From contig RDEW01000007.1 of the NCBI GenBank assembly GCA_011109175.1, forward strand, positions 247,712 through 311,711: DNA of 64,000 bases. Direction: 5' to 3'. Of the stretch, positions 1-64,000 are shown in pieces; the first letter of the stretch is position 1, and every line of letters starts with the position of its first letter. This DNA comes from Dicyema japonicum (taxonomy: Eukaryota > Dicyemida > Rhombozoa > Dicyemidae). The notes below the pieces were generated by a model. The model made no database searches. It was not told where the DNA came from and was given only the letters and a program-made list of their open reading frames with translations. Both the position numbers and the translations under genes were made by a program.

Positions 1-740
1 ATTCCTATTCAATTTATTTACAGCTGACATTCCGACGCCGAATGGAGAAGACGACCTGCTTCTGGCGTATGCAGACGATATCGACTTGGCCTCACGGGAT
101 AAGAACATCCAAAGAGCGATGGAAAGAATGCAACACCACATAGGTCGACTACTCAAGTTGTTTAATAAATACTGAAAAATCTGTTACAACTCTTTATGCC
201 TCGGACAAAGATTGTCGAACAGAACAATAGAAGTTACTGCGGAGGGAAGAGCATTGCCGTTCAGCAAATGGCAAAAAATATTGGGTCTGACTTTTGATAC
301 ATGAACTTTACGAGACACGTCACTAACGTGCTGAACAAATGTGAGAAAAAAATCAACCTTCTGAAATGCCTAACAGGTCTATGGAAAATTAGACATACTC
401 TATACTTAAAACGTTCCTCTCACAGTACATTGAACCATGCATTTAACATGCGTGTACTTCATGGGAACCACAGGCCTCTTATACGAACATCCAGAAAATC
501 TCCGCAACCCAGAAAAGGGCCTTCAATTTAACGGAGAGATGGTATACAAGGGAAAACATTAAATCACCGACGCCCATGGAGAAAACTAATCGAAAAAAAC
601 AAAAATGGACACAAATCCCAAAAAGTAAGTGCTCGCCCGCAACGAACTTGTCTAAGCTCGAGGGATCAATACCGAGCAAAGATCAAAGCCTTGATCCAAT
701 TCGTCGGATCACTTAGTTTAGTTTTTCAGTTCAACAGTGG
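1..740 (+). mobile_element. Jockey-like LINE, 3' part of reverse transcriptase (decayed)
   Basis: The window opens inside an RT domain. In shifting frames it encodes the palm motif LLLAYADD (YADD at about 68-79), then ASRDKNIQRAMERMQHH, and later LTFDT and NFTRHVTNVLNK, the usual post-YADD region of jockey/CR1-type LINEs. Stops and frameshifts break the frame (e.g. after FNKY near 172). It is nearly collinear with 42240-42975, which keeps about 18 bases missing here near 165-170. RT catalytic function is therefore not expected. Family placement is from motif order and similarity to the 24-27 kb and 33-35 kb elements. Confidence 0.8.
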
Positions 741-954
741 TCTTTGAAATTAATTTTAATTTAGTGTAATTAATTTATCCAAATTCGTTGCAGAAAGGTT
801 AGATCCCCAGACATTACATGCATATCCTATTGTAGACTCGATGAACTGTTTGTATATGACCTCCAGTTCACTCAGATTTTTTTTGTCTTTGTTTTCCCAA
901 GAACGCCTTCAGGAAGTTGATTTTCCTCGTAAAAGTCAATTTTATTTATTTAGT
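741..954 (+). mobile_element. Jockey-like LINE fragment
   Basis: About 780-950 is the reverse complement of roughly 26930-27080, near the 5' boundary of the antisense jockey element there. It is therefore a short sense-strand fragment of the same repeat, placed after the RT fragment. No open frame of any length. Confidence 0.55.
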
Positions 955-1205
955 TAACACCAAGACCACGGTAAAACCAAAACTAACTATAACGTGATCC
1001 TGATGCGCTCGCCAAAATCCTCATTCTTTTCCCGGTGCTCCTCCACGTACCCACACAAGCTCGTACTAGGCGACTGACTGTATTTGCAGGGCCACCTTCC
1101 CGCATGCCGGAGTTTTGTTTAATGAGGGCCTCCAGAGTAGTCGGTCCGGTTCTGTGTCTTCCACAAGACCACCCCTCCGTCATTCTGAAAGCCTTCTTTT
1201 GAATG
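955..1205 (-). mobile_element. Jockey-like LINE 3' end, antisense
   Basis: The reverse strand reads a C-terminal stretch with TLEALIKQN and a WRSTGKRMRILAS-like end. It parallels the end of the 24.3 kb element (TLQTLMKDD, EEHRKNLSILLRRTGIT). On the - strand it is followed by a GGTGTTAACTAAATAAAT-like tail, the 3' signature shared by this LINE group in the window. Confidence 0.5.
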
Positions 1206-1317
1206 TCCTCGATTTTATAATGGACGTTTTAAAAAATAAATACTAAAATTATTAATTATTAATAAAGGAAATATATTTTTAAATGCTAATTGATAGAAAA
1301 TAAATAATTTAAACCGC

Positions 1318-2555
1318 ATGAGTAGTCTAATAATAAAGAATGTCGTAAATAAGACTGGAATTATAACTCTGAACAGAGAAAAGGCCCTTAATTCGTTGAC
1401 CACAGTAATGTGTAGGGAGCTTTATGACATCCTCAAGGTTTCTATGTTTATTTAATTGTAGGAATGGGACCGTGATCCTAGGATCAACAAAGTTATATTA
1501 ACCTCAAAGGGAAAAGCCTTCTGTGCTGGGGGAGATGTAAAATGTTGATTTTTTCATTCATTATCAGACCTGAGAGAAATGTCTTTGACAAAAGACTACT
1601 TTGCAATCTCTGACTTCTTCAGACAAGAATATACCTTGAACAACCTAATTGGGACAATGAAGACTCCGCTAATTCCCATAATCAACGGAGTCTTCATGGG
1701 AGGGGTTTGTCTGGCAATTACTATCAGGGCGTCGGAATAACTGTTCATGCACCGATTCGCATCGTCACGGAAAAAGCAGTCTTCGCTATGCCTGAAACTG
1801 CCATTGATATTTCTCCGCGACATTTCAGGTCTTTATCCTGATGTTGGAGGGACTTACTTTTTTCCTCGCCTTGCAGCTGGTCTGGGTACTTATCTGGGTC
1901 TAACAGGACAGCGTCTCCTAGGAATGGATGTTAAAATTTCGGGAGTGGGCACACATTTGTAAATTCGGATAAAGTACTAAATTTCTTTTACGATGTCCCC
2001 AACTTCATTGACAAGCTCACTGAGTATAACGGAGATTCAAATGTCGCCCCAACCGTTGAGAATATCTCTAGTCTGATTTTTTAGGCTTACTCGTCTGACT
2101 CAGGATTTAGCAAATTACTGACTTCTGAGAATCTGGGAGAAATCTCTGAGATCTTCAATTTGGGATCAGTTGAAGAGATCGTTTCAGCGCTTTCTAAGAG
2201 CTCGACCGACTTTGCAGCACAGACGTTGTCTACCATTAATAAAATGGTGACGACTTGTCTCTATTTCAGTCCCCAACATCCATTAAAATTACTTTCCGTC
2301 AGATTCAGATGGGGGTTAAGCTTCCGAATTTGACAGAATGTCTGAAAGTTGAGTTTCCTCTGTCGAACAATATTGTTAGACTCCACGATTTTCACGAAGG
2401 AGTCCGTTCTGGTTGGTTTGGAGTCTAACTTCTTAGTTCTCGTGGACAAAACAAACTCGCCTACCTGGAATCCTTCTTCTATTGCTGAAGTCAATGATGA
2501 TGACATCCTCAGATTGTATGATCTCCCATTTGGAGTGGCTAATATTGATCTCTAA
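1318..2555 (+). CDS. HIBCH: 3-hydroxyisobutyryl-CoA hydrolase, micro-intron gene
   Basis: Hydrolyses 3-hydroxyisobutyryl-CoA in mitochondrial valine breakdown; crotonase fold. Seen: [19 protein letters not shown] (oxyanion loop), [67 protein letters not shown], then a stop at 2553-2555. Introns placed from the family frame: 1438-1461, 1544-1567, 1705-1727, 1807-1828 (AT...AG ends, noncanonical), 2071-2103 (33 nt, least certain), 2247-2269 and 2412-2436. One base is missing near 1956-1960 (THF/VNSDK junction). Restoring that count gives 355 codons including stop, close to the mature human enzyme. The ATG at 1318 starts about 10 residues before TGIITLNR, so no mitochondrial presequence is visible; an upstream exon is possible. 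Either functional with a sequence error or newly broken. Confidence 0.9.
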
Positions 2556-2580
2556 TTTTATTGATTCCTCAACTAACTTG

Positions 2581-2842
2581 ACTTTTTGTGCAATTTACCC
2601 GAGAAAAGAAGGTATGAGTTGTTTGCTTTGATATTTTGAAATTGACCCTCGAGTTTCCACCCAATATATCCCCAGTTTATTTTGTTCTGATTATCCTATT
2701 AATGGCAATCAGAGATTGGACCAGAACTCTAATAGTCGATTTTCACTACTTTTCAGTTAGTCCACCCCCATTTGAAGAAGCAGGGGAAAGATCTTTAAAG
2801 GAGTTCGCTGTTTCGTGTCTACTATCATCACTGAGTTAAAAA
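2581..2842 (+). CDS. Possible unidentified spliced gene fragment
   Basis: A readable frame runs from about 2610 (RRYELFALIF) through EIDPRVSTQYIPSLFCSDY, then PINGNQRLDQNSN, and after a plausible 22-nt GT...AG intron at 2737-2758 continues SPPPFEEAGERSLKEFAV to a stop near 2840. One surplus T near 2634-2637 would have to be an indel. I do not recognise the protein. It follows HIBCH by only about 30 bases on the same strand. It could be a small gene or chance. Confidence 0.25.
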
Positions 2843-3551
2843 GTAGAGAAGTTTTCTTGGCTGACTAAGACAGAGGAAGGCTGATTCCAGGGAGGACAGA
2901 AGGAATGTTCGGTGAGAAGTAACCACTGTGACAATTAATTTAATGTTGTGGCATTTAGAAATTGTTTTTAGGGTTTATCGAAAATAATTTTACTTAATTC
3001 TGTTCAGATTTGATTCAATTTCCTTTGCAGTCTGGAAATTTCATCCTCTTTGTAACTTGGGGACCTACCCACGTCTACACTCTCTTGTCCTGGAACTTTA
3101 TAGAGATCATCGAGTACCTTGAGAGGTCACAAGGGTTAGTTCAAAAGTATAATAATAGCAAGTCAAAATATTCTAACAATGACTCCAAAATAAACGTTTC
3201 CAGTTTGTCAAGCGGTTAATGTAAAGTACTTAGAGTACACAAAATGTCTAATATGTTTCACAGATCCTTTCTTTTTCTCAGGCATATAATTTTTCTCAAA
3301 ACATTTTGAGACAATTCCACATTATGACCACCTGGATAGCTTATCGATAGTTTTTTGGCAAGGGACATGTCAGTCTCAAAATACCAGAGATAAATATAAA
3401 ATTAATTTAAATCCCCAAAAATAGCAAAGCATAATATCGAATTGACTAAAGATACAGGATAAGTCAGTTCAATTCTTGCATAAGGACGACACGTGGTTCA
3501 TGAATATATATTACCTAAAAGTACCATCTCAATTCCACCTAACCCAGACAT
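2843..3551. other. Intergenic, one weak antisense exon candidate
   Basis: AT-rich spacer between two convergent genes. On the - strand about 3005-3110 reads VPGQESVDVGRSPSYKED followed by EISRLQRKLNQI and a stop, preceded by a possible 22-nt intron. This resembles a coiled-coil C-terminus but has no identifiable upstream exon. Nothing else recognisable. Confidence 0.25.
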
Positions 3552-5327
3552 TTATGACCAATTTAACCACGTGTTACTCAAAAAACCAAATATATAAATA
3601 TTTATACTAAATACGAAAAAATAACAAAATTTATAAAAACTTAGAGCCAAAGCCATAATCTCAGCCAACGATTTGTTCTCCAACCTATCAGTCTTACGCG
3701 ACTTATTCCTTCCAGTGGTCCCCGACACGGAAATCTTCCGTTTTCTCGCCTTACTCTTTCCATCAACAGCCTACAAATAATCCAAGGTAAATCACCTTGC
3801 TCTGAACTGCCAATTGTTTCTCCAGAAACCGAAGTCGCGGAGTAACAGAAAGTCCCATAGACCTAAATCAGTGAACATGGCAAATACCGTGAAAATTCCG
3901 CAAGATCCAGCTTCTTAACATCGAATAACTCCTTGTCCGCTGCATAAAAGACCCACTTGGAGTAGGAGAGAATGGCCTTCTTGCATGCGTCGTTCAATTC
4001 TGGACTGTTGGCACAGCAGGACTGGATTCGACTAGTCACATTCACGTTGCTTTCACAGTTGATCTCAATTATGGGAATTCGTTGATTCAGTAACTTCTCA
4101 ACAAAGGTTAACTCGGAGTCCAGCAAAACCAGCAAGGAATGTCCACGATTTTGGTACCTCGCAGTCCTCCCAACTCTGTGGATATATGAATCAACAGAAT
4201 CGGGACAGTCAAGCTGAATCACCCAGTCGACTGCAGCAAAGTCTAAACCACGTGCTGCCAAATCAGTAGCAATAAGAGCAGAGTAATTCCTGTTCTCAAA
4301 CTCTTCACAAACGTGACTCCTTTGATGTTGTTTCATTCCTCCATAAAGACATCCTACTTTGATCCTCATGGCTTTCAGAAGCCCCTCCAGATACCTCACC
4401 TGCTTACACGTGGATAGGAACACAATCATCCTCCGTTTTTTCATCACAAGTCCACACAAAACACTCATTTTCTGGCCTATTCCGCATTTTATATATTTCT
4501 GCATAGATTTCACAGTGCTACCTGTTTTAGGCCGTTGGGAGTAGAAAACTCTGAGTGTTCATGGACGGAAATGTAAAGAGGACTGGTCACGTGTAGTCGA
4601 CTTAGATCGGTCACAGACTTTGTTAGGGTGGCTGAGAACAACAGGTTCTGTCTCTTTTGGGGCAACAATTCGATGATGTAGTTAAGGGTCTCCGAAAATC
4701 CCAAGTCAAGGATGCGGTCAGCCTCGTCCAACACTACAGTGATCATGAACAACAAACCTAACACTCGGAGGTTCAGACTCTCACGCTCTTCTAAGAATTC
4801 AAGAAGTCTTCCAGGGGTTCCTACAATTATGTTGGGACTCGATTTTAGCTGGGTCTTTTCGCCTCCTATGAGCAGTCCCCGTGTAAAAACGTGCTCAGAA
4901 CAAATTCCGTCGAGGACCTTAAATATTTGGGTGGCCAACTCCCTAGTGGGGGACACTATGAGAGCTGTCAGCCCGTCAAGATGAGTGACATGTGCCCAAT
5001 AAAGAGACTCAACAACCTTGATGAGTGTAATATGTACTGGAATAAGGAATGCTAGAGTTTTTCCTGATCCCGTCTTTGCTGCGGCCAATAAATTTTGTCC
5101 CCGTAGAGCTGGAAGGATTGCTTCTCTCTGGATGTCTGTTACTTCTTGCCACTGTGTCAATCCATTGAGAGTGAGCTCGGACAATGGGAGGTCAGTAAAC
5201 TTTTTAATATTCTCCGTTGAAGTGATCTTTAATGATTACATTACGTTACAGTAGATAGTTTATTCTTTAGTTTGGAGATTTCTTGTGCTGTATCGTGATT
5301 TTTGCTTTTACTAGATTTTTTCCCCAT
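3552..5327 (-). CDS. DDX10: DEAD-box RNA helicase DDX10/Dbp4
   Basis: ATP-dependent RNA helicase of the nucleolar small-subunit processome (Dbp4/DDX10 family). Starts at ATG 5327-5325 (MGKKSSKSKNHD). Motifs in order: FTDLPLS and DIQRE (Q-motif region), AAKTGSGKT (about residues 74-82), PTRELA, IGGEK, TPGR, VLDEADRILD, FSAT, ATDLAARGLDF, HRVGRTARY (about 350), then the DDX10-specific ELFDVKKLDLAEFS and SMGLSVTPRLRFLEKQ. Introns: 5227-5249, 5017-5037, 4734-4757, 4499-4521, 3863-3887, 3771-3795 (21-25 nt). Spliced length is 545 codons with no indel. Two introns (5017-5037, 4734-4757) are multiples of three without stops, so they look like insertions in the unspliced frame. The last roughly 25 residues are hydrophobic; an alternative 34-nt intron near 3605-3640 would stop after MALAL. 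Human DDX10 is longer, with a large C-terminal extension missing here. Confidence 0.93.
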
Positions 5328-5400
5328 ATTGCACTTTATTTATTTATTAACGTGAAAATTTAAATTTAAAAATAATTTATCACTTAATTCATAAAAGTTT

Positions 5401-5726
5401 TATTGATTTAGCCGCGTGGCATAGTGGTTAGGTGTCGGCTACGGGTTCGAATCTTGCTACTGTTCACCTGGTGGAAGGTTCCACGCATCTACGATGCAGA
5501 AAGGGTCTGACGAGTGACGCCGTCATCAGTGGATACTCACTGCGGAACTGGATTGTCTTGAAAGGACCCACACACAAGAAAAAGAAAAAAAGAAGTGAAT
5601 ATAATTCCTTGGTTCTACGATTAGTTAAAATTAACTGTTCTTTACTTAAATAAAGTGTGTCCTGCCTATGCGGAGCTATAAATACTATGGCTCTCGTGAA
5701 AAGGCTTTATTATTATTATTGATTTA
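5401..5726 (+). repeat. tRNA-derived SINE, full length with target-site duplication
   Basis: Begins near 5411 with a tRNA-like head: A box TGGCATAGTGG (5417-5427) and B box GGTTCGAATCT (5444-5454), a Pol III internal promoter. A unique body (about 5460-5640, with CCACGCATCTACGATGC) and a LINE-like 3' tail (about 5668-5700) follow, ending in (TTA)n. The 10-bp sequence tattgattta occurs at 5401-5410 and 5717-5726, consistent with a target-site duplication. A second copy lies at about 49893-50138 (- strand) and a fragment near 63040. A functional tRNA is unlikely because no acceptor stem pairs across the head. Confidence 0.85.
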
Positions 5727-5729
5727 ATT

Positions 5730-7740
5730 AATTTTAAAACTTCCATATCATAGATGGATTTAGTATACGTGGTGCCATGTGTTTCACCTTTTGTGGAGGC
5801 ACTCAGTGTCAAAGTGATATGAAAAAGAGTTGGCTAACAATATTCCACTCTCAGTGTCTTGCTGTTAATGTTGTAGAACCAAACCTGGTACTGGTTCTAC
5901 TCTAACTATTCTACAAGTGAATGTCCCCAGGGTTCGTAACCAATTTATGGAACTGCACGTTTTGATTGCATATCTCAAAGTGGAAATCGACTTCATTTGT
6001 GTGTTAAAACTTATGAAATCAGTCCCATATCAAGTTCCTCTCGAGGTCTACTGCCTTAGTAACATTCAGATAATTATTTTATACGCACTATGTCATAGGA
6101 CGTGACAAACCATGTGCAATAAGAGAAATCATAATCTTGTGTCTAGCAGGATGCGCGAACGTCGTGTTGCAGAGGAATAGGTTTTTTTCTTTGCAGAAGT
6201 TCACAGGCAGGTTTCTTTCTCTGCCGAGCCTTCCAATGAATGTTTCTTCGGAGGTTTTCCACTCCCGCTCATTATTAATACTGAGAGTGCCAGTTCGGCG
6301 CAGACAACCGACAGATTAGTACAAAAGTATTCAACCTCCTCAGAGTATCATTAAGAGATCAACTGCTGGGAGCATATGTGTTTATGATCGGAAAGGTCCA
6401 CACAAAGTTGATTTCTTGCAATATTTTTTCTTTATAAAAATAAAAAGAGAAAATATAAGCACGCTACTCGTTGTGGCGCTATGAAGAGAGATGAGAAAAA
6501 GAAAGGAAAATCAGAAAAGAACATGCAGAAAACTGCAAAAGAAGGTGAAATATGCAAAAAATACAACATAATGGACAAAAGAAAGCGGATAATCCATTGC
6601 ATGGCCTGTTTGTGTGGCTTCCAAATGTCCTGTGCCGGAATAACTAAAAGAGCCCTGGCTGTCAGTTCCGATTGGCACTGTCGGTCATATCTCCCACCAG
6701 ATAATACGACAAACTCATCCCTACGCTACCCTTCTGAACATGTTCCACTAGACCATCAGGAAATACTTGAATTGATCTCCAACTTGACACATACACGAAG
6801 ACTCCTGATCCGGATTCCCAAAGCTGCCCGTATATCTGTCGCGGAGTGACTATGTGAGTATATTGAAAGGGCAGTTTTTTCGGACGACTCTGAGGATTGG
6901 GCACGATTATTTTGCTTTGCTCCATTCACACTATGCATACTCCAGGAGGGGAAAAAAGAGAAATCAATTACGTAATTAGTAAAGGAGAATGTTCACACAT
7001 TATTTTCAAGGAACCTATTAGCAGACTCAGAAAAACTCACCTACGAAATCCAAAACCATGAGAAGCCAACATCGACTATCTCGGACACTCAGAGATTAAT
7101 TCGGAAAGTGGAATCTGTGCTGTCGTTAGGATCCTTGCAGATCAACACCGTATAATTGAGCCGTCTGAATAGTCCTACGCATCACTTGTTGAGCGACACC
7201 TAAGTTCCCCCCAACGACCACCGGATTCCTCCTTGCCTAGGACAATTACCCAATCTACTTGTTTCTGAAGAAGACGTAAAAGATGGGATTCTCTCTTTCG
7301 CCCCGAGCAGCAGTGGAGGACTAGATAGGTTCCGTCCTGATCAACTCAATGACCTCATTGCTCATAACACGGGCAACTCTAGGGTCCGAATCGTGTTTGC
7401 CATCACCAAACTAATGAACAGGATTCTGTCTGGGACACTTCCAGAAACAATTTGACACGTAATGTTCTCCGCCAAGTTAATCGCATTCGACTTGAATATG
7501 CCAGCGTGAATATGCCCTATTGTTTTTCGTCGGTGGCCTCAAACCTTGTATGAAGAGCTATCCAATCTTCGCAGATGGTCCTGTACCCAAAAAGAACGAG
7601 AACATTTCTCACGTAATCGTCAAAATTAACGTTAAAAATGCCATCAACTCGATACAACGTGATACAATTCTGGAGGATTGTTTCCCATCAGTGTACAGTT
7701 TGGTTAAAGGATCAAGAGGTTGAGCTGATGATTTAGCTCT
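5730..7740 (+). mobile_element. Degenerate non-LTR element: endonuclease-like, PHD-like and RT remnants
   Basis: About 5910-6000 reads ILQVNVPRVRNQF then LIAYLKVEIDFICV, resembling the start of an APE endonuclease domain. 6481-6849 is a lysine-rich start followed by a Cys/His cluster (CMACLCGFQMSCAG ... SDWHC) that resembles the degenerate PHD-like finger of some LINE ORFs. From about 7200, frames give SLPRTITQSTCFEEDV, SFAPSSSGGLDRFRPDQL and ILSGTLPETI, then at 7520-7723 NVKNAINSIQRDTILEDCFP, the RT fingers/palm. Many stops and shifts; not functional. It may be two elements merged. Confidence 0.55.
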
Positions 7741-8363
7741 ATAGGACTATATATCTTGATATTCCTATGACGGACGTAATCCATCTTTCAATCTAACTAT
7801 ACGGTCAAATGACTAACTCGGAGACATCGATCCAACATGTCCAAAAAATAAAAGCACCCTACATCAATATTATGGAGTTCATATCCTATTAAGCTTATAT
7901 TTGGACAATATTAAGGTTGACTTCATAGTTATCCTCTGTTCATACAACTTGTTGAGACTAGGTCTATTGAAGTCAAGTAAAATTGTACAGAGATTGTAGT
8001 AGTGACTACATTTTCCCCCAAATGTCCCTCCTTTAAGCCAATACAAAAACGTGTCGGGCGTAGAATCGGATGCTCACAACTACATGGACAACTTCTTTGG
8101 TTCTTACAAATCAGGTATTCCAGAGAAGTCGATGAGAACCATTTTTTTCCAAAAGTACATCCTCCTTTTCTGATAGCATTTGTTCTCACGAGCTACTTGT
8201 GGGTAGTTTTTATGTAGACTGGTTTCCGATCTTTCATTACCCCGAAAGACTTTTCTAATGACGTCCGTTAAAATAATTTAAAAATTAATTTTTAATAAAA
8301 TTATTTTTTGTAGAATTCAAAGCTAATAAAATATAACAACGACTGTCCTATATTTAACTGAAA

Positions 8364-9725
8364 ATGTTACACAAGAAAATTTATTTATTTATTATTGGAG
8401 CATTCATTTGCTGGGGGTTATTACAAATTAACAGGCCAATGAGAGTATCCCGGTAGTTCTGAGTCGTTTACAATATTTATCTCACTAGTTCCCGGTTATG
8501 GAGGCTCAAAGTTATACGCTAAACTGAATGGTGTCGAAAAGCAGAGTATCTTCTGTAAGCCAAAAACCGACAACTACCGACTATTATGGGTTTCCTTACG
8601 CGACTTCATTCCAATTTTTGAGAAATGTGCCTTTTACATTTTTCGGTACGAACATTTTGCGTTAGCAGACTTCGGTGGAAGAATTCAACTCCCATGAATC
8701 AGTCTGGGGTGAGGATAAAGACCGGAACCTTCGGGGATCCTACTTCCGTGGAATGTCTCAATGACTCAAAATACGGTGAATTTCGCATTATTCGCAGCTT
8801 TAAAGTATACCGGCTATTTTTCTTGGATTATTGACAATTTAACAGCTTCTCTTTTCTATGAGAAAAATAGGAATTTATTCGGAATTCCCTACGACTTCAG
8901 GCTGGACCCTGGTTTTCTTTGTTAAAATAAATTAGATCATTTGAGTGACGTATTTCAGCGCTTGAAAACTTTCATTGAGGATAAATACGAGTCACTGGGA
9001 ATTCCATTCACTCTCCTGGCCCACAGTTATGGGTGCATCATCACGACCAATTTTTTATCGATTCAGTCGGCTTCTTGGAGGAGGAAGTATATCAGAAGGT
9101 TTATTAGCATTTCGTGTCCATATAATGGTTCCATAGATTCTGTTAGAGCCATTCTTATTGGTTAGCGGGATTGTTAACTTTAGGGGTCAATCTGAAAATT
9201 CCAATAAATAGAAAACTCACCAGGGACACTGTTAGAACATTTCCAAGCACATTCTCTCTTTTCCCGACATTTGGAGACCCAGTTACGGTCTCGGGTGTGA
9301 AATATGGATATGATCAGTTGGATGTTATTATTAAGGTATTTATTTGGTAGAGTTTTGAATTTGAATGATGGAGATGTAGAGGCCATGTTGGAAATGAGGA
9401 GCAAATACGAAGGCTGCTTGAGTAGTCTTCGAGTTCCAGAAGATGTTAAGCTTCACTGCTTATATTCAATTGGAATTAAAACTGCTAATTCATTTTCGTT
9501 ATATTTTACGTTAAACAAAGTTATGATTCGTGGAGTGATTTTCCGTCATTCCCTAAAACTGATTACACCGATGGAGACGGGACGGTTAGAACATCAAGTC
9601 TGTCTGAGTGTGGCACACGACACCACTGGGCTACAGTGAAAGAATTTTCCAACACGGAGCATCTCGAAATCCTCCGTGACCCGTCCGTTATTAAGCACAT
9701 TAACGACATATTGACTAAGACTTAA
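8364..9725 (+). CDS. LCAT/lysosomal phospholipase A2 (PLA2G15)-like acyltransferase
   Basis: Alpha/beta hydrolase of the lecithin:cholesterol acyltransferase family, secreted or lysosomal, acting on phospholipid acyl chains. Seen: N-terminal hydrophobic signal/anchor (YLFIIGAFICWGLL), a PGYGGSKLYAKL loop, KPKTDNY, GIPYDFRLDP, the nucleophile elbow AHSYG, SWRRKYIRRFISIS, the catalytic Asp in DGDGTV and His in TEHLEI, and a stop at 9723-9725. Introns: 8463-8488, 8646-8668, 8776-8797, 8912-8935, 9161-9183, 9498-9520 (22-26 nt). One base is missing near 8448-8452 compared with copy 2 (VSPVVL). About 16 surplus bases near 9334-9350 between DVIIK and VLNLNDG are not explained by a canonical intron. 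With both resolved the protein is about 401 residues (human PLA2G15 about 412). All catalytic residues are present, so probably functional or only just lost. Confidence 0.82.
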
Positions 9726-9942
9726 AATAAATAATTCCTTTATTTCCAACTACTGCCTTAAAATAATTCAAATTTAATATGTCACGTGGGCGACTTGAAG
9801 CCTATGGGCAACCTATGGTAACCAAAGATATACCACATAATATGACTTTCTTGTAACCATTATAAGAACAACATTTAACTAATTCATTAATTCTAAATAA
9901 AAAATTAATTCAAACCGTATTAATTAAATGGCTAACCTGATT

Positions 9943-11571
9943 GCCATCGCGGCCCACTTTGAGAAGCTTTTCAACATCAAAACCATAGCAATCCACCCAT
10001 TTGATGGAAGGCCAAGACCCCTTAAGATACCAATCACGCCGAGGAAATCAAAACGGCCTGCCGAAAACTCAAGAATAACAGAAGCCCCGGACCAGATGCG
10101 ATAAACCCAGAACTACTGAAATACGGCCTGACCTCCTTTTTGAAAAAAATCGCTACACTACTAAATGAAATGTTTTCAACTAACTCAACTCTACCTCTGG
10201 GTACGGGACTACTAATCCCCATACAAAAACTAACAAAAACAGAGGACCGCTCGAAAATTTGCGACCCATCATACTACTAAATTCATTACGCAAAGTCTTG
10301 GCAAACATTGTGCATTGAACGAATAAAAGGACCTGCTTACAAATACCTACCAGATAGTCAAAGTGGTTTTCGAGAAGGGAGATCCACAGCTGATGCAGTC
10401 TGGAGTCACAGATGGAGGTGTGCAACATATCAAAGATACCGTAACGCCACCAATATTTTGGGAATTGACCTATCAAGAGCTTTTGATACGGTTAACAGGA
10501 ACAAATTAATGGGGGTACTGGGCGGATTTCTTGATGAATCGAGTCTAAGGATGATCCGAATTCTACTTTCTAACACTGAGCTCCTTGTGAGAGTCGGAAA
10601 AAACCTATTCAAGAAAATTTGAAACGAATACGGGCACTCCACAAGGAGACTCTCTTTCTCCTCTACTATTCACAATTTATTTGGAAGCCGCTATGAGGGA
10701 ACTTAGACCGTCATACCAAGGAAAGACGGAAGAAGTAATCTACGCGGACGATGTAGACCTAATTTCTGAAGACAAAGAGGTCCTGGAAACCTATTAGAAA
10801 AAGCACCAGATGTACTAGGGAAATGGTTTCTTACTGTGAACAGAGAAAAAACAGAACTCACAGAGATAAGAAGGATGAGTAACGTCCTAGAAGAGAAGTG
10901 GCGACAAGTAAAGAAACTCGGTTCACTTATGGGAGATAGCGAAGATATTTTACGTAGGAAAACTCTAGCAATGCTGCGTTATATAAACTGAAGAATTTAT
11001 GGCTCAATCAAAAAGGCATCGACACAAAAATGAGAATCCTACTATACGACTCATTCATAAAACCCGTACTTTTATATAACGCTGGAACTTGGGCGACCTC
11101 ATCAGCGGATATGAAAAAACTAGACTCGTTCCACAGAGGTCAACTGAGAAAAATAACAGGAACTACTTGGCCTACGAGAATATATCTAGGAATGCTTTAT
11201 ATAAGAGATGCAGCACTAGACCTATCAGCTTAGAAGTACTGGAATCCCGATGGAGGCTCTTCGGACACGTGCTGAGGATGGAATTAACTTCCCCACCGAA
11301 CATATCTATGGAAACATACTATGTTAGTGAAGAAGGCGCTATCGGGAAGACAAGAACAACACTGCCAATAGTCTTACAAAAAGACCTGGTCAGTATAAAA
11401 AAAAACCTAACAAATGCCGACGACCTGGACAGCATGAGAGCCTTGGCTAGGAACAGGGGAGCATGGAAAAGGATGACATCTAACCTTGTTTTCTTTTGCT
11501 GCACATGCGGGGCTATAATTAGTATGGCTCTTGTGAAGTGCTTAAATAAATAAAAATAATAATAAATAATT
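9943..11571 (+). mobile_element. RTE/R4-like LINE, 5'-truncated, datable insertion
   Basis: RT-encoding element with, in order, QSGFREGRSTADAVWSHRW, NILGIDLSRAFDTVNR, GDSLSPLLFTIYLEAAMREL, EVIYADDVDLISE, KPVLLYNAGTWATS, a WRLFGHVLRM C-terminus and RARNRGAW-type residues, then a GCGGGGCTATAATTAG-type tail and A/T-rich repeats. Frame breaks at 10620, 10797 and near 11230. The boundaries come from the homologous unoccupied site at about 18596 in the duplicate block. No target-site duplication longer than about 2 bp is visible. 10312-10496 is nearly identical to 39195-39363. Confidence 0.85.
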
Positions 11572-11759
11572 TCTTTTAATTTTAACAGCACGGCTTTAGT
11601 GATTTTGAATGTCTCAATTTAGGGGTCATATCAGAGATCTTATCGAATATTTAAAAAATTAAACAGATCTTTTGTGGAATTGATCCTGAGGCTCAAAAGA
11701 AACGGAGTGTACGTGAAAAGGCCTCACATTTTTATGTTTAGAAACGATAAGTTTAATTC

Positions 11760-14700
11760 TGACTAAAATTTAGACTTTTCTTGAAAGAAAAGACAAAAAG
11801 TTGAAATCTGGTTGGAGTGAAACTAACTACACTAGTTGGTGAAAGGTGCCGAATGTGGGAGTCGTTAAGCTCCTGTGAGGCATAGGTACTCTGGCTACCT
11901 TGCCAAAAGGAAGATTTATTAAATGCGGAAAATCTCACTTGTTGCTAGGATTCAAAAATGAGGACGACGCTTCTGCTTTCGAAGTGAGGTCAATACTAAG
12001 GTACCTTTAGGGCTCGGGGGCACATAACATGTCACGGGTCATTCCTAAGGCTTTGGATTCAATAGTGCTAGTCTTCGGAGTCCTTCTGGACTTCGTAGAT
12101 GATAATGTAGTCGAACACAGCAAGAAGGATTCTACAAGCGGGGGGAGGAGAATACAGACCATGAAGGTTTGGCTTCGCTCTGGAGTAGAGGTAGAGAGTA
12201 TTTGCCTCGAGAAATTACGCACTGGTTACTAGGTTTGGTGTGGCCCGAGATCGACCGGTAGCAACCCAGTGCTACAAATGCCAGGGATTCGGCCACACCA
12301 GCTCCCGATGCACTTATAAAGAGAAGTGCCTAAATTTCGAGAGTCCACATTCCCGGAAGGCCTGTCAATATAGAGTCAGGTCCCTCATGTGTGTGAACTG
12401 TGGCGTGGAAGGACACAGGGCAAGCCATACCATGTGCCCCTGTATCAAATGGCAACGGAAGAGGTACCACAGGGGAGAAGGCAGGCGCCCTCCTCCGGAG
12501 TGACCTGCGATGTAAGCCCTGTTCACCTGCGTGGTAAGTCGATACTGTAGCAGCACAGGTTCAACGTTTCCTAACGCGCGTAGGGACATTGCGCTCTGCG
12601 ATAGGAAGGTAAATACTCCGAAGTGATGTTGCGCATCATTTTGGTTAATGCTATGTCCCTCCGGAGAAGAAAGAAGGCTATCGAGGATCTTCTGGACTTA
12701 CTGGAGGTCGATCTTGGTCCTCAACCAGAACAAATGTAGGGATACGGCTGCTGCAGACTTTAAAGGCTATACTAGTTGTCATCTCTTGTGGAATGACACA
12801 CATCGAGGTTCGGGCACTAGTATCTAGGGGAGAACGAGTCTAGCAGCAGTCGTCCAAGGTTTTTCTCAGTGCCCCCATCGCGAGCTCTTATTTACACGCG
12901 TTAGGCTGTCTAGTTTATTGTAGTCATAGGGGCAATGTATGTTAAGCAGTTGGGTTGTGTAAGGAGCACATTAAAACTGCATTCGACATCCCCATTGTGT
13001 TATTTTTGGCGATCTGAATGCTAACATTCGGATTTTGGCTGTGTTAGTAACAATAGGGCTGGATCTGCACTCCGAGACCTAGCGTGGGATCTTGGGCTCT
13101 CAGTAACTACATCGACCGACCCCAACCACAAGGACACACGAGGAGAAGACTACTTGGGTATGGCCGTAGCCACCCCATCATTAATTGGTATGTTTTCTGT
13201 AACTCGCGTTCTTAACGACATTAGAAGCCATCACCGTCCACTTCTAACAGAGTTTCACGAACCTGTTCGTTCTCAGCCCCAATTGGCTATGAATTGGGAT
13301 CTGCCATTTGGATAACGTGGATTCGTTCATGGATAGAAAACACCTTTCTCTCAAAGGGCAAATTTGTAGTGAAGAGGATGTGGAAGAATTGGATGCCACC
13401 TTGGATGGTGTCCTTGAAGAATACATGCGGACTAACATCCGGTTACGTCCGCATGGTGAAGACTTCGCACGGATTCCAGGCCTGATTTTGAGCAAAATAA
13501 CACTTAGAAAGAGGTACCTGCGATACCGTGCGAAATGCACTTATGAGGAGAACAGGATCTTCTATCAGAGGAAGGCGAAAACGTTGAGAAGGGAAATCAG
13601 GAAGGCGCTCGTTGACTTCTAGAGCAACAAATGGAGGAAATCTTGCGAGAAGGTGAACCCGGCATGGACAGACAGATGTAGTCAACTGAAGAGCCTGTCG
13701 GGGAGAGGGGAAAGAGTCTGCGCGTACCTGTGTCTGCGTTGGTTCTAAAACCTGACCCGCTGAAATAGCGAGCATCTTTGCAGGTAGCTTTGGGCAGTAC
13801 TGCAGTTCGACCGGAGAAATTCGTCGAAATGTCTGCTGCCAAAGTATGAGGACGTCATCTCTACGGAGAGGCGCAAGCGGAGCTACTCTCGGGGAATCCG
13901 AACATGACATTAATAACTGAGGAGGAGGTCCGGGCCGCGATCATAAAATCGAAGAACAACGCAACGGGCCAGGACAAGATTTCCATGGCCCTTTTCAAGA
14001 AAGGACCTGCAAGTCTCGTGACTTTGGTAAGGTTGTTCAAAGGTAGCTTACAGGTTGGGTTACCTTCCTAGGCGTTGAAAGAAAGCAGAACTGGTTTTTA
14101 TAAGGAAACCAGGAAAACCTCCTGAAGACCCTAGTAGCTACCGCCCTATAAGCTTGTTACCTGCCGTTGCTAAAATCTTAGAGTGAGTGATACACCAGAG
14201 GTTAACCCAGGAATGCATAATAAGAAACACCCTCTCGGACCTTCAGATGGGATTCCGTGAGGGGCATTCTTGTGGGGACTGCCTTTGGAGGTTGAGCTCT
14301 CAGATTCGTGAAAGGAGTAAAAAGCAGTGCACAGCCGCGCTGTTCCTGGATGTGGAAAAGGCGTTCGACTCGGTCTGGCATGACGGCCTCCGATGCGCCT
14401 TTGTAGAAGGAGGAATTTCTCTGGAACTAAGGAGCTGGTTATCAAGCTTCTTAGAGGATCGGATGAACTACGTAAGGCATAAAGGTTGCCGATCTAGTTT
14501 GTTTAGATCTAACCGGGGAGTTCCACAAGGGTCGGTTCTAAGCCCTACCCTATTCAATATATATCTGTCTACACTCCCCACCCAGCCAATGTGAGGACGG
14601 AGATGGCTGTCTATGCGGACGACATAGTACTCTGGGATCACTCGTGGAAACCAGATGTGGCGTGTCGGAGGATTCAAGTCGCTGTCAATGAAATCATACG

Positions 14701-15300
14701 CTGGTGTGGGAGCAGAGGACTCAGGCTGAGACCTGAAAAATGCAAGTTATTAGTTTTTGGCCGCCCTAAGCGGTCTAATAATTTAATACCTAGAGTAACC
14801 ATCTATGGGGTAACTATAGAGGTTACTGGGCGGACGAGCTACCTTGGAGTGACATTCAAATCCAAGTGTAGTTTCGAGGAGCACACCGCCCTCGTTAAGA
14901 GGCGGCCTGTGCAAAGACTAGGAGCGTTGAGGGCTTTTCAGCTGAGTCGTGATGTCTGGGCCAAAGTGTTCAACGTCATAGTGCTGCTTATGCTCACTTA
15001 TGGCGCGCACTCCTGGTATTGCAGCAAGGAACGCGAAAAGTGTCTCACCAACTTGAGGACGGTTTGGCGGCGGGCAATAGGGTATTCTCTAGGAATGTCT
15101 TATAGAGCGCCGCTGCCGAAAGAGGATACCCTGAAGGACCCGGAGGAAGTGATCAAAAAGATTTAAATTAAAGCTAAACAAGGAGGCACTGGGAAGACAT
15201 AGGAGATGGCACGAAAACGCTGCCGCAAGGCGGTGAAAAAGTCCTAAGTTAAGTTCTTCCCTAATTACTATCTATTTGTTTGACTAATAAAAAATTTTTC
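11760..15300 (+). mobile_element. CCHC-ORF1 / RT-ORF2 LINE with (TTCA)n tail
   Basis: ORF1 remnant about 11770-12500 ends with zinc knuckles (CYKCQGFGHTSSRC; CVNCGVEGHRASHTMCP; one Cys of the middle unit is replaced: CLNFESPHSRKAC). ORF2 remnant: endonuclease pieces about 12640-13250, then RT from about 13930 (KSKNNATGQDKISMALFKKG, YRPISLLP, QMGFREGHSCGDC, LDVEKAFDSVWHDG, GVPQGSVLSPTLFNIY, MAVYADDIVLW). RT segments at 14187-14594 and 14591-15166 are nearly continuous, separated by one frame change at about 14590. The element ends at a TTCATTCATTCA tail near 15298. Best preserved in the RT; ORF1 and endonuclease are frameshifted. Confidence 0.85.
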
Positions 15301-16351
15301 ATTCATTCATGATTTGTCGCTTCTCTGCCATTTGGCTAAGATCAAAGTGTAGTATCTGTTCTTTCCAGCTTTATATCGGGGACGCCCTTAAAAGGGGCAA
15401 GAGATAATGCTTATTTTTGTAACTTGGTGTGTGTTGCGAAGCTTGCTTCCGCCATACCGCACGTCCTCCCAGTATTGCAGTACTTCTAGGTTGGGCGCAT
15501 GGCCCCTTTCGGGGTCTCTTGAATTTCATTATGTACCATAGCGAGAGACATTTAATAGATTGAATAGCAGAGCCACTTACTCTTATTCCTTATCACTTCA
15601 CTCATTATTACTCTGTTAGCATTCAATTGAATGACCACACGACATGGCAGTTCAACAACCTGGGCGAAAGCAGAGGTAGACTCTTCATCCGAGATCTTCA
15701 TACTGTGTTTGATCTCTCGATAGCCAATATAACTGATTAGAACTAAGTCCTCGTTGTTCCTTCAATATAGCTTAAGTTTATGAGTTATGATTGAAACCCT
15801 CACTTTTTTTTCGTAATTATTGACTGATTCATAAAAACTCTAACTCTCAACAAAAGAAGTATATCCTTGTCCAAATTCTTTCCTACTCCAAATTGGAGTC
15901 CTTGGAGAATCATCTGTCTAAAGCAGCAACCATGTAATGGTAGTTAATATGATTTATGTTGATAATCATAAATATCATGAACTTAGTAGATATAAGACTT
16001 TTTTGTATTATGAATGACCACAGTTGAAAAATTCCCCAAGGTAAAAAAGAGTAATTTAACCTTTTGATGCAATTCTGGCACTATGCGCCTTCTAAGCAGG
16101 TAAATCACATGTCATGATGATAATAATGAAATGAAGGAACTGAGGAAATTTAAGAAACCCTTGACCAAGTAACCAGGAGGATCATATGCACAGATCATAG
16201 TAACCACTAATTATAAAACTTCATGAAACTCTTGGGACCGGGATAGTCTATTAAATGAAAACTAACCATGAAGTCATGGATAAATGTAGGATGTGATTTT
16301 TTAACTGAGGAGACGTAATCAACTCGTAAAATGAATTATTCCATATCACCA
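15301..16351. other. AT-rich spacer with a short LINE remnant
   Basis: About 15400-15540 contains a GC-richer stretch (CCGCACGTCCTCCCAGTATTG) similar to the 15005-15025 region of the preceding LINE, probably an older 3' fragment. The rest is AT-rich with stops in all frames; no gene seen. Confidence 0.4.
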
Positions 16352-18624
16352 GTTTGGTTAAAAAATTAAGAGTTTGAGCTGATGATTTAGCTCTATAGGA
16401 CTAAATATTTTGATATTCCTGTAACGGACGTAATCCATCTTTCATTCTGACTATGTAGTCAAATGACTGACTCGGAGACATCGATACAACATGCCCACGA
16501 AATAAAATCACACTACATCAATATTATGGGGTTCATATCCTATTAATCTTATATTTGGACAAATATTAAGGTTGACTCCAATATTTATCCTCTGTTCATA
16601 CAACTTGTTGAGACTAGGCTTTTGAATCAAGTAAAAATTGTACAGAGATTGTAGTAGTGACTACATTTTGCCCCAAATGTCCCTCCTTCAAGCCAATACA
16701 CAAACGTGTTAGGCGTAGAATCGGATGATCACAACTACATGGCCAACTTCTTTGGATCTTACAAATCAGGTATTCCAGAGATGTCGATAAGAACCACTTT
16801 TTCCCAAAAGTACATCCTCCTTTTCTGATAGCATTTGTTCCCACGAGCTACTTGTGGGTAGTTTTTATGTAGACTGGTTTCCGATCCTTCATTACCACGA
16901 GAGACTTTTCTAATGACGTCCGTTAAAATAATTTAAAAATTAATTTTTAATAAAATTATTTTTTGTAGAATTCAAAGCTAATAAATATAACAACGACTGT
17001 CTTATATTTAACTGAAAATGTTACACAAGAAAATTTATTTATTTATTATTGGAGCATTCATTTGCTGGAGGTTATTACAAATTAACAGGCCATTGAGAGT
17101 ATCGCCGGTAGTTCTGAGTCGTTTATAATATTTATCTCACTAGTTCCCGGTTATGGAGGCTCAAAATTATACGCTAAACTGAATGGTTCGAAAAGCAGAG
17201 TATCTTCTGTAAGCCAAAAACCGACAACTACCGACTATTATGGGTTTCCTTACGTGACTTCATCCCAATTTTAGAGAAATGTGCCTTTTACATTTTACGG
17301 TACGAACATTTTGCGCTACCAGACTTCGGTGAAACAATTTAACTCCCATGAATCAGTCTAGGGTAAGGATAAAGATCGGAACCTTCGGGGATTCTAATTC
17401 CGTGGAATGTCTCAATGACTCAAAATACGGTGAATTTCGCATTATTCGCAGCTTTAAAGTATACCGGCTATTTTTCTTGGATTATTGACAATTTAACAGC
17501 TTCTCTTTCATATGAAAAAAATAGGAAACTATTTGGAATTCCTTTCGACTTCAGGCTGGACCCTGGTTTTCTTGGATAAAATTAATTTGATCATTTGAGT
17601 GACGTATTTCAGCGCTTGAAAAACTTTATTGATAATAAATACGAGTCACTGGGAATTCTATTTACTCTCCTGGACCACAGTTATGGGTGCATCATCACGA
17701 CCCATTTTCTATCGATTCAGTCGGTTTCTTGGAGGAGGAAGTACATCAGAAGGTTTATTAGCATTTCGGGTCCATATAACGGTTCCATTGATTCTGTTAG
17801 AGCCATTCTTATTGGTTAGCGGGATTGTTAACTTCAGGGATCAATCTGAGAATTCCGATGAATAGAAAACTCACCAGGGACACTATTAGAACATTTCCAA
17901 ACACATTAACTCTTTTCCAGACTTTTTGAGACCCTGTTACGGTCTCGGGTGTGAAATATGGATATGATCAGTTGGATGTTATCATTAAGGTATTTATTTG
18001 TGAGAGTTTTGAATTTGAATGGGGAAGACGTAGAGGGCATGTTGGAAATAAGGAGCAAATACGAAGGCTTCTTGAGTAGTCTTCGAGTTTTTGAAGATGT
18101 TGAGCTTCACCGCTTATAATCCACTGGAATTAAAACTGATAATTCATTTTCGTTGTATTATACGTTAAACAAAGTTATGATTCGTAGAGTGACTTCCCGT
18201 CATTCCCCAAAACTGATTACACCGATGGAGACGGGACGATTGGAACATCAAGTCTGGCTGAGTGTGGCACACGACACCACTGGGCCACAGTGAAAGAATT
18301 TACCAACACGGAGCATTTCGAAATCCTCTGTGACCCGTCCGTTATTAATTATATTAACGATATATTGACTAAGACTTAAAATAAATAATTCCTTTATTCC
18401 CAACTACTGCTTTAAAATAATTCAAATTTAATATGTCACATGGGCGACTTGAAGCCTATGGGCAACTTATGGTAACTAGAGATATACCACTTAATATGAC
18501 TTTCTTGTAACTATTATAAAAACAACATTTAACTAATTCATTAATTCTAAATAAAAAATTAATCTAAACTGTATTAATTAAATGGCTAACCTGATTTCTT
18601 TTAATTTTAACAGCACGGCTTTAG
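16352..18624 (+). repeat. Segmental duplication, copy 2 (LCAT-like block, LINE-free)
   Basis: Homologous to 7700-9942 plus 11572-11605 with scattered substitutions and small indels. The downstream flank reads continuously across the point where copy 1 has a 1.6-kb LINE, so this copy keeps the pre-insertion state. Similarity stops after GGCTTTAGT in both copies (11605 and 18624). Confidence 0.87.
17018..18379 (+). pseudogene. LCAT/PLA2G15-like duplicate, decayed
   Basis: Same exon/intron layout as 8364-9725 and the same ATG context. Damage specific to this copy: a one-base deletion after KLNG (about 17187), a TGG-to-TGA stop in the exon after the second intron (about 17332), AHSYG changed to DHSYG at the nucleophile elbow (about 17673), and a stop where copy 1 has LHCLY (about 18117). 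It nonetheless retains the intact VSPVVL reading that copy 1 lost. Catalytic DGDG is partly altered nearby (TDGDGTI-like). Not expected to make an active enzyme. Confidence 0.85.
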
Positions 18625-20170
18625 TATTTCTCCTCCATAGACAAAGCTGTATACCATTTCAACAAAACTATCATTGACGGGGGAAATATTTTTATCAGAA
18701 AAGCATATATAAAAACGAAAAATTGAAATACGACTCAAAAACAAAGAAAATAATTACGGAAAGAAACAACCTTAAGAAAATGATACATCGTTCACGAGAG
18801 GTTATTAATTGAATCAGGTCACTAAACATTTTTATCACGAAAAGCACAAACAACACCCAAAGGAAGAAACTCATGCGAATCTCTGCTGCCATGAATAACC
18901 AGACCTCAATTTCCAACATGTGGAAGATGTTGAGGCATCTGAAGAACCCAGAATACGAAGATAACAAAGAACAATGCCAGCTCAATCTGAATAAATATAT
19001 GAAACATTGTATTCGAATCAGTCACATTCCTTATAAAAAGATTAACACACATACAAAAATAAAGAGAAAGCCATCCAAATGGCTATCCATCGTATGCTAA
19101 AAGGATATGCAAACGCGCTTAGGATGTTGCGTTGTGCTACAGAAAAAAAATGCGCCGAAAGTAATTTTCAAATTAATGTATAGGTTGAATTTTCTGATGG
19201 AAGAAGATGAATTTGGTGGCTAGCCATATGTGTTGGACGAAATATATAAATGAAGATGTTTATTTCTATAATTTAAGTAAATATTCTTCTACTGGTTTTT
19301 TTTAAATTATTCATTTTAACGTAATTGCCGAAAATGATACTGAGATAAAAAGTGACAATTCAGATGGTAGTTAATATTCGCAATATATAGAATAGATTTA
19401 AATTTTGCTTATATTTTCCGCCCACCAATGTGACATCTCCATATTTCCAAAAAATGATCCGGAAAATGGGAGTTCATCAATCAAAACATTCATTCAAAAT
19501 TGGAGATAAAGTAAACTCAAATTATTCTAAATTGTAGATAAGGATTCAAAAGTACTATGGTACCAATCCCTCACTTGCACACAAGAAATTTAAAGTGCAT
19601 ACGGAGAAGTTTGTAAAATAACTGCAATCCTCCCGCATTAATATGGTCAAAGTTCAAATGGTTGATGGAACCACGAATAAGACACTTATGAAAAAAATAA
19701 AATAAAATAAATTGTCCTGATTGTTCGTTAATAAAAAAACTAGTTCTTAAAAAAATTTTATAAACAGAAAAGGACTTATAACTCAGCCATACCATGATTT
19801 TTTGATGTTTAAAACAATAATATTGTAGCGAACCTTAAATTTCCTTTCAAACTGTACAGATGGAACATTCAAACAGACAGAATTTGCGAATACAAATACA
19901 TTTCTGCTATAATACATTTCTGTCTTACAAATCGACATAAATTTCTACTTTTTAATGATTTGTGAAGCATCTTGAATTTTTCCTATTTGTAAAAAATATC
20001 AATTAGAATCTTAAAAATGTTATTTTTATTTAAGAAATAGTTTTTAAAGCACAGTCTAGTACTAAAATCAAAAAGACTAAATCTGGAGAGGTCTTAAAGG
20101 AGAATTATGTTGAAAACGATGACTACCTCTGGAAAGGTTTTAAAGAATAGCTGTATTGAAAATGTTAAGG
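18625..20170. other. AT-rich region, weak LINE-like remnant
   Basis: 18640-19160 has an open stretch (NNQTSISNMWKMLRHLKNP ... KPSKWLSIV) that looks like a linker region of a degraded LINE ORF. From 19160 to 20170 the DNA is strongly AT-rich with short ORFs only. I recognise no gene. Confidence 0.35.
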
Positions 20171-20282
20171 ATATGTCTCTGAAGCCTCCTTTTGAATACT
20201 CTGGGAATGCTTTTATACAAATCACTGTTATGTCAAAATCTCCAACTTACTGTACTCGTTCGACCCGACAGGGTCTATCAGA

Positions 20283-20887
20283 TTGAGCCACAAAGGCTCC
20301 GGTATCTTCCGCCTCGAATTCATGAAGGAGGAGGACAAAAGGAACTTTTGTGAACATGTGAATGCCACTTCACCTTTTGGTCTTGGAAACCATTGTTTCA
20401 GTGAAATCCGAGTGAAACCGTCCGAAATTGTGTTGAAGAACTTGCCATTTTGGGTTGATGATAACGACCTTCATGAATTTGTAAAGAAATAGCTCCCTCT
20501 ACTACAAGTATATGTCGTTTCTACAAGGGAGATAGGAGACTCCCTTTTGCAAAAGTTCTAGTTGGATCAAGGGCGGAGGCTACATCGCTTGTCCGTCTTG
20601 GTTTCAACATTGCACACGTGCCGATTACATGTGAATGGTACAGAAGAGGTCCACCTATATGTTTCAAATGCCAACGCTATGGACACATATCTTCCTTCTG
20701 TAAGGAGAAGACAAGATGTCTCCGTTGTGCAAGGGAACACGACTTGACTGCTTGTGGAGAGACTCCTGGGAACACAATGAATTGTATAAATTGTGGCTCG
20801 TCCTCACATTGTGCCAGATATGGTGGATGCCCAGCCGCCAAGAAATCTGATCAGAGGAAGCTACTAAAGGCGATGGACAGGCGATAA
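20283..20887 (+). pseudogene. LINE ORF1: RRM-like and CCHC nucleic-acid-binding protein
   Basis: Chaperone-type ORF1 of a LINE. 20283-20492 encodes EIRVKPSEIVLKNLPFWVDD, an RRM-like ORF1 fold, ending at a TAG (20490-20492). After a frame change 20560-20887 gives a GFNIAHVPITCEWYRRG stretch, then zinc knuckles CFKCQRYGHISSFC and CINCGSSSHCARYGGCP. The stop at 20885 is followed within about 10 bases by the ORF2 start. Two lesions break it, so it is a fossil copy. Confidence 0.75.
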
Positions 20888-20896
20888 TAAGCGATA

Positions 20897-23650
20897 TTGG
20901 GAAACGTGGACAGCAAAGACAGTTATGTCAAAGTCGGATTTGAAGAAGCAAGGTCACCTAAATGTTTGAAGCAAGGACTAAAAATAGTGCTAGTGAATGC
21001 CCGATCCCTAGGGAAAAGGCATAATAAACTAGCACTACTTGCGAGGGCCTCCAAGATCGACATCTTGGTGGTAAATGAGACGAAATTAAAGAAAGCAAAG
21101 AGTAATATAATGACTGGATACAATTCTGTGGACATTTTATGGAAGGCTGGAGCAGTTGCTGGTACGGGAACGTCTATTTTCTACCGGGACTGCCTCCGAA
21201 TTCGTAATCCAAAAGTCGTTTGTGATGTATTGTGTGAATTTGTAAGCATGGACGTTTGTTGCGACGGAGTATGGATTAGTGTTGGAGGTCTATACTCCAA
21301 GAATCTTGAGACTTGTTATACAGATATCACTGAGTTCTACAACAAGAATCCCTATACTATCGTAATTGGGGATCTTAATTCGAAGAACACTAGTTATGGT
21401 TGTATCAAGACAAATCAGGATGGACGACGTTTGGAATTATTGTCTGATTCACGTTGCTTTGTGATCCTTACGTCGGATGACCCAAATCATTTTTCTTATC
21501 ATGGTGGCGACAAACTCGGCGTATTCCTAGTATCGCCAGCTCTATCTGTGTATGTGGGAAAGCCAAAAACTCTATGGGATATCGTGAGTGACCATATTCC
21601 ACAAGAATTAGTTATCACTTTGAGACCAGATGTTATGGAAGATGTCTTCTTGAGGTTCAACATTTCTAACTTGGATTGGGCCCACTATAGGGTCTTCATA
21701 TCCAATAATTTGTGTGTTCTACCGAGAGAGTTTTCAATCATAGAAGGTATCAATGCTGCAAGTAGAGAATTAACAAATCTACTGCAGTCATATCTTCATC
21801 TGTATTCACGAAGGGTTTTCTCAAAAAAATCATTATTTTGTGTCGCCAATTATTATGAGGCTTATTCGGGAGAGGAATCCTAAGGGCAAAGCAAAGACGT
21901 TGTGCTGACAAAATAGACGGGGAATTCATATCAGCCAGAATCAGGATGATGAAGGAAGCAATCAGCGATATATGGAAGGAGGATACTGATTGTATATGGA
22001 GGGCTGAGACTGCAAAAAATGATGTGAAGAATCCCTCTTTTTGGAAATGCTATCAGAAGATAATGTGTCCGAAGTCGGGTGCAGAAAAAATTATACTGGA
22101 TAAACCAGACGGGGGAGTATGCATAACGGAGGAAACACCTTCGATATTCAGGGATCAGCTCCAAAAAATTTAGGGTGTGGATTCGTGGAGTTTGATCCCT
22201 GATGACAAAAAAAAGGTGTCTGCCGATATATTTAAACACTCCGACGAGGAACTACCTATTGCTGATATCACTGTCAGCATCTTTCAATTGATGACAGCTA
22301 TCAGGGAATGCAAGGTCAATGCTCCAGGATATGACCACATATCAATGAAACTTATCAAAGAGGGTCCGGATATTTTGTTTGACTATCTGCAATGTCTTTA
22401 TGATGGGTGTGTGCGACTTGGCCACTTACCTTTAATATGGAAAAAAGCTGTTGTGAGGATGATTCCAAAACCAGGGAAGCCAAAGAGAGATCCGGCAAAC
22501 TACAGACTAATTAGCTTAATATGTTCTTTCGCGAAAGTGATTAAACGTATCATTTTCAAAAGGCTAAGCAGACATATAGAAGAAAACGACTTTCTGATTT
22601 CGGAGCAGTGGGGTTTTCGTCCCGGAAGAGGTTGTGCAGACTGTTTCTTTCTACTGAATTCTGAAATCATGAAAGCAAAGGATTCCAAGAGACAAATAAA
22701 CTTATTATGTCTTGATATCTCGAAAGCATTCGACAGTGTATGCCATGAAGCGTTGTTAAAGCAGCTTGTATCAGCATGTGTTCCAAGATACCTATTTGTT
22801 TGGCTAAGAAATTATCTTCAGGAAAGACAATCTTTTGTGAAGGTGTGTGGATATATATCTGATGCAATATCATTCAAAAGAGGAGTACCATAAAGTTCAG
22901 TATTGAGCCCTATTTTGTTTAATATATTCATGGCGAGTTTTCCACGTCCGAGGAATATTAATACTAGTCTTCTTATTTATGCGGATGACGTAATCGTGGT
23001 GAACACATCTCTAAAATCTTCTATATCTGAAGGAAGAATCCGGGAGTATGTCGACCAGATTGAGCATTGGTGCAACTTGAGAGGGCTAAAGCTCTCTGCT
23101 GAAAAATCTTGCGCACTCCGAATAAGCAATGTGAAAAAGCACCTGAAACAAGAATACACACTGGGGAGTAAACAATTCACACAGTCTGCGCTACCTGGGG
23201 GTCGACTATGGACACGCAGGAGATTAAATGGACGACATTAAGGGAGGAGAAAAAGAGCCTTTCAGTCGCTCTTATGTACACGGAAGTTACACGTTAGCCG
23301 TGACACTTACCTGTTTATCTTCAAGGGAGTTATCTCCCTAGCCTACTTTATGGGTGCGAGGGGTGGTTCTTCTCTCCGAAGAGGGACAAGATCTTATCCC
23401 TCCTAGAGAAGACTAGAAGAGCTGCAATCAAGCTCTCCTTAAACAAGAAACTGAAAGACTGTCTAAACGAGGACGAAAACAAGCTCCTGGAACCGATTAG
23501 CAAGATTGTGGAGAATCGGATCAATGGTTTCAGGAGGAGATCAAAGGTCCAGGACAAATACATAAAGCTGGAAGAATAAAGATTAAAAAGCTCGGAGAAA
23601 CGTTCCGAAAAAGATTAATAATAAAAAAAGGAGGAAGGGTCCAGGTGTGG
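20897..23650 (+). mobile_element. LINE ORF2: APE endonuclease plus reverse transcriptase
   Basis: Most complete LINE in the window, with ORF1 immediately upstream. Endonuclease 20897-21883: LVNARSLGKRHNKLALL, ILVVNETKL, VIGDLNSKNTSYGC and IVSDHIPQELVI, where the first H of the usual SDH motif is kept. RT 22177-23241: KKAVVRMIPKPGKPKRD, YRLISLI, QWGFRPGRGCADC, CLDISKAFDSVCHE, LIYADDVIVV. Lesions: frame change near 21880, a glutamine-to-TAG stop at 22171 (IQGVD in the 49-kb relative), a glutamine-to-TAA stop plus Gly-to-Ser at the GVPQGS motif (22891), and C-terminal decay from about 23190. Ends near 23650. The same family recurs at 48190-51050 (- strand). Confidence 0.88.
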
Positions 23651-23944
23651 AGTCCAAGCCTTATGGTAGGACTCAGATGTAATACCCTCCAGAAATCTCC
23701 TTGTAACCACCTAGGCTCGGTAACACCCTAGGTTCGTGACATATTACGTAATGTCCACCCTCCGTATATATGCTGATCGGCAAACTATGACATACGAAGC
23801 GACCATAATCCCATTCTGATCAAGATCAATTGTACACCAATGCCGCTCTCAAAACACGTCATTTTTAAGACTACATTAATGCAGACTGGACAGGATTCAG
23901 AAGATGCGTGGATTCGTCCCTATTGAATTTCCACTCCACAGGGG
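23651..23944. other. Spacer without recognisable gene
   Basis: Follows the LINE tail. Short ORFs only; probably degraded repeat sequence, no motif recognised. Confidence 0.4.
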
Positions 23945-24215
23945 GACGATAACGTATCATCAACGTATGCGGATGGTATAGTCATTGCTTCGAGGGATGC
24001 GAGTATTATCGAAGCAACGAGACGAGTACAAGACAATCAGAATAAACTAAGTTTATGGCTTTGGGAAAATCAATTGACTGCTAGCGCGGAGAAGTCGGTG
24101 TTGACCTTATTCCAAACAGAAAACTAGGGAAAGTATCAATTGACGTCACACTGGATGGAAGAATATCCCGCAAAACAAATATCATAAAATTCTGGGAGTT
24201 ACTTTTGACACCTTC
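23945..24215 (+). mobile_element. Jockey-like RT fragment with mutated catalytic box
   Basis: Reads STYADGIVIASRDASIIEA then RLWLWENQLTASAEKS-like residues, matching the YADD region of the jockey-like copies at 1 and 42.3 kb. The catalytic second Asp is Gly (YADG). Short and frameshifted downstream. Confidence 0.65.
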
Positions 24216-24247
24216 CTAATCTTTGCATAACATGTTTAAAATATGTT

Positions 24248-27105
24248 ATTGACTTATTTATTTATTTAATAACCCCGAAAAGGGAACACCAAGAAAGAAG
24301 GAGTAAACCAACTAATTAAGTGATCCCGGTACGCCTCAACAGGATCGAGAGGTTTTTCCTGTGTTCCTCCAGAGTACCCACGGCTTTCCTGAATAGACGA
24401 CGATCATCTTTCATTAGAGTTTGAAGAGGAGTGGGTTTTTTCCCCAAATTTCGTGTATTTGAGGCCTTTAGCCTTGAATGGAAGAAACGACTTGTTTCTT
24501 GGCCACACAGACAGATGAAGCCGGAGCCATTATTTTTGATTGCGGCGTGGTCAAGCATTGGAGGGAAAAGATCGGGGGTAGATTCGTTTGACGTGCTAGT
24601 TTGCCAATTAGGGTATTGATCTTGAGTGAATTTGATATCGAAGCTCCATAGGCCCATGAGGCACAAGCGTACTCAATCGTCGGTTTTAGGAGTTGATTGA
24701 ACACGACGAGGGCGCATTCCTGTGAAGGTTTGGACTTCAAGAGCGGTTTGATTATATTAAGTTTCCTGAGACCCTTTGTCATAACGTTCTTCACATGTTG
24801 AGAAAATGTCATCAAAGGGTCAAATGTCACTCCCAGGATAGTTGGACGAGTCTGTAGTGGTAAGGAGTCTCCAAAAATGTTCAAATCCAGTGTATGTTTT
24901 TCTTTTCTGTCCGTAGTGAAGATTGTATACGTTGATTTATCCCTGGATACGGAGAGACGATTCAACTTCAACCAGGCTCCCAGGTAGTCAATATGTGACT
25001 GAAGCTCTGATTTTGCTGTACCCACGTATTTGTTCCTGCTAGCGATGATTAGGTCGTCAGCATAAGTGAGAAGCATTGAATCTGGTCCTCCAGGGCAGGG
25101 TAAATCGTTGAGGAACATGTTGAATAATGCCGGAGAGAGGGGCGATCCTTGAGGGACGCCATTTGGTAGGAGACGGGACCTCGATCTTGCGTGGCCTATA
25201 CAGACACGTCCTCTTCTTCCGGAGAGAAAATTGGCTATCCATCTTTTCAAATCCGTCTGAATGGTGGTGTCAAAAACCTTCTTCGTGAGTAATATTCTCG
25301 AGACAGAATCGAACGCCTTCTGGATATCCAGGGAAACCATTATTGTCCGTAGATGGCGTTTCGGTACGTTGAACCCTTCTGATATAAATTGAGACAGTGA
25401 AGTCAAATGTGTCGTAGTTGAACGCTCACATTTGAAACCATGTTGAAAGTAGCAGTCGGGCAAATGGGGTTTAATTTTCAGAGTACGAGTTTCTCCATTA
25501 GGCGCGATAATGCGCACGTTAATGAAATTGGACGGTAGGAAGAAAATGAGGTTTTCGGTTTTCCTGGTTTAAGGATCGGTATTATAAGTGAGTTCTTCCA
25601 TTTGCTTGGGATGACGTTCATGTTAGAAGACAAATTAAAAATTGACGTAATCGAATTGATTGCAGCATTACCAAGGTGTTTTAACAAAATTCCCGGAATG
25701 CCGTCAGGTCCACACGTAAAAAATCTCTTCATCGATCTTATAGCCTGTGTGACCTCGGCATGCGTAAATAGATTGATCCATGAAGTTGGTTTATGCACTA
25801 AATTCCGAAAGTGACAAGAATGAGACTTCGAGAAGTCTATGTGACTTATAGATGCGTAATATTTCATTAGGTTGTTAGCTTGTACAATATTTGGAGAATA
25901 AAAAGATTCTGATACATCTGATAAGCTTAGCTTGATTCGACTGATAGTTTTCCATAAAAGACTCGTAGATTTTAAATGTCCAATAAATAATAATAAGCAG
26001 TTCCACGCCCTATCCTTCTTTTCTCTGATGAGCTTTGTAATTTTCTGATTTAAACATTTTATATTTTGCAAATCAGAAGAGGTTTGCAGATGATTCCTCT
26101 TCTTGGAGTTTCTTTGTTTGATGAGGAGACGAGTCTCCGAGTCCAGAGTTGGCTTGTAGGAATTGTAAACTGTACGTGGTACAAACAGCTTTTCAGCTTG
26201 AAGGATTACATGGTTTAGATGGTCTACTGCTTTGTCGATGGAGCAAAATGAGGTGGGATCAAAGTGTATTAGGTTATTGTCAATGAAGAGCTTAAAATTC
26301 GACCAGTCAGCTTTCTTGTAGACCTTGAAAGTTGCTTTAATTCACGCGAGTTATTGAATCGGCTTAGGTTTAATATAATTGGATTATGATCACTATGAAA
26401 ATCGTAGGAGACGTTCCATGAAATCTTCGGGGCAATCCTAGAAAAAGCAATGGATATGTAGGTGGAGGTTTGGTTGTCATTTCTTCTGATAGGTGTCCTT
26501 GTGAACATATTCGGGTGATTCAGAATCACCATTTTTGAGAGAGTCGATAATTAGACTCCCCCTCTTGTCTGCCGACTGAGTACTAAACCATTGCAGAATG
26601 TTTGGCATTGAAATCCCCACATAGTAACACATTTCGAATTTCTTGTAGTTTGTCGAGCTTCGGAACATAGTTATTAGGATAGGATCCCAGCGGTGGAATG
26701 TAAATGTTAATTAGAATAAGATGTTCTGACCCATTTATAAGATCAATAGAAATTTGTTCCGCGGTCTTGTCGTGTAGAATAAAATCATCCACTTGCAAGC
26801 TTACATCGTGGAAGGATAGACCGTTTCTGATAATTGTGAGTAAGCCGCCACCACGTCTAATGCGGTCTTTTCTGATAGAGATGTATCCAGGGAAAAGTGG
26901 GGTTGAACTCTTTGTAGAAAGTTTTGACTTTACGAAGTAAATCAACTTCCTGAAGGCGTTCTTGGGAAACCTAAGAGACAAAAAAGATATAAGTGAACTG
27001 GAGGTCATGTACATACAGTTCATCAAGTCTACAATAGGATACGCATGTAATGTCTTGTGATCTAACCTCGCTGCAACGAATTTGGACAGGATCTGCAACA
27101 TTCAA
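24248..27105 (-). mobile_element. Jockey-like LINE, near-complete endonuclease and RT, antisense
   Basis: Read on the - strand. Endonuclease about 27100-26270: STPLFPGYISIRKDRIRRGG, GSEHLILINIYIPP, LLCGDFNAKHS, YDFHSDHNPIIL. RT 26071-24468: LIREKKDRAWN, FTCGPDGIPGILLKHLG, IIPILKPGKPKTSFSSYRP, FQHGFKCERSTTTHLTSL, VSLDIQKAFDSVSR, GVPQGSPLSPALFNMFLNDL, LLTYADDLIIASR, ILGVTFDPLMTFSQHV. C-terminus about 24660-24316 ends in LLRRTGIT. A GGTTATTAAATAAATAAAT tail lies at 24250-24270. Single-base breaks occur between domains (about 26580, 25490, 24610), but motifs are intact, so it is a relatively young copy. The 5' end is truncated or replaced near 27100. Confidence 0.88.
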
Positions 27106-27365
27106 GTGAAGGCAGCAAACTTACTACTAAAATCTTTTCGTGTGGAAATCCTGCCCAGAAACCTTGAAAATATGATAGAGGGGACTGGAACGATGCCCAT
27201 GCGAAGGATTCGAGTATGCAGACCCCGTCCATATAGGAAATGCACAGGAACGCATTCGGAACACCAAGAAAAGATGCAAAGACCGTTGAGGGATGCCGGG
27301 ATCACCTGAATTTTGATAATCTTGGATATGACGGTTGTTTTCTGGTTCAATAAAATAAATCTAAT
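27106..27365 (+). mobile_element. Jockey-like LINE 3' end fragment
   Basis: Reads EHQEKMQRPLRDAGIT then stop at 27307-27309, the same C-terminal ending as the element on the opposite strand (RRTGIT). A TTCAATAAAATAAAT tail follows. It abuts the 5' end of the antisense element tail-to-head. Confidence 0.5.
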
Positions 27366-28530
27366 GGTCGTGGTTTCGAATCCGAAAGATGGAGTTTCAA
27401 GCGAAAGTCAATTCTCTTCAACATATCCCTCTCGTGATTCGACGAATCCTCCTGGCAGGATACAGTAGTTAAAAGGGATCTACATTCTTCTTGACCAAGT
27501 CCTCTGGTGAAGATTACATTTTGAAAACTTTACAACCAAAGAATGAAGCAATGTCCGCGACGGTAGAACGTGCTATGAAAATAGAAGATAGCGAGCATAC
27601 TTCTCCATTTCTCTTATGAAGCGGAATCCTGTAATGGACTATTGGAGAATGGATTTGGTTGGAACAAGCAGATGTCCTCTCTTAGGTTCCTTCCTTGGAT
27701 TAATAATCGGAAATGCTCTGCCTTTCGATAATTCTATGCGAGGCTTTCCTTTCCCAGGCCCTCCATTGACTATTAGAAACTCGTGGAAGCGTCCAGCACT
27801 AGCTGATGTTCGCTTGAGGATAGTTGGCCTCCTATAAGCTAGTGAGGTCAGGGCTAACTACTCGGCCATTGGAGATTGTTGTACTTCCTCCCAATTCCCT
27901 TCAAATATCTGTACTCTTATTTGCCCGAACTGAACGCAGGTCATATATTAAGTCACTCATAAATACCATTGGTACCCCCTTCCTCCCTTATTTTAGATGC
28001 CACATATCCCCGTTTGAGTTTTTCCGGCTTTTACCACTATTTTTAACCAGAAACATCAAAAACGACGGTGATAGTAACCATTTAATTTGGAGAGTCAATT
28101 CATAAGATCACGGAAGTAACATGGACTCCAAAACCTGAATGCACATTTTAATGGAGACTTGTCAAGTCTGTATCAGTTGTAGGGACACAGTGAATGAATC
28201 AATAAGTAGGGAAAATTCTCTCTATGCTATTCTGAAACTGGTCACCACAAAACAGAAAAGAATAAACCTAAGTTTACAAGCTAACGAGAAATCAAACCAA
28301 TAACAGGATCATTAGAGTCAGGAATTTTTCAAAAAAGTAAATTATTATTTTCCTTTCATTTTTTTGTTCAGACAAATCAATAACATTTTAGTACGAGATT
28401 CAATATTGGTGCATCCGACAAGGCAGCATAATCTGATATAAAATGATTGACTGTCGTTTGCTTTATTCTCTAATTTATGTCTCAAAATAGCTTATACATT
28501 GATTTTTTAATTATAAATCTAACAACATAA
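27366..28530. other. Unassigned region
   Basis: Two short + strand frames (27616-27837 and 27824-28105) give low-complexity or unfamiliar peptides. No family motif seen. 28100-28530 is AT-rich with no coding signal. Confidence 0.35.
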
Positions 28531-28860
28531 ATTTTTATTTACGTAACCCGCGGAAACACAGAGAAGGAGACAGTAGTAACCGAACCAGTTAGATGATCCC
28601 TACTTATCGCACTTGCTAATTTCATTCTTAGCCCATTAAGAAAGCCTATCACTTCCATAAAGTGCCTGCGCTTGTGCCTATACAAAAAGCGATGGAGGAC
28701 GGACGTCTGAGGGAAGACAAATCATTTTTCGATCGTGACACAAATGAACAAAATATGTTTCCTGGATCTTGATAGAACTCTCTAATCCGCAACCATTCAT
28801 CCACAGTCAATTCCCATAAAAACCAAAATTTACGGTTTAGAAAATCCATAACGTCCCTGT
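28531..28860 (-). mobile_element. Probable LINE 3' end fragment
   Basis: The - strand frame 28849-28649 (WELTVDEWLRIREFYQDPG) and a GCGGGTTACGTAAATAAA 3' end at about 28534-28552 resemble the tail layout of the jockey-like copies. No RT motif remains. Confidence 0.35.
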
Positions 28861-28953
28861 AAGAATTTTACTTCAATTGTTGGTGTGAATACTGTTTATT
28901 ATCACTAAAATAATTCATCGACTAAAATAAGAATTAATCTAATTATAATTTCA

Positions 28954-29160
28954 TTAACGCTTTTTCTCTTCCGCCCACGTGACTCTACCAACCTTTTGTG
29001 ATAACTTAGCACATTGGATGAATTCGCTCCTGTTAAGAGTGTGGGTATCTCCCACTTGTACATTCTGGACCATTGATCTCATGAATTGATCAACTTGATC
29101 GTCCATAGTCTGAGGAAACTGGCCGGTTGGATATTCGACCTCAGCCTCCACCATAGCCAC
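28954..29160 (-). CDS. Small unidentified protein downstream of Bicaudal-D
   Basis: A 68-residue frame starting MAMVEAEVEYPTGQFPQ and ending in a basic tail (VTWAEEKKR). It lies about 60 bases beyond the Bicaudal-D stop on the same strand. In-frame sequence continues upstream (CEFVCTDV) to a TAG near 29190 that could be a splice acceptor, so a 5' exon may exist. Acidic centre with DDQVDQFMRSMVQNV. I do not recognise a family. It is more gene-like in composition than its surroundings, but that is weak evidence. Confidence 0.4.
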   Translation of the reverse strand: MAMVEAEVEYPTGQFPQTMDDQVDQFMRSMVQNVQVGDTHTLNRSEFIQCAKLSQKVGRVTWAEEKKR

Positions 29161-29219
29161 ATCCGTACAAACAAACTCACATAAAAACTAAGATAATATA
29201 AAACTATATGAAAACAGAA

Positions 29220-30837
29220 TCATTCAACTGCAAATCCTAGCCTATTCAGTCGCTTGGCCAACTTGATCTTCTGTCCAATCGCAGCTACGAGGATCTCTCG
29301 CATAGATTCCTTTGACTTCTCCGCCTTCTCCAAGGCAGATTTGTAACTAGACACCCTCGCCTGGTAGGCAGCACATCGTTCAGTTAACAGTGCGTTCAAT
29401 GGCAAGACCATGTCCCGTTCCTTCTGATAGGCCTTCAAGTCTTCTCTTAGTGAACTGACAGTGCTGTTGAGCAGGGTCCTCTGCTCGTTGAACGTCTTCA
29501 CGTTCTGTCGAACAAATCTCTCAGCTGTGGCCTTGTGGCGTCCAATAGTAACTTTAGAGTGGCAATATGCTCGTTTTTCTGCCTTATAATCTTCAAATGC
29601 TCATCCACGTGGTCACTGCCTTCATTCGTAATTTTCTTCTCGGTTTCCCGTTTCATGTTAACATCAATGACCAGATCTTGTAAGTTCCCAAGCATTTTTT
29701 CGATGGAAATGTCCTCTGTTAGGGTTGGGAGCATCTTCCGGAGTTTGTTGTGAATCTGGGAGTTAATAGAAAAAGCATACAGCCAATATACGGTCCTCGT
29801 GGTTTTGAATCTGCAGAATTGAGCCAAATATCTTACAATGCACTTCAAGTTTTTAGTCTTGAGGTCATTAGAGGAGTTCTTGTGCTGTTTTCGGAGAGCT
29901 AGGATCTCCTCTTCTGCCTTCTTTAAGGCCGCTGAGATCTTGTCGTTCTCTTGGAGCACCTAACTAAAGGTTTAAGGAAACTGATGTTAGAGAGTCGCAA
30001 GCGGTCCACTCCACATGGGTGTTACTAGAAAACTCCACTTGTTCGAGTTCCTGAACTCCACTGTCATCAAGATACGCGTCCACGTGCGGGTTTTCTATAG
30101 TTTGGGTCAGCTGAGACTCCAGATCCCAGCACCGTCTCCGCATATCCTCGATTGTGATGACGTTGTTGATTTGGTTTTCCATCAATGATTCGTTCTGCAA
30201 CTTCAACGAATCCATATCAATGAGAGAGTCCTTTAAGCAAGAAATCTCGAATATTTAGCTTGTCAAACCTGAGAGAGGAGATCCACGTTTTCCTTTTCCA
30301 ACGAAGAAATATTGGTAAGAGCCCGGGACTCGTTAGATTGACTTTTCTTAAATTCCTCCACCAATCTCGCCTTCTCCTGTTCATAAACGTCAATCTGATC
30401 CTTTGAATAAAATCAGAACCCGTTGTTTAAGGTCCAGAACCTCCTCCTTTAAAACAATGTTGTCTTCCTGTGCTTGAACGAGGGCAATGGAGGAGGAATC
30501 AACCTGCAGTTTGAGCGTGGCAGCAAGATTTGACAGATCTTCTTTTTCTGACGGAGCACAGACTTGTTGAGACTTCCGTTCGATAATCTGCATGAAACCC
30601 TAAAACAACTCCTCTGATGGACTCAAGTTCGTAGTCTTTCTGGAGGATCATCTCTTCTAGATGAGCCACTTTTTGAGTGGCGAACTGATGTTCGTGTAGT
30701 AGTTGGAGACCATATTCAGCCGCCTTGTTCTTATCTCTGTTTATCTCTTCGATTTGGTTTTTTAGTTGATCAATCCTGTCCAGTAACTCATAAACCAATT
30801 CAATGTCCACTTGATCAATGGAATATTCGTCAGTCAT
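29220..30837 (-). CDS. BICD: Bicaudal-D dynein adaptor, shortened
   Basis: Coiled-coil adaptor linking cytoplasmic dynein/dynactin to cargo. The N-terminal coiled coil has the CC1-box signature (KAAEYGLQLL, about residues 37-46), which contacts dynein light intermediate chain. The C-terminus matches the BICD cargo-binding coil: LREDLKAYQKE, LNALLTERCAAYQARV, ILVAAIGQKIKLAKRLNRLG, with the family-invariant R-C-x-x-Y in its cognate position. Introns: 30588-30609, 30395-30419, 30246-30268, 29960-29981, 29811-29836, 29756-29780 (22-26 nt). One base is missing near 29540-29545 (a CCC read as CC restores DAHKATAERF). With it the protein is 491 residues, against roughly 780-820 in fly and human, so the middle coil is shortened while both functional ends remain. 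Other CC1-box adaptors (Spindly, BICDR) lack this C-terminal match. Confidence 0.85.
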
Positions 30838-31003
30838 TTAAATTATTTTGATTCTATTAGAAGGGTGATTTTATTCAATAGATTTTTTTATTGAATTATG
30901 ATAGATTTTATCTATTTCATTAAATTGATAAATTATTAATTTAAAAAATGGTCAATTAATTTAATTAGCGGGATTCTTTGTCTATTTTATGTGTTAATAT
31001 TGG
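30838..31003. promoter_or_regulatory. Divergent intergenic region, BICD / SPRTN
   Basis: Only 166 AT-rich bases separate the two divergent start codons, so any promoter for both genes should lie here. No TATA or other element stands out from the AT-rich background. Confidence 0.35.
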
Positions 31004-31835
31004 ATGGAATACTATAATGCACTAGAACTAGATGATCCAAACCCAAATTGTTTCAAAATTGTAACACAACTTTTTTTGATAACAAACTGTCCACGGTTGT
31101 GGTAAAATACAGTCTCAGAATGACAAGGTATCATATACTAGTTATCAGAGATGTGCTGGTACGTGCAAATTCAACAAAATTGATGGCTTCTGTGTAATCA
31201 CATTAAGTGAGGCTCTATTAAAATTTCGATCAAGAAAGGAATTGGTGGAGACTCTCTTGGTTAACTATAGTGTTTACTTCTAGCACGAGATGATCCATGC
31301 TTTCTTGTTCTTGACTGGCAGTAGACACGTACTCGACAGAAATGGACACGGTCCCGATTTTTTGGAGCATATGAACCGCATAAATCGTGCGACTGGGCTC
31401 ACCATAACTGTATGCTAAGGAAATTATAGAAGGTTTACCACAAGTTTACCGACGAGGTTGTCCATTACCAGCAGCACTGGTGGTTGTGTGACGGCGCCTG
31501 TCGCCTCAGGCCTCCTTATTTTGGGTTGTTAATTTTGTGAGGGTAGATTGGTTCGTAGAGCCATGAATCGTCCTCCCTCTACCAGAGATCCTTGGTGGAA
31601 TCAGCACAGGGCAATATGTGGAGGAACTTTTGTCAAAATTAGGTCCCCATCAGCTAACGTGCGGAAAAAACCCGTAAAAAATGATGGAAAGCAGAAGAAA
31701 TTGACGGAATATTTGAAAAAGGACCGTAAGATTGAAGATGAATCATGTGATTACGTAGAGTGTCCCACTTGCGGTAAAATGGTTCAGTTTGGATTGATTA
31801 ATTATCATTTGGATGAGTGCTTGATTTATTTGTGA
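31004..31835 (+). CDS. SPRTN: SprT-like metalloprotease Spartan, minimal form
   Basis: DNA-dependent protease that clears DNA-protein crosslinks at replication forks. Seen in order: DDPNPNCFKIVTQLFFDNKL, SLRMTRCAGTC, LSEALLKFRSRKELVETLL, the zinc-site HEMIH (about residues 79-83) with third ligand His near 100 (RNGHGPDF), HWWLCDGACRLRPPYFG, RAMNRPPSTRD, HRAICGGTFVKI, a PIP-like QKKLTEYL, and a C-terminal UBZ4 zinc finger VECPTCGKMVQFGLINYHL...C. Introns: 23 nt just after RMTR (near 31123-31145), 31260-31283, 31410-31432, 31525-31546. One T is missing in the T run at 31071-31077; restoring it gives 246 residues. Human SPRTN is 489; the linker carrying the VCP-binding SHP box is absent here. 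Confidence 0.92.
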
Positions 31836-32879
31836 ATTTATTTTTATATTTTGACTTATTTTTTTTGTTTTTATTTGAGTTAATTATTCGGATTTATTTC
31901 CGTTTACTAGGCTTAAGCAAGACATGATTCGATGGCTGGGGTAGTGCCTTGTCTCTGATGTATAGAATGCCTCCATTAATCCAAGATGTAACCTGTCTTT
32001 TTCTTTGCCCATATAATGGACGAATTGTTATAGTCGGAAGATATCGCTTGTTCGACCGTTGTCTGTCTTAATATGAAAGGACTGTTTAACTTCGGAAGAA
32101 AGAGAAAATTATCTGGTACGTATATTTGTGAGAATATTACCAAGGACTGACCTAATGGGACAAAAGAGTAAAAGATCCTTTATCGTGCCACTCGATCACC
32201 GGTAGCTACCTGAGACGAATGGATAGCACAAATCTAGCAGAAAGAGGAAAGAGGGAAATAAAGAAGGGAACAAAAACCTTAGACAAAATCTATTGTTAGA
32301 ACCATGAAACCGTAGCCATTAAGCTACCCTGGCTAGAAATAGTCTCTCGGAAGGATGAATAGGTGGATCCTTTTGAATGCCGGCCAGACATTGGCCGTCT
32401 CCTTAGTAAGGTGGATCCAATGACGCCACAAGATAGAAAAAAGAGAAATCTTAATCATTTAGCCACATGGCACCATTCTATTAGTCCCTTCTGATGCAAA
32501 AATTGGTATGAGCTTGGACAAGTAATTCTTAAGGAAGAGTTAGATTATTAATTATTTAGAAAATATTTGAATATTAGTAGGCATTTAAATGTTTTTGACC
32601 GGAAGAGGCCAGATGAGATGCCATTATTCCACACTCCCACGGTAAGTCACTAGTTTGGACTCCACATATGTGGACACCTTTTCAGGGCAAGATCGCTGAC
32701 GGCGACACGCTCAACAGAGACGAGGCGGACAAGGCGGAGTTTGGTAAAATTTGAAAGTTATTTAATGTTTTCTATACAAAATAAATTAATTAATAATTTT
32801 TAAACGTTTTTAAGCAGATTTTTATTAATAATCATGAAGTTCTTAAACTACAGATTCTAATCTATCTCCAGAGTTTGAA
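31836..32879. other. Spacer with LINE-like debris
   Basis: AT-rich 3' flank of SPRTN, then about 32150-32500 resembles the non-coding segment found at 36310-36540 and 54310-54480 (shared AGCCACATGGCACCA-like stretch), so probably LINE untranslated remnants. No gene recognised. Confidence 0.35.
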
Positions 32880-35690
32880 TTTATTGCCGTGTGACACCCT
32901 TCAACTGAAATGTCGGAAAAGAGTCGCAAACTCTTTATCCCGCAACCATGGACGCGCGAATGGTGTCGAATTCTACTCCTTTCCCATGAAGATGTCGAGG
33001 AACGTCCTGGACCAGATCCAGCCATAGTACAAATTAACATCAACGGTATCCGAACAAAAATTGCCGAACTACAACGCCTTCTCATAAAACACTCACTTTT
33101 TTTCCAAGAGACGAAACTTAACCCCAATTTTCCGGGATACTCCGTTTTTCAGACGAGACAGAGGTCATGGAAAGGGAGGAAGCCTTATCACTCTAAGAAT
33201 ATAATGGCCAGAAATATCTCGGACGACATCCCGGACTCTCCCGCCAAGACGACACACTGGAACATTTAACTCTGAGAATATGCCTACCCTCTCTCCGATC
33301 GACAGTTGTCAATATGTACATACCACCTCCACCGTCATGTCCCAGCGGCTACAGCCACGAACTCAAGCGATTCACCACGTTGGAAAGAACGAAAGAACGT
33401 GACCTAAATGCAAAGAGTTCTCAATGGTATGCTGACCAACAACTGGATCAACGGGCAGCCCTCATATCCGACACTTTTGACGACTTGATCACACAAGGTC
33501 CCCTTCCCTTCGAGGCGACTCCCTACTTCACCAGACATTTCTTTTGCAGCTCCTTTTCTTGCGGCTGTTATTTCATGGGATGTTATATACGACTTACATA
33601 CATACCATAACTCGATCTTCATGAGGATCCCACAAAAACATAAGTTAATGAACTCTCAGAGAACCAATATGAACTTCTCAAAGGCAATATGGCCCGCGTC
33701 ACACATTTTACCGAACTACACCTTCAGGCTTCCGGATAGAGAACTCGGATCTATTGAGCTGATGTCAAATACCTCAACGAGATTAAATTCGAGCTCGCAA
33801 AAATACATTCCGATGGGTCGTCCTCAACGTCCATTACACCCAATTGATGCTGAAACGCGAGATCTAATCCAAACGAGAAATAAGGTAGAATTTCGAAAGA
33901 CAATCAGTAACTGAAAGGATATCAAAACTGAACAAAAAATCACGTGGAACATCACAAAACACAACAGAACGTTGGGAAGCCTTGCTCAGAAAAGCTACGA
34001 ACAATACTTAGCCCACTGTATTATGGAAATCGATAAGGAGGCTCAAGAAGTGCTCTCCACATTTAATTGGACATCGAGAGCCATACCCAAATCCCAATGA
34101 CATTATGAAGTACTATGTCAATATTAGTCATAAACCATATTCAAAAGACCTGGATGTTCGGAAATGGTCGAAGGAATAAATGTCCCAACATGACTTTTTT
34201 CGACCCTTCAATGGTGCACTCAGTAATCAGGAAAATAATACTCGTCGTCCACGGTTCAGATGACATCTCCATTCTCGAACTAAATCCTGGGTCCTTCCGC
34301 GACGGCAGCAATATCAAATTTTCAACCTCTCAATAAACGAGAACAAGATTTCGTCAATATGGAAGAAATCTCTGATACACCCTATCCTGAAGAAAAACAA
34401 ACCACCAAACTGCCCGTTCTTCTACCTCTCGCTGTATCCATCATCTGCGCCTTATGTGTTAGAAAAACTGGTCCTTCTCAAGATCTGTCCTTTCATAACT
34501 CTACCATCTTTTCAACACGATTCCGCGAAAAGCACTCAACAACAACTTATCTAACAAAACTGGTCCGATTCATTTCCGACAGCCTGGATACTTCAAATCC
34601 ACACGAGAGAACCGTGCTGGTCTCAGTGGATGTAGACAAGGCTTTCAACTCAGTATCTTGGAAGATCCTTACAGCAAAAATTTTTACGACCTCGAACACC
34701 CTATATTCAAGTTATGGTTGACTAATTTCAATCAACGGTTGAATTGGCCAGGTGGTGGCAAACAACCAAAAATCAAAACCGCGATACCTTCCAAACGGAG
34801 TTCCACAAGGATCACCGTTATCTCGAATGCTCTTCAACATGTTCATCAGTGACCTACCATTCCCAACCACCAGAAACACAATTCTTCTATCGTATGCGGA
34901 TGATCTCGTGGTCGCAGTGAAACATCGAAAAATCAAGGAGGCGACACGATCCGTGCAAGACCTACTAAACCAGATGGGTCTTTGGTTCCTGAAGAACCGT
35001 CTGAATATATCACCAGAAAAGTCACATGTATTGACGTTCACCTCATCACGAAAGAATTACGGGCAACACCACGAATAACATTGTATGACTCCCCACTTCC
35101 CATTAAGAAGACCATTTCAATCCTTGGAGTCATCCTGGATCTCCTACTCACATTTACCCATCAAGTGGACCTACTAACCATGAGGATCCAAAAGAAAATT
35201 GGAATTCTCAAGGCTTTCACTCTCTCCAGAATCTTCCCGCCCATCGTTAGAGCTTCTATACAAACAATTCGTTCTACCTAGCATCGAGTACGCCTGTGCT
35301 GCATGGATTTCACCTTTATCAACATCGGCACAGAGCAAGCTGGAGGTTTTACAAAATTGATGTCTCAGGATTCTATTGAGATTGTCGAAAAAGACGTCCA
35401 CCTCGTTACTGCGGAGAAGACTAAACGTCCCCCAATCATGAAATATCTTACGGAACATCACCGGGACTTCCTCAAGATGGCAAAGTCCCCTGATCATCCC
35501 CTCAGACCGCACATCAGACTATATGGACGCCTGCACGAGATATGAGAAGAAACCTTCCCCGCTGTGGAGATTAATCCAGGACTCCAAAATTAACCGCAGG
35601 AAAAGACTGATATGGACACCTGGGTCACTTAATTAGACAATTACTTTTATCCTCCTTCTCGTGATTTCGGGGTTAATAAAATAAATAAAA
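32880..35690 (+). mobile_element. Jockey-like LINE with N-terminal 2A-like motif
   Basis: The ORF starts near 32910 (MSEKSRKLFIPQPW), runs through a hydrophobic RILLLSHE stretch into DVEERPGP, then enters the endonuclease (VQININGIRTKIAELQRLL, LFFQETKLNPNFPGYSV). The RT is scattered over frames: ISLISWKKSLIHPILKK-like region about 34340, FSTRFREKHSTTTYLTKLV, VSVDVDKAFNSVSW, VPQGSPLSRMLFNMFISDLP, LLSYADDLVVAV, ILGVILDLLLTFTHQV. Several frameshifts. Ends with GGGGTTAATAAAATAAAT at about 35670-35690. A second copy of the N-terminal motif is at 55430-55530. Confidence 0.85.
32991..33014 (+). other. 2A-like ribosome-skipping motif (DVEERPGP)
   Basis: Eight codons spell DVEERPGP directly after LLLSHE. 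The 2A consensus is D-V/I-E-x-N-P-G-P; here Asn is Arg. Position before an APE endonuclease fits 2A peptides known from APE-type LINEs. The Asn-to-Arg change would be expected to reduce skipping. Confidence 0.65.
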
Positions 35691-36211
35691 TCTATCAGCA
35701 ATTTTGTCTTCCAGAGCAGACTTGCAGAAATCTGGAAGAATGGTCCAGATGAGAAACGCATCGCTCGATAAAGAGGACATGGTGGATGGTAAGGAAACGT
35801 CCAAAACAGAAGACGAGTAAGAATGCTTGCTTCAGTACAATGTTATCGAAATTTATAATCACAATTTCTTCAATAGACTTGAAGATAAAAATATTGAAAT
35901 TCTCCAGGCTTTCCGGAAAGAGCTAGCAAGGGAAACATTAATCTTGAAAAGAAAGAACGCACTATGTGTATCAAGTTCATGCAGTTTAACGGTGGCTCCA
36001 CTAATCTCCGTTTCTTATTTAGAATACGAGGATAACTTCGTCAGAAATGGGAGAGCCCAATAAAATAAGGTGCTCCACATCGGTGATAACAGCATCGGGG
36101 AAAAAGACATGATCCTGCATTGTGATTTTAAGAATTCATCTTGCAAGAGTCACAGATTACAAATTTGCTCAATCGTGAATCCATAACAGATAAGAACGGG
36201 AAGAATTTAAT
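35691..36211. other. Spacer with one unassigned ORF
   Basis: 35827-36063 encodes NRLEDKNIEILQAFRKEL and ETLILKRKNAL, which could be an exon or repeat debris. I recognise no family. The rest is AT-rich. Confidence 0.3.
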
Positions 36212-37770
36212 TAATTTTAATTTATTAACCCCGGATACACCGAGAAACAAGTTAAAGTAAACAACAAATTAAGTGTATCCAGTTTCCACTTCTACAGAAA
36301 CAGAGTCCATCCGGAATCAGCATAAAAGGTAAGACGTCCATTACATGCAGTTGTGGAAACCCCTCCAGTAGAGTGGGGGAGAGTAAATGATCCTTTTTCG
36401 TACCAATTAGGCACTGGGCGTCACCTAGACATGTGAATCACATGATTCCACTCTAGTTGGAAGAGAGAGGAGGAACAGACAAGCAAGCAGAAAACTTCAA
36501 CCAATTAACCACGCAGCACCACATGGCGGGGGGAAAGAAGAAGACTTTTCATAACCATCTCGGAAGATCCACCGATCATAGCATCGTCAAAATAACAACA
36601 ATCGAAAACCTCAACGCCACACACAAACTGACAGCCTCATCCACAGCCAAAGCAAAAAGATCGGACCAAGAGGATCACCTTGTTGTACCCCAGTCGATGA
36701 TTTAATGAGATCGTCACCAATAACGAGATGGGTTGGAGTACCGTATGCGAGGTTCTTAAAGTTGATAATTCTTGAGGCTCTCCTCAAGACAGTTCCACAA
36801 GATGGTCCTTCTCACCGAATTGAAGGCTTTGGAAAGTATAACTTCATCATCTATCGAGTTCCTTTTTGCTGAATTTAGGACTGTTTCTCTTCTCAATGAT
36901 TTTCATCTTTGAAAGAGTGTTTCGCATATTTGCTTGTTAAACGAGGAGGTTACTTTTTTCCATCCTTCCACTTCCTTTTTCTTAGTGTTGTTCTTTATTT
37001 CGCTATCCAGCACTCAAATCGGTATATAATTTCTGGGGATGACTTTTGACTCATAATCTTCGTTTTGTGGTCAAACGCTTAATGTAGGATTTGATTGACC
37101 ATTCGGATTTGATTAATCTGGATCTTTCTGTTAATACGGGAAAGTCCATATCGAGTGAATTTAGCAAAATCTTTCCAAATAACGTTTGTGTAATCCAGGA
37201 AATTGTTTTATCTTCTTTCTGAGATGAGCGTTTTCTTCATCCGAATGAAAATAGGATTGTGGTCGCCAAGGAAATCATAATCCCAGACAAATTGGCAAGA
37301 GAAACAATGTTAGGGGGTGACAAGGGGCAAATCAGGTGAAGTCGTGTTGTCTTGGAAGTAAACTCCTATGGGCAATTTATGTTTTTTATGCAACCTTTTG
37401 ATTGTCCAGGATGTCGATATTGAAATTTATCAAAGCCATCAATTTTTTATATCATATTTACTTAATTTTGCAGATGAATTTACATTTTCAGATATCCATA
37501 GGTAATGGAAATCAAGTCATAGTTCTGCAGTCTCCAGCCCTCCATAATTGAGAGTCTGAAGGTTAGACTTTTCCTAACACTTGCTCCACCTCCGTTGCTT
37601 AGTTTTCTGTGAGAAGTAACGTATTGGCTGATTGATAAGCGGTTATCTTCTAACCAAATCCAGGTGCTGATAATACGGTCCACGTGTTGTTGCAATATGG
37701 TAGTTTGAAATCCAAACAACGTTAAGACAGACAATGTCATCTGCATAAATTAATAGGATGTCTTTTTTGT
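36212..37770 (-). mobile_element. Jockey-like LINE fragments, antisense
   Basis: 36226-36540 is the inverted counterpart of the 54310-54620 3' segment, beginning at a TTATTAACCCCGG tail. About 36650-36900 keeps weak RT traces on the - strand (a KAFNSVRRTIL-like run). 37746-37480 reads NGGGASVRKSLTFRLSIMEG in the endonuclease position, comparable with the GGGLLTII region at 26.8 kb. Heavily decayed. Confidence 0.6.
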
Positions 37771-38189
37771 TTATTTGTATCCAAAGAATAGGAGGGGTTA
37801 TTTTGATGGGCTGTTGATATCTTCCATGAAGTTGAAGCCTTGTTAGAAACGTGTCATTGGAAAGCGAAAATCCTCTACGGAGGAAAGAAGCTCTTGGTTC
37901 TTATTCTAGACGAATTGGGCTCCATTTGAAAGTACCGAAACCTACAGAATTAATCAACAACACAACGTAACACCAATTACAATATTGAATTGAAATTTAT
38001 TTCCAAAGACAACAGTTAAAGACAAAACAAGAAATTATGTGATCCCGGCAAATTTCAATATAAATAAAATTTAATAGCACTACAAAGAAAAACAGCTTGA
38101 AATTATTTAAAAATTATAAAATAATGCGTTTTTATTTAATTTAAATAATTCAAAATTTTATTTTAAAAGTTGCCTATTAGTTAGTAATC
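37771..38189. promoter_or_regulatory. AT-rich upstream region of CRIPT
   Basis: About 420 bases, very AT-rich after 38050, with no ORF of note. Any CRIPT promoter should lie near its right end. No defined element seen. Confidence 0.25.
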
Positions 38190-38559
38190 ATGGTTTGTGA
38201 TAAATGTATGTGTTCGATATTAACAAATAATTATGAAAATAATGTTTCTAGGCCAAACAAAGTTGGGGAAGGTAATCACTCCAGACAACTGGAAGTCAGG
38301 GTCACGGAATTCTACACAGGACGGTGGACGGATAATCAACGAAAACAAAGCACTAACAGCCAACAAAGCGAGGTACAGATAATAAAAAAATCTCAGATAT
38401 GGTCGTAACACAGAGTTTCAAACTTGTCGAATATGCTACAGGTCGGTCCACCAACCAGGGGCCTACTATTGTCAGGGATGTGCCTACAACAAAGGCATCT
38501 GCTCAATGTGTGGTAAGAAAATTCTCCCCACAAAAGACTATGAACAAAGGACTTCTTAA
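38190..38559 (+). CDS. CRIPT: CRIPT, cysteine-rich PDZ-binding protein
   Basis: Small zinc-binding protein, a minor-spliceosome and post-synaptic PDZ-linked factor in animals. Spliced product is 99 residues (human 101): MVCDKCQTKLGKVITPDNWK, GGRIINENKALTANKARYG, TCRICYRSVHQPGAYYC, QGCAYNKGICSMCGKKIL. All four CxxC pairs are present (C3/C6, C56/C59, C71/C74, C81/C84). Introns are 46 nt after the sixth codon's first base (about 38206-38251) and 24 nt around 38376-38399. The spliced length is exactly 100 codons including stop, with no indel. In unspliced DNA it appears as two unrelated short frames. Intact and probably functional. Confidence 0.95.
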
Positions 38560-39189
38560 TTCTGAAATTTTTTTATTTTATAAATATTGTTACTTCTCTC
38601 ATTGTGATCCGAGCGTCTCAATTTGATCGTTAAATTATTAGGTCTTCGTTTTTAGGTAGAGCAACAGCAAGTTAGATAATCTCAGAGATTCTTTTGTTCG
38701 CATCGAGTCCTTAAGCTCTTGGGTAAAGGAAGAGATCCTGAATTTTTTTCGTTACATCGTAGGCGGTGAACCTGACGAACTTATTTCAGAGGGCCTTGTA
38801 TTTTGTCGTCCCTAAAAAGTCGTATGGGGATTATCTGGAGTGTAATTTGGATGTCAGTTAAGGTCCTGTGAGTTCAAGTTTATAATGGATTTAAGTGGTG
38901 GAAATGGTATGTGGTTAGGATAAAGTGATTGTCTAACATGGTATAAGCTCCACATTTGGAGATGATCACCAATGACGGCTTGTGAGTGAGATGGGCGTTA
39001 GGCCTGGTCATGTGACTCATTCAAATAATGTTTAGTCCTTATTACTGATATATCTCCTCAATCTTTTCTGAGTAGACTAAACCCCAGTACTCGGAATGAT
39101 AAGGATAGTGGCCATTCCATCCACGTGTTCATCCATCATATTTTTAAGCTTTAAAATAATCATTTTCAAAATTAATCAGTATCAAGAGG
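38560..39189. other. Spacer with possible coiled-coil fragment
   Basis: About 38662-38816 reads NSKLDNLRDSFVRIESLSS then WVKEEILNFFRYIVGGEPDE to a stop, perhaps LINE ORF1 debris or an exon. The remainder shows no gene. Confidence 0.3.
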
Positions 39190-39365
39190 GAGCCATAAAA
39201 GGATCTGCTTACAAATACCTACCAGATAGTCAAAGTGGTTTTCGAGAAGGGAGATCCACAGCTGATGCGGTATGGAGTCACAGATGGAGGTGTGCAACAT
39301 ATCAAAGATACCGTAACGCCACCAATATTTTGGGAATTGACCTATCAAGAGCTTTTGATACGGCT
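39190..39365 (+). mobile_element. RTE/R4-like RT fragment, young copy
   Basis: 39195-39363 encodes the QSGFREGRSTADAVWSHRW to IDLSRAFDT segment and is almost identical in DNA to 10312-10496, with only a few base differences and some truncation. Flanks are unrelated, so it is a short truncated insertion or template fragment. Confidence 0.8.
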
Positions 39366-39719
39366 TTCCTATACACATCTCACTTGTGGATCGGTTACTC
39401 AAAGTATGGAGGGTAACAGACCGAATTGCTATTATCCAACTTAATATCGGATCACGTAATAAGAGATCGATTATGACTCATAAATGTGTGTGTCTCCACA
39501 CAGGAAGATTATTAACTTCTATGGATGAGCTTGATATTTTTATATGAATTTATCGGAAGTAGTACTCTCAACTCTGCTCGTCCACGATAATTGTTGCGGG
39601 AGACTGAATTCAAAGGCAAAAATTAAACGCAGAGGTGAACGTTGCATTGGTAATCACGGAAGGGGATATCGAAATTCTTCTGAAATTTTATGATCGATTT
39701 TTGTAATACCTACGATTTG

Positions 39720-41645
39720 TTTCTGTGCAACACGGCCTTTCAGCACACAAGACCACCTGGGTAGGTTGTAGAACAAACAAAAATGGAGAGGAACAAAAAA
39801 TAATTAATCAAATGGATTACATTTTGTGCAAGCAGTCGCACAAGAGATTATTAGTGGACTCCCATTCGTATGGAGGAGCATTGACAAATAGCGATCACAA
39901 AATCGTAGTCTGTCGGTTGAATCTTAGCAGGATTTATGGAATGTAATGTGCGAATCATGCACGTCCCAGAAAAACACAGATGATAGCGGGAGTTCGGTCT
40001 CTTTGTATTAGACGCTAACCGTTCTGCTGGACTTACAGCCCAACACTTTAGCAAGCAGTTCAATCGGGTGGATACTATACCCCTCACACAATTCGAAGGA
40101 CAGCCTCGTTCACTTAATAATGTGTTTAGGGATTCCGAGATTCGCGGAGCACTCCTTCGCCTGAATAACAACAGAGCAGCTGGCTATGACAATATTTGTG
40201 GAGAGCTGTTAAAATACGCACTAAACCAGCTAGCAGAAAAGATAACTTTCATATTCAACGAGATATTCAGGACTCATTGTTCAATTGACATCGCGATGGG
40301 AGTTCTACTTCCTTTACAAAAACCTGGCAAACCTGCAGGTCCAATTGAAAATCCCAGGCCGATCGTGCGTTTGACCACTGCGAAAAACATTGTCGATTAC
40401 AACATTGAATATCAAATTCAGTTGACCAATACTTGTCACCAAGTCAAAGCGGATTCAGACCAAAAAGATCAACCGCTGATATAGTATGGAGTCATTGGTG
40501 GCTTACGGCAATATGTCAGAAGTACAGAAAAACAATTTATATTCTGGGAGTCGACTTATCGAAAGCATTCGACTGTGTCTGTCGAGATAAACTATTGCAA
40601 GTTCTCAAGGACATAATTGATGAGGACTTTTGAGGATTGAGCGTTTTTTGCTGGCTGACACGAGCCTCATGGTGAAAGTGAAGAAGGGCTAATTGGAAAA
40701 ATTCACGACCGAGATTGGTACTCGCAAGGGAACTCGCTTTCGCCAGTTCTCTTTGCAATCTATTTGGAAGCTGCGTAGAGGGACGTTAGAAAAGAATTGG
40801 GTCACTTAAATAATCATTTTGTGGAATTAATATATGATGATGATATCGATTTTGTGTCTGAGGATGTGGAGGTACTAAGAACTGTAGTAGATAAAGTTCT
40901 GGAGAGGTGGTCTTTGAAAGTCAATTCAGAAAAAACGGAGTAAACTTCGATTCAGCGGTTACCGACACGGATTGAATGGAGGTTTACTAAAAGGCTCGGC
41001 TCGTTTTTGAGTGATGCTGAGGACATTGCTCGCAGAAAGATGTTGGCATTGTGTGCACTGAAAAAGATGTGGAGTATTTGGACTCGCAGAAAACTTATCT
41101 ACTTAAATCTTCGGATGCGCTTATATAACGCGTTCATACAACCAGTCCTATTATATAACCCGGGAACATGGGGAACATCAAAAACGGACCTTGACAAACT
41201 AGACACATTTCATAGAAATCAATTGAAATTGTGGAAATCAAATGGCCACAGATTATCAAAAACGACACTCTCTACAAATTATGTAAATGCAAACCGATAA
41301 CCAGAGAAGTAATTTCATCACGCTGGCGACTTTTGGACATGTTCTGAGAATGGACGAAGTGATCCCTTGCAATCAAATCATAGAGGATTACTATTCAAAT
41401 CACAGAATTGGATTTCGGGGTAGGCCAAGATGTACGCTTCCCCTCTGCCTGAATAACGATTACCCACGAATTGGCGGTCAACTCAAAACTGGATCTTGAG
41501 GATATTCGTAAACGCGCGAGGAACAGAGCAAGATGGAGGCGGATGACTGGGAGGATAGTGAGTGTACGGCACGAGCGAAACCCTAGACATTTTACGTGCT
41601 TATGACAACGCGGGAGTGCTACTAACTAACTAACTAACAAGAGAG
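39720..41645 (+). mobile_element. RTE/R4-like LINE with (CTAA)n tail
   Basis: Endonuclease end at about 39725-39946 (QIDYILCKQSHKRLL, NSDHKIVVCRL), then RT: RLNNNRAAGYDNICGELLKY, VLLPLQKPGKPAGP, SQSGFRPKRSTADIVWSHWW, YILGVDLSKAFDCV, ELIYDDDIDFVSE (YDDD instead of YADD), QPVLLYNPGTWGTS, FGHVLRMDEV, RARNRARW. Ends in CTAACTAACTAAC at about 41622-41638. Several frameshifts. Related to 9943-11571 but a distinct subfamily. Confidence 0.8.
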
Positions 41646-41854
41646 GGAGCCACCTAAGGAAACTCAGGCACTGACTGTCCGAAATGATCATTCAGAACAA
41701 GTAGATGTTGTAAGTCTTCTCAAGCAAATGAAGGATGTGATTCAAATCATTATCACAACTCCAATTTCATTTCACAAAATGTCTAGTAGTGTGTTAATTC
41801 TGCCATTGGTTTTAATTTACGAGTAATCGAGGCCACAGTACAAATTAAATTATA

Positions 41855-43010
41855 TGATTCTATGGTTGTTGCTTATACAACATAAAATGTCACATAATCA
41901 AAAAATCTTGTCATTCGGCACCAACCACCAATTCACGTATTCAAAAGTCTTCTTTCCTGGTCTGGCTACAGGAAAGGATCGGTCCACAACAAGCTTCCTC
42001 ACATCCCTGACTAACTTTATTCGCTCTCGATTTCTGTACATGCCAAGACACCAGATTTCGACTCTGTGCCGAGGAAGAATCTAACATGGAAAATCTACCA
42101 ATCAGATAACCCTGAAAACTTCAAACGCTGGATGACAAACTTCCTTAGTGGACGGAAAGATAGAGTGTGCATTGAAAACATTCATTCTGTCATCCGTTTA
42201 TTCCCAAATGGGGACCCCAGGGCTCGCCATTATCACCATTCATATTTAATTTATTTACAGCTGACATTCCGACGCCGAATGGAGAAGACGACCTGCTTCT
42301 GTCGTATGCCAGACGATGCCGTCTTAGCCTCACGGGATCAGAACACCCAAACAGCGACGGAAAAAATACAACACCACATAGGTCGACTACTCAAGTGGTT
42401 TAATGAAAATCGGATGTCAATCAATACCGAAAAATTTGTTACAACTCTTTAAGCTCGGACAAAAGATTGTCGAACAGGACAATAGAAGTTACTGAGGAGG
42501 GAAGAGCATGCCGTTCAGCAAATGGCAAAAATATTGGGTCTGACTTTCGATACACACATGAACTTTACGAGACACGTCACTAACGTGCTGAACAAATATG
42601 AGAAGAAAATCAACCTTCTGAAATGCCTAACAGGTCTATGGAAAATTGGACATCACCCTATACTTAAAATGCTCCTCTCACAGTACATTGAACCATGCAT
42701 TTAACATGCGTGTACTTCATGGGAACCACAGGCCTCTTATACGAACATCCAGAAAATCTCCGCAACCCAGAAAAGGGCCTTCAATCTAACTGAGAGATGG
42801 TATACAAGGGAAAACATTAAATCACCGACGCCCATGGAGAAACTAATCTAAAAAAACAAAAATGGACACAAATGCCAAATAGAAAGTGCTCGTCCGCAGC
42901 GAACTTGTTTAGGCACAATGGATCAACACCGAGAAAAGATGAGAACCTTGATCCAATTCGTCGGGATCACTAGTTTAGTTTTTCGGTTTAACAGTGGTCT
43001 TTGGAATTAA
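41855..43010 (+). mobile_element. Jockey-like LINE RT, partner of window start
   Basis: Fragments of the RT: TGKDRSTTSFLTSLTNFI, NFLSGRKDRVCIEN, a damaged YADD (CRMPDDAVLASRD at about 42305), HHIGRLLKWFNENRMSINTEK, ILGLTFDTHMNFTRHV. 42240-42975 parallels 1-735. Lacks intact frames; ends near 43010. Confidence 0.75.
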
Positions 43011-43289
43011 TTTCCAAACTTACATACATAGTTCTTTAATGTAGATTGTGATGATTTCGGACGTGGAATAACAAGAAATAGTATTCTTACATGTGTTTAA
43101 TATTTTATTTTTATTAAGATAATTAAAAAAATGTATTTCAATTCCTTCACCAATTCACCAAACATACAATGATCACATTTTTTTATCTTGTGAGAAGCAT
43201 TATGACAAGATCAGGTCACTGCTAGAAAGTGCTGGGATCACGTGATTAGTTAGTTTGTGTAACCGTGATCTCTGGTGTTATTATTATTA

Positions 43290-46200
43290 TATTGGTTCCG
43301 CATTTTTATATCGTGGTTGTCACGTGATTAATTCTACTATACAGTCATGAAAATCCACCAATTAATTAAAAACAAAAATAGCATGTTTATATTTGACGGA
43401 TAATTAAAATCCAGGAAATTAGCAGTTGTCTACTGTGGCTACTATAATCAGAGTTCATACTTTATTAGAGGACTTCCCAGTTCAGTTGAAACCTCTCAGG
43501 ATTACCTCAACCAACAAAAGACCCTACGGGACAACCCCCCTCTCGTGGGAAAGCGGTAGATACTTCGCCAGGAACGCCACTTGTGTGGATGGGTTCTCCT
43601 CAAACATTTCATTGTCGCCAACTCAGCCAGGATCACCCTCAGAAACGGAGAGACCCCCTAAGAAAAAAAATACAAAAATCTCGGTGAAAGTTATTGTTGA
43701 AGCACTCACCGTCGAAATATCAGGGGGTTATTGGAAGAAAATCACTAACCACTATTAACCATATTGGCTCGCTAATCGTGTAAAGGAAAATAGATAACAA
43801 GAGGTGACTCAGCTAATTGAGCGCATTTTCTCATAATTCTCAATTTTCAGACATATTTTTGTAGAATGCTTTGTAGCTTTCCTCTTTCCTGAATGGAAGA
43901 GTTCTAATAATAGATATCTTCATAAGTGGAGTTGGAAAAACAGCTTTATGGCCTTAAAAGACTTGTCACCTAACGGGTGGGATGTGTTTGACAAGAACTG
44001 ATATTCGTTGAGAAGACAAGAAAGACAGACAGAGTTTAAGCCAGGTGGTAATTAACTATTTTGGGGACCTGCACACGTGATTCCTATCGCCGATTCAATT
44101 TAAAAATCACATTTTAAATATAAAATAAAAAAATAACATATCGACCTCTTCTATGCAGGAACCTACTGACGTGGTCCTTGAAATTACCAGCGATGAATTT
44201 ACAAGTTACCGGGGTTTCAGATATCTTTTCAGTCGAATATCTGATCAATTAATTTCTCGGGAAACAGGTCAATAATTATGCCTGCTAAGAACTAACCCAG
44301 TTTATGAATACTGAATACTAAGCGCTTAATCCTAACGAGAAGGGTATGGAAGTGGTAAACCAACAGTCATATCATGATGAAGATCAATATTAATGGAAAT
44401 GGTAAACCAACAGCCATATCATCATTAAGATCAATTAGCAATCAAAAAAATAAATTACATTAAAATATGCAAAAATCTTAAAATATGCGACCTTTGGAAA
44501 TATAAATTAAACAAGACAGCGTATTTACTTTATTATGTCGGAGTCTATTGACAGAGATGAAGATGGATTTGATGAGGAGACCCTAATTAAAATGTTGTCC
44601 CAGTCCAGGCGCCAGAAGGAGGCCACGGATGGTTAATCGTGTGTATCTGCTCGCTTATTTCGTTTTTCTACACTGGATTAATTTGCTCGTTTGGATTAAT
44701 AATAATAATACAAAATCAATTAACCATTAGAGACTCACTTTTTCTTCCAGCTGTATTATTCCTCGCTATGGACATAATTGGTAGACCAATTTGGTTTACT
44801 TTAGTTTTACCTTCAACTATTCTTCTTAAATTTACCACACCAAAAGTTTTGCTGATAAGTTCGGGTTGTTTGTCTATTTTGCTTATTTCAACATATTTCG
44901 TCGGTATATATGAACTGTATTTTCTGACAATATCGATATTTCCAGGTATTTGTTTAATTCACATAGGAATTGGCTTTGGGATGGCCTTCGTTTCTTCCAG
45001 TGCTCAACTCATTGTTTATTTTATTGAGAAACGACATATTGCCATCGCTGTTATTTCTGTTGCACGAGGAATCGGTGCAATTGTAATCCCAGTCATATAC
45101 ATGAGCTATACATCTATTTTAATCCATGTGGCTATCATAATTTTTGGATCTTTAACTTCTATCATCTCATTACTGGGATTTTTCATTAGTCCCCCCAGAC
45201 TATCACATAAAGACGGATCTGATGTCAAAGAATACGTCTCTAAAATGGCCAAAGAATACTGCCAAGACCATCAAAATGAAGAACAGAGAGGACAAGAAAA
45301 TGCCAAGTCTAAAAATATTTTTTGGTTTTTCATCAGAAATGTATTAAAGAATAACACAAAGATTCATTTCCACCTGAAGGAACCGCTTGAAGGTGATGTT
45401 TATGAAAATATGGATGTCAATGAAATGTGGACGAATTTGTTTGTAAAATTACACGAAAAGAATAAATTTGACCAATCCATAGAAGAAGTAATGACTAAAT
45501 GGCTAGAATGTGTATTATTGAATCACGTCAATCGAATAGATATGTTTTTGGAGAGTAGCCGTGATATTATTGCCAAGAGAGCATCAGTAAATATTGACAA
45601 TGTTCTAGCTTTCTTAAAATACCAAAAATTCAAAAATCATACAAAAAGCAACAAATTGTCCATAAAAAGTCTGTAACAAAAACAGCCGATAAACCGAATA
45701 TGAAAAATATTTTCTTACTCATTTCATCTTCTTTTATTTCATTTAGTGAGCAGTGTTCCTTTGTATTCACTACAATCTACTACATAATCTGGAAAGAAAT
45801 AATATAAATGCATTTTTTTCCGTGATTTATCGGTGAGAATTTTTTGTGTTAATATATAGGAATTGGGTGTATGATTGGGAATCTGTTTTCCGCCCTTTTG
45901 TTGATTAAGTTTAACTTTGAACCTTATCCGATGAAGTTCACATCGATGGTTGTGTCTTCTATGTCATATTTGGCTATCGCTTACTTTGCACATAGTTTTA
46001 CGGCCATTATTTATGGGTTATTTTTGGAATATCTTTGGGTTATTTTCTGTCCATATAATTTTAGGTGTGATTGAAAATACATTCCAACTGATCGTTTTGG
46101 ATTACACCGGATTGACTGAATTTCACGTTAATGTATTCGATATTAATTGCAAGTAATGGAATCTCTATATTTGTTGGTCTATGCATGACAGGTTATATCA

Positions 46201-46720
46201 TTAATTAAATAGAACCACATTTCTCGAAACTAAAATTTTTCGATATCTTATTAGTTTCATGCGGGATTAGTTTGGCTTCTACTATAATATTTTCGCAGAT
46301 ATTTATTATTAAAAAGTGTTCACAAAGGAATAACCATCAATTCTGATGGGAGATTATAACACGCCTAACTATATTTATTTAGTTTTAGAATTTTGGTTTT
46401 TTCTTTTTTTAATTATATTTCATATTTGTTATACTCTGCCAATGTCTGGTTTTTAGGACTGGATTAACTGTGATTACGGGACTATTTGTGGCTCAAGGAT
46501 TCACATGGGTAAGGTTGATAAACAATGGAAGATGTCACTTATAGAGTCGATACTTTCGAATGCATATATTTTGATAATTTGGAGATTATAATTCTGTTTG
46601 ATCCTTGTTTGAGGTAACAAATACTCAAAAAATAATGGAAGTTACTTAGCAGATCGCAAACCTACATCTAGAAAACCTCTATTTTCTTTTTTACTGTAAC
46701 CCTCACTTGTCTCAGTATTT
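43290..46720 (+). repeat. Segmental duplication, copy 1 (transporter block)
   Basis: Aligns with about 57826-61575: shared ATTGGTTCC..CATTTTTA and GTGGTTGTCACGTGA upstream, a CAACCAACAAAAGACCC stretch, the transporter gene, and downstream AACCCTCACTTGTCTCAGTA. Copy 1 lacks the LINE piece at 57993-58240 and has fewer units of the downstream tandem repeat. 43426-43758 contains a 110-residue frame (VKVIVEALTVEISGGYWK) that is frameshifted in the other copy and unidentified. Confidence 0.8.
44536..46155 (+). pseudogene. SLC16-type monocarboxylate transporter, copy 1, frame-broken
   Basis: Major-facilitator monocarboxylate transporter family. N-terminal SIDRDEDGFDEE, then the SLC16 signature APEGGHGW before TM1; six hydrophobic segments from 44639 to about 45200 (LLISTYFVGIYELYFLTISI, GIGFGMAFVSSSAQLIVYF, AVISVARGIGAIVIPVIY), a long charged central loop (SPPRLSHKDGSDVKEY ... 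NMDVNEMWTNLF), then TM7+ after an intron ending near 45860 (GCMIGNLFSALLLIKFNFEP). A base is missing between SQ and VQAPEGG (about 44600), and frames shift in the loop and near 46060. Loop and membrane segments are well kept, so error versus decay is open. Confidence 0.72.
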
Positions 46721-46736
46721 CTCTCAGAATTTCTTG
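46156..46736. other. 3' part of transporter block
   Basis: Contains decayed TM10-12 coding remnants (about 46060-46320, matching 60630-60900) and two units of the repeat that is expanded at 61045-61420. No other gene. Confidence 0.5.
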
Positions 46737-47960
46737 TCAGCCTCGAATCCGTGACTTCCGGCAGTAGAAGTATTTTTCCATTATTCTGTTACACGGCGTA
46801 GTCGGGTCCAGGCTAAGAAGATGTCCAAATAGTTGCCATCTCAATAGAATAACATTCATGCTAATTAGTGCAGATTTACATAGAGCATATAGTTTTTCGT
46901 TAGAGATTTTTCTAGGCCATAAGATACCAGTCAGTATGAGCAGTTGGCTTCTGTGGAATGTATCTAGCCTCTCTAAATCGGTTTTGATAGTTCCCCGTGA
47001 TCCGGAATTGTATATAAGTATTTGCTTGATAAACGTGTCGTATAGTCTGACACGAGTTTCAGTGATATATTCCTTTTTATTATCCAGATGTTGTACATTT
47101 TTTCCTTCGACAAATATCCTTGGCGTCACCTAGTAGTGAGCCGAGTTTTTTTATGTCTCCAGAGTCCGTCATTTCATGATTTGGCTCGTTCGATTTGTGT
47201 GTAGTCCGTTTTTGTAATATTTATGCGCAGATCCCATTTATTTAAAATAGTTTCTGCTCGAAATAAAATTTGGTCAAGTAGGCTTTTCTGGTCAGTACAC
47301 ACAGTCTACATCATCCGCGTATAACAATTCAATTATATCTTCGTATTTAGAACCAATTTCCTTTCTCAGCTCCCTGAGGGCAACTTCGAGGTATAGGATG
47401 AATAGAATTGGGGATAAGGAATCACCTTGTGAGGTTCTCATGTTGGTCCTGAAACTCTTTAAATGCTTAGTTCCTATTCTCACGAATAGANCTTCGTATT
47501 TAGAACCAATTTCCTTTCTCAGCTCCCTGAGGGCAGCTTCGAGGTATATGATGATTAGAATTGGGGATAAAGAATCATCTTGTGGGGTTCCCATGTTGGT
47601 ACTGAAACTCTTTGAATGCTTAGTTTCTATTCTCACGGATAGATAGTTTCTGAAAGTAATAGACTTATTAGTCTTAGGCAGTCCGCGTCAAGCAGTTCCT
47701 GTAGAATACCCATGAGTTATTCTCTGTTGATGCTATCAAAAGCTTTTGTTAGATCAATTTTTAGGATGTAGATAACTTTCCTGTACTTTTGACATATTGA
47801 TGTAAGCCATCGATGACTCCACAAGATATTTTTCTCAAGTCTAGTAAAGATCCTCTCCCTCGAGTGGCTGTAAAACCATCCCTCGCTCTCATAGATAAGT
47901 TTTGAAAGGATCATATTCCGAAAAACAAAAAGCATGGTATCACCATCCACTTTAGGCTTC
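46737..47960 (-). mobile_element. RTE/R4-like LINE fragment, antisense
   Basis: On the - strand: WSHRWLTSICQKYRKVIYIL and IDLTKAFDSINRE (47860-47720), QDDSLSPILIIIYLEAALREL (about 47600-47400), ELLYADDVDCVY (47340-47292), then TRVRLYDTFIKQILIYNSGS and WQLFGHLLSLDPTTPCNRI (47060-46740). The YADD box is intact. An artificial duplication around 47491 splits it. Confidence 0.75.
47340..47642. repeat. Single-N junction with duplicated flank (47491)
   Basis: About 150 bases left of the n at 47491 recur right of it with a few mismatches (both starting CTTCGTATTTAGAACC). Probable unmerged contig ends. Confidence 0.8.
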
Positions 47961-48271
47961 TAGTGCAGAACATTGCTTGCACAGCCTTCTTTCTCCGCTC
48001 TTCGGTGTCCTTCAGATATGATCATTTCCCATCAACTACAATTCCAAAATATTTCAGGGACGAAACTCTCGGTATGTGAAGAGTGTAAGGCTCTTCGTGA
48101 TGTCTACTCAGCCTGCTTATCCTTAAATAACTGGACTTTTCCATGGAGAATCTCAGGACTTTCCGATCACACCAATCCTGGACTTTGTTAACAAAGCTCC
48201 TAGACGCCGCTCTGAAAGGTATGTATTCAAAGACGAATCCAATATTAAAATGTCATCAGCGTATATTATTA

Positions 48272-48502
48272 GCTTAGTCCTGACGTCTAGCTGTGACGGA
48301 AAATCTTCCATAAATACGTTTAATAACAGGGGGCTAAAATAGATCCCTGCGGCAATCTCCTCTTAAACGATGTACCATCAGAATATNTTAGTCCTGACGC
48401 TAGCTGTGACGGAAAATCTTCTATAAATACGTTTAATAACAGAAGGCAAAAATAGATCCCTGCGGCACTCTCCTCTTAAACGATGTACCATCAGAATATC
48501 TT
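48272..48502. repeat. Single-N junction with duplicated flank (48387)
   Basis: About 115 bases before the n recur after it (both containing CTGTGACGGAAAATCTTC). Probable assembly artefact. Confidence 0.8.
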
Positions 48503-49240
48503 CCACCGACTACCACATAAGATATCCTCCCAGTCAAATATTCTTTCAACCATAGGAACATTTGTTTGGATATCTTTGATCGTACAAGTTGACAAAAATA
48601 AGGCCATACACTGTCGAACGCCTTCGAAATGTCAAGGCAAACATTGCTTAACTGACTTTTATTCTTAAATGCATTTGTAATTTCGTAATTTAGTAAGTAT
48701 ATACAATTTCCGCACGATCTTCCCGGACGAAGACCCAATTGGCAAGGTCGTAGAAAGTTACTCTCTTTCATATGCCGATTCAATCTTTTTAATACAATCC
48801 GTTATAATCTTTGATGTCAAACATATAAGGCTTATTGGTCTATAATTAAGAGGATCCTTCCTCGACTTTCCAGAATTGAGGATCATCTTCAAAATAGAAC
48901 GATTCCATAGCGGAGGAGCATGTCCGTGCTTAAAACTCGAGTTATACATTTTTTGTAGAACGATTAGTAGTTCATCGGAACCTTCTTTAAACATAATCAT
49001 GAGGATGCTGTCAAATCCAGGAGCCTTATTATCACACGTGCGTATCACAGTTCTGACTTCTGCCGGAGTGATGTCCTCTCTTAGACTTTCCAGCTCGCCC
49101 ATAAAATTAGATATTTCTTCTGAAAACTTCTCAGGTATAATGCTAAGAGGATCAACTCCCTGTATATCCTCGAGCTGCTTCCTGAACACCGAAGGTACTC
49201 TTTCCAAAGGAATTGTCCTTCCCTCATGATCAGCCAGCAC

Positions 49241-49655
49241 AATACTCTTTGCCTTTAAATTTCCATTAGTAAGCATTCTGTACATTTTCCAGAAACATGG
49301 GTTTTTCCAGTTACCTTTTGAGACTTCATTTTTCAATTTATCCTCCGCAACAACTTTCCAAATTCTTTCCAGTAATTTTTGAATTACAGAAATTTTGCTT
49401 TTCAGAGTTGTCCTGTCCCACAAATCCACACTTCGTTTGAGCTTAGNAATACTCTTCGCCTTTAAATTTCCGTTAGTAAGCCTTCTGTACATTTTCCAGA
49501 AACATGGGTTTTTCCAGTTACCTTTTGAGACTGCATTTTTCAATTTATCCTCACAATTACTTTCCAAGTTATTTCCAGTAATTTTTAAATTACAGAAATT
49601 TTGCTTTTCAGAGTTGTCCTGTCCCACAAATCCACACTTCGTTTGAGTTTAGCCT
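49241..49655. repeat. Single-N junction with duplicated flank (49447)
   Basis: About 205 bases before the n recur after it (TTTCCAGAAACATGGG in both). The long - strand ORF crossing the n is therefore artificially extended. Confidence 0.8.
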
Positions 49656-49892
49656 TCACACTCTTCCTCTCGCGAATAAGATTCCGTATCGTAGGTGGGC
49701 AAAACTGTTTGTTGTTTGAAACACTCTTTGAATAAACCATCTTTCCATACAATCACAGATACACCAGCATAATATTAGACAGTTCTCAGTTAAAAACGTC
49801 CAGCTCAGGTGTAGAAAAAGAACTAGTCCTCATTTGTAAGGTCTTCAAAAAATAACAGCGATAACGTCCCCAGTCAATCTTCGAGGTATCAT

Positions 49893-50138
49893 AACAATAA
49901 TAATAATAACAGTTTTTTCACGAGAGCCATAATTTTATAGCTCCGCATAGGCAGGACATACACTTTATTTTTTTTCTTGTGTGGGTCCTTTCTAGACAAT
50001 CCAGTTCCGCAGTGAGTATCCACTGATGACGGCGTCACTCGTCAAACCCTTTTAGCATTGTAGATGCGTGGAGCCTTCCACCAGGTGACCAGCAGCGAGA
50101 CTCGAACCCGACACCTAACCAATATGCCACCCGGTAAT
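49893..50138 (-). repeat. tRNA-derived SINE inserted in LINE
   Basis: Reverse-strand copy of the 5401-5726 SINE. A box TGGCATATTGG (complement of 50119-50129), B box GGTTCGAGTCT (complement of 50098-50108), shared body and GCGGAGCTATAAAATTATGG tail, ending in (TTA/TTG)n at 49893-49911. It interrupts the LINE endonuclease between VEDIFIKYD and TSKIDWGRYR. TATGAT appears at both edges, a possible short target-site duplication. Confidence 0.88.
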
Positions 50139-51050
50139 CATATTTTATGAAAATATCTTCAACAATATTCGACTCCAGGTTTATAATCACTTCCTGTGGG
50201 TTATGATCACTTCCTATATCACAAAGTATTCTTAGTCTGTCCACATGATCTAGTAGTTGTGGAGATACTAAGACCAATCCCAGCATATCATCCCCATAGT
50301 GTGAGAAATGGTTAGGTTCTTCAGACGTCAAGACTTTAACTCCATTTTCGCTAACCGAATCTGTTGGGAGTCGCCCATCCGCGTTGTTTTTACAACATCC
50401 GTAACTCGTATTCTTAGCATTAAGGTCTCCTACCAAGATCGACATCGGGTTTCTTTCGAAGAACTCAATAATTTTCGCATAAGATAGGGCCAAGTCCTTA
50501 GAGTATAATCCTCCCACACTTATCCATGTCCCTCCACATTTTACATCGACGGACTATTTTTAAATGCTTTTTCATAGTTTTTGTTGGTGACCTGCGTTTT
50601 CCACAGCCAAGTCCACCAAATTTCGTAAATCCTCTTTCAGCAGTCTACATAGCTTGTCCAGACGTACGATTATTTCACTTAACTCCCGAGATACCGTCTC
50701 GGAAACTTCTACCTTGCTCTGCTTAAGTTCCCGTGTAGCACTCCGCTCCACCGGCCCATCCTGAATATGTGATATATTGGTCCTCTTCATCTCTTGTGTT
50801 GGCTTGACTGCTTCCATTCTTGACTCTGTCTTTATGGGGATCATTTTCTTGGCTGCCTCCTTCATATTAGGACATCCCTGTAACGGGAATAATGCCCTGG
50901 TCCTATACAATTAATACAATTTGTCTTCACGTCTAGAGAAAATTCACACACAACAAGGTCGAGTTCCCCTCCACACTTGAGGCACCTCTTCTCCTTGCAA
51001 TGCGCGGCGATATGACCAATTCCTTCACAATTGAGTGAAATTCAAACTGT

Positions 51051-51960
51051 TTCAAATTTGTTGATTTAAGCACTTATTGACGATAACCTGTTCTTTCGCG
51101 CCTTGGCACATTCTTCACGCTCCCAGTTGATTATCGCTGATCAATTCTATATTCAATATAATCTGATAATTTTTTACACACTTTGTCAATAGTTTATACA
51201 GATTAGGCAAACAAGTAGTTGGCCTTAACTCCTTGGGTGACACATACATCCACGTTTGGAATAATCCCAGTTAGAACCAATCACAAGGCGTATATTCATC
51301 ATTTATAATTTTCTTAATCTCCTCACAAAGATATCCATGAACCTAAGTTAAGTTCTTGATAGAAAAAGTGATAGACTCGATCACAACCAGATGTCTTCCA
51401 ATTTAGAAGCATCTTGATAGTCTCGGTGAGTTCCTCCTCAGTGAAATCAGCAAAAGAGTTCTCTGATCCAGTCACTCTTTTGCTAATAAAGAAATTGCTC
51501 TTCTTTCGTTCTTCCTTGTTCCAAATCTACTCCAAAATGGAAGACATTCCTCCTCATTGAACTTGATGATCGGCTTTTTATTATCTCCATTTATATTTCT
51601 ATAAAATCGCCTTCTATTTAATTCGAAGTACCAGTTTGTATATAAACCTCTTTCTCGATTTGTAAACTAGCAACTTCTCAACAATCTTTATTTGATTTCA
51701 AACATAGGAAGAAACCCTCTCGAATTCTCTCCTCTTCGATATTTCAAAGCCATATGAGCATAAGGTATTGCGTATTTCTTCGTCAAATTGATTCTTCCAT
51801 TCAATTCACAAGCCAATTGAATTTGCTCAAGTTGTTGCTTAAGTTTAGTGAGTTTGCCTTTCATTGATTCTTCCCAACTACTTTTAGTGTTTTTCTTCTT
51901 GGTAAGAGCCTCATAAGTGTACTGCCCAGCAGATATTGTGATATCGTTGATATCCAACAT
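51051..51960 (-). mobile_element. LINE fragment, pre-RT region
   Basis: 51960-51688 encodes WEESMKGKLTKLKQQLEQIQ and LTKKYAIPYAHMALKYR, resembling the WKRRLE...LR region just before the RT in some LINE ORFs. Downstream pieces at about 51640-51360 fit the NKKPIIKFNEE-type linker. No catalytic domain remains. Confidence 0.45.
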
Positions 51961-52594
51961 GACAACGAATATTCCTTGATTCTTCCATTAATAGTAGGAA
52001 TCCGAAGGTTCCTTCTTGTGGCGAGTTCTTCCTAGTAGGAATACGAAGGTTCCTTTTTGTGGTGAGTAATTTCCCAATTTTGCAAGGAAACTCATCAAAA
52101 CATTTTCCAAAATTTTAAACTACTACCAACTGTTTTTCTTTCACTGATATAGCACAAAGTGATTCACTGAACTTGAAGGAGAGCAACACTTAAAATTAAA
52201 AATGGACTTTGATGTCCCGAATTTCAAGTTAAAAGCTTTTATAAATCAATTAAAGTAATTTAATCAAATGTCTAGAAAATATCTTTATAGCACAAACATG
52301 TAATAAATATAATTTTTCTTTTTTAAAATGAACATAAAATGAGTATAAATAAAATTTAAATGTTTAAAAATTATCTTAACATTTAATTTTTATCCCTATA
52401 TTATTTTTTCTAAACGAGTTGTCGCTTAATTTTATCTTGGCAAGTTTGGGAACAAATCCAATCTAGANTTTAAAATGAACATAAAATGAGTATAAATAAA
52501 ATTTAAATGTTTAAAAATTATCTTAACATTTAATTTTTATCCCTATATTATTTTTTCTAAGCGAGTTGTCGCTTAATTTTATCTTGGCAAGTTT
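51961..52594. other. AT-rich spacer containing single-N duplication (52468)
   Basis: About 145 bases (TTTAAAATGAACATAAAATG onward) on the left of the n at 52468 recur on the right. There is also a short direct repeat of AGTAGGAATACGAAGGTTCC type near 51990-52050. No gene. Confidence 0.75.
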
Positions 52595-53140
52595 GGGGAC
52601 AAATCCAATCTAGAGTCCAAGCTCAAAAGGGTCTTCTTTTCCCGCTGATTTTCCCTGGTCCGTTACCCCGGCTGTGATTTTGCTAGAGTGCTGATAGAGA
52701 CAGTGGGAATCTTGTTAATTCATTCATGCGCGTCATCAATTAAATTACGAGGCATTCGGCTACCTTAAGAGAGTCATAGTTACTCCTGCCGTTCACCTGT
52801 GCTAAAGTGAATCTCTTCAAGCTGANATCCAATCTAGAGTCCAAGCTCAAAAAAGTCTTCTTTTCCCGGGTCCGTTACCCCGGCTGTGGTTTCGCTAGAG
52901 TGCTGATAAAGACAGTGGGAATCTCGTTAATTCATTCATGCGCGTCATCAATTAAATTACGAGGTATTCGGCTACCTTAAGAGAGTCATAATTACTCCCG
53001 CCGTTCACCTGTGCTAAAATGAATCTCTTCAAGCCGACATTCAGGGCACTGGGCAGAAATCACACTGCGTCAAAACCGTCACCGGGTATCGCACTGCCTT
53101 GTTGTTATTATGCTGTCAGGTTCCAGTTCTCATTTTTTTG
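52595..53140 (-). rRNA. Partial large-subunit (28S) rRNA segment, domain V/VI region
   Basis: On the - strand this reads the conserved LSU core: GTGATTTCTGCCCAGTGCCC, then GGCGGGAGTAA, GACTCTCTTAAGGTAGC, GACGCGCATGAATGAATTAA, GAGATTCCCACTGTC, GCGAAACCACAGC, AAAAGAAGAC and GAGCTTGGACTCTAG. The order and spacing match metazoan 28S. Only about 300 nt of unique rRNA is present because the region is doubled across the n at 52826, and the doubled copies differ (the right copy lacks about 12 bases in the GCTGATTTTCCC part). Flanks are not rRNA, so it is a dispersed partial copy or an rDNA fragment joined by assembly. The AAGG/TAGC site used by R2 elements is uninterrupted. Confidence 0.88.
52605..53040. 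repeat. Single-N junction with duplicated rRNA flank (52826)
   Basis: About 210-220 bases of the rRNA segment (from ATCCAATCTAGAGTCCAAGC) occur on both sides of the n, with several differences, as expected for two rDNA variants or haplotypes left unmerged. Confidence 0.8.
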
Positions 53141-53834
53141 CCTGTTTGGCGAGTTGTCACTCAGCTCTTTTAAAGAATAATAAAAGATAACAAAATTATA
53201 TTTAATTTAATTAATGAGATAATTGACCCTACATTTCCTTCGCCAATATTGTTATGTCGGGTCGTAACTGTTCATAAAAACCTGATCCGTACCTTTAAGG
53301 TTACATGACTCATCTACTCCGATTGAGATTGCAGAAGCTATTTTGAGGCAATCAACTTGTTGCATTGTCACATTGCAAGACATCTTATTAGTCATCTTCG
53401 TAATTGTTCTGCGGATTACGCTGTATTTTTAATTTGATTTAAAATCTCTTTTTTATTCGTAGAATTTGGAATAGTTGTTTTGACAATTTTAGAAAACAGG
53501 ATTTGATGTATTCACCATCTTTGAATGGTTTCCCATTTTTACAATCTCGTGGCTGACGATGAAGCTGCCAATATATGTAGTCCTAGCAGACTGCTCCCAA
53601 TACTTTCAATTTTAATATTATATATAGTTCTTCACAACTAGTTTTCGTGAATCACCAATTGGATATTTCCTTCAAAAATCCAGACTAACTTAAAGTGTTT
53701 CTCCATATTTGACTTGTTGAATGTTTAGTGGCAAATGAGACATTTTGAAAGGTGATCAGATATAATGGCAAAACTCTCAGTTCATTGAGGTCGAAAAAGA
53801 CGTTTTCAATCAATTTTTACTTAATTTTTTCTTT
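53141..53834. other. Unassigned AT-rich region
   Basis: No coding frame of note. GCGAGTTGTC occurs at about 53149 and also left of the rRNA segment (about 52422 and 52562), a short direct repeat bracketing it. Confidence 0.35.
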
Positions 53835-54185
53835 ATAGACATAGGCCTCTAAGCCTGGAAATCACTGACGCCCGGTGGAGACTGTTTGGTCACGTACTAC
53901 GCATGGATCTTGCTGCCCCGGCTAATGTGGCGATGGAGGACCATTTCATGTTCGAGGGCAAATGCTTCCGTGGCAGACCAAGGATGACCCTACCTATCAT
54001 GCTGCACAAAGACCTCCAAAGGATGAAGAAATGCCTAAAGACGGGAGACGATCTGGACATGCTGAGATCGACTGCGTGTAACCGTGGAGGATGGAATAGG
54101 CTAACTAATAACATTGTTTCTTGTATTGCACATGCTTTGCTATAACTATTATGGCAAGGCGATAAGTCCTGTAATAATAAGACAT
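53835..54185 (+). mobile_element. RTE/R4-like LINE 3' end
   Basis: Reads WRLFGHVLRMDLAAPANVAM, GRPRMTLPIMLHKDLQRMKK, ACNRGGWNRLTNN to a stop at about 54143, with a CTATAACTATTATGGC tail. Same C-terminus as 11230-11570. Its inverse counterpart is at 56100-56400. Confidence 0.78.
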
Positions 54186-54299
54186 AAATGAAGAGCCACA
54201 AACAGAATTTTGATTAAGATTTTTAAAATCAAAATATGTAATAATAAAATATGTTTAATTATCTCCATAGTAAAAAAGTGGAAATCTTTTCACAATCTA

Positions 54300-54625
54300 A
54301 ATAACAATCTCGGTACGCGCGCCGTGTGGTGCTGCGTAACTCTTTGGTTGAAGTTTTCTGTTTGTTTGTTCCTCCTCTCTTCCTACTAAGTGGAGTCATG
54401 TGATCCATATGTCTAGGTGCTACCAGTGCCTAATTGGTGCGAAAAAGGATAATTTACTCTCCCCCACTCCACTGGAGGGGATTCCACAACTGTAAGTGAT
54501 TCACTTCTTTTACCCTTTATGTCGATTCCGGATGGACTCTTATTGTAGAAGTGGACTGGGTACACTTAACTAGTTGTTTACTTTAACTGCTTTTCTGGTG
54601 TATCCGGGGTTAATAAAAGTAAAAA
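54300..54625 (+). mobile_element. LINE 3' untranslated segment
   Basis: Inverted counterpart of 36212-36530, ending TATCCGGGGTTAATAAAAG at about 54600-54618. No coding content. Confidence 0.6.
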
Positions 54626-55074
54626 AATAAAAGAGCCTAGGTTCCCAACCCCTAAAAAAGGTAATAGAAAAGACTCCTTTGTTATTCCGTTTGGTAGAAA
54701 TTTTGTTATGGATTTGTACTAAAACCCCTTCTCCGTCGAAACTTTCAATTATTTTTTTATTTCATTGTAAATTTTGCAATAATAGCTGGTATTTTCCATC
54801 CAACTCCCAATTTTGTTAGAATAATTTCTGTTGGATACCCAATTTCACCAAATATTTTTCTCGTCTCTTGTTTTTGACAGTTTCATCCTTTATCGATAAA
54901 ATTAAAAAATCTACATCATTAAAATATCCTCGTAAATTAAGGCAACAGTTGTGAGATGAAGAAATCATGCAAATTCGTGTATGAAACCTTCAACACTTGT
55001 GGGCAGCTACCATTAGCTATCCACATCCGATATCAGTAATATAAAATTTTTTTCAGCTCTAAAATAAATTTAAT
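54626..55074. other. Unassigned AT-rich region
   Basis: Short ORFs only, no recognisable repeat or gene. Confidence 0.35.
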
Positions 55075-55330
55075 TTATTTTCCCAGAGATCACGAGAAAA
55101 ATGATCTATTAAGTGATCCCGATGTCCATACCAGTCCTTTTCCTGTGGTTAGTTTTGGAGTCTTGGATTAATCTCCACAAGGGGGAAGGTTTCTTCTCGT
55201 ATCTTTCGTCCATGTATGGTTTGATGTCCGGTCTGAGGAGGTGGTCAAAGGACTTTGCCATATCCAAGTTACGTTCCGTAAAGTATCTCATGATTGGGTA
55301 GTAATGAAGTGGACGTCTTTTTAGAAGATC
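55075..55330 (-). mobile_element. Jockey-like LINE 3' end, antisense
   Basis: - strand frame MRYFTERNLDMAKSFDHLLR, then PYMDERYEKKPSPLWRLIQD, ending GMDIGIT. It matches 35440-35640 (MKYLTEHHRDFLKMAKSPDH). The tail ATAAATTAAATTTA lies near 55070. Confidence 0.7.
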
Positions 55331-55424
55331 TAAATAATGTTCTAAAAAATGGGTTTTGTAGTACTTCCAGTTTGGAACATACTGCGTGACTCACCTACGT
55401 GGTGGCATTGCCCACTTGAAGTGT

Positions 55425-55545
55425 TAAAAAAAAATCGCAAACTCCTTATCCGCAACCATGGAGACGAGGATGGTATCGGATCCTGCTCCTTTCCAGTAGA
55501 GACATCGAGGAAAATCCTGGACCAGATCTAATATGTAATAAATGC
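55425..55545 (+). mobile_element. LINE N-terminal fragment with canonical 2A motif
   Basis: Corresponds to 32920-33020. After KNRKLLI and one missing base, QPWRRGWYRILLLSSR leads into DIEENPGP at 55501-55524, a perfect match to the 2A consensus D-I-E-x-N-P-G-P with a hydrophobic upstream stretch. Only the extreme N-terminus of the element survives. Confidence 0.75.
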
Positions 55546-56099
55546 ACGTATAACCTCAAAAATAGCTTAATTCTGTCAAGCTGCCTTCGGCATATATTTT
55601 ACTCTTTTTCAGCAAGCATAAGTAAAAGAAAGATGATGTCCAATACCCTCGACCAAGTCTCGTAATCCATTACTGTTCAACTTATGCAAAAGAATATTGG
55701 ATTCTACAAAAGCCTTACTGACCTTATGATCCATGAGTCGGCAGATGGGGCGGGAAATCAGTAAATTTTATTGTGTTGACATCTGTAAGAAATGTAGTAA
55801 TAAAATAATAAACCTGCTAATTTGATATGCTTATTAGACGATCGGTATGATTCAATAAAAAATTGATTTTTTGCAGTTACAAATGTCACACATAAATTGC
55901 AAAAATTACCTTGTCAGTTGATTGAAAATTAATCAGGATATTTTCTAACAACAGACTTAATACTTTCAATGTCATTCTTTATTGAACGTGGCATCACAGT
56001 AAATAATGATAATTGATCACACGCTAGTATTTTATTTAAAACTTAACAAAATTAAAAAATAAAAATCAATAAAAATCAATAAAAATTTTGAATTCATTA
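55546..56099. other. Unassigned AT-rich region
   Basis: No gene or repeat recognised. Confidence 0.35.
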
Positions 56100-57400
56100 T
56101 AATTTTAAGCACTTATCACCTTGCCATAATGGTTATAGCAAAGCATGTGCAACACAAGAAACGATGTTATTAGTTAGCCTTTTACATTCTCCACGGTTAC
56201 ACGTAATCGATCTCAGATCGTCCAGATCGTCTCCCTTCTTTAACAATTTCCTCACTCTTTGGAGTTCTTTTTGCAGTAAAGAGTTTTATCTTGGTCGGAC
56301 ACGGAAGCATCTCCCCTCGAACATGAAGTGATACTCCATCGCCACATTCGCTGGGGCAACGAGATCCATACTCAGGATGTATCCAAACAGTCCCCACCGG
56401 GCGTCAGAAACCTACTCTTGCATTTTTTTGCAGGGCACTTCATGCCAACTAACACTGTAAGCTTTCTTTTGTGAGACGCATCGAGAGCCATCGATTCCAC
56501 AATGAAACAGATCCAGTACCAGCATTATATGTGAGTATTGGTTTCCCAAATGTAGATTAACATCAAGTCCCTTTAACCATCCCTTTTTTAGTTTTTGCTT
56601 CGATACTCCTGCAAGTGTTTCCTTTTGATGATGTCTTTTGTGTCTCCCAGTAAAAATACAAGCTTACAACATGTTGTCAACATTTATAAAGGATGTTGTC
56701 CATTCTTTTGATTTTGGTTTTTTCGACTTTGTCCCGGTTTACGATTTGAATTATTCACCCAAGTTTCCCGGTGTATTTTCCAGTAGATGTGAGAGCTTTT
56801 GTATTCTCGGATATGAAATCCACATCATCCGCGTACACGACTTCCTCTATTTTTCCTTCGTAACACGTTCTTAGATCCCTTAGTGGGGCTTCGAGATATA
56901 TCACAAATAGTAAAGGAGAGAGAATCTCACTGAAGAGTGCCGAAGGTAGTTTTGAAAGGCCTGGAAATAGTTCTTCCAATCCTGACTGAAGATCAGTACT
57001 AGATAGCTTTACTCGGATAATCTTTTGCAATGGTTGGTCCACAAATTGTTGTAGGATGTCCGTTAGCTTGTGTCTGCTAATATTGTCGAAAGCTCTTGAC
57101 ATATCGATTTCTAGGAGGATCGTGGCATTTTTATATATTTGAGTTGTTGCATACCGCCACCTATGGCTCCACAGTATGTCAACTGTCGACCTTCCTTCAC
57201 GAAATCCGCTATGGCTTGCTGACAAGTATTTTCCTGTGTGATTCTTTAAGCGGTCCAAAGCAACAGATGCAAGAACTTTGCGTAATGTGCTTAAAAAATA
57301 TGACTTTATGTAGGTCATTTTGGTTTGCCATGTTTTGTACAGCATACATATCCCTTTTCCCAGGGGTAGGACAGAGTTAGATGTAAACATCCATTAAACA
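56100..57400 (-). mobile_element. RTE/R4-like LINE, antisense
   Basis: - strand RT 57390-56755: KYLSASHSGFREGRSTVDIL, LLEIDMSRAFDNISR, LSPLLFVIYLEAPLRDL, EEVVYADDVDFIS. C-terminal part about 56400-56110: GRWGLFGYIL-like, GRCFRVRPR-like and TLPSTVTVENVKG-like residues, and a tail complementary to GCTATAACCATTATGGC near 56130. YADD intact. Frame breaks after 56755. Confidence 0.78.
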
Positions 57401-57825
57401 ATGTCCCAATTGATTCGAGAAGTGCACAGACGTGTTAGATCACTCTCAGAGGTCCACATTTCAGCAATTTGGGGAGATAATATCTGGTCCAGCGCTCCTT
57501 AACTTTATTAACCTAAAAAATAGATTTTGACTTTTTTGACTTAATAACTGTGGATTAATATAATATTTTTATAAGTTTCAAACAATTTTAAAGAACACAC
57601 CAATTTTTACAGTATTGACAAAAATCGACCCAGTCATAATCAAACATGTCAGTATTAAAACATTTATGAGCTATCATGCTCCAGCTGTCAAAAGACGGTG
57701 AGCATTGTTAAAGATTCGGGTCACTCCCAGGCCGTCTAAACCACCGCCTCGTGTTGCAATCGGATTTCCGATTTCGTTGACAATTAATTCACCAATGCAC
57801 CTAACATACCATGCTCACATTTTTT
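57401..57825. other. Unassigned region
   Basis: No gene recognised; AT-rich after 57500. Confidence 0.35.
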
Positions 57826-57992
57826 ATATTGGTTCCACATTTTTAAATCGTGGTTGTCACGTGACTAATTTTAATAATAAGCAGACGGTAAGGAAAATTC
57901 ATTGATGAATAGTAAATTAAAATGATGCACATTTGCAAAAAGTAAGTTATATCCTTACTGTCGTTATTGCCACCCCCGGATGATCAAGTCTG

Positions 57993-58240
57993 TCAGACTC
58001 CTCTTCGCTCTTCTGAGATTGCGACTTCTCGGAAGCTGTCTAGATCATCTGCGTCTTCTAATGCCATTTTATCATGTTTTAGATCGATCTTCATTATTGA
58101 GGGCAAATTTGTTCGTGGTTTCCTTCTAAAAGCTCCTGAGCAGAAGTATGATTCCATAATATCGTATGAAAGAACGGCAGAATTAATCCGTAATATGTGT
58201 CCAAATAATCCACATAGGGTGTTAGTAATATTAAGCACGA
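57993..58240 (-). mobile_element. RTE/R4-like LINE C-terminal fragment nested in duplication
   Basis: - strand LCGLFGHILRINSAVLSYDI, FRRKPRTNLPSIMKIDLKHD and DADDLDSFREVAISEERR match the C-terminus at 11240-11480. Absent from the equivalent place in the other transporter block (about 43400), so it arrived after the duplication or was lost there. Confidence 0.72.
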
Positions 58241-59079
58241 TTTCTCCAGGGTGTGTTTAGACATACGTGCATCACTTCAGCCAATTTGACGGATAGTAAA
58301 TATCCAGGATATTCGCAGTCGTCTACCATGGCCACTATAATAAAACTACATATTTAGATTCCCGGTTCAGTTGGAACCTCTCGGGGGACCTCAACCAACA
58401 AAAGACCCGACGGGAGAACTCTCTTCCAGTGAGAGAGTCATAGATACTTAAGGGCAAGACCTCTTAACAAAAAAAATACGAAAGTCTCATGGACAGTTAT
58501 TTTTGAACCAGTCAGCCTCGAGACATCAGGGGTCATTAAGCAAGATCATAGCTAACAATCTTGTGGACCTGGCCACGTGGTTCCTATCGCTGGTCTAATC
58601 TCCAAAAACACATTTTAAATATAAAATTAAAATTTCGACTTCTAACTGAGAACCAGCCTACATGCTCCCTTGAATTTACGTCGCGATGAATTTACTGGTT
58701 ACCGAGATTTTGGGTGTCTTTTAAGTTCTCACTTCGTCCATGCTAAGAGAAATGGATATTTAAGCTTTCATCCGACCAAAGAAGACATTTCGTGCAATAA
58801 AGGTACTTCACCACTTCAACAATCTGATCAATTAACCTCTCGGCGATCTGATCAATAATTATGCCTGCGTAAGAACTGACCCAGTTTACTGAAAGTAAAA
58901 CGGTTAATCCAAACGAGAAGGGAATGGAAGTGGTAAAATACACCCATATAATCATGAAGATCAATATTTCTAATGTAATTATGAATCAAGAAATTAAATT
59001 ACATTAAAATATGCAAATAACCTTAAAATATGCGACCTTTGGAAATATAAATTAAACAAGCCAGCGTATTTGCTTTATT

Positions 59080-60930
59080 ATGCCGCAGTCTATTGACAGA
59101 AATGAAGATGGATTTGAAGAGGAGGCCTTAACTAACATGATTTCTCAAGTCAAGGCTCCAGAAGGAGAATACGGATGGGTGATCGTGGTTGTTTACTCGT
59201 TTATTTCGTTTTCCTTCGCAGGATTTGCTAGCTCGAGTGGAATGATAATTAAAAAAGTCATTGTTGGATATGAAAACCAAAATTCAAAGAGTACCATTAT
59301 TCCACCTCTGCTTTTCCTCATGTCAAGCCTAATTGGTAGACCAATTTTCCTTATTTTAGCTTTACCGTCAGCTATTCTTCTTAAGTATACCACACCAAAG
59401 ATTCTGGTGATAAGTTCAGGGTTGCTTTTGTCGACTTCGCTTATTTCAACATATTTCGTCGGTATATACGAACTGTATTTTCTGACAATATCGATATTAC
59501 CAGGTATTTGTTTAATACACATTAGGAATTGGCTTTGGGATGGCCTTCTTCGCTTCCAATGCTCAACTCAGTGTTTATTTTAATAAGAAACGACCTATTG
59601 CCATCGCTGTTATTTCTGTTGCGCGAGGAATCGGTTCATTTGTCATCCCAATCGGAATCAAAGAACTATTCAGTTTTTTGACATTCAATTTGATTATCGC
59701 AATCTTTGGATCTTTCACTTCTATCATCTTATTATTGGGATTTTTTATTAGTCCCCCCAGACTATCACACAAAGACGGATCTGATGTCAAAGAATACGCC
59801 TCTAAAATGGTCAAAAAATACTGCCAAGACCATCAAAGTGAGGAACAGAGAGGACAAGAAAATGCCAAGTCTAAAAAGTATTTTTTGGTTTTTCATCAGA
59901 AATGGTTCAAAGAATAAGACAAAGATACACTTCCATCTGAAGGAACCGATTCAAGGTGATGCTTATGAAAATATGGATGTCAATGAAATGTGGACGAATT
60001 TGTTTGCAAAATTACGAGAAAAGAATAAATCTGACCAATCCATAGAAAAAGTAATGACTAAATGGCTAAAATGTGCATTATTGAATCCCGTTAATCGAAT
60101 GGATATGCTTTTGGAGAGTAGTCGTAAAACTATACCCGTGGATGGATCTGGCAATATTGGAAAATGTTCTAGCTTTCTTAAAACACCAAAAATTCAAAAA
60201 TCATACAAAAACCAAAAAATTGTCCATAAAAAGTCAGTAAAAAAAACAGCCGATGAACCGAATAAGATATTTATTTTCTTACTCACCTTATCTTCTTTTA
60301 TGTCATCTTCAGTGGGCGCAATCATTTTGGTATATGTTGGTGAATACTCCAATTCTGATAATGGCAATTATCTGCCGTCATCCATAGGTTGGAATTTTTA
60401 GATGTTAATATATAGGAATTGGGGGTATGGTCGGGCAGTTGTTCGCAGCTCTTTTGTTGGTTAAGTTTAACTTTGAACCTTATCCAATGATGTTCATATC
60501 GATGGTTGTGTCCTCTGTGGCGTATTTGGTTTTCTCTTTCATTGAAGGTAATTTTACGGCATTAATTGTTGTCTGTGTTATTTTCGGAATATCTTCTGGT
60601 TGTTTCCTGTCTATAAAACTTTAGGTGTGATTGGGAATACATTCCAACTGATCGTTTTGGATTACTCTGGAATGACTAAATTCACGTTGATTTATTCGAT
60701 AATAATTGTAAGTAATGGAATCTCTACCTTTGTTGGTCTGTACGTTACAGGTTAGATCATTAATTAAATAGGATTCCTATATTCTCAAAAATATTTTGAC
60801 ATCTCCCAAATCTTATTTTTTTCGTGCTGGATTAGTGTGGGTTCTACTATAATATTTTCGCTGATATTTATTATTACAAAGTGTTCAGGAAAAAAAAACG
60901 CGATCACTCCTGAAGGGAGATCATAACACG
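59080..60930 (+). pseudogene. SLC16-type monocarboxylate transporter, copy 2, frame-broken
   Basis: Starts MPQSIDRNEDGFEEE at 59080, then the SLC16 signature APEGEYGW, TM1-TM4 (YSFISFSFAGFASSSGMII ... TYFVGIYELYFLTI). A one-base insertion at about 59523 shifts GIGFGMAFFASNAQ (present in copy 1 without shift). Then AVISVARGIGSFVIP, SPPRLSHKDGSDVKEY, a second insertion near 59877, FWFFIRNGSKNKTKIHFH, NMDVNEMWTNLF, an IFLLTLSSFMSSSVGAIIL helix (TM7), a 28-nt intron at about 60389-60416, GMVGQLFAALLLVKFNFEP, a break near 60620, VIGNTFQLIVLDY and terminal helices to about 60926. Residues around the breaks are conserved, so the coding potential is recent. Function uncertain. Confidence 0.75.
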
Positions 60931-61017
60931 GCTAACTCTATTATTTGATTTATTTTTAGAATTTTTGGTTTTTTCTTTTTTTGATTTCATAATTGTAGTA
61001 CTCTACCACTAATTCGG

Positions 61018-61285
61018 TTTTTAGAATGAGACTAACTCTGATTATGTGACTCAGGATTCAAATGTATGGGGTTACGAACAATTGAAGGCGTCACTAAGAG
61101 GGTCAAGTATTTAAATGAATGGGTTCTACAAACATTGGATGGTGTCANGGTCTTTAGAATGAGACTAACTCTGATTATGTGACTCAAGGATTCAAATGTA
61201 TTGGGGCTACGAACAATTGAAGGCGTCACTAAGAGGGTCAAGTATTTAAATGAATGGGTTCTACAAACATTGGATGGTGTCACTT
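61018..61285. repeat. Single-N junction with duplicated flank (61148)
   Basis: About 130 bases before the n (from TTTTTAGAATGAGACTAACT) recur after it almost unchanged. Probable unmerged contig ends; this inflates the tandem repeat count here. Confidence 0.75.
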
Positions 61286-61420
61286 AGAGGGTTAAGGATT
61301 AAATGAGTGGGGATTTCAAGCTATGGAATGTGTCACTTACAGGGTCAAGGATTTAGATAAGTGGGTGCTAATACAGTGGAAGCTGTCATTTAGGGAGTCG
61401 ATGCATTCGAATGTAGATAT
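61045..61420 (+). repeat. Diverged tandem repeat of about 52-55 bp
   Basis: Units each begin near GTCACTtAGAGGGTcAAG and continue GATT-AATGxxTGGG...ACA/TGGA. About five diverged units are seen when the assembly duplication is discounted, against two at 46490-46565 in the sister block. Non-coding. Confidence 0.65.
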
Positions 61421-61575
61421 TTTGATAATTTGGAGATTATAATACTACCCTATCATTGATTGGGGTAGCAAATAATCAAAAAATAATGAAAGTTACTTAG
61501 GCAGAACGCTGGCCTACATCCAGAAAGCTGCTATTTTCTCCTTTACAATAACCCTCACTTGTCTCAGTAATTTTT

Positions 61576-61929
61576 TTAGTCCTCATTTAACTTCACGTTG
61601 ACCTCATATGAAGAGCAACTTTATAGAGGATCATCTCATCTTTTCTACATCAAAATAATTAAGTTGAGTTAAAAAAGTTATTATAAAGTAAACACTCCAA
61701 ATTAAGTGATGGGGGAAGTAATATAAAACGGTAGGGCTTGGCAACCAAACTTCTCATGTGCAACTGAAAGTTTTTATTACACCACTCTTAGATCTGGTAC
61801 GCCATGTAAGTCTACAACCGTTTCTCAGATACAAAATGGTTCAAATAAACATCATGAATTATGACGTCATCAGTGTATATAGAGAATTTTGTGCAAAGCA
61901 ATTCACTCATTACAAAGTTGATTAATAGA
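61576..61929. other. Spacer
   Basis: No gene recognised. Confidence 0.35.
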
Positions 61930-62530
61930 GGACTGAGCAATGAACCTTAAGGGACACCTTTTCTCAGCCAAATTTTTCATAGGTTAAAAAAATAACAATT
62001 GACCGTATTCGTATCAAAAAATAAGAAAACTTCGTATTCAAAAATAAAATTAATTTCCAACACCACATTTTGCAAGACAAATAACAAGTCCAAGATGCCA
62101 CAAACTATCGAAAGCATGGATATATCAAGGCAGACTGCGGTCGAACATCCTTTAGTTCTCAAAGTCTTCACAATTGACGCGTTAACACTGTACAAACAAC
62201 CTCCACAAGAGAGATTTTTGCGAAAACCCAACTGATGCTCTTTTAACATATCATTACTTTTTATGGTTCAGGGAGTCTGTTAACTACGATTCTTTCCATA
62301 ATTCTTGAAATTAGTAGTATAATGGTTATAGGCCTATGACTGGTTAAGTACCTAAGTTTCCCAGATTTATGTATCATTCTGACCTCCGTCAATATCCAAT
62401 GCGAAGGTTTAAGATCCAACCTGATACTGCACGTATAGAGACATCCCAGATATTCAGAGTGCTTCATTAAATAAACGCATACCGATCTTGTTTTTTCCAG
62501 GAGCATTGTCTTAGTGCATTTCACCGCATT
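61930..62530 (-). mobile_element. CCHC-type LINE RT fragment, antisense
   Basis: - strand: SHWILTEVRMIHKSGKLRYL, HRPITIILLISRIMERIVVN (62400-62280), HQLGFRKNLSCGGCLYSV and STAVCLDISM (62240-62100), followed by decayed sequence. Matches the RT finger/palm order of the 14-kb and 22-kb elements. Catalytic YADD region lost. Confidence 0.7.
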
Positions 62531-63029
62531 TTCAACTTTTCCAGCATTTATAGGGCTGTGATGCAGTGGTTAAGAACTAATTACTTTTTTTCTAGCTTTT
62601 CCTTAAGAAAACTGAGGGACAAACGAGACAAACGCTCGTCAGAGTAAACCTTCTATATTATTGATAGTTCTTGCCTAAACAGGTTAGGAAATTCTTCTAA
62701 GGATACAAGAAACCCATAATGTTTTTGCAAAAATTGAATTTTTTTTGAATATACGTCCAGTCACTTTGTTATAAACTTTCCAAAAGTTTGGGGTTTTCTA
62801 TACAATTCACTGAACTATCAATAAATTATTCTTGTTAACTTTTTTCTACTCTGCGTATTTCTTATGTGATCGTCATAATTTCCAGCTCCATGAGCCTACG
62901 ATCACGTGGATCGAAACCTAGCGTAGTTTCTCAATCATTGTTTTTTTTAAAAGGACTACACATTTTTGGTGTCGAAGGAAAATTTTTGTCAACCGAATAT
63001 ACTTTAATGTTCATTTATCTATTTTCCAC
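62531..63029. other. Spacer
   Basis: AT-rich. A tRNA-like string (TGATGCAGTGGTTAAGA at about 62560) may be the head of another SINE but lacks a B box. No gene. Confidence 0.3.
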
Positions 63030-63190
63030 TGCTATTCATTCTGTTGAAGGCTCCACGCATCTACGATGTTTTGGGATTGACGACTACGCCGTTCTCAGTG
63101 TTTAAAAACTGCGGAACTGAAGTGTTTTCTGGAACTCACACACAAACAAAAAGAACAGAAAGACAAGTCAAGAAGACTTTCAATATCTTG
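63030..63190 (+). repeat. SINE body fragment
   Basis: GAAGGCTCCACGCATCTACG then GACGACTACGCCGTTCTCAG and CTGCGGAACTG correspond to the SINE body at about 5475-5560. Head and tail are missing. Confidence 0.7.
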
Positions 63191-63422
63191 CATATGTATC
63201 TTCGCTTTTTCAAATTCTATAATTCTCTAAAAGGTGTCTCGTCCCATGGCAATTCGCCTCTTGATTTCCAAGCCTCCGTCACCATTCCGATTAATTAGAC
63301 ATCCCAGAAAGACAACATTATCGCAACTCTCTATTTTCTCATTCCCAATTTTTAGTTCCATTATTAGCAGTACTCATAATTTTGGTCTTCTTGATATTTA
63401 GCAATAAACCAAAGACGACGCT

Positions 63423-64000
63423 CTATTCTCTGAATCTTAGAATCAACTCCCTGAGGCCATCCTCTGTTTCAGCCAGTAAAGTTGTATCGTCAGCATAGCG
63501 CAAATTATTGATGTTCCTGTTTCCAATTTTCATCTCGTTTTTTGATACAGTATCCAATTTAGTCATGATTATTTCGGCATAAATATTGAACAGGATGGGA
63601 GATAATAAGTATCCTTGTCTTGCTCCTTTACCAATTTTANAACTCCCTGAGGCCATCCTCTGTTTTAGCCAGTAAAGTTGTATCGTCAGCATAGCGCAAA
63701 TTATTGATGTTCTTGTTTCCAATTTTCATCCCGTTTTTTGATACAGTATCCAATTTTGTCATGATTATTTCGGCATAAATATTGAACAGGATGGGAGATA
63801 ATAAGTATCCTTGTCTTGCTCCTTTACCAATTTTAACCAATAGGTATCTCCATAGACTGTCCTAAAAGTAGCTTCTTGATCCTTATAAATAGATTTGATA
63901 AGCAATATCAGATGGGCATCGAATTCAAATTCTTTTAAAGCGGATGTATAACGGAATCATAAGCTTTCCAACAGTCAATGAAACACATGTATACATTATT
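63423..64000 (-). mobile_element. RTE-type LINE reverse transcriptase, runs off window
   Basis: - strand from the window edge: CFIDCWKAYDSVIHPL, SIYKDQEATFRTVYGDT, KIGKGARQGYLLSPILFNIY, AEIIMTKLDTVSKN, NINNLRYADDTTLLA. This is the classic RTE/craniofacial-like RT pattern and differs from all other LINEs here. YADD intact and frame mostly open, so a relatively young copy. Confidence 0.85.
63445..63838. repeat. Single-N junction with duplicated flank (63640)
   Basis: About 195 bases before the n (from AACTCCCTGAGGCCATCC) recur after it. Splits the RTE RT artificially into two overlapping copies. Confidence 0.8.

Follow-up and report, generated by a model that had tools for sequence, protein, structure and literature searches.

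The window, by which we mean the whole 64,000-nt stretch of DNA analysed here, carries five genes in which introns were placed (HIBCH-, DDX10-, SPRTN-, CRIPT- and LCAT/PLA2G15-like), together with a BICD-like gene and a copy of the U2 snRNA gene (Table 1). The draft spliced HIBCH product matches human HIBCH (chain 3bpt) at 293 bits, and in this gene three different reading frames cover successive stretches of a single Pfam profile, ECH_2 (2-101, 102-266 and 260-307). The SPRTN-like gene matches human SPRTN (6mdw) at 159 bits, and the best matches of DDX10 are animal. A preliminary description of this DNA had predicted that splicing out short GT...AG segments would leave 545 codons in DDX10 and 100 in CRIPT; removal of six and two introns, respectively, gives exactly these lengths, 544 and 99 amino acids plus a stop.

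The BICD-like gene, counted there as a sixth case, fares less well. With BICD2 pieces as reference, one of its seven intron calls is firm (23 nt); searches with the protein found neither a solved-structure match nor a homologue at E <= 0.001, and its match to Pfam BicD, at 27.1 bits, falls short of the 27.9-bit cut-off. The gene and its putative introns are thus far weakly supported.

Table 1. Genes, introns and U2 gene copy placed in the window; "drop" is the alignment score lost when that single intron is forbidden
Feature	Position	Strand	Length (nt)	Phase	Drop	Remark
HIBCH-like gene (3-hydroxyisobutyryl-CoA hydrolase)	1318..2555	+				multi-exon; human HIBCH 3bpt match, Pfam ECH_2, stop codon found
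HIBCH intron	1438..1461	+	24	0	34.5	
HIBCH intron	1544..1567	+	24	1	24.0	
HIBCH intron	1705..1727	+	23	0	33.0	
HIBCH non-canonical AT-AG intron (probable)	1807..1828	+	22	1		restores 10 protein residues
HIBCH candidate intron	2071..2103	+	33		0.5	weak; from the preliminary description
HIBCH intron	2247..2269	+	23	0	34.0	
HIBCH intron	2412..2436	+	25	1	23.0	
DDX10-like gene	3552..5327	-				544 aa after six introns removed; alignment and open frame
DDX10 intron	3771..3795	-	25			removal keeps C-terminal frame open; basis open frame, not homology
DDX10 intron	3863..3887	-	25	2	2.1	weak by homology; within 544-aa open frame
DDX10 intron	4499..4521	-	23	0	32.3	
DDX10 intron	4734..4757	-	24		6.7	stop-free multiple of three; equal length in copy L013
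DDX10 intron	5017..5037	-	21		12.0	stop-free multiple of three; equal length in copy L013
DDX10 intron	5227..5249	-	23		0.8	drop by homology; contains stops, removal opens N-terminal frame
LCAT/PLA2G15-like intron	8646..8668	+	23		7.5	reference partly provisional
LCAT/PLA2G15-like intron	8776..8797	+	22		15.0	reference partly provisional
LCAT/PLA2G15-like intron	8912..8935	+	24		17.0	
LCAT/PLA2G15-like intron	9161..9183	+	23		23.5	
LCAT/PLA2G15-like intron	9498..9520	+	23		6.5	
U2 snRNA gene copy	15316..15505	+				perhaps decayed; Rfam 135 bits; branch-recognition letters intact
BICD-like intron	30246..30268	-	23		15.0	reference is BICD2 pieces
SPRTN-like intron	31128..31150	+	23	2	14.0	
SPRTN-like intron	31260..31283	+	24	0	15.5	
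SPRTN-like intron	31410..31432	+	23		11.0	alternative 20 nt
CRIPT gene	38190..38559	+				99 aa and stop after two introns; human CRIPT 7dvq_0, 152 bits
CRIPT intron	38206..38251	+	46	1	12.5	long exception
CRIPT intron	38373..38396	+	24	2	16.5	

Intron calls and lengths

Introns were called by spliced alignment against outside references, with GT-AG ends and a length left free within 12-100 nt without length preference; a call was firm if forbidding that single intron lowered the score by at least 8 units. Across 18 loci of the genome 92 introns were aligned, 41 of which had a smaller drop and were excluded from length and motif counts unless stated. Two of the 14 DEAD-type loci (L011 and L015), where introns gave no gain, were excluded from the final set.

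Among the 23 introns placed in the five window genes, 15 are firm, measuring 21, 22, 23 (six), 24 (five), 25 and 46 nt; the micro-introns claimed for these genes are therefore borne out, 14 of the 15 being GT-AG segments of 21-25 nt. The eight weaker calls include one of 33 nt and one of 21 nt in HIBCH (drop 0.5 each) and one of 19 nt in the LCAT-like gene (drop 2.0). Only one of the two long exceptions previously described, the 46-nt CRIPT intron, is thus firm; the 33-nt HIBCH intron is weak. In the genome sample, 49 of 51 firm introns measure 21-27 nt, the others 31 and 46 nt, and lengths centre at 23 nt (mean 23.46 ± 1.64 nt, n=50, the 46-nt intron excluded).

When the permitted intron ends were swapped through all 256 dinucleotide pairs at 15-60 nt, GT-AG gained 540.8 over the five window genes summed, against a mean of 163.6 for the 255 other pairs (sd 62.7, max 333.2). 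Taken gene by gene, GT-AG was the best pair for HIBCH, SPRTN and DDX10 and the third best for CRIPT, but fell below the best four in PLA2G15, for which a shortened reference was used. A reference-free count of GT-AG segments joining open reading frames found an excess at 22 nt (124 observed vs 85.3 expected) and 23 nt (126 vs 94.5). This test is noisy: at 20-28 nt with at least 60 open codons the GT-AG ratio was 1.40, only fifth of the 256 pairs, and with 40 open codons GT-AG was absent from the best eight, the length profile being its only informative part. A codon-usage gene finder, with a signal of only 0.21 bits per codon, placed 30 introns on the window's plus strand, at scattered lengths and with no clean length peak, and was set aside.

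Some frame breaks look less like introns than like small indels, which the assembly may contain. Read as assembly indels or pseudogene damage throughout, the breaks would have in their favour two indel-like cases in HIBCH (one of which may be an AT-AG intron), two in Pax6, and nine frame shifts distributed among 7 of 14 loci of the DEAD type. Random indels, however, would yield neither GT-AG ends nor a size range of 21-27 nt that takes in 49 of the 51 firm introns, and would not reproduce published Pax6 phases; moreover, four introns are of unchanged length (23, 21, 24 and 23 nt), gap-free, in a second DDX10 copy (L013). Such a reading is largely refuted, and we regard it as very improbable. 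The DDX10 copies differ at 10 of 91 intron sites and 88 of 1320 exon sites, numbers too small to tell whether introns decay faster than exons.

HIBCH 1807-1828 has AT-AG rather than GT...AG ends; it is probably an intron, in which case GT...AG would be not quite universal. With AT-AG as second permitted pair in HIBCH, seven other pairs gain equally or more. This gene also shows a frame change near 1957, with no intron accounting for it.

Twenty of the 51 firm introns are multiples of three, eight of them stop-free. Avoidance of stop-free multiples of three, in the manner of ciliates, was not seen in this set, which comes from an aligner biased against finding such introns. The ciliate Nyctotherus ovalis likewise has tiny introns (21-29 nt, GTA...TAG, T-rich), and in that species the introns that lack an in-frame stop are reported to avoid lengths divisible by three (PMC2633312).

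Lineage of the host genome

Pax6, on contig C13, has as its top match Dicyema acuticephalum Pax6 (378 bits, 70% identity over 89%), the next match reaching 309 bits. Aligned to that protein it contains six introns, whose lengths run from 21 to 31 nt. The three that lie in its domains have phases 0, 1 and 0, the phases printed for the paired domain and homeodomain of D. acuticephalum Pax6 (PMC2222250), the comparison being by phase and domain and not with the published figure. The gene also carries two indel-like breaks. A hidden shared intron at a frame break of the Pax paralogues was considered and rejected, the break occurring in only two of four paralogues; these were kept as probable indels. 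D. acuticephalum Pax6 was obtained from cDNA as well as genomic clones (PMC2222250), and its protein, reported from cDNA, would offer indirect support for removal of such introns from mRNA.

By this test, which is independent of intron length, placement of the host genome in Dicyemida, a group of minute animals parasitic in octopuses and their relatives, is supported, as had been guessed from the introns. An orthonectid, a ciliate or some other short-intron lineage might be invoked on the strength of the 21-29 nt introns of Nyctotherus (PMC2633312) or an orthonectid median of 57 bp (PMC6543705), yet Pax6 matches Dicyema best by 69 bits and the gene set (Pax6, DDX10) is animal-like, and we find such an origin scarcely credible. 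With 64.7 Mb and 37.6% GC (over 264 kb), the assembly is similar to D. japonicum, for which 67.5 Mb and 36.7% are published (PMC6736024).

Dicyemid micro-introns as a class are already known, as the preliminary description had stated (PMC2222250, PMC6543705). D. acuticephalum introns are short and uniform as here, with a reported mean of 26.2 ± 1.9 nt (n=16) against our 23.46 ± 1.64 nt (n=50; Welch t -5.2, p 3e-5) (PMC2222250). For a Dicyema sp. genome the published median is 27 bp, with about two-thirds under 30 (PMC6543705), and for the published D. japonicum gene models a mean of 38.2, longer introns included (PMC6736024). The shift of 3-4 nt relative to the published genomes could be partly one of method, those values describing whole gene-model sets and ours a homology-anchored sample with an upper length of 100 nt.

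Signals within the introns

The 5′ site consists of little beyond G|GT(A/T); the four positions that follow GT hold about 0.8 bits. Weak dicyemid 5′ sites (0.5 bits) were likewise described by Irimia and Roy 2008, who report a branch-point signature to be absent (PMC2483917). In our firm introns, by contrast, an A at -7 from the intron end is prominent. Counting firm introns of 20-28 nt (n=49; n=47 without the L013 duplicate), A occupies -7 in 29 of 47, compared with a frequency of 0.307 among 9511 GT-AG segments that arise by chance at 21-26 nt (p 1.1e-5), and -7 or -8 in 40 of 47. None of 2000 shuffles reached the -7 peak of the 49 introns, and none of 2000 that of the 35 from outside the window. 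This A sits in a YTNAY-like context, with four letters separating it from AG, and may represent the branch site. Its frequency is 0.50 in the 14 window introns alone, reached by 189 of 2000 shuffles, and at chance in the 20 less firm introns with a drop of 2 to 8 (0.25 vs 0.23). A fresh set of 325 segments of 21-26 nt that join ORFs gave 0.363, compared with 0.318 at other lengths (p 0.07); only the combined signature was enriched (26/325 vs 49/1257, p 0.0025). For N. ovalis, the introns are reported to show no branch motif (PMC2633312).

Splicing machinery

The genome encodes U2 with an intact GUAGUA and U6 with an intact ACAGAG. The U2 copy within the window differs from the L030 copy at 10 positions, two of them within stem-loop I. 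A U2AF large subunit (U2AF2)-like sequence is present as five pieces within C114:219969-221071, none above the 310-bit whole-protein cut-off, and SLU7-like and PRP18-like matches reach 77.8 and 116.7 bits. Because these three matches are present, there is no sign that the usual 3′-site machinery has been abandoned, and the idea that its loss made the introns tiny was rejected for now. With a human sequence as query, an RBM17-like UHM match was found at C126, where residues 303-363 are 49% identical. An RBM17 G-patch match lies on a different contig from the UHM match.

Of the minor-class snRNA genes, U12 (85.4 bits), U11 (67.6) and U6atac (37) each gave one match above cut-off, whereas U4atac was not found in the genome search, the controls of which gave no match either. 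A minor-class (U12-type) identity for part of the tiny introns might be argued from these three genes, from the 22-nt AT-AG segment in HIBCH, and from the presence of CRIPT in PDB entry 7dvq, which we take to be a minor-spliceosome structure. However, RTATCCTT does not stand at the start of any of the 92 aligned introns, a strict U12 pattern has five candidate matches in 360.5 kb (53 sequences), and U4atac was missing, albeit from a search with silent controls. We therefore consider minor-class tiny introns improbable; to our knowledge, they would be the shortest of that class.

Interpretation

From alignment, dinucleotide preference and lineage together, we conclude that the window segments are very probably true U2-type spliceosomal introns of a dicyemid, shrunk to a near-constant length of about 23 nt. 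To the known class our sequence data would add three things: an average length (23.5 nt) smaller than any dicyemid value we found, the A at -7, and the U11, U12 and U6atac genes.

How such introns might be spliced is a more tentative matter. We propose an intron of fixed geometry, about 23 nt long, in which U1 pairing would be weak, since hardly anything beyond G|GT(A/T) marks the 5′ site. A branch A at -7 (or -8), in its YTNAY-like context, would pair with the unchanged U2 (GUAGUA). With AG so close, no polypyrimidine tract would fit after this A, and U2 would hence be placed by branch pairing and by RBM17-like UHM proteins bound to SF3B1, instead of through tract reading by U2AF; the AG nearest downstream of the branch would be taken as the 3′ site. 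Human precedent exists in RBM17-dependent, U2AF-independent splicing of short introns, where the tract is too short for U2AF, and this may serve as a working model; the human model intron reported is 56 nt with a truncated tract, whereas here there is no space for one after the branch-like A (PMC8363638). In this form, including the dispensable U2AF-tract contact and the role of RBM17, the mechanism seems the most likely mode of action, though at somewhat less than even odds.

Alternatively, U1 and U2 could pair across exons first and switch to the intron later, so that a tiny intron never holds both. U1 beside U2 within 23 nt looks sterically hard and the 5′ site carries little information (about 0.8 bits over four positions downstream of GT); both would suit such exon definition. 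Later splicing steps must nonetheless fit U6, U5 and U2 onto the intron, whose tight length and positioned A suggest that it is itself under selection. Even with D. japonicum exons averaging 198 bp (PMC6736024), we judge exon definition unlikely.

Under the fixed-geometry proposal, dicyemid introns would have a design overlooked until now: tract-less after the branch, about 23 nt long, with the branch A at -7, and spliced with no U2AF tract reading though U2AF2, SLU7 and PRP18 are kept. The same animal would also retain a minor spliceosome, a combination we put forward with some reserve. If true, the minor spliceosome must still process introns of its own class although nearly all other introns of the genome have shrunk.

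Gene callers with a customary minimum intron length would miss or split many genes in this genome, and stop-free introns whose length is divisible by three (8 of 51 firm) would be translated unnoticed into gene models. A length of 23 nt is far below the intron size generally thought to be needed by the human machinery for U1 and U2 together, and ordinary-looking U2 and U6 and several of the usual splicing proteins are still encoded despite it. If the branch A truly lies at -7, the way in which introns of this kind are read by an animal spliceosome can be put to a direct test.

Results

Sequence comparison confirmed for every gene except BICD the proposal of the preliminary description that the frames of HIBCH, DDX10, BICD, SPRTN, CRIPT and an LCAT/PLA2G15-like gene are joined by removing GT...AG pieces, nearly all 21-26 nt long; BICD and a 33-nt HIBCH intron were its weak parts. 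Frame-by-frame Pfam matches show HIBCH as a single profile split across three reading frames. With a spliced protein-to-DNA aligner written for the purpose (flat intron cost, without a preferred length) and solved structures and protein records as references, GT-AG introns raised the total score of the five genes by 540.8, against a mean of 163.6 (sd 62.7, maximum 333.2) for the other 255 dinucleotide pairs. GT-AG ranked first in three genes and third in CRIPT; for the LCAT-like gene, aligned to a reference from which one stretch was missing, it fell outside the best four pairs. Judged from these alignments, the introns of the window genes are real. A 19-nt intron in the LCAT-like gene is a weak call.

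Frame breaks for which no canonical intron accounts were found in HIBCH near 1957, at two places in Pax6 (locus L025) and in 7 of the 14 DEAD-type loci. The HIBCH break is probably an assembly indel, and the others suggest small assembly indels as well, which would be a second cause of the failure of single-frame calls in this genome. Other features are collected in the table, among them a second DDX10 copy, in which four introns are equally long and the frame shows minor differences. Retroelement-like open frames in the window, of up to 366 aa, are uninterrupted, unlike the host genes, as judged by eye from their translations.

Features located in the window and elsewhere in the assembly
Feature	Location	Observation
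Probable AT-AG intron of HIBCH, 22 nt	window 1807-1828	A at -7; alternative boundaries suit the frame equally
Second DDX10 copy	L013 (C119) 7938-9768	90.5% identical to window 3541-5405
U2 snRNA copy	window 15316-15505	10 differences from better copy L030, two in stem-loop I
Retroelement-like open frames (examples)	window 20891-21883, 24468-25568	
Large-subunit rRNA fragments	window 52732-53256, minus strand	54 and 219 bits
U12 snRNA gene	C68:163471-163599	85.4 bits; one difference from consensus over first 28 letters; single match above cut-off
U11 snRNA gene	C1:1591391-1591510	67.6 bits; single match above cut-off
U6atac snRNA gene	C34:237761-237858	37 bits, cut-off 33; single match above cut-off

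Given a permitted length range of 12-100 nt, the aligner called 92 introns over 18 loci (the five window genes, 12 of the 14 DEAD-box loci tried, and Pax6), of which 51, two of them from the second DDX10 copy, were firm in that banning the intron cost at least 8 score units. The firm introns measured 21 (4), 22 (7), 23 (17), 24 (15), 25 (4), 26 (1), 27 (1), 31 (1) and 46 (1) nt, the 15 in the window being of 21, 22, 23 (six), 24 (five), 25 and 46 nt; with the 46-nt intron left out, the mean was 23.46 nt (sd 1.64, n = 50). A reference-free search of 264 kb counted GT-AG segments that, once removed, leave two open frames fused, with at least 40 codons open on each side; its clearest excess lay at 22 nt (124 against 85.3 expected) and 23 nt (126 against 94.5); taken as a whole-band ratio, this test is not clean.

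In the 50 introns of up to 31 nt, G precedes the 5' GT in 64% and A or T follows it in 86%, with about 0.8 bits over the four letters past GT. T or C precedes AG in 82%, and T makes up 43% of the interior compared with 28% of the adjoining exons. Once the duplicate DDX10 copy is excluded, 29 of 47 firm introns carry A at -7, counted from the intron 3' end, compared with a fraction of 0.307 in a background of 9511 GT-AG segments, 21-26 nt long, that occur by chance (p = 1.1e-5); 40 of the 47 carry it at -7 or -8. Its context is loosely YTNAY (Y at -10 in 27/47, T at -9 in 25/47, Y at -6 in 36/47). None of 2000 interior shuffles attained the observed peak, whether for the 49 firm introns of 20-28 nt or for the 35 of these that lie elsewhere in the genome than the window. 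For the 14 window introns alone, A at -7 was matched by 189 of 2000 shuffles (not significant) and the YNAY form by 14 of 2000 (significant). The peak was absent in 20 less firm introns (score drop 2 to 8). An additional 325 ORF-joining segments, 21-26 nt in length, showed no significant excess of A at -7 by itself (p = 0.07); the combined signature was enriched among them (26/325 versus 49/1257 at other lengths, p = 0.0025).

The genome gave 25 matches to U2 snRNA (22 above cut-off) and 10 to U6 snRNA (9 above cut-off). Recognition letters are intact in the two U2 copies and one U6 copy inspected, and the stretch GTGTAGTA is present in the window U2 copy, which is perhaps decayed, and in all eight other U2 loci examined. 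Matches to the U2AF large subunit, SLU7 and PRP18 are present; an RBM17-like UHM lies on contig C126, and a G-patch match sits on a different contig. U4atac had no match in the genome search, in which the controls likewise gave none. No U12-type intron occurred among the 92 aligned introns, and the strict U12-type pattern had 5 bare matches in 360.5 kb (53 sequences).

Discussion

Pax6 supports the preliminary assignment of this assembly (191 contigs, 64.67 Mb) to the dicyemids. Spliced from contig C13, Pax6 best matches that of Dicyema acuticephalum (378 bits, 70% identity, 89% of query; next match 309 bits), a protein reported from cDNA and genomic clones alike (PMC2222250). Aligned to it, the introns measure 24, 23, 25, 21, 24 and 31 nt, and their phases in the paired domain and homeodomain (0, 1, 0) agree with the published D. 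acuticephalum phases (PMC2222250). From match and phases together, the genome is therefore dicyemid; at 70% Pax6 identity, the species is probably other than D. acuticephalum. PAX-domain matches occur at four places in the genome (C13, C101, C122 and C1) of this animal, whose body has a few dozen cells.

Published dicyemid introns have a mean of 26.2 +/- 1.9 nt in D. acuticephalum (n = 16; PMC2222250), and elsewhere a median of 27 (PMC6543705) or a mean of 38.2 (PMC6736024). Ours are shorter than the D. acuticephalum set (Welch t = -5.2, p = 3e-5), a shift that may be partly one of method because our sample has an upper limit of 100 nt and was gathered around conserved domains. A 2008 survey describes dicyemid introns as being without a branch-point signature and their 5' score as the weakest known (PMC2483917); the weak 5' sites agree with our data, whereas the branch signal found here disagrees. 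That survey and a paper on nuclear receptors made up the literature found on dicyemid branch points, and the survey alone that on dicyemid U12, its available U12 passages concerning other organisms.

Four letters separate the branch-like A from AG, and therefore no room is left for a U2AF2 tract past the branch. In humans, RBM17 takes the place of U2AF on SF3B1 (SF3b155) where the tract is too short (PMC8363638). Given both, we favour a model in which branch-site pairing and protein contacts would define the intron, over its main rival, exon definition. Under the branch-pairing model, the A at -7 would act as the putative branch and the AG would be chosen by closeness.

The micro-intron finding is confirmed. 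Introns of this class had already been described from dicyemids; the possible novelties are a branch-like A at a constant position, slightly smaller lengths and the snRNAs of the minor spliceosome.
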